Shown in pieces: positions 1 to 35,767 of a stretch of 35,767 nt of DNA. The DNA is from an uncultured Chitinophagaceae bacterium. Its GTDB lineage: Bacteria > Bacteroidota > Bacteroidia > Chitinophagales > Chitinophagaceae. The translations under genes and the position numbers were made by a program. Location: positions 1 to 35,767 of the forward strand of contig CAITVK010000119.1 in assembly GCA_903895845.1 (NCBI GenBank), in the 5' to 3' direction. Position 1 is the stretch's first letter; each line of letters starts with the position of its first letter. The notes beneath the pieces are model-generated. The model saw nothing but the letters and a program-made list of their open reading frames with translations, did no database searches and was not told the origin of the DNA.

Positions 1-94
1 ACGCATCCATGAAACCCGTAAAATCTTCCCCACTCTTGAACTGTTTGAAGAAGTCAGATGGTAACCCTTTTAATAACTCGTTTTTCTCTTTCAT
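1..94 (-). CDS. Transposase, N-terminal fragment (IS256-like), runs off the left edge
   Basis: Thirty-one codons are visible, starting at an ATG at 92-94. The peptide begins MKEKNELLKGLPSDFFKQFK and continues SGEDFTGFMDA. The pattern of a short basic start, a LLKGL..DFFKQFKSG segment and a following FM(D) helix is like the N-terminus of Bacteroidota IS256-type transposases, which carry a DDE catalytic domain further downstream. None of the catalytic residues lie inside the window. The neighbouring terminal-repeat-like sequence at 115-140 supports the call. An ordinary small hypothetical protein cannot be excluded from 31 residues. Confidence 0.5.
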   Translation of the reverse strand, partial: MKEKNELLKGLPSDFFKQFKSGEDFTGFMDA

Positions 95-140
95 AATAAA
101 TCTGCAAGTTTATGACTTACACACTTATTTGGATACTATC
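1..140 (-). mobile_element. End of a probable IS256-family insertion sequence, cut by the window edge
   Basis: The stretch at about 115-140 (ACACTTATTTGGATACTATC at its inner side of the boundary) resembles the terminal inverted repeat of IS256-family elements as I remember it (TACACAATTAT...GGAC...TATC). Just inside it, on the minus strand, a reading frame opens and runs off the window. The order terminal repeat, short leader, transposase start is what the left end of such an element looks like. The outer boundary would lie near position 140. The other end and the target duplication are outside the window, so the family is an inference from recall, not a comparison. Confidence 0.55.
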
Positions 141-311
141 AATTTTTCTTTTTTGACATCTAATTTCCTATCAAATGACTCTTATTAACTGATTGAAAGA
201 AAATACTTTGGGAAGAGATGGACTGAAAAGGATTTCAAGACTTTTATACATAAGTAGAACTTCTGTAAGACTTATAACTTATCACTTACAACTTCTTCCC
301 AAGAACTAATT

Positions 312-319
312 TATATTCG
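312..319 (+). promoter_or_regulatory. Candidate -7 element (TATATTCG) before the TlpA-like gene
   Basis: TATATTCG is one base away from the Bacteroidota -7 consensus TAnnTTTG and lies 14 bases before the start codon. The same variant octamer precedes the gene at 27449. No convincing -33 element is seen. The rest of 141-311 shows no gene. Confidence 0.3.
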
Positions 320-333
320 CCGAAATATTTATT

Positions 334-1464
334 ATGAGACAACTCGGTCTTGCACTACTAACGATACTATTATTTACAACTATTTCTTGCAAACAAAAAA
401 ACGCTGCAGGGGGTGCCTACACCATTACTGGCAAAATTGAAAACGCTATTAATGGCGAGATGATTATTTGCAAACAACAAATATTGGAATCGAAACCAGA
501 CACCGCTTACATTGCCCAAGACGGTAGCTTTAGTTTTAAAGGAACTGTTGATGAACCTGTTGCAGCAAGTATTTATTTTCCGGCATCGGCGGCACGAAGT
601 CAGCAACAACAGGCGATAGTGCTATTTGAAGAGGCAGGAACAATTTTCGTGGCGGCAAAAAAAGAAGCGTTGATGAGTGCTTCGATCACAGGGGGCGAAT
701 GCAATAAAGTACTTCAACAAGTAGTTGCTATCACCAAACCTTATGGCGTAAAAATGATGGCAATGAGCGACAGTTTGAAAAAATTGTATGCTGCCAACAA
801 TATAACTGCTGCACAAGCACTACAACAATCGGCAGTTGGGTTGGAAAAAGAGGAAAACGATGCCATCGTTAAACTAATTAAGGACAATCCTAAAAGCTAC
901 GCTTCGGCTTACCTCGCTTATCAGTTAAATAATTATGATACAAAGCTAGAAAATGCTCAAGCTGCCTTTGATAACCTCGATGCGAGTGTGCAAGAATCTT
1001 ATTATGCAAAAAAGCTAAAGGGCATTATTGATATGATGAAATCAACTGCTATTGGCTCTAAAGCTCCCGACTTTACCGCTAGCGATATAACAGGAAAAGA
1101 AGTTTCTCTTTCATCCTTAAAAGGAAAATATGTGTTGCTAGATTTCTGGGCAAGCTGGTGTAGTCCTTGCCGTCAGGAAAATCCCAATGTAGTGAAGGCT
1201 TATGCGCAGTATAAGGATAAGAACTTTGCTATTTTAAGTTTTAGTCTAGATGACAACAAAGAGGCTTGGCAGCAAGCCGTAACAAGTGACAAATTAACTT
1301 GGACGCAAGTAAGCGACCTAAAAGGATGGTCTAGCAGCGTTGCAAACCAATATGGTATTCAGTCTATTCCATCGAATTTTCTGCTAGATCCAGATGGAAA
1401 AATAATTGCAAGAGATCTCCGCGGAGACGATTTGATGAAAGCCTTATCAGTCACCCTGAAATAG
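334..1464 (+). CDS. TlpA-like thioredoxin-fold lipoprotein with N-terminal DUF4369-like domain
   Basis: A 376-residue exported thiol-disulfide oxidoreductase of the TlpA/ResA type, likely held on the periplasmic side of a membrane. Residues 1-18 are a lipoprotein signal ending in the lipobox TISC, so Cys19 would be lipidated. Residues about 28-120 resemble DUF4369, a beta-rich domain often found ahead of TlpA in Bacteroidota. Residues about 238-376 are the thioredoxin fold, with the active site WASWCSPCR (Cys276 and Cys279) and a SIPSNFLLDPDG segment carrying the cis-proline. Such proteins reduce or shuffle disulfides of exported proteins or cytochrome c; the partner cannot be told from sequence. 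The next gene starts 12 bases after the stop, so the two are probably cotranscribed. Confidence 0.88.
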   Translation: MRQLGLALLTILLFTTISCKQKNAAGGAYTITGKIENAINGEMIICKQQILESKPDTAYIAQDGSFSFKGTVDEPVAASIYFPASAARSQQQQAIVLFEEAGTIFVAAKKEALMSASITGGECNKVLQQVVAITKPYGVKMMAMSDSLKKLYAANNITAAQALQQSAVGLEKEENDAIVKLIKDNPKSYASAYLAYQLNNYDTKLENAQAAFDNLDASVQESYYAKKLKGIIDMMKSTAIGSKAPDFTASDITGKEVSLSSLKGKYVLLDFWASWCSPCRQENPNVVKAYAQYKDKNFAILSFSLDDNKEAWQQAVTSDKLTWTQVSDLKGWSSSVANQYGIQSIPSNFLLDPDGKIIARDLRGDDLMKALSVTLK

Positions 1465-1476
1465 TGATGGTAACCC

Positions 1477-3015
1477 ATGCAAATAAATTATCGAAAACAA
1501 CTTCTTTGGCTACTTCTTATTATTTCGATAATAAAAATAGCCATTGCTGGCTTGGTAGAGCTAGGTAATGACGAAGTGTATTACTGGACTTATGCCCTTC
1601 AACCCGATTATAATCATTTCGACCATCCCCCAATGGTTGGACTACTCATTCGGCTTACATCTCTTAATTTACATTGGGCATCGGGCATTGCGCTTCGGTT
1701 GGGCGCCATCATCAGTTGTGCCATCAGTAGCTATTTAATCTTCCTCACAGGCAAAACAATTGCCAACGAAAAAACAGGCTGGTATGCAGCACTCATCTAC
1801 AATGCCTCTGTATATGCAGGTTTTATAGCAGGGCTTTTTATACTACCCGATAGCCCGCAAATGCCTTTTTGGACAGCAGCTTTATACCTGATGAGCCAAA
1901 TAATAATCCTGCAAAAAGATAAGAGATTAAGCTATTGGTTAGCACTTGGCTTATTGATTGGATTGGCTTGTTTATGTAAAGTACACGGATTATATCTATG
2001 GGCTGGCTTTGGATTATTCATCCTGTTAAAACGTACTAAATGGCTACTCAACTTGAGGATATATTTGGGAATCATCGTTACATTATTATGTTTTTTTCCC
2101 ATCGTTTATTGGAATATCCAAAATGATTTCATTACTTATCGTTTTCATTCCGAGCGTGTTTCACACACTTCTTTACTTTGGGATGGTCTACTGCAAGAGA
2201 TACTCGGTGAGTTTGCTTATCAAAATCCAGTCATGTATATTGGTATTATCGCTGCCGCCGTATACTTTATTCGTAACAAAATCAAACTCAAATCCGACAT
2301 TAATACTTGGCTCATCTGCATGTCGGTACCCATGATTCTTTTCTTTTGGCTCATTGCCCTTCTCAACCCCTCCCTTCCGCATTGGAGTGGCCCAGGATTT
2401 CTTCCGCTTTACTTTATTGCCGCCATTTATCTTAGCGAAAAGACCAACAAACTATACCCTCTATTCATAAAAATTGGTGGTGGAATAGTCATGTTTGTAT
2501 TGTTGGCGGGAGTATTATTAGCAAACTTTGCCCCTTCTCACGTTGGAGGAAGCGACAAAATGGAGAACTACGGTGCTAACAGTCTCACCTTGGATATCAG
2601 TGGCTGGCAGGAATTTGGCAAGGCATTCAAAACGCTCGAAGAAAGCGATGTTGCTAGTGGGATGATGAAAACAAATGCTCCAATTTTAGTGAGTAATTGG
2701 TTTCCAGCAGGACATTTATTATTCTATGTAGCAAGTCAAACAGGGCAACCAGTCATTGGTCTTGGCAAACTCACCGACATCCACAAGTTCGCTTGGCTCA
2801 ACAATCAAATGCCTCCCATACAGCTTGGCGATGATGCCTATTGCATTGTCCCCTCCAATTTACCCGTTGATGTTACTGCCTTGTATGGTGCTTTTTATAC
2901 CAGCATCCAATCTCCTGTAATCATCAATCAGGTACGAGGAGGCAAGATGGTACGCTACTTCAAAATCTATCGGCTAAAGCAATGCAAACTGTTGCCACCC
3001 AGCATTATAAATTAA
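1477..3015 (+). CDS. Membrane glycosyltransferase, GT39/PMT-2 (ArnT-like) family
   Basis: A 512-residue polytopic inner-membrane protein. After a first hydrophobic helix (about 10-27) comes the periplasmic motif ELGNDEVYYWTYA (29-40), with the acidic pair Asp32/Glu33, followed by YNHFDHPPM (45-53). These are the hallmarks of polyprenyl-phosphate-sugar-dependent transferases related to ArnT and protein mannosyltransferases. About ten more hydrophobic helices follow up to residue 360, then a soluble C-terminal part. The family moves a sugar from a lipid carrier to a lipid or protein acceptor on the periplasmic face. Donor and acceptor are unknown here. It starts 12 bases after the TlpA-like gene. 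No terminator was found in 3016-3172. Confidence 0.82.
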   Translation: MQINYRKQLLWLLLIISIIKIAIAGLVELGNDEVYYWTYALQPDYNHFDHPPMVGLLIRLTSLNLHWASGIALRLGAIISCAISSYLIFLTGKTIANEKTGWYAALIYNASVYAGFIAGLFILPDSPQMPFWTAALYLMSQIIILQKDKRLSYWLALGLLIGLACLCKVHGLYLWAGFGLFILLKRTKWLLNLRIYLGIIVTLLCFFPIVYWNIQNDFITYRFHSERVSHTSLLWDGLLQEILGEFAYQNPVMYIGIIAAAVYFIRNKIKLKSDINTWLICMSVPMILFFWLIALLNPSLPHWSGPGFLPLYFIAAIYLSEKTNKLYPLFIKIGGGIVMFVLLAGVLLANFAPSHVGGSDKMENYGANSLTLDISGWQEFGKAFKTLEESDVASGMMKTNAPILVSNWFPAGHLLFYVASQTGQPVIGLGKLTDIHKFAWLNNQMPPIQLGDDAYCIVPSNLPVDVTALYGAFYTSIQSPVIINQVRGGKMVRYFKIYRLKQCKLLPPSIIN

Positions 3016-3172
3016 GCAATCAATACATTGAAATATAGATACCGTAATGCATGTAGCTGAGGCAGTTATCTTGTAATGATTATGAATTGGGTTCCTTTAA
3101 ATTTTCTGAAAAGTGAACTACTAAAAACTATCTTTTTGATATAAACATTGCAATTCGCTATAAGTCCTCGTA

Positions 3173-4573
3173 TTAATAGCCAAAGTAGTCCTTTGCATTA
3201 TAATAACAGATGTCTTTAATAATTTTGCCTGTCCAAGGTAAATCGTGTGGTAATTCTCCATTCTCTATCTCTTCACCAAAAAGGTTACAGAGGATACGTC
3301 TGAAATATTCGTGACGAGGGAAAGACAAGAAACTGCGGCTATCAGTCAGCATGCCTACAAACCGGCTTATCAGTCCCATATTGGAAAGCGCATTCATTTG
3401 TTTGGTCATGCCATCCTTTTGGTCTAGAAACCACCAGCCGCTCCCCCACTGTACTTTGCCAGCCATACTGCCATCATTAAAGTTGCCAATCATGGTCGCA
3501 AATAGTTCATTGTCGGCAGGATTCAGGTTGTATAAGATGGTTTTTGCAAGTCTGTTCTTGGTATCTAGTTTAGATAAAAAGGAAGACAAAGAACGTCCTT
3601 GTCTAAAGTCGCCGATGCTGTCGAAACCAGTATCGGGTCCTAGAGTAGTTAACATACGACCATTGTTGTTTCTAAAGGCACCTAGATGAAATTGTTGTAC
3701 CCAGCCTCTTTCGTAATCCCAATCGGCAAACAACAACAACATGGCACTCTTAAACTTCCTTCGTTCTGTATCGTTCAAAGAATTACCTCCATATATCTTG
3801 GTAAATATGGCTGCCACTTCAGTATCTGTAAATTCGTCGGCATATAGTTCTTCCAAACCGTGGTCGCTCACATTACATCCCATGGCATGAAAGAAGTCAT
3901 GACGGCTTTTCAGTGCATCAACATAATCACTAAAGTTGCTGATATTTTTATTGCATGCAGCCTCCACTCTTTTTACGTAAGCAACAAACTTAGTAGCATC
4001 ATCCACATTCATCGCTTGGTCTGGGCGAAACGCAGGAAGAACAGGTATCTCGAAGCCTTGATCTTTTATTTCCTGATGAAACCCAAGGTTATCAACAGGA
4101 TCATCCGTTGTGCAAACCGCCACTACATTCATCTTACGCAAAAGATTCTTTACGCTGTATTCTTTGCTACGTAATTTTTCGGAACAACTATCATAAATTT
4201 CTCTGGCAGTATAAGGGTTAAGAACAACGTCTACATCAAAATAGCGTTGCAGTTCAAGATGTGTCCAATGATACAAAGGATTACGTAGCGTATAAGGGAC
4301 GATAGCAGCCCACTGTTCAAACTTTTCATAGTCGGTAGCAGTACCTGTACAATACTTTTCGTTTATACCATTGGTTCGCATAGCGCGCCATTTGTAGTGG
4401 TCGCCATATAACCAGGCTTGCGTTATATTCTCGAAGTTTTTATCTTCTGCAATCTGTTGTTGAGGTAGGTGACAGTGATAATCGATGATGGGCATTGCCT
4501 TGGCATACTCGTGGTATAGTAACTCTGCTGTTTTATTTTTTAATAAGAAATTATCGTCTAGGAACTTTTTCAT
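3173..4573 (-). CDS. uxaC: Glucuronate/galacturonate isomerase
   Basis: Catalyses D-glucuronate to D-fructuronate and D-galacturonate to D-tagaturonate, the first step of hexuronate breakdown in the cytoplasm. The 466-residue length matches UxaC of other bacteria (about 470). It carries the amidohydrolase-like metal motif HCH (His33-Cys-His35, in PIIDYHCHLPQ), plus highly conserved UxaC blocks: GDHYKWRAMR, NPLYHWTHLELQRYF, TTDDPVDNL, GAFRNNNGRM, GPDTGFDSIGD and GMLTDSRSFLS. A start nine codons earlier (4600) is possible, but MKKFLDDNFLL aligns with the family N-terminus, so 4573 is chosen. It lies 95 bases downstream of uxaB in the same direction, with a hairpin between them. Confidence 0.96.
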   Translation of the reverse strand: MKKFLDDNFLLKNKTAELLYHEYAKAMPIIDYHCHLPQQQIAEDKNFENITQAWLYGDHYKWRAMRTNGINEKYCTGTATDYEKFEQWAAIVPYTLRNPLYHWTHLELQRYFDVDVVLNPYTAREIYDSCSEKLRSKEYSVKNLLRKMNVVAVCTTDDPVDNLGFHQEIKDQGFEIPVLPAFRPDQAMNVDDATKFVAYVKRVEAACNKNISNFSDYVDALKSRHDFFHAMGCNVSDHGLEELYADEFTDTEVAAIFTKIYGGNSLNDTERRKFKSAMLLLFADWDYERGWVQQFHLGAFRNNNGRMLTTLGPDTGFDSIGDFRQGRSLSSFLSKLDTKNRLAKTILYNLNPADNELFATMIGNFNDGSMAGKVQWGSGWWFLDQKDGMTKQMNALSNMGLISRFVGMLTDSRSFLSFPRHEYFRRILCNLFGEEIENGELPHDLPWTGKIIKDICYYNAKDYFGY

Positions 4574-4619
4574 TTTATATAATTTAGGCGTCAGTGGCAA
4601 AGCATAAAGTGTAAGTTAT

Positions 4620-4664
4620 GAGGAATACACAGTCAAGCAGTTACCTCTTTACTGTGTATTTCTC
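4620..4664 (-). promoter_or_regulatory. Intercistronic hairpin between uxaB and uxaC
   Basis: GAGGAATACACAGT (4620-4633) and ACTGTGTATTTCTC (4651-4664) can pair over 14 positions with a single G-T type mismatch, around a 17-base loop. It stands in the 95-base gap between the two uronate genes. There is no run of T directly after it on the minus strand, so it does not look like a strong terminator. It could be a partial attenuator or an mRNA-stability element that sets the uxaB:uxaC ratio; that role is inference. Confidence 0.5.
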
Positions 4665-4668
4665 ATGA

Positions 4669-6177
4669 TTATAATGCATTTACTGCTGCTTCGAATCCAT
4701 TGTTGATTAAAGCCTCTAATTGTTTGGTAACAGCATCTTTAAACCCGTTGAAACCAGATAAATCTATATCCCAAAGGCTTACATCTTTCAAAACCAGATT
4801 CACAACTGATTCTGCATCTGCGCCATCCCAATGTCCACTCAGTACAGCAGCATAATCATCTGTAATGGTGTAGTCTTTGCCATTAAGGTTACCAATATAT
4901 TTGCCATCTGCATTTTTTGTACTCTTCATAAATAAGATGTAGGCAGCAAAACCAAGAGCCATATAAGATGGTGGCGTTTGGTTGGCAGCAAAATATTTTT
5001 GAAGGATTGGCACATTGCGCAACTTCATTTTAGAAGTGTATTGCATAGAAATGCTTATCCATAAATGCTCTATAAAAGGATTGCGGAATCTATCCAACAC
5101 TTTTCCTGCAAAAGCTTGAGCATCGGCCAAATTAATATCTTTATTGAGAATTGCAGGTGCCATCTCATTGTTGGAAACATTGGTAATGAACGTAGAGAAA
5201 GTACTATTGGCCATTGCTTCTTTTACTGTTGCAAAGCCACCTACAATTGCTAATCCGCAAGAGAAAGTATGGGTGCCATTTAGCAATCGAAGTTTCAACT
5301 CACGGAACTTATTGATGTCGTCAACAATCACAACCCCTTCTTCATCTGCTTTACTGAAAGATAATGTTTCTTTAGATTTGGCACTAGATGTTTCAATAGC
5401 CCATAAACGATAGCATTCGCTCATTATCAACAAATCATCAGTATAGCCCAACGTTTCCTCTGCTGCTTTTAGTTCGCTTGCAGCAGGCTTTCCAGGTACA
5501 ATTCTATCTACCAAAGAATTGCAGAAGTCATTTGCTGAATCGATCCAATTGATAAATGCTTCACTCAGGTTGTTGTTGATAGCCAATTGTTTTACGATGC
5601 CTTTTAGTTTTGTACCATTGTCCACAACCAATTCGGTAGGCACAATCACAAAACCACTATCAGCACTACCACCAAATGTTTCATATCTCTTTAACAACAC
5701 TGCTAATAGCTTTCCAGGGAAAGACTTTGGTGGGGTAGCAGTTACTTTATCATCATCAACCAAAGTAATTCCTACTTCGGTTGTATTGGATATAATAACC
5801 TTCAATTCCTTACTCGTAGCAACTTTCAAGATTTCAGCCCACTCGTCACTTGCTGCCAACACACGGCTGATAGAGGAGTTGATAATAACTTCATCTACTT
5901 TAGTACCGTTATCAATTCCTTTTATCAATTGCGTGTATAATCCATCTTGTGTAGCAAAGGCATCTGCACCACCGGTTGCTGTGCTCTTTACAACTACAAT
6001 ACGGCCATTGAAAATACCCTTTCGGTTTGCTTTGTCAATAAAATCATCTATTAATCCGCGAAGCAACACACCCGTACCGAACTGTAAAATCTTTTCAGGA
6101 AGAGCGAATACGTTTTCGGGAGGTAATTGAGCACTTGCTGCTTTTACGTTTGCAAGATTCTGTTTTGATAAGTTCAT
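4669..6177 (-). CDS. uxaB: Tagaturonate reductase (altronate oxidoreductase)
   Basis: Reduces D-tagaturonate to D-altronate with NADH, the second step of galacturonate catabolism. It belongs to the long-chain mannitol-dehydrogenase family. The 502-residue product opens with the dinucleotide-binding segment ILQFGTGVLLRGLIDDFID (about 30-49), then GRIVVVKST, NTTEVGI and a catalytic-domain stretch with KLRLLNGTHTFSCGLA, which matches the family K..LNG.H motif. E. coli UxaB is 483 residues. Its partner uxaC lies directly downstream; uxaA and the KDG enzymes are not in the window. The closely related fructuronate reductase UxuB is an alternative, but length and the pairing with UxaC favour UxaB. 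A dyad at 6208-6224 and a LacI-like site at 6318-6333 lie upstream. Confidence 0.9.
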   Translation of the reverse strand: MNLSKQNLANVKAASAQLPPENVFALPEKILQFGTGVLLRGLIDDFIDKANRKGIFNGRIVVVKSTATGGADAFATQDGLYTQLIKGIDNGTKVDEVIINSSISRVLAASDEWAEILKVATSKELKVIISNTTEVGITLVDDDKVTATPPKSFPGKLLAVLLKRYETFGGSADSGFVIVPTELVVDNGTKLKGIVKQLAINNNLSEAFINWIDSANDFCNSLVDRIVPGKPAASELKAAEETLGYTDDLLIMSECYRLWAIETSSAKSKETLSFSKADEEGVVIVDDINKFRELKLRLLNGTHTFSCGLAIVGGFATVKEAMANSTFSTFITNVSNNEMAPAILNKDINLADAQAFAGKVLDRFRNPFIEHLWISISMQYTSKMKLRNVPILQKYFAANQTPPSYMALGFAAYILFMKSTKNADGKYIGNLNGKDYTITDDYAAVLSGHWDGADAESVVNLVLKDVSLWDIDLSGFNGFKDAVTKQLEALINNGFEAAVNAL

Positions 6178-6207
6178 TTTATAAATTTTAATTAGTTAAA
6201 AGAGTAA

Positions 6208-6224
6208 GTATCATCGACTGATAC
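6208..6224. promoter_or_regulatory. Short dyad just upstream of uxaB
   Basis: GTATCA-TCGAC-TGATAC is a perfect 6-bp inverted repeat around 5 bases, 31 bp before the uxaB start. It may be an operator or a 5'-UTR hairpin. No regulator gene is adjacent, so the assignment is a guess. Confidence 0.3.
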
Positions 6225-6317
6225 GGCATAAATCGTTCAATCAAGTTGTATCGAAAAAAATTGAGTGCAATTGTAGGACATTATTTTTTACTACTAAATG
6301 ATTTTCGTTCTTTATTT

Positions 6318-6333
6318 ACGCAAACGTTTTATT
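6318..6333. promoter_or_regulatory. Candidate LacI/PurR-type operator upstream of uxaB-uxaC
   Basis: ACGCAAACGTTTTATT contains the AAACGTTT core typical of LacI-family sites and departs at one defined position from the PurR-type consensus AnGCAAnCGnTTnCnT. It lies 141 bp upstream of uxaB in the gap behind the Gfo/Idh gene, which makes control of the uronate genes by a LacI-family repressor or activator plausible. No such regulator is encoded in this window. Confidence 0.45.
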
Positions 6334-6383
6334 TTAAGCTCATGCGGATATAATAAATCGTGACTACAAAAAATTTGTACTTA

Positions 6384-7433
6384 CTAAGCTAGCTGAATTA
6401 CTTTGCCTGTATTGCTACTTTCAAATGCGGCTTCTATTATGCGAACTACTTCTACAGAACTTTCTGGCAGTACCGGAACATCAGCGCCTTCGCGTATTGC
6501 TTTGTAGATACCATCAAAATAGGCCATATAATTTCCTTTGATAGTAGGCACTAGCTCTCGGATGATGCTACCATCCTTTTCTGTATGTAACAAGCCCCAG
6601 AAAGCCTCATCTTCCTTCCCCCAATCTTCGCCGATGGGTAGTTTTCCCCCTGCCAGCGCCTCTTCTTGTATGTTTGTTTTAGGTTTTATAAAAGAACCCT
6701 TAGTTCCATTAATTATATATCCTCTAGGTTCTCTTGCTAGTGTAGTTGCAACAATACGAACCCGTAAGTTTCTATAATAAAGCAATACTTCAAAGTAATC
6801 ATCAACCTTACTTATCTCTCTCACTATCCTGATGTCTGCAAACAGGCTAGTGGGCTTTCCAAATAATTGCAATGCTTGGTCTATCATGTGCGAACCCAGG
6901 TCGTACAACATCCCCGTTCCTTTTACAGGCGTTTCTTTGTGAACTTTATAGCTCAATCCCTCCATATAACGGTCATAGTGCAGCTCAGCTTCTACTATAT
7001 TTCCCAATAATTTCTTGTTTATAACATCTTTTACAGTCAAGAAATCACTGTCGTAGCGTCTGTTCTGAAAACCGGAAAGCTTTCTTCCTTCTTGTTGTGC
7101 AATTGCAATCAACTCTTTGCCTTCTTGCTCGGTGACCGTAAATGGTTTCTCTATTATTACGTGTTTACCAGCACGCAAAGCACGTTTAGCAAAGTCGTAA
7201 TGGGTAATGTTTGGCGTGTTCACTATCACCAATTCTACATCGTCATCAGCCAGCAAAGCCTCATAGCTATCATAAGAAATGGCATCGGGATAATATTGTT
7301 GTATGGTCTTTGTGCTTCGTTCCCAGCTACCATGAAGGATAAATTGATTGTTGACTGATAAAAATGGACCGTGAAATACTTTGCCCGACATACCGAAGGA
7401 ACACAAAGCTGCTTTAATGGGGGTGAAACTCAT
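6384..7433 (-). CDS. Gfo/Idh/MocA family NAD(P)-dependent oxidoreductase
   Basis: A 349-residue cytoplasmic sugar or inositol-type dehydrogenase. The N-terminal Rossmann fold (IKAALCSFGMSGKVFHGPF) is followed by VELVIVNTPNITH and the signature VIIEKPFTVTEQEG, whose EKP lysine is catalytic in the family. The C-terminal domain has YDLGSHMIDQALQLFG, containing the conserved histidine region. An open frame extends 37 codons further upstream to 7544, but that start lies inside the hairpin terminator of the gene behind it, and MSFTPIKAALCSFG matches the usual family start, so 7433 is used. The substrate is unknown. Its position beside uxaB suggests carbohydrate metabolism, but a 206-bp gap with its own signals separates them. 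Confidence 0.88.
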   Translation of the reverse strand: MSFTPIKAALCSFGMSGKVFHGPFLSVNNQFILHGSWERSTKTIQQYYPDAISYDSYEALLADDDVELVIVNTPNITHYDFAKRALRAGKHVIIEKPFTVTEQEGKELIAIAQQEGRKLSGFQNRRYDSDFLTVKDVINKKLLGNIVEAELHYDRYMEGLSYKVHKETPVKGTGMLYDLGSHMIDQALQLFGKPTSLFADIRIVREISKVDDYFEVLLYYRNLRVRIVATTLAREPRGYIINGTKGSFIKPKTNIQEEALAGGKLPIGEDWGKEDEAFWGLLHTEKDGSIIRELVPTIKGNYMAYFDGIYKAIREGADVPVLPESSVEVVRIIEAAFESSNTGKVIQLA

Positions 7434-7529
7434 CGTTAGTGTTTTATGATTATTTAAAATAAATGATTTACGCTTCGCAAAGAAACAATAATGCTTTGTA
7501 ATGAGTGGTAAAAGAAATTTTGTGGTATT

Positions 7530-7565
7530 AAAAAGGCGAATCATACTTAAATGATTCGCCTTTTT
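7530..7565 (-). terminator. Rho-independent terminator after the M16 pair
   Basis: A perfect 15-bp stem (AAAAAGGCGAATCAT, 7530-7544, with its complement at 7551-7565) surrounds a 6-base loop, 18 bases beyond the stop of the M16-like gene. On the minus strand the stem ends in TTTTT. The A/T ends make it usable in both directions. Confidence 0.85.
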
Positions 7566-7583
7566 AATAAAGTATCTATCGTG

Positions 7584-8948
7584 TTAATCTTTTTTCACCG
7601 GACTTAAAGTGGCTGGTGGCAACTTACCTACCGGTGTATAATCTTTTTTAAACAATGCAGGCGTCACTTTGGTGCTATCTCCCTGATAAACCCAGGTAAT
7701 GTTGCCAAAATACTTGCTGAATGCCTTGTTTACTTCAATTGTCTTTAGTTTTTTCATATCGTCGCTGATGGTTAGCGAACGCTTCCAATTGTTGTGTAAT
7801 ACTTCATTGGCAGCAAGCGAAGATGCCTGCGCGCTATTGGTTTCTTGCTTGTAAAAGAAACTAGTTACATAGGTGGTCTTCATATTCTTCACTTCCTCTT
7901 CTGTAAACCCTTCATTTTTTGTTTTGTTAATCAGTTTATTAACCACATTAATGTATTTGTCTGGCTCTTTGGTGGTAACATATAAGTTACTTGTGGAGGA
8001 GAGTCCGCCATCCAGATAGGCAGCGGGCGCGTAGGAAAGTCCATTGTTTGTACGTACTTCCAAGAAGTTTCTATCATAAAAAATTCGCATCGCCAACGCA
8101 TACGCATTATAATCGGGTGTACCAGGCAATGGCGCACTTGTAACACCTATAATGTAGTTGGTAGCCAGTTCTTTCTTCTCGCTTTTAAAAGAATTTGCCA
8201 CAGGATGATATGATTGACGTTTAAGTATAAATGGCGCCCCTTGTGGAATTTTATTTAGCAATTCCGTTACGTTCTTTACAATCAAATCCTTCTCCAGATT
8301 ACCAACTACTACAATCAGCATACGGGAACGGGTAAGAATCGATTTATAATATGCTTTAGTTTGTTCTGCAGTTAAGGCAGACACTATTTCTTCTGTTCCT
8401 TGTGGACTTTTTGCATAATCCTTCCCTTTAAAAGCCGTTTCTTTTGCCAGTTTGCTGATGGCTGCATCAGGATCGGAGTTTTGTTGCTTCAGGTTATTGA
8501 TGGCATCTTGTTTAATCCTGTCAAACTCTGTTTTATCAAAGGCAGGAACGGTCAATGCATCTGTGTACAAAGGCCAGACGCTTTCAAAATCGCTGGCAAT
8601 GCAGTTCATGGTAAAGGTTGCATAGTCCATTCCAGCGTTTCCTCCAACATTGGCACTTGCTTTATCCAATTTATTCTTGAACGCATTTTTATCATCTTTT
8701 TCCGTTCCACATTCCGTTAAAGCACTAAAGGCAAGGCTTTCTATACCTGCTAGTTTGGCAGGATAATTCTGCACGCCCCCTTTAATGATTGTTTGTATTT
8801 CCAGTATCTCATTACTCGTTGGCTGTACAATTACTTTTACGCCATTTATTGTTAATTCATACGCTTTTTTACCCTGCGCAAAAGACGATAAGCCAATAAT
8901 TAATAACCCGCTTATTAATAGTAGCGTATTATATATTTTATGTTTCAT
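7584..8948 (-). CDS. M16-family peptidase homologue lacking the zinc motif
   Basis: A 454-residue exported protein with a signal peptide at about 5-25 (LLLISGLLIIGLSSFAQ). It has the tandem alpha/beta M16 fold: the ELTINGVKVIVQPTSNEILEIQTIIKGG start aligns with the catalytic family, but where HxxEH should stand the sequence reads AGIESLAFSALTEC (about 67-80), so the zinc ligands are missing. Residues 201-215 (LTRSRMLIVVVGNLE) and a VTSAPLPGTPDYNAYALAM segment are typical of the middle of the fold. Catalytic and non-catalytic M16 proteins often form a heterodimer. This one follows the catalytic gene by 57 bp in the same direction, so it is probably the non-catalytic partner. It may bind peptides without cleaving them. 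Confidence 0.88.
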   Translation of the reverse strand: MKHKIYNTLLLISGLLIIGLSSFAQGKKAYELTINGVKVIVQPTSNEILEIQTIIKGGVQNYPAKLAGIESLAFSALTECGTEKDDKNAFKNKLDKASANVGGNAGMDYATFTMNCIASDFESVWPLYTDALTVPAFDKTEFDRIKQDAINNLKQQNSDPDAAISKLAKETAFKGKDYAKSPQGTEEIVSALTAEQTKAYYKSILTRSRMLIVVVGNLEKDLIVKNVTELLNKIPQGAPFILKRQSYHPVANSFKSEKKELATNYIIGVTSAPLPGTPDYNAYALAMRIFYDRNFLEVRTNNGLSYAPAAYLDGGLSSTSNLYVTTKEPDKYINVVNKLINKTKNEGFTEEEVKNMKTTYVTSFFYKQETNSAQASSLAANEVLHNNWKRSLTISDDMKKLKTIEVNKAFSKYFGNITWVYQGDSTKVTPALFKKDYTPVGKLPPATLSPVKKD

Positions 8949-9005
8949 AAATAGGTTTTATTTAATTGATTTGAATGAAAATATTTGTGTGCCTTTAATT
9001 AATCA

Positions 9006-10367
9006 TTATGGCTTAAAGAATGCATCTGCTTTCAGTGCTTTGTTTGCTTCCGGACTAATAATCATCCCTGCCACATAAGGTTTGTCGATAACATATTTGC
9101 CAACATATCTTTTGATATCTTCCCTTGTGATTGCCTTACAATTTTTGATGTAGTCGGTATTAAACTCATACGAAGCACTGCACCACCAATAGGTAAGATT
9201 GTGAGGTAATTCAGAAGGCTTCTCCAAGCCCCTCAAATTGTTTCTACGCAGTGTTTGTTTGGCATCTTCCAGTTGTTCATCCGTAAAATAATCGTCATTT
9301 TGCCACATTGCTACCTGCTTCTTTATTTCATCGGTACATTCCTTCAGCTTATTGGGATTAGGCACAACAAAAATACTTATCGGGCCCACATATTTGGATG
9401 TTTGATAGCTGACACTTGCATAAGACGCCAATCCCGAGTTGATGAGTGCTTGTTGCCATTTGGAAGAATTTAATCCTAAGATAGTACCAAAAACATCGGC
9501 TGCAACGGTAGAAACAGAGTCGTTTCTGGTATCGGGACCTTGCCAATAGTAATTAATGTAAGGTGTTTGTGCAATGGAAGATTCTTTTATAAAATAATCT
9601 GTCTTGGTAAGTGGCGCAAACTCGGGGATAGGATATTTTGTTTGTGGATCTACGCCGCTCGATTCCCAGTTTCCAAAAATACTTTCTACCAATGCAAAGG
9701 CAGTTGTATGATCTACGTCGCCACCAACAACCACCAATGAGTTATTGGGTACATAATATTTGTTTTTGATGATGGTCATCTTCTCGGGCGTAGCCGTATT
9801 GATGATGTTATGGTCGCCAATAGGGTTTTTGCGTGTAAACAAATCGCCCCACAGTCTTTTATTACATTCATACCATATCTGAAAGCCCGGGTCGCTTTCA
9901 TTGCGTTGAAATTCACCATCTACAACCAGTCTTTCCTTCTTCATATCCTCAACCCTAAAGAGTGGGAAGCGGATAGCAGCATTCATGAACTGCAATCCAG
10001 CTTTCAGACTGTCTTTATCGAAAGTAAAAAAGTAATTCACCCTTTCTTCTGCTGTTGTACCGTTCCAGATGGCACCAAGTTCTTGGGTACGCTTCAAAAA
10101 CTTCTCCTGACTAGGATAGGCCTGATTGGCTTTAAAAAACATGTGTTCGAACATGTGCGACAAGCCACTGTATTCTGGTCCTTCGGTATAGGCACCATTT
10201 TTAACAGCAATTTCGATAGTAGCAAGTGGTACTTTGTTGTTTTCTATCACCACTACTTCCAGACCATTGGGCAATTTCTCCCAAAAATACCCTTTAGGCA
10301 ATCGTGGCTGACTAACGGCAAGTAGTGGCAGCAGCACGGATAAATAGATTCCTTTTTTTAAGTTCAT
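9006..10367 (-). CDS. M16-family zinc metallopeptidase, catalytic subunit
   Basis: An exported peptidase of 453 residues with a signal peptide (MNLKKGIYLSVLLPLLAVSQ). The inverted zinc motif HMFEH (His71 and His75 as ligands, Glu74 as base, counted from this start) lies in GLSHMFEHMFFK. The distal glutamate is in ERLVVDGEFQRNESDP. It also has NYFFTFDKDSLKAGLQFM and VVVGGDVDHTTAF, typical of the family. It likely degrades small peptides in the periplasm or at the cell surface together with the non-catalytic homologue 57 bp downstream. A start three codons earlier (10376) is equally open; MNLKKG gives a better signal peptide. No clear promoter was found in 10368-10541. Confidence 0.92.
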   Translation of the reverse strand: MNLKKGIYLSVLLPLLAVSQPRLPKGYFWEKLPNGLEVVVIENNKVPLATIEIAVKNGAYTEGPEYSGLSHMFEHMFFKANQAYPSQEKFLKRTQELGAIWNGTTAEERVNYFFTFDKDSLKAGLQFMNAAIRFPLFRVEDMKKERLVVDGEFQRNESDPGFQIWYECNKRLWGDLFTRKNPIGDHNIINTATPEKMTIIKNKYYVPNNSLVVVGGDVDHTTAFALVESIFGNWESSGVDPQTKYPIPEFAPLTKTDYFIKESSIAQTPYINYYWQGPDTRNDSVSTVAADVFGTILGLNSSKWQQALINSGLASYASVSYQTSKYVGPISIFVVPNPNKLKECTDEIKKQVAMWQNDDYFTDEQLEDAKQTLRRNNLRGLEKPSELPHNLTYWWCSASYEFNTDYIKNCKAITREDIKRYVGKYVIDKPYVAGMIISPEANKALKADAFFKP

Positions 10368-10541
10368 TTTTAGCATTTTTAGTTTAAAGTGTAAAATGTA
10401 TCGTGTACAATTGGCTAAAGTAGGTATTCGGGTGCAATGATTAACTTTTTGTGTTATAAATTTTATGAACGGAAGGATGAATGGTTGAATGGAGGGGAGA
10501 TTCAGTAAACAGTGAATAGTGATTTGGGAGGGTGCTAAGGT

Positions 10542-10760
10542 TCATATCATTCTTTTATTCGGGAAGATACGAATCAAGATTTCGAAATTCTCTAGACTAA
10601 AGTAGTTTAAGTAATCAAAAAAATTGGTTAGGACAGTTTCGTCTAGATTCAGAATTTGAATGATGGAAGCAAAAATTAAACTATTGCCATCAAAATTGAG
10701 AGATGTATTGTTCAGCCTACAAACTATCGGTGCTGCTGGTGTGCTTTTCTTATTTTTCAT
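10542..10760 (-). CDS. Doubtful small open frame
   Basis: A 72-residue frame beginning MKNKKSTPAAPIVCRLNN, with no recognised domain. It starts directly downstream of the terminator hairpin at 10790-10821 on the same strand and has no visible promoter, which argues against expression. A second ATG eight codons upstream (10784) abuts the hairpin. It is listed because it is the only sizeable frame in the 420-bp gap between the M16 gene and the gene remnant. Other readings of 10377-10541 give nothing. Confidence 0.18.
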   Translation of the reverse strand: MKNKKSTPAAPIVCRLNNTSLNFDGNSLIFASIIQILNLDETVLTNFFDYLNYFSLENFEILIRIFPNKRMI

Positions 10761-10789
10761 TGTTTTTATTTTGACTTTTATCAATCAAA

Positions 10790-10821
10790 AAGCCCCTTAG
10801 AACTTTCGCTTCAAGGGGCTT
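10790..10821. terminator. Bidirectional hairpin terminator
   Basis: AAGCCCCTT (10790-10798) pairs perfectly with AAGGGGCTT (10813-10821) around a 14-base loop. CTTTTT follows on the plus strand and TTTTTGATTG on the minus strand. On the minus strand it lies 93 bases after the stop of the remnant ending at 10914, and is probably that gene's original terminator. Confidence 0.8.
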
Positions 10822-10827
10822 CTTTTT

Positions 10828-10906
10828 AGTTATGAGTTATGAATTATGAGCGAGGAGTTGAGGGAAACATACCATCTTTATTTACTCATAACTTATAACT
10901 CATACT
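10828..10906. repeat. Imperfect inverted repeat of TTATGAGTTATGA-type sequence
   Basis: AGTTATGAGTTATGA... (10828-10850) is mirrored by CTCATAACTTATAACTCAT (10885-10903) around about 34 bases. Related AACTTATAACTTA strings occur at about 271-290. It looks like one copy of a dispersed intergenic element of the genome. Confidence 0.45.
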
Positions 10907-10913
10907 TCCTTTC

Positions 10914-11236
10914 CTATTCATTAACGGTTATCGTTACAATGGCACTTACCAAACCCACCACCACATTATTTTTTAGATACCAAATGCGATATTGCCTTGT
11001 TTCGGGTACGCCAACCACCAAATTGGGGCGAGGGTCAATAAATTTAGAGCCAGTAACTTCGGTTACGGTAGTAAAAGCAGTTTCTGTTCCACGTTTGCCA
11101 GTGTATCCATCGTGTCGGTGGTAGTCATCGTTTGCACACGGATAGGGTGACCATTGCCGAGCAACAGGTCGCCAATTTTTACTTCCTTCGTAATTAAACG
11201 GTTGTATTCGGTAAGAGAATTACAATAAAGCTGCAT
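10914..11236 (-). pseudogene. Chimeric remnant: 5' end of ispG joined to the 3' end of an unrelated gene
   Basis: From an ATG at 11234-11236 the minus strand reads MQLYCNSLTEYNRLITKEVK, then IGDLLLGNGHPIRVQTMTTT, then DTMDT: the N-terminus of IspG (GcpE, the 4Fe-4S enzyme making HMBPP in isoprenoid synthesis). The homology stops after about 45-52 codons and the frame ends at 11063. From about 11105 downwards a different frame reads YTGKRGTETAFTTVTEVTG, SKFIDPRPNLVVGVPETRQ, YRIWYLKNNVVVGLVSAIVT, ITVNE and stops at 10914. This looks like the fibronectin-like C-terminal end of a Bacteroidota hypothetical protein. Only some 11% of IspG remains, without its iron-sulfur cysteines, so it cannot be an enzyme. 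The join lies at about 11080-11105. Confidence 0.72.
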
Positions 11237-11350
11237 AAAATTTTGCTGCGCCTAGCGGTAGGCCGATTATTAAAAGTACAATAGTTGCAAATAAAAAACG
11301 TTTTTTGGAGTAAACGGTTTAGAGGGGGAGTAGACCAACTAGGGTGAGTA

Positions 11351-11803
11351 TTAGAATTGAGTTAAATCGTTATTTAAGAGATTTAACTTAAAGACAGATC
11401 CATTCTCATTATGAATAAATAAATTGTCGCATTTTAATACAAGCGAGTCAATATAACAATCTTGTACATCCGTTTCCAAATTCATATCGTAAGCTATTCT
11501 GTAAATTTTTTTCTTCCAAATGACGGAATCATTTGAGAGGTCCTTCGCAATTATAAATCCTATACATCCGATTGAATCCTCAAAGTCTTTATCATATAAA
11601 GGTGCACTGTATTCAATGTTATTATGAATTACAGGCTGTACGTCTTTTGGCATACCTCTCTTTGCATAGTAAAAATTAAACCCATTATTATCAGTTGACA
11701 CAAATGGATTCTTTTCACATTCAGGATTACTACTTTTATCAGCGCAGCTAATAATCAATAGTGTCCAAATAGAAACCATTAAAATTCTATATATTATTTT
11801 CAT
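11351..11803 (-). CDS. Small hypothetical lipoprotein
   Basis: A 150-residue protein with a lipoprotein signal peptide (MKIIYRILMVSIWTLLIISC) whose lipobox IISC predicts lipidation at Cys20. The mature part is acidic with scattered aromatic residues (NGFNFYYAKRG, IGCIGFIIAKDLSND) and two further cysteine pairs, and shows no domain I recognise. A clear TATCTTTG promoter element lies 16 bp before the start. Upstream, the 21-bp repeat array separates it from the divergent rpsA. The function is unknown. Its low-GC, lysine- and asparagine-rich coding sequence contrasts with rpsA but is like other short lipoprotein genes in the window. Confidence 0.7.
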   Translation of the reverse strand: MKIIYRILMVSIWTLLIISCADKSSNPECEKNPFVSTDNNGFNFYYAKRGMPKDVQPVIHNNIEYSAPLYDKDFEDSIGCIGFIIAKDLSNDSVIWKKKIYRIAYDMNLETDVQDCYIDSLVLKCDNLFIHNENGSVFKLNLLNNDLTQF

Positions 11804-11819
11804 ATTCTTTTATAAAAAC

Positions 11820-11827
11820 CAAAGATA
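11820..11827 (-). promoter_or_regulatory. -7 promoter element of the small lipoprotein gene
   Basis: TATCTTTG on the minus strand matches TAnnTTTG exactly and ends 16 bases before the ATG. A TTG 15 bases further upstream is a poor fit for a -33 element because the spacer is short. Confidence 0.5.
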
Positions 11828-11851
11828 ATCCTCCCGCCGAAACAACCATCC

Positions 11852-12103
11852 TTCTTTTGGTGGGTAAATCACTTCTTTTGGTGAGTAAAAGAATTCTTTT
11901 GGTGAGTAAATCAACTCTTTTACTCAGTAAATCAGTTCTTTTGGTGAGCAAAAGAACTCTTTCGGTGAGTAAAAGAATTCTTTTAGTGAGTAAATCAACT
12001 CTTTTACTCAGTAAATCAGTTCTTTTGGTGAGCAAATCAATTCTTTCGGTGAGCAAATCAATTCTTTTGCTCAGTAAAAGAAGTAATTCAGCCACTAAAA
12101 GAA
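11852..12103. repeat. Array of twelve 21-bp tandem units, dyad-symmetric, type A
   Basis: Twelve head-to-tail units of exactly 21 bp; the last is degenerate. The best unit has the form TTCTTTT-GGTGAGT-AAAAGAA, so the 7-base ends are inverted repeats. Variants carry ACTCAGT in the centre or AAATCAA at the end. Units 2-5 and 6-9 form a higher-order duplication of 84 bp (79 of 84 bases identical). Because 21 is a multiple of three, the array is open in frames on both strands (heptads such as LLVSKRI, LLTKRTD). That is a by-product of the period and not evidence of coding. It fills the divergent gap between the lipoprotein gene and rpsA. Confidence 0.92.
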
Positions 12104-12208
12104 GCCGATTCAACCAAGTTAAGTTGCCTCTTATTAATCAACTATTTCAAATAAAATCTGATTTCTTCTCTCCTCTCTCAAAGTAATCACTAACCAATTT
12201 TTATACTA

Positions 12209-12242
12209 TTGCCAATAATTTCAAACCTGTTCCTTACTTTTG
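12209..12242 (+). promoter_or_regulatory. rpsA promoter
   Basis: TTG (12209-12211), 23 bases, then TACTTTTG (12235-12242), an exact TAnnTTTG match to the Bacteroidota housekeeping -7 element. The rpsA ATG follows 34 bases later. It lies beyond the end of the 21-bp array. Confidence 0.6.
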
Positions 12243-12276
12243 CAGCCCGAATTAAAAAAGCTTCGGATTATTTAAA

Positions 12277-14388
12277 ATGAATTTATTTATTAAACAACTA
12301 AATGCAGATGCCCAGGATAGCGCCGCAACCTCAGAGGTTGAAGCTACCACTGCAACAACAAACGCACCTGTGGAAGAAACCGCAACAGAAGTTGCAGCAG
12401 AAGAAACACCAGTAATTGTTGCCGCCGAAGAAGTAGCAGTAGTTGCTGAAGAAGCAGCACCAGCAGTTGAACCAACTCCTGAAATTCCCGTAATTGCAGA
12501 CGAACCTGTAGTGAAAGTGGTAGAAGAAGTAGCTGCTCCTACATTTGTTACTGAACCAGAAACAGTAGCACCAGTAGTGGCTTATCAGCCAATTGAAGAA
12601 GTAATTGCAACAGCACACGACGATTTTGACTGGAGCGTAGACAAACGTAATGTGAGTTTGTATGCAAAAGAAGAAAAAGTAAAGTACGACAAAGTGTATG
12701 AAGATACATTCGTACAGATTGAAGACGGTCAGATCATGGATGGTTTGGTTGTTGGATTGACTAAAACAGACGTTGTAGTAAACATCGGCTTTAAAAGTGA
12801 TGGTCTGATTTCTTTGAACGAATTCCGCGACAATCAAGGTCTTAAAGTAGGTGACTTGGTTGAAGTAATGGTGGTTGAAAAAGAAGATAAGAATGGTAAC
12901 CTTACCCTTAGCCGTAAAAGCGCTAAGAACTACCGTGCTTGGCAACGTATTGTTGAGCTTAACAAAACCGGAGAAGTTGTGTCTGGTTATGTTACCAGCA
13001 AAACAAAGGGTGGCTTGATTGTGGAAATCTATGGAATGGAAACATTCTTACCTGGTTCTCAGATAGATGTGAAGCCTGTAGCAGATTACGATCAGTTTGT
13101 AGGCAAAACAATGGAATTTAAGGTTGTTAAAATCAATGAAACTATCAAGAATGCTGTTGTATCTCACAAGGCTCTTATCGAAAGCGATATGGAAGCTCAA
13201 CGTGTGAACATCATGAGCAAACTAGAAAAGGGTCAGGTATTGGAAGGTGTTGTTAAAAACCTTACAGACTTTGGTGCCTTTATGGATCTTGGTGGATTGG
13301 ATGGTTTACTTTATATCACAGATATTTCTTGGGGTAGAATTTCTCACCCGAGCGATTTGTTGAAAATAGATCAGAAGGTAAATGTGGTTGTATTAGACTT
13401 TGATGATGATAAGAAACGTATCAGCTTAGGTTTAAAACAATTAACGCCACATCCTTGGGATGTATTGCCAGCGGATCTTGCAGAAGGTTCCGTTGTTCGT
13501 GGTAAAGTAGTGAACATCGAAGATTATGGTGCATTCCTAGAAGTTCAACCTGGTGTTGAAGGTTTGGTACACGTAAGTGAAATCACTTGGGCTAATACAC
13601 CTGTAAACGCTAAGGAATTCTTTAAACTAGGTGATGAACACGATTCTAAGGTTGTTACTCTAGACAAGGATACCCGTAAAATGAGTTTGTCTATCAAACA
13701 GATGACAACGGATCCATGGGATACCATTGAAAACAAATATGCCGTAGATAGCAAGCACCAAGGATTGGTCAAAAACATTACTCCTTATGGTGTATTTGTT
13801 GAGTTAGAGCCAGGAATTGGTGGAATGATTCATATTAGTGATTTAAGCTGGTTAAAGCGTTTGAATCACCCGAGCGATTATGTGAAAGTTGGTCAGCACA
13901 TCGATATCATGATTATGGGTATCGATAAAGACAACCGCAAGCTACAATTGGGTCATAAACAACTAGAAGAAGATCCTTGGAGCACATTGGAAGATACTTT
14001 TGGAGTAGGTACAAAACACGAAGGTACTGTTACACGTAGGGACGATAAGGGTGCTTTAGTTCAATTAGCATATGGTTTGGAGGGATTTGCTCCAGCACGT
14101 CATCTTAATAAGGAAGATGGTAAAGCAGTTGTTGCTGAGGAAACATTAGAGTTTGTGGTAATAGAATTTGATAGAAACGACAAGCGTATTCTTTTGAGTC
14201 ATAGTCGTGTTTGGGAACAAGCGCAAATTGAAGTAAAAGAGTCTGCTAAGAAAGAAGCAAGAGCTGAATCTGAGAAGACGGCGAAAGAAGTGAAAGTTAT
14301 TCAAGCTAAGGTAGAAAAAACTACTTTGGGTGAATTGAGTGCTTTGGCTGATATCCGTGCTAAACTGGAAGAAGGCGAAAAGAAATAG
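12277..14388 (+). CDS. rpsA: 30S ribosomal protein S1 with acidic N-terminal extension
   Basis: Binds mRNA on the small ribosomal subunit and helps start translation; this matters especially in Bacteroidota, which rarely use Shine-Dalgarno pairing. The 703 residues hold six S1 (OB-fold) domains at about 150-214, 232-297, 318-387, 404-474, 491-561 and 578-643, with signature strings such as DGLVVGLTKTDVVVNIGFKS, DFGAFMDLGGLDGLLYITDI and EDYGAFLEVQPGVEGLVHVS. Residues about 12-110 form an Ala/Val/Glu/Thr-rich acidic low-complexity extension before the conserved AHDDFDWSVDKRN. About 60 charged residues form the tail. The first in-frame ATG after the promoter is used; no later ATG precedes domain 1. 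A strong terminator follows. Confidence 0.96.
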   Translation: MNLFIKQLNADAQDSAATSEVEATTATTNAPVEETATEVAAEETPVIVAAEEVAVVAEEAAPAVEPTPEIPVIADEPVVKVVEEVAAPTFVTEPETVAPVVAYQPIEEVIATAHDDFDWSVDKRNVSLYAKEEKVKYDKVYEDTFVQIEDGQIMDGLVVGLTKTDVVVNIGFKSDGLISLNEFRDNQGLKVGDLVEVMVVEKEDKNGNLTLSRKSAKNYRAWQRIVELNKTGEVVSGYVTSKTKGGLIVEIYGMETFLPGSQIDVKPVADYDQFVGKTMEFKVVKINETIKNAVVSHKALIESDMEAQRVNIMSKLEKGQVLEGVVKNLTDFGAFMDLGGLDGLLYITDISWGRISHPSDLLKIDQKVNVVVLDFDDDKKRISLGLKQLTPHPWDVLPADLAEGSVVRGKVVNIEDYGAFLEVQPGVEGLVHVSEITWANTPVNAKEFFKLGDEHDSKVVTLDKDTRKMSLSIKQMTTDPWDTIENKYAVDSKHQGLVKNITPYGVFVELEPGIGGMIHISDLSWLKRLNHPSDYVKVGQHIDIMIMGIDKDNRKLQLGHKQLEEDPWSTLEDTFGVGTKHEGTVTRRDDKGALVQLAYGLEGFAPARHLNKEDGKAVVAEETLEFVVIEFDRNDKRILLSHSRVWEQAQIEVKESAKKEARAESEKTAKEVKVIQAKVEKTTLGELSALADIRAKLEEGEKK

Positions 14389-14407
14389 TATTTCATTCTG
14401 TTCTATA

Positions 14408-14443
14408 AAAGAAGCCATCTTGATTTGTCAAGATGGCTTCTTT
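14408..14443 (+). terminator. Rho-independent terminator of rpsA
   Basis: A perfect 16-bp stem, AAAGAAGCCATCTTGA (14408-14423) and TCAAGATGGCTTCTTT (14428-14443), with a TTTG loop, 20 bases after the rpsA stop. Confidence 0.88.
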
Positions 14444-14535
14444 GCTTTCGGCAAATCCTTTAAAGGAACCGGAATGACACTATTGCTTTTTTTGACAATT
14501 GTGTATATTGTAAAAATTTTCTTTTTATTATGTTA

Positions 14536-14808
14536 CTAATACCCATATGTTGGTACTAGCGTTAAAGCAAGTTGTAAAGAAGCGTTATTGCTTAGTTGAA
14601 ATTCTAAAATTGGGCGTTCAATGTATTTAAATCCAATTGTTTTGTTTTTTTGTGCAGCGTGTGTGGGATAAAAACAGTCTTGTGGGTTAAGCAATGGAAA
14701 TCTGTGGGTAAATTCAATTGTTAATTTCGATAAATGAAGCAGGATAGTGCGGGATGGATAGAAAGAGTAGTCGAATAGATTTGCTTTATAATCAATAAAA
14801 ACATTCAT
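14536..14808 (-). CDS. Possible small or remnant gene of unknown function
   Basis: A 90-codon frame; the frame stays open a further 14 codons upstream of the ATG. The peptide has a protein-like composition (SKLTIEFTHRFPLLNPQD, KNKTIGFKYIERPILEFQL) rich in alternating hydrophobic residues, as in a beta-rich C-terminus. It matches nothing I recognise, has no clear promoter, and faces rpsA convergently. It may be the tail of a lost gene. It is the only candidate in the otherwise empty stretch 14444-15236. Confidence 0.28.
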   Translation of the reverse strand: MNVFIDYKANLFDYSFYPSRTILLHLSKLTIEFTHRFPLLNPQDCFYPTHAAQKNKTIGFKYIERPILEFQLSNNASLQLALTLVPTYGY

Positions 14809-15236
14809 TATCAGTTCACTAATGCTTGTCGATTTAGTAATTCGAAAATGTCTTTATAACACCGTGTTAGTAGGTTTCGAAAATAATAGTTACCGATATA
14901 TGAGGGCTTCGAAAAGAGATTTGTGAAAAGTTATGACTTAAATGTTAAAAAAAGCAAATTCTTCTTGAAATATTGTTCTTAACTATTGTAGAAATGAATA
15001 ATTATCCTTTACTTGCGGTCAAACCAATATGCAGGATAATTTATCTGAATAGTTGAGTTAAATATTTATCGGATTCACTGCATTTGGTTATTTAAGATCT
15101 ATTTTATCGTTATATCAAACTATAACAAGTATTTTAGGTTTGATTTGGATTTAGTTAAACAATAGGTTAAATCAGCAGTTTTTTTAATTTAATAATAAAT
15201 TTTTATTAAATAGGATGTTTTTTTCGAACTAGAATA
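14809..15236. other. AT-rich gap before the gliding operon, no gene seen
   Basis: Some 430 bp, very AT-rich, with stops in all frames and no tRNA, hairpin terminator or repeat that I could recognise. Its length and position make it the likely leader or regulatory region of the gld-exb-tonB run. Confidence 0.5.
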
Positions 15237-15244
15237 TATATTTG
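15237..15244 (+). promoter_or_regulatory. -7 promoter element of gldK
   Basis: TATATTTG matches TAnnTTTG exactly, 20 bases before the gldK ATG, implying a very short leader. No good -33 element is visible; the region upstream is a T-run with TTTTTTCG. Confidence 0.5.
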
Positions 15245-15264
15245 CCAAATAGTAATTTCATTTT

Positions 15265-16539
15265 ATGATTAAAAATTTTGTGTTTTACGTTTTCGCTGCT
15301 CTTCTCGTCGTAGGGTTAGGTAGTTGCAAAAAAGGCAAATCCAAAAGTGGTGTCATTGACGATGGTCAGGTTCACGGGATTTCTCCAAATTCAAAGCCTA
15401 GTATGTCTATGCCGTTGGGTATGGTCTATGTTCCTCCTGGGAATTTTCACATGGGGCCTAGCGATGAAGACATCAATTACACTTTCACATCTAGAAACAG
15501 AGAAGTTTCTATCCCTGGTTTTTGGATGGATGCTACTGAGCTTACTAATAATAAGTACAGAGAATTTGTTTATTGGGTAAGGGATTCCACAGTAGCTGTA
15601 ATGCTTGGTGCCCCTTATTATGATACAATTGTGCATTGGAAGCAATTGAAGACAGTTAAACTTGATGACGCTAAATTCAAAGATCAACTTTCAAGTGCAG
15701 GTTATTTTATAAAGGTTGATGCTCAAGGTACAAAACCTTTCTTCAATCCTGAGAAGTTGATATATGCTTACACTGAACCTGATTTTCAAGAACTAACCAA
15801 AGCAGAGAATAGAGAGGCTTTCAAAACGAATCCATTGCCTTTTTTCAAAAAGCGTAAAGTAGCGGCCTACCCAGACACAACAGTCTGGATGAGAGACTTC
15901 TCTTATTCTTACAATGAACCAATGACAAAGAGATACTTTGCTCACCCTTCATTTGGAAATTATCCGGTAGTTGGTGTAAATTGGAAGCAAGCGCAAGCAT
16001 TTTGTAATTGGAGAACAAAAAAATTAAACAGTTATTTGGAATCAAAGAAAATGGCTGTTGAGAGTGATTTCAGATTACCAAGTGAAGCAGAGTGGGAATA
16101 TGCTGCTAGAGGTGGAAGAAGTAGTTCCATGTATCCTTGGGGTAACTACTATCTCAGGAACAAAAAGGGTTGTTTACTTGCAAACTTTAAGCCTGGTAGA
16201 GGTAACTACGCAGAGGATGGCGGTTTCTACACAGTTCGTGTTGATGCTTACTGGCCTAATGGATATGGTCTATACAACATGGCGGGTAATGTGGCAGAAT
16301 GGACTAATTCTTATTTTAATGAAGGAGCTTATAACATAGTTCATGACATGAGTCCTGATTTGAGGTATGACGCAAAAGATTCTGACCCTCCACGAATGAA
16401 AAGAAAAGTTGTTAGAGGTGGTAGTTGGAAAGATGTTGGTTATTACCTACAAACAAGTACAAGAAATTATGAATATCAAGACACTTCTAAATCTTACATA
16501 GGTTTCAGATGCGTAATTGATTTGGTACCTAGACGTTAA
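15265..16539 (+). CDS. gldK: Gliding motility/type IX secretion lipoprotein GldK
   Basis: A 424-residue outer-membrane lipoprotein that forms the periplasmic ring of the type IX secretion system with GldN. The signal peptide ends in the lipobox LGSC (Cys21). From about residue 48 it has the formylglycine-generating-enzyme (sulfatase-modifying factor) fold: GMVYVPPGNFHMGPSDED, FWMDATELTNNKYREFV, PVVGVNWKQAQAFCNWR, DFRLPSEAEWEYAARGG, YPWG, GLYNMAGNVAEWTNSYF, VVRGGSWKD and YIGFRCV. In GldK this fold is structural and not known to modify sulfatases. It is the first gene of an eight-gene plus-strand run, with gldL starting 65 bases later. The order gldK-L-M-N settles the identity against ordinary SUMF1 proteins. 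Confidence 0.95.
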   Translation: MIKNFVFYVFAALLVVGLGSCKKGKSKSGVIDDGQVHGISPNSKPSMSMPLGMVYVPPGNFHMGPSDEDINYTFTSRNREVSIPGFWMDATELTNNKYREFVYWVRDSTVAVMLGAPYYDTIVHWKQLKTVKLDDAKFKDQLSSAGYFIKVDAQGTKPFFNPEKLIYAYTEPDFQELTKAENREAFKTNPLPFFKKRKVAAYPDTTVWMRDFSYSYNEPMTKRYFAHPSFGNYPVVGVNWKQAQAFCNWRTKKLNSYLESKKMAVESDFRLPSEAEWEYAARGGRSSSMYPWGNYYLRNKKGCLLANFKPGRGNYAEDGGFYTVRVDAYWPNGYGLYNMAGNVAEWTNSYFNEGAYNIVHDMSPDLRYDAKDSDPPRMKRKVVRGGSWKDVGYYLQTSTRNYEYQDTSKSYIGFRCVIDLVPRR

Positions 16540-16604
16540 TATTTTAAATTTTCAATACTTCACAAACATTAAACATTTCACTTAACAATTAAAAAAGAAA
16601 CAAC

Positions 16605-17357
16605 ATGTCAGCAGGTTTAACAAAAGGTCAAAACAGATTACTAAACATCTTTGTGTGTTTTGGTGCATCAATTGTTATCATTGGAGCTTTATTTAAAATT
16701 CAACACTATCCAGGGGCAAGCATATTCCTTCCTATTGGGTTGGGTACAGAAGCGCTGATATTTGTTGTTTATGGGTTATTGCCTCCTCCAGATGCAGGAC
16801 ACGTTGAAGCTCCGTTAGAAAAAGTTCAAGGAAACACTGCTTTGAAAACAATGGAAAAAATGTTGGCAGAAGCAGACATCACTCCTACAAGTTTAGCAAA
16901 ATTGGGAGATAATTTCAAGAAATTGGGATCTACTGTTTCTAATATTGGAGAAATAAGTGATGTTGTTAAGTCAACTTCTGATTTTAGTTCAAAGACTAAA
17001 TTGGCTGGTGAGTCTTTTGCAGCAATTACAGGTGCTGTTAACCAAGCTACTGCTTCTTTCTCTTCTTTGAGTGGTGCTGCTGAGTCTACTAAACAATTCC
17101 ATGGACAAGTTCAAAACTTGACTAAGAACCTTGCTTCTATCAATACAATATATGAGATGGAATTGCAAGAAAGTAATAACCACTTAAAAGCAATCAACCA
17201 GTTTTATGGCAAGCTTTCTCAAGTTGCTACAACTATGGAAGGTACAGCTGTAGATGCTTTAAAGGCAAAAGAACAAATTGGTACTTTAGCCAATAACTTA
17301 AGTAAACTAAATCAAGTTTACGGAAATATGTTAACTGCAATGCAAGGAAGGGCGTAA
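16605..17357 (+). CDS. gldL: Gliding motility/T9SS motor protein GldL
   Basis: The ring subunit of the proton-driven GldL-GldM motor in the inner membrane that powers T9SS secretion and gliding. It has 250 residues and two helices near the N-terminus: about 12-31 (LLNIFVCFGASIVIIGALFK) and about 38-58. The second contains GLGTEALIF with Glu49, the membrane carboxylate of the family thought to take part in proton coupling. Lys31, His34 and Tyr35 follow the first helix in FKIQHYPGA, a conserved block. The remainder is a cytoplasmic helical domain rich in Ser, Ala and Asn. gldM begins 57 bases downstream. Confidence 0.95.
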   Translation: MSAGLTKGQNRLLNIFVCFGASIVIIGALFKIQHYPGASIFLPIGLGTEALIFVVYGLLPPPDAGHVEAPLEKVQGNTALKTMEKMLAEADITPTSLAKLGDNFKKLGSTVSNIGEISDVVKSTSDFSSKTKLAGESFAAITGAVNQATASFSSLSGAAESTKQFHGQVQNLTKNLASINTIYEMELQESNNHLKAINQFYGKLSQVATTMEGTAVDALKAKEQIGTLANNLSKLNQVYGNMLTAMQGRA

Positions 17358-17414
17358 TGATAGTTGCTAACTATTGTTATAATCATTTTTTAATATTTAA
17401 ATAATTAAATTAGT

Positions 17415-18965
17415 ATGTCATTACCTAAAGAGCCCCGGCAGAAGATGATTAACGTGATGTATTTAGTGTTAACGGCTTTGTTAGCTCTGAATGTGTCTGT
17501 TGAAATCTTGAATGCCTTTAAGACAGTTGATCGTAGTTTGAATAATTCTAATACTGCAATTGATGAGAAAGATAATACATTGTTTGCTTCTTTCAAGGAG
17601 ATGCTGAGCAAAAATGAAACTAAAGATTCTGCAGCTATTTGGTTTCCTAAAGCAAAAAATGCTAAAGACTATTCTGATGATGCAATCAACTACATAGAGG
17701 ACTTAAAAAAGCAATTGATAGCTGCTTCAGATCCTGAGCCCGCTAAAGACGGAAAAGAAGCTACCTACAATTATCAAAATACGGACGCCTCAACACATTT
17801 GCTAGTTGAAGGACCAGTAGGTGAGAAAAATGGTGATGATTTGCTTAAGAAGCTGACTGATTACAAGGATAAGATGTTGGGAATAGATCCAGAGGTGGCC
17901 TCTTTGCAGTTGCCATTGGATCTATCAGTTCCCCCTTCTTTGAACGAAAAGGGAGCTAAGCAAATGCCATGGGCTTACACCTATTTTCACATGACTCCAA
18001 CTGTGGCTGCTGTTACAATATTGGATAAGTTCGAAAATGATATTAAGAACAGTGAATCTCAAGTTGTTGAATTCTGTCATAAAAAAATTGGTGCTGTTAA
18101 GATTGTGTACGATAAATTCCAAGCTATAGCAAGTCAAAGTTCAGAATATCTAATGCCTGGTCAAGAGTTGACAATAACTGGTGGTGTTGGTGCTTTCAGT
18201 AGCGCTGCTCAACCTACTGTATCTGTTGATGGCTCTTCAGTTCCATTAGGACCAGACGGAACAGCTTTATACAAAACAACTGTTGGAGGTCCTGGATCTT
18301 ACACCAAGAAAGTAACTATAACTTTCAAAAAGCCAAATGGTGAAATCGCAACCCTTGATAAGGACATCAAATACACTGTTGGTTCACCAACTGGCGCAAG
18401 TGTTAGTGCTGACGCGACGAAAATTTTCTATATTGGTCTTAAAAATCCGATTAGTGTTTCTGGTGGTACTAAGGGAGACGAAGCTACTGAAATTACTGTT
18501 GAAAATGGTAACAAGGAAAAAACTGGTCCTGGAAAGTATGATATTACAGTTAGTGGTGGAACAGAGTCTACAATTAATGTAATTGTGGATGGAAAAACAA
18601 CCCCTTTCAAATTCAGGGTTAAGCCAATTCCAGATCCTGTGGCAATGGTTGGCCGTAGCAAGGGAGGTAAACTTTCTGCAAATGAGTTCAAATCTCAACA
18701 AGGTCTAAGGGCTGATTTGGAAAACTTCATTTTTGAAGGTGTAAAGTATAACATTACTAGTTATACGCTTTATGCTACTGGTAAAGGATTTACTGAAAAT
18801 CCTGGAATTGCGCAAAATAATGGAGCTGCATTCACACCAGAAGCAAGAAGAATTATTGACAGGTGTGTAAATGGAACTACTGTTACATTCGATGACATTA
18901 AAGCTGTTGGTCCTGATGGAAGGACTAGAAGTTTGCCTTTGATTGGTTTTAATTTAACAAACTAA
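17415..18965 (+). CDS. gldM: Gliding motility/T9SS motor protein GldM
   Basis: A 516-residue protein that crosses the inner membrane once and reaches over the periplasm to the GldKN ring. The N-terminus MSLPKEPRQKMINVMYLVLT carries the conserved Arg8 directly before the single transmembrane helix (about 12-34). This is the residue described as pairing with the GldL glutamate in the motor. A long helical segment follows (about 40-220), then several beta-rich domains (about 225-516) with repeated Gly/Thr-Val strand patterns and the C-terminal TRSLPLIGFNLTN. The length matches GldM of other Bacteroidota. gldN starts 2 bases after the stop, so the two are translationally tight. Confidence 0.95.
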   Translation: MSLPKEPRQKMINVMYLVLTALLALNVSVEILNAFKTVDRSLNNSNTAIDEKDNTLFASFKEMLSKNETKDSAAIWFPKAKNAKDYSDDAINYIEDLKKQLIAASDPEPAKDGKEATYNYQNTDASTHLLVEGPVGEKNGDDLLKKLTDYKDKMLGIDPEVASLQLPLDLSVPPSLNEKGAKQMPWAYTYFHMTPTVAAVTILDKFENDIKNSESQVVEFCHKKIGAVKIVYDKFQAIASQSSEYLMPGQELTITGGVGAFSSAAQPTVSVDGSSVPLGPDGTALYKTTVGGPGSYTKKVTITFKKPNGEIATLDKDIKYTVGSPTGASVSADATKIFYIGLKNPISVSGGTKGDEATEITVENGNKEKTGPGKYDITVSGGTESTINVIVDGKTTPFKFRVKPIPDPVAMVGRSKGGKLSANEFKSQQGLRADLENFIFEGVKYNITSYTLYATGKGFTENPGIAQNNGAAFTPEARRIIDRCVNGTTVTFDDIKAVGPDGRTRSLPLIGFNLTN

Positions 18966-18967
18966 AT

Positions 18968-20002
18968 ATGAAGAACGTTTCTTTTTTCTTTACTGTACTG
19001 CTAGTTGTTTTACTGAGTAGTGTTTCGAATGCTCAGAGAAAGACAACTAGGAGAACAACTACTAAGAAGCCAAGTACAACGAAGAATTCTACGCCGGCTC
19101 CTGTTTCTCAGCCTGCTCCAGAACAGGCTAGTAATACTAAGCCTGCTGCATCTATTCCGTATGTGCATGTGCTAGCTGCTGGCTCTGGAGGTGGTATTAA
19201 TGATACTGCTAAAGTCTCTTTGCGTAGTGATAATGTTGTAACAAAAAACTTTGTAAAGGATAGAACTCCTCTTGCGTATAAAAATATAAGGGAAGATGAT
19301 GCTGTTTACAAACAGCGTATATGGAGGGAGATAGATTCACGTGAAAAAGTTAATCTTCCTTTCAGATATTCTTTGGTTGAAGATAATGGTAGTCAAAGAT
19401 TTGTTTCTATCTTATTGAGTGCAATCCGTAATGGAGTTACTGCTTTCGATCCTATAGATGACAGATTTACTACTCCTTTGACAACAGAACAAGCGCTTGG
19501 AACTTTGTCATCCGGAAAGCCTGATACTATTCCTGTTCAAGATTTGGATGGTAATATTGTTAAGTATAACATCATGACTAAAGAACCTAGTCTAGACTCT
19601 GTATATAAATTTAAAATAAAAGAGGAAGTTGTTTTTGATAAAGAGACTTCTGTTTTATACACGAGAATTCTTGGAATTGCCCCTGAAATGCCAATAACAT
19701 TATCAGATGGAACTTCATTAGGTCAAATGAGAACCTTGTTTTGGTTGTATTATCCAGATTTGCGTCCAACCTTGGCGAAATATGAAGTTTATAACCCAAA
19801 AAACTTCGGTGCAAGAATGAGTTGGGAAGATTTATTTGAAAGCAGAATGTTCAGTAGTTATATCACTAAATCAACGCTAGATAATCCTTTCGATCAGTCT
19901 CTGAAAGAAAAGTATGGAAAAAACACTTTGTTTGCTCTATTAGAAGGCGATGCTATAAAAGAAAAAATATTTAACTACGAACAAAGTCTGTGGTCATATT
20001 AA
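18968..20002 (+). CDS. gldN: Gliding motility/T9SS protein GldN
   Basis: A 344-residue periplasmic protein that makes the ring complex with GldK. The signal peptide is FFFTVLLVVLLSSVSNAQ. A low-complexity Thr/Lys/Pro/Ala-rich linker (about 24-60) follows, and then the GldN domain: VWREIDSREKVN-like IWREIDSREKVNLPF, SILLSAIRNGVTAFDP, LGIAPEMPITLSDG, LFWLYYPDLRPTLAKYEVYN and SWEDLFESRMFSSYI. The FWLYYPDLR and DLFE.R.FSSYI blocks are characteristic. It follows gldM at 2 bases, and exbB begins 36 bases after it. Confidence 0.94.
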   Translation: MKNVSFFFTVLLVVLLSSVSNAQRKTTRRTTTKKPSTTKNSTPAPVSQPAPEQASNTKPAASIPYVHVLAAGSGGGINDTAKVSLRSDNVVTKNFVKDRTPLAYKNIREDDAVYKQRIWREIDSREKVNLPFRYSLVEDNGSQRFVSILLSAIRNGVTAFDPIDDRFTTPLTTEQALGTLSSGKPDTIPVQDLDGNIVKYNIMTKEPSLDSVYKFKIKEEVVFDKETSVLYTRILGIAPEMPITLSDGTSLGQMRTLFWLYYPDLRPTLAKYEVYNPKNFGARMSWEDLFESRMFSSYITKSTLDNPFDQSLKEKYGKNTLFALLEGDAIKEKIFNYEQSLWSY

Positions 20003-20038
20003 TTTAATTCTAATTTTTTAATTTCTCAAAAAGAATCT

Positions 20039-20902
20039 ATGTCAGACGTTAAGGTTTCTGTTAGTCAAGGAAAGTCGGCAACTGCCACACCAGTTAAAAA
20101 GGGAGGCAATATTATTTCTTCAGTTGCGCCACTTGTTTGTATTATTTTAGGATATTTAATTTGGAGATTTGTTATCGGAAATCCAGATAATTTTTCTAAA
20201 CCAGATACTACTGGTGCTTGGTTTTGGCCTACACATGAAGGTCCAAAGAGTGGGTTTTCAAAAATGTATTTAGGTGGTATCATCGTTCCTATCTTGATTG
20301 GTTGTTTTCTTACAGTTTTGACTTTTGTTATCGAAAGATTATTAACTGTAGTTAAAGCAGCTGGTACTGGTAATATTGCTGAATTTATCAGAAAAGTTCA
20401 ATTTCACTTAGCTAACAAAGAAATAGATAAAGCTATTGCTGAATGTGATAAACAAAAGGGTGCTGTAGGTAATGTTATGAAAGGTGGTCTTCACAAGTAC
20501 AAAGAAATGATCACTAATACTGAATTAACAACTGAACAAAAAGTGTTAAATATTCAAAAAGAAGTCGAAGAAGCTACTGCTTTGGAATTGCCAATGCTTG
20601 AGAAGAATCTTGTATTCCTTTCTACCATTGCTTCTGTAGCTACTTTGTTAGGTTTGTTAGGTACTGTATTAGGTATGATTAGATCGTTCTCAGCACTAGG
20701 AGATAGTGGTGGTGGAGAAGCTGCTCAGAAATTATCACAAGGTATTTCTGAAGCCTTGTATAATACCGCTTTAGGTATCGGTACATCAGCTATCTCAATT
20801 ATTATGTACAATGTATTCACTACAAGAATTGATTCTATCACCTATGGTATAGATGAGTCTGGTTTTACTTTGACACAGAGTTTTGCATCAAACTATAAGT
20901 AA
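20039..20902 (+). CDS. exbB: MotA/TolQ/ExbB proton channel family protein
   Basis: A 287-residue inner-membrane subunit of a proton-driven energiser for TonB. A Lys/Ser/Thr-rich cytoplasmic start is followed by hydrophobic segments at about 27-46 and 78-97, a cytoplasmic stretch with VERLLTV-like VIERLLTVVKAAG, and the family signature LSTIASVATLLGLLGTVLGM with EALYNTALGIGTSAISIIMYN (about 193-275). The additional helix near the N-terminus and the extra loop with FWPTHEGPKSGF are usual in Bacteroidota ExbB. It begins 36 bases after gldN and 14 before the first exbD. Confidence 0.92.
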   Translation: MSDVKVSVSQGKSATATPVKKGGNIISSVAPLVCIILGYLIWRFVIGNPDNFSKPDTTGAWFWPTHEGPKSGFSKMYLGGIIVPILIGCFLTVLTFVIERLLTVVKAAGTGNIAEFIRKVQFHLANKEIDKAIAECDKQKGAVGNVMKGGLHKYKEMITNTELTTEQKVLNIQKEVEEATALELPMLEKNLVFLSTIASVATLLGLLGTVLGMIRSFSALGDSGGGEAAQKLSQGISEALYNTALGIGTSAISIIMYNVFTTRIDSITYGIDESGFTLTQSFASNYK

Positions 20903-20916
20903 TTTAAATAGATTAT

Positions 20917-21567
20917 ATGTCACGTCCTAAGTTACCCCGTAAGAGTACTTCTATTGACATGACAGCTATGTGCGATGTGGCTTTTCTGTTGTTGAGTTTC
21001 TTCATATTAACAACAAAATTTAAGCCTTCTGAAGCTATAACTGTTGTTACACCAAGTTCTGTTGCTTCAAAGGTTGCTCCCGATAAGGATATTGTATTGA
21101 TTACAATTGATAAAAACGGTAAAGTATTCTTGTCAATTGATGATGAGGTAAAAAAGCAGTATATAGCTGGAGCCTTAAATTCTGAGAAGAATTTGAATAT
21201 TGATGTTGCTGCTTTTAAAAAAGCTACTTTCTTTGGAACAAGTTTCTCTCAAATACCTTCTTTTCTGACTATTCCTGAAGCAGATAGAAAAGGAAATCTA
21301 TTGCCTGGTATACCTTGCAAGGACAGTACCCAGAATGAGTTGGTTGATTGGCTCAAGATTGTTAATGATGCATATCAGGGTCAAAAGATGAATTTGTTGC
21401 TTAAAGGAGATAATTTGGCCAAATACCCATCTTTTAAAAATGTTATCTATGCGTTTAAGAAAAATAATTTCTTGAAATTCCAGATGGTAACTAACCCTGA
21501 AACAGTGCCAGTTGGTTCTGATTTGTATAACCTTCATCAGAGTAAATCTGATTCTAAGGTTGAATAA
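20917..21567 (+). CDS. exbD: ExbD/TolR family protein, first copy
   Basis: Stator peptide of the ExbB-ExbD motor. It is 216 residues, longer than a typical ExbD (about 140-180). It has one transmembrane helix with the proton-carrying aspartate: SIDMTAMCDVAFLLLSFFIL (Asp20 in the helix). The periplasmic domain has the strand pattern VLITIDKNGKVFLSIDDEVK and an insertion of about 40 residues (FGTSFSQIPSFLTIPEADRK...) not seen in the second copy, before the closing NFLKFQMVTNPE. It lies 14 bases after exbB and 31 before the second exbD. Confidence 0.9.
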   Translation: MSRPKLPRKSTSIDMTAMCDVAFLLLSFFILTTKFKPSEAITVVTPSSVASKVAPDKDIVLITIDKNGKVFLSIDDEVKKQYIAGALNSEKNLNIDVAAFKKATFFGTSFSQIPSFLTIPEADRKGNLLPGIPCKDSTQNELVDWLKIVNDAYQGQKMNLLLKGDNLAKYPSFKNVIYAFKKNNFLKFQMVTNPETVPVGSDLYNLHQSKSDSKVE

Positions 21568-21598
21568 TTTAGTTAATCTAGTTTAAAATATATTTATT

Positions 21599-22144
21599 AT
21601 GGCAGAATTAGATACCTCGGGTGGTGGCCACAAAAAGGGTCCTGGTGTAAAGAAAAGTAAGAAGCTATCAACTAGAATCGACTTGACTCCGATGGTTGAC
21701 CTTGGCTTCCTGTTAATTACCTTCTTTATCTTTACCACAACAATGAGTCAGCCAACTGCCTTTAAGTTGAATTTGCCTAAAGAAGCTGATGACCATAAGG
21801 ATGATACAAAAATTAAAAATTCTGGAGCTTTCACTATACTTTTAGGAAAGGACAATAATGTTTTCTACTATGAAGGTATTCTAGATCCTACTGGAAAGAA
21901 CTTCAAGAGTTCTAATTTTAAAGACATCAGGAATGCGATAATTGACAAAAAACGTCACACTGAGGATAAAGATTTCTTTGTGGTAATTAAGCCTAATGAC
22001 GAAAGTAACTATAAAAACGTGATTGACATTCTGGATGAAATGGCCATAAATGTTGTTAAACGTTATGCTTTGGTTGACATTTCTGAAGGAGAAAATCAAT
22101 TGGTATTGGCTACTGAAAAAGCAGGTACACCGGCAAGTAATTAG
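21599..22144 (+). CDS. exbD: ExbD/TolR family protein, second copy
   Basis: A 181-residue partner of ExbB. The cytoplasmic Gly/Lys-rich start (STRIDLTPMVD) leads into the single helix LGFLLITFFIFTTTM, in which the MVDLGF aspartate (Asp36) is the conserved proton carrier. The periplasmic domain has TILLGKDNNVFYYEG and the closing KNVIDILDEMAINVVKRYAL. Only about a quarter of positions agree with the first ExbD by eye, so this is an old duplication and not a recent one. Bacteroidota often encode two ExbD proteins per ExbB. Confidence 0.92.
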   Translation: MAELDTSGGGHKKGPGVKKSKKLSTRIDLTPMVDLGFLLITFFIFTTTMSQPTAFKLNLPKEADDHKDDTKIKNSGAFTILLGKDNNVFYYEGILDPTGKNFKSSNFKDIRNAIIDKKRHTEDKDFFVVIKPNDESNYKNVIDILDEMAINVVKRYALVDISEGENQLVLATEKAGTPASN

Positions 22145-22180
22145 ACGAATAGTTTAAATTTAAAACATTATCTTAAACTA

Positions 22181-23011
22181 ATGGAAGTAAATAAAATATT
22201 ATCCGCAGATATACTGGACATAATTTTTGATGGTAAAAACAAAAGTTATGGTGCCTATGATTTGCGTAAAACTTACAATAAAAGAATTACTTACGCTTTA
22301 GTTGGAACTATTTCAATTTGCATTTTTATTTTTCTTGTCATTTTTCTAGCAAATAATTTTCATTCTGAAAAGAAAGCGGAGATTATTGTACAAGATGTGA
22401 ATCTAGAAGATTTGAAAAAAGACGAGAAGAAAAATGAACCACCACCACCACCACCACCACCAAAGCAAGAGCCTCCTAAGGTTGAGATAACTAAGTTTAC
22501 TCCGCCAAAAATTGTTAAGGATGAAGAAGTAAAAGAGCAACCTCCCGAACAAGAAAAGTTGGAGGATACAAAAATCGGTACAACCAATCAGGAAGGTGCA
22601 AAGGATGATGGAATGGTTGCACCAGTTGTTGAAAGTAAAGGTACTGGTGTAGTTGAAGCTCCAAAACAGGATGAAGATTACGATAAAGTATTTACTTCCG
22701 TACAAATTGAAGCTGAATTTCCTGGTGGGCCAGCTGCTTGGTCTAAATATCTTTCCAGAAACTTAAATAGTTCATTGCCTGCTGAGAATGGTGCACCCGA
22801 AGGAAAATATACTGTTGTTGTTTCTTTTTTGGTAGATAAAAATGGTAACATTAGTCAGGTTACTGCTGAAAATGACCCACACTATGGAACAGCCGATGAA
22901 GCAGTGAGAGTTATTAGAAAAGGGCCACCATGGAAGCCTGCTGTGCAAAATGGTCACAATGTTGCTTACAGGGCAAGACAAGCGATTACCTTCGTTGTCG
23001 CACCTGAATAA
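22181..23011 (+). CDS. tonB: Energy transducer TonB
   Basis: A 276-residue protein that couples the ExbBD motor to TonB-dependent outer-membrane transporters. It has a short cytoplasmic start with YGAYDLRKTYNKR, one transmembrane helix (about 34-55, YALVGTISICIFIFLVIFLA), a Pro/Lys/Glu-rich periplasmic spanning region with a run of eight prolines at about 86-94, and a C-terminal TonB domain beginning EAEFPGGPAAWSKYLSRNL (about 182 onward) with GKYTVVVSFLVDKNGNISQV and GPPWKPAVQNGHNVAYR. It closes the exb run, and a hairpin terminator follows 15 bases after the stop. Confidence 0.95.
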   Translation: MEVNKILSADILDIIFDGKNKSYGAYDLRKTYNKRITYALVGTISICIFIFLVIFLANNFHSEKKAEIIVQDVNLEDLKKDEKKNEPPPPPPPPKQEPPKVEITKFTPPKIVKDEEVKEQPPEQEKLEDTKIGTTNQEGAKDDGMVAPVVESKGTGVVEAPKQDEDYDKVFTSVQIEAEFPGGPAAWSKYLSRNLNSSLPAENGAPEGKYTVVVSFLVDKNGNISQVTAENDPHYGTADEAVRVIRKGPPWKPAVQNGHNVAYRARQAITFVVAPE

Positions 23012-23025
23012 AAAGATATTCTTTC

Positions 23026-23050
23026 AAACCTTCCTTTCGGAAGGTTTTTT
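23026..23050 (+). terminator. Terminator at the end of the gld-exb-tonB run
   Basis: A 9-bp stem AAACCTTCC / GGAAGGTTT (23026-23034, 23039-23047) with a TTTC loop and a T-run, 15 bases after the tonB stop. Confidence 0.85.
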
Positions 23051-23080
23051 CTTTTTCACTAGTTTTCCATCTTTAATAAA

Positions 23081-24463
23081 ATGAGTCTGTTTAGAGAAGG
23101 CTATAATGATAGTATTGTTGCATTGGCGACTCCAAAAGGTATTGGTGCCATTGGCGTAATCAGGGTTAGTGGAATTGATGCCTTTGAGATTGTGAATGGA
23201 TTATTTAAGTCGAAGAACCTATTGAAGCAAGCTTCGCATACATTGCATGTTGGACTTTTTAGGAATGGTCAGGATGTTATCGACGAAGTTGTATTGGCAT
23301 TATATAAGAATCCCAATTCGTACACGGGCGAAGATGTAATAGAAATTAATTGCCACGGGTCTGTTTATATTCAAAATAGAATACTAGAAACACTCTTGGA
23401 ACATGGTTGTCGTTTGGCAAAGCCCGGTGAGTTTACACAACGTGCTTTTTTGAATGGCAAGCTGGATTTAACTCAAGCCGAAGCTGTTTCTGAACTGATT
23501 GCCAGCAACACAGAGGCAAGTAAGAACAATGCACTTCGAAATATAAGAGGTGGATTTAAATCTGATTTGAGTCTTTTAAGAGAGAAATTAGTTTACTTCT
23601 CTGCAATGATTGAGTTGGAATTGGATTTTGCTACCGAAGATGTTGAGTTTGCTGATAGAAGCGATTTGAAAAAGGTGGTCAATGAGTTGATGGCTAAAAC
23701 CAATCGGTTGGTAGCTTCATTCAAACTGGGTAACGTTATTAAAAATGGAGTTCAGGTAGCTATTATTGGAAAGCCTAACACTGGAAAGTCTACCCTTCTC
23801 AATTCTTTTCTGAATGAAAACCGGGCTATTGTAAGTGATATTGCCGGGACTACAAGGGATACGATTGAGGAAGTCTTGAATATTGAGGGCATTTTATTCA
23901 GACTGATTGATACCGCGGGGATACGTGTGAGCACAGAAAATAGTATTGAAGATATTGGCATACAGAAAAGCTATGAAAAGATGCGTACTGCCGATTTGGT
24001 GGTCTATCTTTTCGACTTGAATCAATCGTCTGTCGCTGAGTTGGACACGGTTGTATCTGATTTTGAAAAGGAAGGAATTAAATATCTGCTGGTAGGTAAT
24101 AAGGTAGACATCAGTGATAAAGCAAAGCTGACTGGTTTTGACAAGTTTGAGAATTTGATTTGTATCTCTGCCAAAGAAAACTTTAATCTGGAGGATTTAA
24201 AAAAGCAACTGGTTAAGCAAGTAGTAGAAGGAGACATCAATACCGAATCGACAATTGTTACCAATGTGCGCCATTATGATGCTCTAAATCAGTTGTCTAA
24301 AGTGTTAGCTGAGATAGAAACAGGACTTACAGAACAATTATCTGGAGACTTGTTGAGCCTCGATATTAAGAAATGTCTTTATTATCTGGGGTTAATAACA
24401 GGCGAAATAACAAATGAGGAGCAGCTGGATTTAATATTTAGTTCGTTCTGTATCGGTAAATAA
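23081..24463 (+). CDS. mnmE: tRNA modification GTPase MnmE
   Basis: With MnmG it makes the 5-carboxymethylaminomethyl group on wobble uridine 34 of certain tRNAs. The 460 residues hold the N-terminal tetrahydrofolate-binding domain (1-120, GIGAIGVIRVSG and GEFTQRAFLNGKLDL), the helical domain, and the inserted G domain: G1 GKPNTGKST (230-238), G2 AGTTRD (255-260), G3 DTAG (277-280), G4 NKVD (340-343). The C-terminus is the diagnostic FCIGK, whose cysteine is conserved. This is the full length expected. It has its own position after the tonB terminator, so it is probably transcribed separately. Confidence 0.97.
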   Translation: MSLFREGYNDSIVALATPKGIGAIGVIRVSGIDAFEIVNGLFKSKNLLKQASHTLHVGLFRNGQDVIDEVVLALYKNPNSYTGEDVIEINCHGSVYIQNRILETLLEHGCRLAKPGEFTQRAFLNGKLDLTQAEAVSELIASNTEASKNNALRNIRGGFKSDLSLLREKLVYFSAMIELELDFATEDVEFADRSDLKKVVNELMAKTNRLVASFKLGNVIKNGVQVAIIGKPNTGKSTLLNSFLNENRAIVSDIAGTTRDTIEEVLNIEGILFRLIDTAGIRVSTENSIEDIGIQKSYEKMRTADLVVYLFDLNQSSVAELDTVVSDFEKEGIKYLLVGNKVDISDKAKLTGFDKFENLICISAKENFNLEDLKKQLVKQVVEGDINTESTIVTNVRHYDALNQLSKVLAEIETGLTEQLSGDLLSLDIKKCLYYLGLITGEITNEEQLDLIFSSFCIGK

Positions 24464-24624
24464 GTCTTATTTTGGCACTCAAAATTGGTATAATTTAATA
24501 TTTTAGTGCTTCGTTTTGCTGCGTATGGATTCATCAGATAGTCTTCAACAGATAAATTCATTGCCCAATTAGCAAACCGATTAGTTTTTATTTGTTTATT
24601 TAACTTTCAATATTCAACTTTTAT

Positions 24625-25146
24625 ATGCGCAAATTTGGTTTGTATATACTGGCACTGTTGGTAATGGGTGCAGTCACTTCTTTCAAGAAGCCCTTGGATG
24701 ATGATGGTTTGTATCTGATAATCAGTAAAAGTAAATATGAAATCAGGTTGTATGATGCCAATAATAAGTGGAAAGCAACCTACCCTTGTGTGTTTGGAAA
24801 TGATGATCAGGGAGATAAACTAATTCAGGGAGACCGAAAAACGCCCGAGGGAACTTTTCATATCATAGTAAAAAAGGTACATCCAAAATGGGATAAATAT
24901 TTTGGTTTGGACTATCCCACACAAGACGATATTGATAAATTTAATACCAGAAAAGAGCAAGGTATTATTCCAAAGAATGCCAGGATAGGCGATGGCATTG
25001 GCATTCATGGAACTTGGCCGCACCAGGATTTTGTGATAGACACTTATCAAAACTGGACCAATGGCTGCATCTGTACCAAAAATGAATATATGGATGAGTT
25101 GTATAAGATGATTCCCATCGGTACAAAGGTCATTATAGTCAAGTAA
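24625..25146 (+). CDS. L,D-transpeptidase (YkuD) family protein
   Basis: A 173-residue exported enzyme of the YkuD fold, which cross-links peptidoglycan or attaches proteins to it through a catalytic cysteine. A hydrophobic N-terminus (FGLYILALLVMGAVTS) serves as signal or anchor. LIISKSKYEIRLYD begins the domain, DRKTPEGTFHI (70-80) is the usual substrate-side block, and IGIHGT (His128) with WTNGCICTKNEYMDEL (Cys148) form the active site. In the classical motif the residue two after the cysteine is arginine (SxGCxR). Here it is Cys150, as in the divergent TNGCIA-type subgroup. The hairpin beyond the stop is a probable terminator. Confidence 0.88.
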   Translation: MRKFGLYILALLVMGAVTSFKKPLDDDGLYLIISKSKYEIRLYDANNKWKATYPCVFGNDDQGDKLIQGDRKTPEGTFHIIVKKVHPKWDKYFGLDYPTQDDIDKFNTRKEQGIIPKNARIGDGIGIHGTWPHQDFVIDTYQNWTNGCICTKNEYMDELYKMIPIGTKVIIVK

Positions 25147-25154
25147 CAAATCTC

Positions 25155-25275
25155 GCCACAAAGACACTAAGACAAAAAGAAGCACCAAGAGGAAATAAAA
25201 CTGAAAGAGGAAACGAAGTAATTAAACTTTGTTTCCTCTTTTTTGTGCTTCTTATTCTCTTTCAGCCTTTGTGGC
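25155..25275. repeat. Nested palindromic intergenic element with CCACAAAG ends, copy 1
   Basis: GCCACAAAG (25155-25163) and CTTTGTGGC (25267-25275) are perfect inverted ends about 120 bp apart. GAAGCAC and GTGCTTC are nested inside them. At the centre the 13-bp stem GAGGAAACGAAGT / ACTTTGTTTCCTC (25208-25239, one mismatch) is followed by TTTTTT, so it can end transcription of the L,D-transpeptidase gene. A related element stands at 28984-29092. Confidence 0.65.
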
Positions 25276-25281
25276 AAAATC

Positions 25282-25917
25282 CTAGTCCCCTGCCATTTTA
25301 CTTACTGTAGCACTCCAGATGGGGGCATCGGTATCCAACCCCTTGTAGGCAGAGGCGAAAAAATAGGTAACTCCCGGCGTAAAACCAGCGAGGCTGATAC
25401 TAATGCCATTACTATGACGATGAAACCATTTGTTTTTATCTGCCGGCGTAGGGCCCAAAGCAGGATCCCAATAAGCGAATGTTGTTCCGTGAGTAGAAAA
25501 GGTGGTTGGTTTTTTTACGTGCAAGAAAAAAGTTCCAGCAATAGAAGTAGTCTCTACATGAAAGTCCTCTACAATGCCCATCACTTGGTGTTCGGCTTCT
25601 TTTGCCATCGGAAATTTACTACTCAAAGCTTTCACCCTGTCGCCACCGGCTTGGATGTTTACTTCATTTCCCAAATTCCTCAAATCATCCACCAAAACAC
25701 CTTTTGAAGTATTTTTATTGGTAGTATTTGTTTCATTCCCGTGTTTACAAAGGGCCAGATCGGCTTTATACGTTGTATTGGCGGATGCCACAGCTGCCAA
25801 TTCTGTAACCACCGAAAAATTGGTATTGGTGCTTGCACAGCCAATAATTACGGCGTCTGCAATTGGACCAATTTCTGTGTCGGTTGAATCCCCGAAATCA
25901 ATAATAACTTTATTCAT
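25282..25917 (-). CDS. Hypothetical protein with fibronectin-III-like C-terminus
   Basis: A 211-residue protein without a signal peptide. It begins MNKVIIDFGDSTDTEIG. The first two thirds are Ala/Thr/Asn-rich and helical-looking (VTELAAVASANTTYKADLAL, NTTNKNTSKGVLVDDLRNLG). The end, SLAFTPGVTYFFASAYKG-like (LAGFTPGVTYFFASAYKGLD), with TDAPIWSATVSKMAG, has the look of a fibronectin type III strand pair. Proteins of this layout, a helical bundle plus a Fn3-like end, are common and uncharacterised in Chitinophagaceae. The large protein at the right edge of the window and the 3' half of the ispG chimera have a similar flavour, without demonstrable homology. A 21-bp array lies directly upstream. 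Confidence 0.7.
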   Translation of the reverse strand: MNKVIIDFGDSTDTEIGPIADAVIIGCASTNTNFSVVTELAAVASANTTYKADLALCKHGNETNTTNKNTSKGVLVDDLRNLGNEVNIQAGGDRVKALSSKFPMAKEAEHQVMGIVEDFHVETTSIAGTFFLHVKKPTTFSTHGTTFAYWDPALGPTPADKNKWFHRHSNGISISLAGFTPGVTYFFASAYKGLDTDAPIWSATVSKMAGD

Positions 25918-25968
25918 ATTTTCTTTTTTTAATTGTAATTCAAATTTTTTACTTTCTTATGATCTGAC

Positions 25969-26178
25969 GAAAGTCATAACTTATGTAATGGAAGTTGAAA
26001 CTTATGCGACAAAAGTTGGAACTTTTATCACGGAAGTTGTAACTTATGTCACGGAAGTTCTAACTTAAGCTATTAAAGTTTGAACTTTTGTCGCAAAAGC
26101 TTAAGCTTATGCCGTAAAAGTTCCAACTTTTGTGACGGAAGTTGGAACTTATGCAGCATAAGTTGCAACTTAAATGAT
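25969..26178. repeat. Array of ten 21-bp tandem units, dyad-symmetric, type B
   Basis: Ten units of exactly 21 bp. The core is AAAAGTT-NN-AACTTTT followed by a 5-base spacer (ATCAC, GCGAC, GTGAC and similar). Units at 26011-26031 and 26116-26136 have perfect arms. In the unit at 26095-26115 the arms have changed together from AGTT/AACT to AGCT/AGCT, which keeps the dyad. The sequence is unrelated to the array at 11852-12103, but period, symmetry and location between divergent genes are the same. Confidence 0.92.
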
Positions 26179-26202
26179 GGAAGGCATACCAAATACGCCT
26201 TC

Positions 26203-26433
26203 CTATCTCGTCGGGGGAATGTATAAAATGAGGTGAGAAAAGTGGAAAATGCCAGTAGCAAAGGCTTTTTGGACGGTTTTTTCAAGGAAGGTTTCGCTAA
26301 AAGCGAAGCCTTCCTTAGTAGCAACCCGATAACTAGCAATTGTAAGCACTTGTAGCTTTTTTAATGAGGGTGTAATGTATGCTTTGTTTGGGGAATGGGA
26401 GGAGAAGATTTGGAAAGTTGTCAAATCTTGCAT
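26203..26433 (-). CDS. Doubtful 76-residue frame
   Basis: A minus-strand frame beginning MQDLTTFQIFSSHSPNKAY and continuing ITPSLKKLQVLTIASYRVAT. The YITPSL segment followed by a hydrophobic and Thr-containing stretch resembles the YxxPxL signature of lasso-peptide-like leaders, but the usual glycine is absent and there is no processing enzyme nearby. The frame contains the 15-bp inverted repeat at 26284-26316. No promoter is seen. It may be spurious. Confidence 0.2.
   Translation of the reverse strand: MQDLTTFQIFSSHSPNKAYITPSLKKLQVLTIASYRVATKEGFAFSETFLEKTVQKAFATGIFHFSHLILYIPPTR
26284..26316. repeat. Hairpin-forming inverted repeat
   Basis: AAGGAAGGTTTCGCT and AGCGAAGCCTTCCTT pair over 15 positions with one G-T mismatch around a 3-base loop. 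There is no T-run on either side, so it is not a standard terminator. It lies between the 21-bp array and the next promoter. Confidence 0.6.
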
Positions 26434-26475
26434 AATCATACCTCGAAAGAAAAAGAGGGATTTAAAAAAGAGATT

Positions 26476-26483
26476 TATATTTG
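26476..26483 (+). promoter_or_regulatory. -7 promoter element of the gene at 26513
   Basis: TATATTTG matches TAnnTTTG exactly and ends 29 bases before the ATG. No clear -33 element is seen. Confidence 0.5.
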
Positions 26484-26512
26484 AGCTGTAAATTTTTGGA
26501 AATACATATAAA

Positions 26513-27325
26513 ATGAAAATTCGAAGCTGCATGTCATTATCACTCTTAGGATTACTCTTTTTATTGTGTCAAGGCAATAAGCGGGTTACAGAGGATAGGA
26601 AAAACACATATCGACAAATCCTTCACGGTAACTGGATTCCAACAAAATATTATGAAGCTATAAAAAAAACAGGTTCGCCAATTAAATCATCAAAATTTAT
26701 TGAGGGTTATTCAGAATTATCAATTGATACAAGCAAAATAGTTGGAGATAGTTTATCCATTCAATACACAATGAGTGGTGGACACGAATGGGGGGATTTT
26801 TTAATTTGGTTTAGGAAAGGGCTAGCAATTAACTCCTTTCCCACTAATAGCTATGATATTTATAGTGACTTGAATGATTATAAAAACACTAGTTCCAATT
26901 TTTGTGAATTGGGATATGAAATAAACAAAACCGATACTTTTCTAGTACTATTTCATTATAGCAAGAATAAAAAGTTACTTGACAAATCCTATTTCACGAA
27001 AGTATCAGATTTTAAAACGTTTGTTAATTCATCATTAGTGGCAGGTAAATATACAAATCTGAATACTGGAAAGACTGTTGAGTTTAGTGATGCTGGAAAA
27101 GTAGTAGGGTTTGATAACTTTCAAGAATATTCGATTCAAACTGACTTTGTAGTGACCAGAGACAACAATATTGATAACATTTTTTTTGATGGTTACAATG
27201 AAACAAGCAAACGATTTGCATTTAAAATTAAAAAAGATACACTTGAATTGTATTCAACAAAATCAGACAGCGACGAAATAATGAGTATAGACAGTTTGAA
27301 ATACTCGCTATTACGGAAAAAGTAA
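26513..27325 (+). CDS. Hypothetical exported protein
   Basis: A 270-residue protein with an N-terminal hydrophobic segment (SLSLLGLLFLLC) that ends in a cysteine. The preceding residues (FLL) do not make a good lipobox, so secretion or membrane anchoring is more likely than lipidation. The mature part starts with a conserved-looking LHGNWIPTKYYEAIKKTGSP, as in lipocalin-like or DUF-type 'cost of function' proteins of Bacteroidota, and ends with strands DTLELYSTKSDSDEI. No domain is firmly recognised. Its promoter is at 26476. The next gene, 123 bp downstream in the same direction, also encodes a small exported protein. Confidence 0.68.
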   Translation: MKIRSCMSLSLLGLLFLLCQGNKRVTEDRKNTYRQILHGNWIPTKYYEAIKKTGSPIKSSKFIEGYSELSIDTSKIVGDSLSIQYTMSGGHEWGDFLIWFRKGLAINSFPTNSYDIYSDLNDYKNTSSNFCELGYEINKTDTFLVLFHYSKNKKLLDKSYFTKVSDFKTFVNSSLVAGKYTNLNTGKTVEFSDAGKVVGFDNFQEYSIQTDFVVTRDNNIDNIFFDGYNETSKRFAFKIKKDTLELYSTKSDSDEIMSIDSLKYSLLRKK

Positions 27326-27416
27326 TTTGCATACATTTCACAGCTACCTCATACGTTTCCCATGTGTCTTTAAATACAAACCTTAATAAAAAAATTAAGA
27401 TTTAAATGTAGGGGAA

Positions 27417-27424
27417 TATATTCG
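27417..27424 (+). promoter_or_regulatory. Candidate -7 element of the gene at 27449
   Basis: TATATTCG is one mismatch from TAnnTTTG and lies 24 bases before the ATG. It is the same octamer as upstream of the TlpA-like gene. Confidence 0.3.
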
Positions 27425-27448
27425 GGATTGAAAAATGAAAATTAAACA

Positions 27449-28045
27449 ATGAAGAAATTATTAGTTATTATCTTTTTATGTATCAAAATAACTTCTTTTT
27501 GTCAATCTACAACCGACCATTTTGCAGCTCAGAAAAAACATTATGCATTAATGGAGCTTGCACAGGAATACATAAATAAGAAAGATTTTAAAGTTGCAAT
27601 TGCATGTATTGATTCCGCTATAAAATTCCCAACTTTTTGCAAATGCGGAACATGTGTACATGAGAATTACTTTAACATTAAAATTCTCTATGCAGCGTGT
27701 TACAATGGTCAGGGGGATTTTAAAAGAACTATTGATTTGTTGAGTCCTGATATGCTAGACTTTGAAGTAAAAGAGGAGTTAGTTGAAAAGCTTTATGAAA
27801 GCTATTTGAAAGTATATAAAAAGGAAGAAATAAAGAATGAGTTTATAAATGCTTGCAATCCGCTAAACATAAATAAAGAATTATCCAGTTACGATGAGTT
27901 TCAATATCAAATAAAAATTTTCAGCCGTCCTGTGAGATTATATTATTCCTTGCCTCGAGATAAAAATACTGAGGAAGTGAAGAAGCTTGAATGTATAAAA
28001 CAGATAAAACAATCGAGGATATATAGTCTTGTGATGTCTGAGTAA
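27449..28045 (+). CDS. Hypothetical exported protein with TPR-like helices
   Basis: A 198-residue protein with a signal peptide (KKLLVIIFLCIKITSFCQ). The mature part begins with a TPR-like helix pair (YALMELAQEYINKKDFKVAIACIDSAIKF), then a cysteine cluster CKCGTCVHENYF (about 65-76), and a second helix-turn-helix (ILYAACYNGQGDFKRTIDLL). The paired CxCxxC cysteines could form disulfides or bind a metal. No enzyme motif is seen. It ends 36 bp from the convergent EamA gene. Confidence 0.65.
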   Translation: MKKLLVIIFLCIKITSFCQSTTDHFAAQKKHYALMELAQEYINKKDFKVAIACIDSAIKFPTFCKCGTCVHENYFNIKILYAACYNGQGDFKRTIDLLSPDMLDFEVKEELVEKLYESYLKVYKKEEIKNEFINACNPLNINKELSSYDEFQYQIKIFSRPVRLYYSLPRDKNTEEVKKLECIKQIKQSRIYSLVMSE

Positions 28046-28081
28046 TTCCCCACCCCGTTTCCAGTGTTATCACTATACGCT

Positions 28082-28945
28082 CTATTTATTCGCCAGATAA
28101 ACCCCAATCAGTATTACACCGAGGCAGCCAATTTCTAGGGGTGTCACCTGTTCTCCATAAACGACTCCCCAAGCGGCTGCAACGAAAGGAATGCCATAAG
28201 TAACCATTGTGGCAAACAAAGCACCCGCACGTTTAATGAGCCGATATAATAAAATGGTGGCGATGGCTGTGCCGCCCGTTCCTAAAACACAAGCTGCCGC
28301 TGTAGATTTAATGATGACGGATTGCCCTAATGGTCTTGCAAAATACCCCATAAAAAAGAGTATCAATACACAAGGAATAATCAATAACGAAAAGGCAATG
28401 GACGCAATATTGAGCGAACCCAAACCCGCCAGGCTCTTACTTACAAAGTTGGCATTGATGGCATACAATAGGGTGGCAAGGATAACTAGTAATACATAAT
28501 GCGCGTTGCCAATGTGTAATTGTCCATTGGGGGATACCAGAAAAAATAGTCCAATCAAGCCGATGAAGATGCCGGCTAGTTTCTTTGCAGTTGTTTTTAA
28601 CCGGAAGAAAAGCGTGCCAATGATAACAGCACAGAGTGGCGTGAGCGAATTGAGCATTCCCGTTAAGGCACTGTCCAGCTTGGTTTCTGCCACGCAAAAA
28701 AGGAAGGCAGGGAAGAAACTACCCATCAATCCAGATAAAAGAATGAGCCCCACTTTGTTGGTTGGTATCTGTTTGAAGGCTTTGTAGGCAAATGGAATCA
28801 GCACAATGCCAGCACTTAATATTCGTAAGGCAGCTACTTCGTAAGGGCTGAGTTGCTCCAGACCAATCTTCATCAGCAGAAAGGAACTACCCCAGATTAA
28901 GGATAAGATGGTAAACAATAACCAATTGATGAATTTATCCCCCAC
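28082..28945 (-). CDS. EamA/DMT-superfamily transporter
   Basis: A 287-residue inner-membrane protein with ten hydrophobic helices arranged as two EamA repeats (about 7-140 and 150-285). Signature strings are LIWGSSFLLMKIGLEQLSP near the N-terminus and, in the second repeat, AWGVVYGEQVTPLEIGCLGV ending in GVYLANK, whose EQVTP-like motif is characteristic. Members export amino acids, metabolites or drugs, and the substrate cannot be read from sequence. It stands alone on the minus strand, with the CCACAAAG element on its upstream side. Confidence 0.9.
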   Translation of the reverse strand: MGDKFINWLLFTILSLIWGSSFLLMKIGLEQLSPYEVAALRILSAGIVLIPFAYKAFKQIPTNKVGLILLSGLMGSFFPAFLFCVAETKLDSALTGMLNSLTPLCAVIIGTLFFRLKTTAKKLAGIFIGLIGLFFLVSPNGQLHIGNAHYVLLVILATLLYAINANFVSKSLAGLGSLNIASIAFSLLIIPCVLILFFMGYFARPLGQSVIIKSTAAACVLGTGGTAIATILLYRLIKRAGALFATMVTYGIPFVAAAWGVVYGEQVTPLEIGCLGVILIGVYLANK

Positions 28946-28983
28946 TACTAATTTTTAAACAATATTACGGAAATAAAGAGTTG

Positions 28984-29092
28984 ACCACAAAGGGCGCTAG
29001 GAAAATTCTTAGTGTAGGAAAAAGGATTTGCCACTAAGTACACCGAGGTTTTTCTTTGTGTGCTTTGTGTAAACCCTTGTGTTGTTTGTGGT
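28984..29092. repeat. Intergenic element with CCACAAAG-type ends, copy 2
   Basis: ACCACAAA (28984-28991) and TTTGTGGT (29085-29092) are inverted ends about 109 bp apart. The inside is rich in TTTGTGTGCTTTGTGT and CCACTAAGTACACCGAGG strings, close in theme to the element at 25155-25275 (CCACAAAGACACTAAG). It fills the divergent gap between the EamA gene and purA. Confidence 0.5.
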
Positions 29093-29193
29093 TAATCCTT
29101 TTTAACCTATAGATAATCCTTTATTCTCTTGTAGTAAAACAAACAAGTTGAATAAAAAAGTATTTCTATTTTTATTTGCAATAACACAACGCT

Positions 29194-29201
29194 TACATTT
29201 G
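29194..29201 (+). promoter_or_regulatory. -7 promoter element of purA
   Basis: TACATTTG matches TAnnTTTG exactly and ends 20 bases before the ATG. A TTTG at 29175-29178 may be the -33 box, although the 15-base spacer is short. Confidence 0.5.
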
Positions 29202-29221
29202 TCGCCTCTAAAAGAAAAACT

Positions 29222-30484
29222 ATGGTAGATGTAATACTTGGGTTGCAATGGGGTGATGAAGGAAAAGGTAAGATAGTAGACTTTTTCGCGCCGAATTATG
29301 ATATAGTAGCACGCTTTCAGGGCGGTCCCAATGCGGGGCATACGCTATATGTAGGAGATAAGAAAGTGGTGTTGCACCAGATACCTTCGGGCATTTTCCA
29401 CCAGAACATTACTAATATCATTGGTGGCGGTGTTGTTTTGGATCCTATTACCTTGAAAAGGGAGTGCGATACGGTGGCATCCTTTGGCATTGATGTAAGA
29501 AAGAACCTTTTCATATCAGAGCGTACCAACATCATTGTTCCTACGCACAGGGCATTGGACAAAGCAAGTGAAATGTCTAAAGGGGATAGCAAGATTGGTT
29601 CTACCCTTAAAGGAATTGGCCCTGCTTATATGGACAAAACAGGCAGAAACGCCATCAGGGTGGGTGATTTGTTGGATAAAAGTTTTACTTCACAATACAT
29701 TAAGCTTCGTTTGAAGCACCAGAAACTATTGGATAACTTTCATTTTATTGAAGATATCTCTAGTTGGGAAGATGAATTCTTTGAAGCATTGGAGTTTTTG
29801 AGAACCTTGAATGTGGTAAACAGCGAATACTTCATCAACAACGAAATAACAAAGGGCAAGAAGGTTTTGGCTGAAGGCGCACAAGGAAGTATGCTGGATA
29901 TTGACTTTGGAACATTCCCTTTTGTAACGAGTTCTAATACGATCTCGGCTGGTGTTTGTACTGGTTTGGGTGTTTCTCCCAAAAAGATAAATGAAGTATT
30001 GGGCGTAACCAAAGCTTATTGTACACGTGTGGGTAGTGGTCCTTTTCCAACAGAACTAGAAGACGCTACTGGCGAAGAATTGCGTAAATTGGGCAGTGAG
30101 TTTGGCGCAACCACCGGACGCCCTCGTCGTTGTGGCTGGATAGACCTGGTAGCATTGAAATATACCTGCATGATAAATGGGGTTACTAAGATTGTAATGA
30201 CTAAAGCGGATGTTCTGGACAGCTTCAAGGAATTGAATGTTTGTACTGCTTATAATATCAATGGGAAAGAGACTTCAGAAGTGCCTTTTCAGATATCTAA
30301 GGTAAAGATAGACCCTGTTTTGAAGGCTTATGAAGGCTGGCATTGCGATACAACCAAAATAAAAGATGCAGCAAATTTGCCGGCGCCTATGTCAAACTAC
30401 ATTGATTTTATCAATAATTTTGTGGGTGCACCGGTTAAATATGTGAGCAATGGTCCAGGAAGGGATCAGATTGTTTCATTATAA
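29222..30484 (+). CDS. purA: Adenylosuccinate synthase
   Basis: Joins IMP and aspartate using GTP to give adenylosuccinate, the committed step to AMP, in the cytoplasm. The 420 residues contain the phosphate loop GLQWGDEGKGKIVD (7-20; Asp12 catalytic), FQGGPNAGHT (His39 region), the IMP-binding GIGPAYMDKTGRNAIRVGDL, EGAQGSMLDIDFGTFPFVTS, TRVGSGPFPTE, GATTGRPRRCGWIDLV and the guanine-binding MTKADVLD. The length is normal. Its own promoter lies 20 bases upstream. The acidic protein gene follows 77 bp later. Confidence 0.97.
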   Translation: MVDVILGLQWGDEGKGKIVDFFAPNYDIVARFQGGPNAGHTLYVGDKKVVLHQIPSGIFHQNITNIIGGGVVLDPITLKRECDTVASFGIDVRKNLFISERTNIIVPTHRALDKASEMSKGDSKIGSTLKGIGPAYMDKTGRNAIRVGDLLDKSFTSQYIKLRLKHQKLLDNFHFIEDISSWEDEFFEALEFLRTLNVVNSEYFINNEITKGKKVLAEGAQGSMLDIDFGTFPFVTSSNTISAGVCTGLGVSPKKINEVLGVTKAYCTRVGSGPFPTELEDATGEELRKLGSEFGATTGRPRRCGWIDLVALKYTCMINGVTKIVMTKADVLDSFKELNVCTAYNINGKETSEVPFQISKVKIDPVLKAYEGWHCDTTKIKDAANLPAPMSNYIDFINNFVGAPVKYVSNGPGRDQIVSL

Positions 30485-30561
30485 AAAGAGAAAAAAAGAA
30501 AACTTTTTTTGGTAATTACAAATTTCATTTGAATTTTTACAGTCTAAAAACTTATTAGAAT

Positions 30562-31008
30562 ATGGCAATTAAATCTGATAAGGATGCTAAATCCACGACA
30601 AAGAAAAGTGGGGTAGAGGCTCCGACACCTAAAGTATCTTCGAAGAGTAAAAAGCAATTGGAAGAAGATGATGATGATTTAGATGATGAAGACGATGCAC
30701 CCGTGAAGAAAGGCAGTGCAAAGGCATCATCCAAAAAAGTAGACGATGACGACGATGAGGACGACATCGAAGAAGATGATTGGGAAAAGTCTGATGACGA
30801 TGATTGGGACCCAGACTTCGACGAGTTTGATATTCCTAAGTCGAAAGGCGGCAAGGCTCCTGCACCCAAGAAAGCTGCTGGAACCAAGAAGCCCGCTAAA
30901 GAAGAGGAAGAGGATGATTTTAATCTTGATGACGACTTCAGCGACTTCGACCTGTTTGGTAAAGGCGGTAAAAGCGGTTTCGATGATGATGATGACGATG
31001 ATTTTTAG
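30562..31008 (+). CDS. Highly acidic low-complexity protein
   Basis: A 148-residue protein made almost only of Asp/Glu blocks alternating with Lys/Ala/Pro/Ser blocks. It starts basic (MAIKSDKDAKSTTKKSG), carries acidic runs at about 35-45, 60-85 and 120-130, and ends in a run of aspartates closed by Phe. Aromatic residues occur in repeated contexts WE/WD and DFD. No fold is expected; it looks intrinsically disordered, like nucleolin- or RNA-polymerase-delta-tail-type sequences that bind basic proteins or nucleic-acid machinery. The frame is uninterrupted, starts with ATG, and lies in line between purA and the pabB-like gene. The opposite strand is open too, as expected from GAT/GAC-rich codons, and is ignored. 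Function unknown. Confidence 0.72.
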   Translation: MAIKSDKDAKSTTKKSGVEAPTPKVSSKSKKQLEEDDDDLDDEDDAPVKKGSAKASSKKVDDDDDEDDIEEDDWEKSDDDDWDPDFDEFDIPKSKGGKAPAPKKAAGTKKPAKEEEEDDFNLDDDFSDFDLFGKGGKSGFDDDDDDDF

Positions 31009-31041
31009 TCGTCGGGCAATACGATTTATTAATAATAAATA

Positions 31042-32328
31042 GTGCAAAGAGCAACCAGCGTATTCACAATAACAGATTTCAACACAACTAAAAAACAACT
31101 GCTGCATTGGGCTAACCAATATAGCAGTTGTTCTTTTTTAGACAATAACCAGTACATCTCTTCCTATAATAGCGTAGAATGTTTGGTAGGTGTTGGCGCT
31201 GCAACTGTTTTTTCGCCCACCAGCCACCACCAACAAGCCTTGAAAGCTTTTCTTGATAAAACGCCAGACTGGTTGTTTGGGCATGTTGGCTATGACTATA
31301 AAAACATACAGAGTACTAGCCTTACAGAACAGCGTATAGACAATATTGGGTTCGCTCCCATCCATTTCTTTCAGCCGGAGATGGTTGTTTTACTGTCTAA
31401 AAATCAAATAGAAATACAGAGCCTGCGCACTTCTCCGGATAAAGTTTTCGAAGAAATTTCTACTACTGATATAGAAGGCAATGCTGGTCTTGACAGTCAG
31501 GTTTCAGTTGAGGCACGAATCAGTAAGGATGCCTATCTGTCTATTATTCAGCAAATAAAACAACATATTCTGAGGGGTGATTGCTATGAAATCAATTTTT
31601 GTCAGGAGTTCTTTGCCAATGAGGCAAACATTAATCCACTGGCGGTATATACTCAACTCACCCAATTATCTCCCAACCCATTTTCGTGCTATTACAAACT
31701 GGCGGATAAACACTTGTTATGTGCTAGTCCCGAGCGATACATGAAAAAGACGGGCAATCAACTACTGTCCCAACCGATAAAGGGTACTTTTAAACGGGAC
31801 ACCAACGATTTGAACACAGACAACTTCCTGAAGCAGCAACTGCTTGAAAGCAGTAAGGAACGTGCAGAGAATGTAATGGTGGTTGATTTGGTGCGCAACG
31901 ACCTCAGTAAAATCTGCAAGGAATCTTCCGTAAACGTGACCGAGTTGTTTGGTATCTACACCTTTCCGCAGGTGCATCAGATGATTTCTACTATCGTGGG
32001 AGAAGTGGAGGACCATATTGACTTCGCTGATATTCTTGAAGCGACCTTTCCCATGGGCAGTATGACGGGCACACCGAAAAAGAAAGTGATGGAACTGATT
32101 AACCAATACGAGGTTCAGCAGCGGGGGTTATATTCGGGGGCGGTTGGTTATATTACACCCAATAAAGACTTCGATTTTAATGTGGTCATCAGGAGTATCC
32201 TCTATAATTCTACCAATAAATACCTCAGTTATCAGGTGGGAAGCGGCATCACACACTACAGCGATGCTGATGCTGAGTACGAAGAATGCTTACTGAAAGC
32301 TAAGTCTATGAAGCGTGTGTTGGAATAG
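31042..32328 (+). CDS. pabB: Aminodeoxychorismate synthase component I (chorismate-binding enzyme)
   Basis: Converts chorismate with ammonia to 4-amino-4-deoxychorismate on the way to p-aminobenzoate and folate. The 428-residue product has the chorismate-utilising fold: GDCYEINFCQEFF, SPERYMKK, the PabB-type PIKGT motif (245-249; Lys247 forms the covalent intermediate in PabB, whereas anthranilate synthase has PIAGT), NVMVVDLVRNDL, ATFPMGSMTGTPKKKVMELI and QVGSGITHYSDAD. The start is GTG at 31042: an in-frame stop lies two codons upstream and no ATG fits. The partner pabA and lyase pabC are not in the window. It ends 3 bp from the convergent transglycosylase gene. Confidence 0.92.
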   Translation: MQRATSVFTITDFNTTKKQLLHWANQYSSCSFLDNNQYISSYNSVECLVGVGAATVFSPTSHHQQALKAFLDKTPDWLFGHVGYDYKNIQSTSLTEQRIDNIGFAPIHFFQPEMVVLLSKNQIEIQSLRTSPDKVFEEISTTDIEGNAGLDSQVSVEARISKDAYLSIIQQIKQHILRGDCYEINFCQEFFANEANINPLAVYTQLTQLSPNPFSCYYKLADKHLLCASPERYMKKTGNQLLSQPIKGTFKRDTNDLNTDNFLKQQLLESSKERAENVMVVDLVRNDLSKICKESSVNVTELFGIYTFPQVHQMISTIVGEVEDHIDFADILEATFPMGSMTGTPKKKVMELINQYEVQQRGLYSGAVGYITPNKDFDFNVVIRSILYNSTNKYLSYQVGSGITHYSDADAEYEECLLKAKSMKRVLE

Positions 32329-32331
32329 TTG

Positions 32332-33321
32332 TTACTTTCCTTCCAGCAAAAGATTGATGCTCTCCTGCAACAGATTCTTTCGTTTTATCTGGAAGATTGC
32401 TGCCTTATCTCTAGTCAACCTCAAATTGTAGTTGTCGCCATTCGCCATTGCTTTATCGAAGCCGGCATTCAGTTTATTAAATTCAGCGAGACTCATATCC
32501 AATCCTTTTGCCACCACTTGTGCGCAATAGCGACCCGAAACAGGGGTAATAATTAGCGAAGAATCATTCAGCAAAGCTTCATTTGCGCGTATTGTATTGG
32601 CTTTAAAGTCCTTGAACTCGGCAGTAGTCATGGTAGTTTCTCCTCCGCCGCCTTCAAAAATGTAATGGGTGCCAATAAACTTCTTCACGTGGGTTCTCGT
32701 TTCTTCTTTCAGGTAGTATTGCAAATCCCAGAAGTCCCGGCTACCACTCAATCGTATGGCTTTTTTCACTCTGCCTGCCCCACCATTGTAGGCAGCAACT
32801 ACCAATAGCCAATCGCCAAATTGGTCGTATAATTCCTTCAATAACTTGGCCGCCACCTCGGTACTTTTATAGTAATCGGTTCGTTCATCAATGCCATTTC
32901 CTACTCGTAGACCAAATCTTTTTGCCTCATAATCCATCAGTTGCCAAGGCCCCACAGCTCCCGCCCACGACCGCAATCCACTCTGCAAATGACTTTCAAT
33001 TACACTCAGGTATTTCAATTCGGTCGGTACGCCATATCTGGGCAGAATATTGTCATACACGTCAAAGTAAGGCCGTCCCCAACCCTTCATCTTCTCCAGT
33101 TCTTTGCCTTGTTTCCGGATATATTCTTGAACAAAAGGAACAGCCTTAGGGCTTAATTGTGAGAGGTAGGGCTTTTGAGGATTGTATTTTTCGGTAGCAA
33201 AAAGACTCTTAAAACCAACCTTGTCTACCAAAGTTGTATCGCTGGTTAGCTGTGCAATACCTGCATTTGACAGCAGTGACAGGAGAACAAAAGTGAGGCT
33301 GAAAAGAAAATGTTTACTCAT
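32332..33321 (-). CDS. Lytic transglycosylase, SLT (MltD-like) family
   Basis: A 329-residue exported enzyme that cleaves the MurNAc-GlcNAc bond of peptidoglycan to form 1,6-anhydro ends. A signal peptide (HFLFSLTFVLLSLLSNAGIAQ) is followed by about 60 helical residues and the SLT domain: PTELKYLSVIESHLQSGLRS with catalytic Glu109, AGAVGPWQLMDYEAKRFGL, TEVAAKLLKELYDQFGDWLL and VAAYNGGAGRVKKAI. The C-terminal 70 residues (YCAQVVAKGLDMSLAEFNKL) look like a worn LysM-type wall-binding segment. An earlier ATG (33357) exists, but MSKHFLF gives a proper signal peptide. A 22-bp motif shared with the next gene lies 47 bp upstream of the start. Confidence 0.9.
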   Translation of the reverse strand: MSKHFLFSLTFVLLSLLSNAGIAQLTSDTTLVDKVGFKSLFATEKYNPQKPYLSQLSPKAVPFVQEYIRKQGKELEKMKGWGRPYFDVYDNILPRYGVPTELKYLSVIESHLQSGLRSWAGAVGPWQLMDYEAKRFGLRVGNGIDERTDYYKSTEVAAKLLKELYDQFGDWLLVVAAYNGGAGRVKKAIRLSGSRDFWDLQYYLKEETRTHVKKFIGTHYIFEGGGGETTMTTAEFKDFKANTIRANEALLNDSSLIITPVSGRYCAQVVAKGLDMSLAEFNKLNAGFDKAMANGDNYNLRLTRDKAAIFQIKRKNLLQESINLLLEGK

Positions 33322-33368
33322 AGATAAAGGCTGCAATTTAGCCGCTTTATCGCACAAATAATCGACTG

Positions 33369-33390
33369 CCTACTTGTATTCGCACGCTTA
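33369..33390. promoter_or_regulatory. 22-bp motif copy 1, upstream of the transglycosylase gene
   Basis: CC-TACTTGTATTCG-C-AC-G-CTTA in plus-strand reading. Twenty of 22 bases are identical to the copy at 34419-34440, and the orientation is the same relative to the downstream minus-strand gene. It is an upstream regulatory site by inference. Confidence 0.5.
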
Positions 33391-33418
33391 ATTGTTAAAA
33401 CCACATTGTAGCGCAACC

Positions 33419-34321
33419 TTAGTTTCCGGCATCGGGGGCGGCATTATTGAAGTTCTTTCTAAGTTCCATCAGCATATTCCGGAACTCCTCACGTGTCATT
33501 TTCTTTCCTTTTTTAGGTTCTTTCAGGTCTTTGGCAGCGACCGTTGTCTTTACTTCGGTAGCAGTAATCACCGTTTGACCGTTATCTACGTTTACTTCCA
33601 GAATGGCACCTGGCAATTGACCATAAGTATCAGGGCCAACCGGAGCAACTATTTTATCTGCAAACCAAGCCACTACATCCACATCTCTAGGAACCCTGCG
33701 GGCGGTATCAGGGGGTGTATTATCACCGTTTGGCCTGTCGCCATCACCCCTACCACGAAAATTTCCTCCCCAATTTCCACTACCACCACCACCAATAAAT
33801 CCTTTTTGTTTCAAGGTTGCTTTGTGGCAGGTATAACCCAAGATTACTTTCGTTTCCTCTGTTATTTTCCATGGTTGCTTTCTGATTGTATCCGTTACCA
33901 AAAAGTTCTTACCAGCAATTTCAATGGCTTGGGTCGACATTCCATCAACAAAACTCTTGTACAAATCGCCGTCGGCACTGCCCATCATCCTACTAAATCT
34001 GCCACCACCTCCAAAGCCTCCGCCACCGCCAAAGCCACCACCGCGGTTACCGCCACCACCGCGACCACCTTCGCCACCGCCATCGAAAGGATTGATGGCA
34101 TCATCATCTTCTTTTATCGTTTTGAAGAGGGAAACTGTATCATTAAATAGAAGGGTATGGTGCGTGGTACGGTATTGTGGGGTTGTAGGATTACCACTCT
34201 CGTCGGTACTTCTTCTCCTTGAAATTCTTTTTTTCTCGTAGCTGATGGTGCCTTCCTTTATCTGTGCAGACAGTTGCAGGAGAAAAGCAAAAGAAATAAG
34301 AACCGATAGTATCTTTTTCAT
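33419..34321 (-). CDS. GLPGLI-family exported protein with glycine-rich insertion
   Basis: A 300-residue exported protein with a signal peptide (KKILSVLISFAFLLQLSAQ). IKEGTISYEKK opens the GLPGLI family domain (named for its conserved motif). Here the motif reads GQLPGAILEV (about 235), preceded by VVAWFADKIVAPVGPDTY, and KVILGYTCHKATLK (about 155-168) holds the typical GY.C.KA block. Two glycine-rich insertions, about 81-107 (GGG/GFGG blocks with Arg) and 174-198 (GGSGNWGGNFRGRGDG), interrupt the domain and would be flexible loops. The family is found in envelopes of Bacteroidota, often beside TonB receptors; its activity is unknown. A start two codons earlier (34327) is possible. Confidence 0.85.
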   Translation of the reverse strand: MKKILSVLISFAFLLQLSAQIKEGTISYEKKRISRRRSTDESGNPTTPQYRTTHHTLLFNDTVSLFKTIKEDDDAINPFDGGGEGGRGGGGNRGGGFGGGGGFGGGGRFSRMMGSADGDLYKSFVDGMSTQAIEIAGKNFLVTDTIRKQPWKITEETKVILGYTCHKATLKQKGFIGGGGSGNWGGNFRGRGDGDRPNGDNTPPDTARRVPRDVDVVAWFADKIVAPVGPDTYGQLPGAILEVNVDNGQTVITATEVKTTVAAKDLKEPKKGKKMTREEFRNMLMELRKNFNNAAPDAGN

Positions 34322-34394
34322 GATCATATTATTTAGCTGATAATCAAAATTAGCTGAAGCATAAAGCTTTTTGCATTTGTGAATGTGTACGTTG

Positions 34395-34402
34395 CAAAAA
34401 TA
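34395..34402 (-). promoter_or_regulatory. -7 promoter element of the GLPGLI gene
   Basis: TATTTTTG on the minus strand matches TAnnTTTG exactly, 73 bases before the start codon. The shared 22-bp motif lies 16 bases further upstream. Confidence 0.45.
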
Positions 34403-34418
34403 TCGGTAAAAACGAGAC

Positions 34419-34440
34419 CCTACTTGTATTCGGACACTTA
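34419..34440. promoter_or_regulatory. 22-bp motif copy 2, upstream of the GLPGLI gene
   Basis: CC-TACTTGTATTCG-G-AC-A-CTTA in plus-strand reading, differing at two bases from the copy at 33369-33390. The core TATTCGG also occurs at 10425-10431, upstream of the M16 gene. Confidence 0.5.
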
Positions 34441-34571
34441 AAAGACCGAGCTTATTGGAGGGGGAGCGGTTGAAATGATTTATTTGAAGGGTTGAAGGGT
34501 TTAAAACGAGGAAAAGATTACTGTGTTTTGCAGGTTAATTTTAGCAGGTAGAGGCTTGACCTTATTCGATT

Positions 34572-34640
34572 AGATTTCTCCTATCTTGGAAATGACGTGA
34601 ATTATTTTCTTCGAGATTTCTCTTATCCTAGAAATGATGT
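34572..34640. repeat. Two direct copies of a 27-bp element
   Basis: AGATTTCTC-C-TATC-T-T-G-GAAATGA-C-GT (34572-34598) recurs at 34614-34640 with four transitions. In reverse it reads ACGTCATTTC...GAGAAATCT, a layout I associate with dispersed intergenic repeats in Bacteroidota. The rest of 34441-34810 (about 370 bp) shows no gene; near 34776-34806 short AATCATTAA repeats occur. Confidence 0.55.
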
Positions 34641-34810
34641 ATAAGGGTTTCGGAAACGTTTAAATTAACAATATATCCTTCCTATTTTCTTCAATTCAGA
34701 CAGTTGCATCATCTGAAAGAGTGGGAAAAATTTATACAATAATTAAATGAATAGTAAGAAACACATGGTCTTTCACTAATCATTAAACACCAATCATTAA
34801 CCATTAATGC

Positions 34811-35767
34811 TTATCCCAAATCTATTTTGAAGTTTGCTACTGCAACAGTAGAAAGGTTTACGACGCTCAAGAAATTATTGGCGGTATCATTTGTAAACTG
34901 ACTGATGTCTATGGTATCTGTTGCGCCCGTAAGCACGGGGACAACCGTATAACCAGCAGGGCCATCGCCATTGTGTGCAGCCAGATAGTAGCCAATTGTA
35001 ACCAGCCCGGTATTGTAGCCATCAAATGAATCGCCGTCTACAAAAGTGCGTTCTGCAATTGTTTGAAAGGCAGCAACTGCCAATGACCCCATGTAAACAG
35101 ACTGTTGTTGGTTGCGGATAGTTGCCATATCAAAAATGGGTGAGCAAGCAGATGGATTACCTGGAAACTTGGCAATGCAAGAACCCAAAATAGAAAAAAG
35201 ACCCGCCATTGCATTGGAAATAGCGGTAACCAGTAGCCCACTATTTGTTTTTGTGTTACCTACATTGCCAGTTTGTGCAAGGTCGGCGGCGATTAGTTCG
35301 CCATAAAAAGTTGTTACATCTGTTTCGGTGGTAGCAAGCGCAGTTATGCCCGTTAAATTTGTTTTTAATTGAGCAACCGTATTAATACGTTCTTGTTTTG
35401 TACCTGTTTGATAGGGCTTGTGACCATGAGGAAGCAATACCAGATAGGAGGCCGTTTTTTTGGCATAAACAGCTTGAATCTGTAGATCCCATTCGCCTAT
35501 TTTGATGGAACTGAGTGTTTGCAATAGCTCTTGAATGGTAAAGGTAGAACCAATTTGCACGTTTCCTTGTGCTTTCCAGGTGTTGTAAGCAGAAAGCAAA
35601 GCAACGTGCAGGGGATGATAGGTGGTGTACAAAGGCCCGTAAAAAACATCAAGACGTTTACTATACAGTTGGGCATCGGTGTAGGTAGAAATTTTGATAG
35701 CTTTTTTAAAACTCCTCTTAACGGAATTTTGAAAAGGGTTTGCGAAGTAAGTCCACGGTTTAAGCAT
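34811..35767 (-). CDS. Large hypothetical protein, possibly cut at the right edge
   Basis: At least 318 residues. The last three bases of the window are an ATG on the minus strand, so this may be the true start or an internal Met of a longer protein. MLKPWTYFANPFQNSVKRSF begins the visible part. A helical middle follows (PLHVALLSAYNTWKAQG, KQERINTVAQLKTNLTGI), then a hydrophobic Gly/Ala stretch (LLVTAISNAMAGLFSILGS), and an end rich in Thr/Asp/Asn. No signal peptide or known domain is seen. The helical-bundle layout (tests of the kind ALTTETDVTTFYGELI) recalls uncharacterised Bacteroidota proteins that appear near Fn3-like hypotheticals. Function unknown. Confidence 0.62.
   Translation of the reverse strand: MLKPWTYFANPFQNSVKRSFKKAIKISTYTDAQLYSKRLDVFYGPLYTTYHPLHVALLSAYNTWKAQGNVQIGSTFTIQELLQTLSSIKIGEWDLQIQAVYAKKTASYLVLLPHGHKPYQTGTKQERINTVAQLKTNLTGITALATTETDVTTFYGELIAADLAQTGNVGNTKTNSGLLVTAISNAMAGLFSILGSCIAKFPGNPSACSPIFDMATIRNQQQSVYMGSLAVAAFQTIAERTFVDGDSFDGYNTGLVTIGYYLAAHNGDGPAGYTVVPVLTGATDTIDISQFTNDTANNFLSVVNLSTVAVANFKIDLG

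Follow-up and report, generated by a model that had tools for sequence, protein, structure and literature searches.

BrickBuilt, a MITE with a 23-bp minisatellite, is described as a single unit that is present in 19 copies in one genome, bears IS5-like terminal inverted repeats and is reported from Porphyromonas gingivalis and P. gulae (PMC4596501). Short intergenic palindromes in high copy, at times in regular arrays, are known as REP elements and as BIMEs/REPINs with RAYT transposases, as the published abstracts have it (PMC2817692, PMC3116915). TAACTGA heptamer repeats, summarised as direct repeats in gaps and often placed before start codons, occur in five Bacteroidetes (PMC4679880). For prokaryotic satellites the summarised medians are 0–3 per Mb (PMC6749651), and the tandem repeats of Borgs are outlined as fast-evolving tandem arrays (PMC9879509).

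Here we analyse two arrays of 21-bp units in a window of 35,767 nucleotides from an uncultured Chitinophagaceae bacterium, and related arrays elsewhere in its genome, its genus and beyond. A partial literature search at title and abstract level found no description of such a class of 21-bp arrays.

Two arrays without common sequence

Array 1 (11852..12103, no strand assigned) consists of 12 units of 21 bp with the dyad-symmetric consensus TTCTTTTGGTGAGTAAATCAA. Its last unit is weak (11 of 21 matches to the consensus), and TRF reports a period of 21 over 11852-12078 (10.8 copies). Array 2 (25976..26185, likewise without strand) has 10 units of 21 bp, read by eye as NAACTTNTGTCRCRRAAGTTN when placed in the dyad register; overlapping TRF rows with periods of 21, 42 and 63 together span 25977-26171. 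In the best register, 78 of 110 possible base pairs are Watson–Crick pairs in array 1 and 62 of 90 in array 2, and column shuffling (300 shuffles) gave dyad p values of 0.003 and 0.000, respectively. TRF, the unit tables and these p values bear out the strict 21-bp period, the inverted arms and the 10–12 units given in a preliminary description of the window. The two arrays are also unrelated, as stated there, with fewer than three 10-mers in common.

An Rfam search covering the window alone gave 0 gathering-level matches. CRISPR arrays combine constant repeats with unique spacers of some 25–40 bp between them; here the entire unit measures 21 bp and holds no separate spacer. An imperfect inverted repeat, GGAAGGC..GCCTTCC (26179..26203, minus strand), was read from the sequence at the outer border of array 2; compared by eye among seven relatives, its stem differs on both sides in five and on one side in two.

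Array 1 lies in a divergent gap. On one side, 49 bp away, starts a 150-aa ORF from the ORF list (11351..11803, minus strand), whose N-terminus is lipoprotein-like by eye and which gave no match in a Pfam search; on the other, 174 bp away, starts rpsA, encoding 30S ribosomal protein S1 (12277..14388, plus strand; NCBIfam 7.6e-235). A conserved rpsA element was considered and rejected, as no period 20–22 array was found upstream of rpsA in any of the seven relatives for which 1.1 kb or more of preceding sequence was available (G004, G006, G007, G008, G010, G011 and G012). The sequences of G002 and G003 end about 30 bp upstream of rpsA and fall outside this count.

Array 2 is located about 50 bp before the start of a 211-aa gene (25282..25917, minus strand), whose product is predicted to form an N-terminal helical hairpin and a C-terminal fibronectin-III (Fn3) sandwich (AlphaFold2; mean pLDDT 85.7, pTM 0.52). 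Searched against the PDB with Foldseek, the model matched best to FnIII and related cytokine-receptor domains (E ~1e-5). The preliminary description placed each array on the upstream side of a small exported protein or hypothetical; in the 211-aa product no signal peptide was seen by eye, and helices and Fn3 are predicted. On the far side of array 2 lies a 109-aa ORF (26203..26532, minus strand), which had no match in a Pfam search, whose C-terminal part is kept at related loci and within which a second hairpin-like inverted repeat, AAGGAAGG..CCTTCCTT (26284..26316, no strand), was read from the sequence. Over its last 39 codons, substitutions at seven loci number 36, 35 and 68 at codon positions 1, 2 and 3. 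This third-position bias suggests that array 2 is probably flanked by two co-directional ORFs. The divergent placement proposed for both arrays thus holds for array 1 and, judged from sequence, probably not for array 2. If the 109-aa ORF were not a gene, the gap of array 2 would reach the plus-strand ORF at 26513 and be divergent.

A genome-wide class with a fixed period

Period 21 was found in 39 of 51 arrays detected in 670 kb (670,227 bases) of the same genome, which corresponds to about 58 period-21 arrays per Mb or one per 17 kb. TRF clusters (n = 102) showed period 21 in 38 cases and period 42 in 12. Copy number ranges from 7 to 12 in 92 of 95 arrays, with a mode of 9 and a lower end set by the detector; in this set and in a larger one of 123 arrays, some entries are orthologous or belong to the same unit family. 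Arrays occur in every gap orientation, convergent gaps included, and the expected enrichment in divergent gaps was not found (9/35 versus 45/282, Fisher p = 0.16). All but two of the 39 arrays (37/39) do not adjoin an Fn3 gene.

Dyad symmetry is usual, not universal. It was significant at p < 0.01 in 54 of 95 arrays and in 65 of the larger set of 123, while about a third (32/95) had p ≥ 0.05; in the sample from the genome itself, p < 0.05 was reached by 20 of 39 period-21 arrays and 3 of 8 period-14 arrays. Of the proposed constraint on period and symmetry, the former therefore stands in full and the latter as a frequent property. Period 21 is commoner than other lengths, but since period-14 arrays are dyadic too, symmetry does not clearly set it apart. 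Within an array, conservation is about 0.70–0.80 in the arms and 0.60–0.62 in the centre. Across 32 dyadic unit families no position exceeds 0.14 bit, so that there is no universal core, and TGYSRCA as a candidate core was ruled out by k-mer counts and aligned dyads. These data support a class of arrays that extends across the genome and changes its unit from locus to locus. A heptamer origin of the unit was rejected because lag-7 similarity is not raised (z = 0.2, 95 arrays). AA/TT power at 10.5 bp is elevated (z = 4.4), and modelled curvature, calculated with wedge values, shows a modest excess (0.194 versus 0.142 in column-shuffled arrays).

Eight unit families are each present at two or three loci among the 39 arrays. 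This recurrence goes beyond the preliminary description, as do the upstream-only link to Fn3 genes and the array replacement within conserved flanks presented below.

Arrays upstream of Fn3 genes

In the genus, a period-21 array was found upstream of 42 of 47 Fn3 genes and downstream of one of 47, compared with upstream of 40 of 476 control ORFs under the identical criterion (score 0.42, reach 500 bp; Fisher 2e-33); Fn3 orthologues in the upstream-link counts are not independent. The survey has 48 rows, among which L075 is short of upstream DNA and L025 lacks downstream DNA. Five loci scored no upstream array: L014 (where 199 bp could be searched), L072, L073, L078 and L081. L037 (C60a) barely passes, no ORF was called in the fragments L048 and L091, and G032:C84, a locus of another genus, enters a second time as L229 in the count outside the genus.

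In other genera and families, an array precedes 35 of 44 Fn3 genes and follows 0 of 40, at a stricter score of 0.46 and a longer reach of 900 bp; nine of the 44 have no array at this cut. Not among these 44 are L250, which has 89 bp of upstream DNA, two domains within large proteins (L251, L253) and two partial hits (L280, L282). At a score of 0.42 within 620 bp, 33 of 41 genes outside the genus have an array. Within 214,076 bases of Fn3-centred loci from other genera, all 24 period 20–22 arrays lie upstream of the Fn3 gene, and an array was present up to 900 bp upstream of 23 of 30 Fn3 genes versus 20 of 136 other ORFs. One locus survey examined 27 of 30 loci (L309, L311 and L329 left out); there, L302, for which the wrong ORF was chosen, is scored as a miss, and L323 has no upstream DNA. 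The distance from array end to start codon at 25 Fn3 loci is 30–232 bp, and 30–74 bp in 11 of them. The Bacteroidetes -7 motif, TAnnTTTG, occurs in exact form between array and start codon at one of these 25 loci.

No NCBIfam model matched the Fn3 family (17 members), and Pfam assigned it no DNA-binding domain. A phage, plasmid or defence origin was rejected, as one tblastn query each against phages and plasmids gave no match and PADLOC marked 0 of 17 members. Against that rejection, PHROGs matched a major tail protein in six of 17 members (best 3e-07) and a minor tail protein in three (best 1.8e-05), matches that the Ig-like fold may explain. In 383 kb from four Fn3-rich genomes outside the genus, four intergenic arrays with period 20–22 were found, so that no simple link exists by which Fn3 copy number drives dispersed arrays. 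Dispersal at about one array per 17 kb looks like a feature of the genus studied here, and the association with the Fn3 gene seems to predate this spread.

Replacement of arrays between relatives

At the array-2 locus, G000 and G001 are 83.2% identical in the gene and 81.1% in the upstream block, compared with 42.3% in the array. Random array pairs (n = 30) have a mean identity of 45.5%, so array 2 and its G001 counterpart resemble unrelated arrays. In the orthologous murC, thrB and dut gaps the place of the array is likewise often kept while the units are unrelated (for dut, 12 of 13 loci were run, four had no ORF and G003 lay at a contig edge). At thrB both arms have changed: G001 has TCCGAG seven times and CTCGGA three times, and G010 has TCCAAG eight times, CTTGGA seven times and TCCGAG once. 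Unit number varies among relatives as well (thrB in G000 versus G003; murC contracted in G001), and six of 11 genomes lack the array at thrB, as several do at dut.

Discussion

Regulatory DNA is normally recognised through conserved letters. For the arrays described here, place, period and often symmetry are kept while the letters change between close relatives, which suggests that something recognises the array by its shape and not by its sequence. We tentatively favour the view that the arrays are a cis-element that is indifferent to sequence and phased to the helix, long associated with the Fn3 gene and since spread genome-wide in the genus; its function we infer. About ten head-to-tail 21-bp units, each of two helical turns and in most cases with a variable centre between complementary arms, would make up the element. 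Helical phasing, bending or symmetry of the array DNA would be recognised, probably by a protein that wraps or bridges DNA with low specificity, and the expression of the adjoining gene would be set in this way. With a step of 21 bp, gains and losses of units would leave the promoter on the same face of the helix. Slippage or unequal exchange may homogenise units within one array and recombination may swap entire arrays, and fast sequence turnover would follow from both. Several observations weigh against this view, namely the roughly one third of arrays without a dyad, the recurring unit families, the two array pairs alike beyond their called bounds (see below), the few arrays at Fn3 genes, the occurrence in all gap orientations, the lack of a counterpart of array 1, the genomes with no array at thrB or dut, the nine of 44 Fn3 genes outside the genus that score none, and the modest size of the curvature excess.

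The main rival, which we regard as unlikely, holds that the arrays are mobile non-autonomous elements (MITE-like or REP/BIME-like), with a transposase copying 21-bp array families from gap to gap and any regulatory effect being secondary. The recurrence of eight unit families fits this idea, as do the 23-bp minisatellite MITE BrickBuilt, described in Porphyromonas gingivalis (PMC4596501), and an IS200-like transposase gene that adjoins one Fn3 array in G473, outside the genus. Seven array pairs were compared with 150 bp of flank. L167 and L175 align over 215 bp (82.8%), about 25 bp past the called array at one end, and L125 and L178, in opposite orientation, over 335 bp (78%), reaching 40 and 146 bp past the called array and with inverted halves. 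Both pairs look like whole elements with ends, and this likeness past the called bounds lowered the weight given to geometry and raised that of mobility. In the other five pairs, however, similarity outlines no whole-element ends. Moreover, arrays do not cluster at Y1 transposase genes of the genus: three of 31 distinct matches have a period 20–22 array at most 900 bp away or inside the retrieved locus, which by a rough estimate does not exceed what a density of one array per 17 kb would yield. These 31, out of 42 found, were examined at ten first loci, nine of them strong IS200-like matches, and at 20 loci with 22 weaker ones; on the same count a RAYT link was rejected. Mobility also does not predict arrays upstream, and never downstream, of most distant Fn3 genes, nor that unrelated units occupy the same place at murC, thrB and dut.

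It is improbable that the arrays are a functionless by-product of mutation, built and perfected in gaps as palindromic tandem arrays by slippage and strand-switching at inverted repeats, with the 21 bp given by enzyme geometry. The varying unit numbers at thrB and murC are in line with this, and array 1 holds both centre variants of its own odd palindrome, as expected from strand switching; an upstream-only link to one gene family across many genera is not. Still less probable is an element at the RNA level, in which the mRNA leader would carry the transcribed array as a series of hairpins that act on translation or stability. The short distances to the start codon, the near absence of TAnnTTTG in between, the location of some arrays within apparent operons and a sense-strand fold stronger than that of column shuffles (mean z -2.2) speak for it. 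At 53 Fn3 arrays, in contrast, the sense fold is weaker than the antisense fold (-39.2 versus -43.2 kcal/mol, p = 0.004), and 14 operon arrays show no significant advantage of the sense strand (-50.0 versus -44.5, p = 0.12). Sense G-U to A-C counts are 59 to 110 at Fn3 arrays and 77 to 61 and 86 to 64 in two other sets, neither of these significant. RNA hairpins were rejected on the weaker sense fold at Fn3 arrays and the lack of a consistent wobble bias. Conventional operator arrays, in which each unit family would serve its own DNA-binding protein (the Fn3 product or others), resemble the data in their dimer-site-like dyads with conserved arms and variable centre, but are the least probable, as Fn3 proteins that are 84% identical (G000, G001) lie behind unrelated arrays, one unit family precedes Fn3 genes (L004, L005) and sits in other gene gaps (L124, L163), Pfam gives the Fn3 family no DNA-binding domain, and 32 dyadic unit families would require many proteins.

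Because its letters are exchanged between relatives, a geometry-read element of the kind we favour would escape motif searches and DNA alignments. A direct question becomes testable, namely whether a bacterial cis-element can be read through helical phasing and symmetry alone. In addition, the period-21 array provides a signature for a Bacteroidota Fn3 protein family of which 17 members matched no NCBIfam model.

Like REP elements and BIMEs, the arrays include short intergenic palindromes in high copy. The sequence of a REP or BIME element is common across the genome, whereas here 32 dyadic unit families stand in strict 21-bp tandem and Y1 transposase genes are not array-rich. TAACTGA repeats are built on a fixed heptamer, in contrast to the 21-bp arrays, in which lag-7 similarity is not raised. 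BrickBuilt is similar in being a Bacteroidota intergenic tandem repeat of about two helical turns, with predicted stem-loops and near genes (PMC4596501). It differs in its single shared 23-bp unit, as opposed to period 21 in 39 of 51 arrays and many unit families, and the summary account of BrickBuilt reports no link to one gene family such as that of the arrays to Fn3 genes (PMC4596501). Satellites and Borg repeats are tandem arrays too, some of them non-coding, and their published summaries do not report a fixed period with private units (PMC6749651, PMC9879509); the satellite medians of 0–3 per Mb contrast with about 58 period-21 arrays per Mb here, although the detectors differ (PMC6749651). 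A more far-reaching proposal, which we put forward with somewhat greater reserve, is that the arrays represent a phylum-wide gene-linked cis-element defined by geometry alone (about ten 21-bp dyads of two helical turns each) and by no conserved sequence, an old functional partner of the Fn3 family whose letters are replaced wholesale. It would then be a bacterial counterpart of fast-evolving fixed-unit satellite arrays.

The upstream link to the Fn3 family

The upstream link of the arrays to the Fn3 gene is the firmest result of this analysis. When the 211-aa protein encoded by the Fn3 gene (25282–25917, minus strand) was used as a query, most relatives having enough upstream DNA proved to be preceded by an array of their own. 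Within the genus, a period-21 array was found no more than 500 bp upstream of 42 of the 47 Fn3-family genes and downstream of one of the 47, compared with an upstream period-21 array in 40 of 476 control ORFs (Fisher, 2e-33). Outside the genus, arrays of period 20–22 were located within 900 bp upstream of 35 of 44 Fn3 genes and downstream of none of 40. In 214,076 bases centred on Fn3 genes of other genera, all 24 arrays of period 20–22 lie upstream of an Fn3 gene. Here an array precedes 23 of 30 Fn3 genes versus 20 of 136 other ORFs, and the latter often face the same array from the opposite side. Among ORFs of at least 90 aa at eleven such other-genus loci, no other common neighbour was detected, save one ORF found at two.

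The predicted fold of the Fn3 protein comprises a helical hairpin and, C-terminal to it, a fibronectin-III sandwich (pTM 0.52, mean pLDDT 85.7). The best PDB matches of this model are FnIII and related receptor domains, and a distant member of the family matches Pfam fn3 (7.2e-08). At core-subfamily Fn3 loci, a conserved block is present beyond the array (26179–26532 in the window; L004, L005, L007, L013, L022 and L025); it contains inverted repeats together with a small ORF that shows third-position bias and ends in an HFxHLxLYxPP-like stretch. At two loci of genome G004 (L029 and L032), contigs stop at most 4 bp from the match to the Fn3 gene start, as if assemblies break at arrays. In a distant genome (G473), an IS200-like Y1 transposase gene (L296:4462–5076, Pfam 5.8e-09) is localized immediately upstream of an Fn3 array.

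Fn3 matches at E ≤ 1e-8 were obtained in 26 of 195 genomes of the bacterial family, two of which (G017 and G092) match only through domains of large proteins. In a draw from the phylum, 7 of 395 genomes matched at E ≤ 1e-12; three of these lie outside the family, one of them resting on partial hits only. Four Fn3-rich genomes of other genera contain 4 intergenic arrays of period 20–22 in 383 kb, while two more genomes of the window's genus, sampled over 78 kb and 44 kb, contain 3 and 2 such arrays, respectively. Three other genera, sampled at 80 kb each, gave no array of any period at a cut of 0.46; one of them is represented by a genome (G016) whose single Fn3 match has a weak array upstream, scoring 0.44 and hence under that cut. 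Genome-wide spread thus looks like a trait of the window's genus, the Fn3 link being broader.

Two further array-preceded ORFs (L174:459–1388 and L121:1656–2552) carry a C-terminal CarboxypepD_reg domain. In the family of the former, of about 310 aa, a period-21 array is located upstream in 10 of 26 cases and downstream in none of 24 (Fisher versus the 40/476 controls, 6e-5), and a period-14 array lies upstream of five genes.

Period, symmetry and gap orientation

Tandem Repeats Finder returned period 21 for both arrays of the window. Tabulated unit by unit, array 1 (11852–12103) has 12 units and array 2 (25976–26185) has 10. The best pairing registers start at 11852 (78 of 110 possible pairs) and 25977 (62 of 90); against shuffled columns the dyad p-values were 0.003 and 0.000, so that neither score is typical of shuffles. 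The two arrays have fewer than three 10-mers in common. Elsewhere in the window, a period-24 repeat (12339–12530) lies in the coding sequence of ribosomal protein S1, where it specifies an N-terminal extension rich in alanine and glutamate, and 17415–18965 encodes the type IX secretion protein GldM/PorM (NCBIfam 2.9e-82).

The preliminary description had proposed a genome-wide class, and this is borne out: a lag scan, in which similarity was averaged over lags of one to three periods, detected 51 arrays in 670,227 bases of arbitrary stretches of the window's genome, the window included, of which 39 have period 21, eight period 14 and one each period 22, 24, 36 and 40. Tandem Repeats Finder agreed (102 clusters in the same sample: period 21, 38; 42, 12; 7, 21; 14, 10). 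At this density, approximately one period-21 array every 17 kb, the 4.01-Mb genome would contain roughly 230 by extrapolation. Arrays have 7–15 units, and 92 of 95 have 7–12, the lower limit being imposed by the scan. Most repeat periods in the 670-kb sample are multiples of 7; lag-7 similarity is not elevated within the 21-bp arrays.

Of 95 distinct arrays outside long ORFs, 63 have a dyad at p < 0.05 by column shuffling and 54 at p < 0.01; once loci from other genera were added, 65 of 123 reached p < 0.01. Within an array, the arms are conserved and the centre is variable. The proposed symmetry is therefore common, but it does not set period 21 apart, because p < 0.05 was reached by three of eight period-14 arrays as well as by 20 of 39 period-21 arrays in the own-genome sample. 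Comparison of 32 unit families revealed at most 0.14 bit at any position. The suggested preference for gaps between divergent genes fails: gaps of all orientations bear arrays, and array-bearing gaps are divergent in 9 of 35 cases versus 45 of 282 array-free gaps (Fisher, p = 0.16). Array 2 itself probably sits between two co-directional ORFs.

Turnover at orthologous loci

Comparison of the array-2 locus between the window's genome and genome G001 gave 83.2% identity for the gene and 81.1% for the block past the array, but 42.3% for the array itself; the mean over 30 random array pairs was 45.5%. The 45 bp separating array and gene are also replaced (40.0%). G004 is closer in the array (63.4%; gene, 65.4%), and the arrays of G001 and G010 are 97.9% identical.

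Among ten genomes, the murG–murC gap holds period-21 arrays in six (four unit types), a period-14 array in one and nothing in two; in G001 its sequence is read as an array remnant. The thrA–thrB gap contains arrays in five of eleven genomes (at least three types) and none in six. In the thrB array, both arms have changed between G001 (TCCGAG 7, CTCGGA 3) and G010 (TCCAAG 8, CTTGGA 7, TCCGAG 1). Arrays occupy the proC–dut gap in G000 (the window's own genome), G001, G004, G006 and G007, with units differing among the four readable ones; no array was found in this gap in G010 (63 bp) or G009 (831 bp), and the other five loci examined yielded a contig edge or no ORF.

Possible mechanism

In the window's genome, eight unit families are each present at two or three loci, and two of seven array pairs compared are alike along the whole array and past its ends. 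Mobility of the arrays is a serious rival explanation because such dispersed copies exist, two of them whole. However, it leaves the one-sided Fn3 link unexplained, and arrays are not concentrated around Y1 transposase genes (array near 3 of 31). Recognition by cognate DNA-binding proteins is weakened by unrelated arrays preceding Fn3 genes whose proteins are 84% identical. A role at the RNA level is likewise weakened, since at Fn3 arrays the sense strand folds worse than the antisense strand.

In the preferred reading, the array would be read by its geometry while its sequence is free, and the reader would be a low-specificity DNA-bending or bridging protein. Reading by geometry fits the period of two helical turns, the dyads, the AA/TT power at a 10.5-bp spacing (z = 4.4), some excess in the modelled curvature of the arrays and the free sequence.
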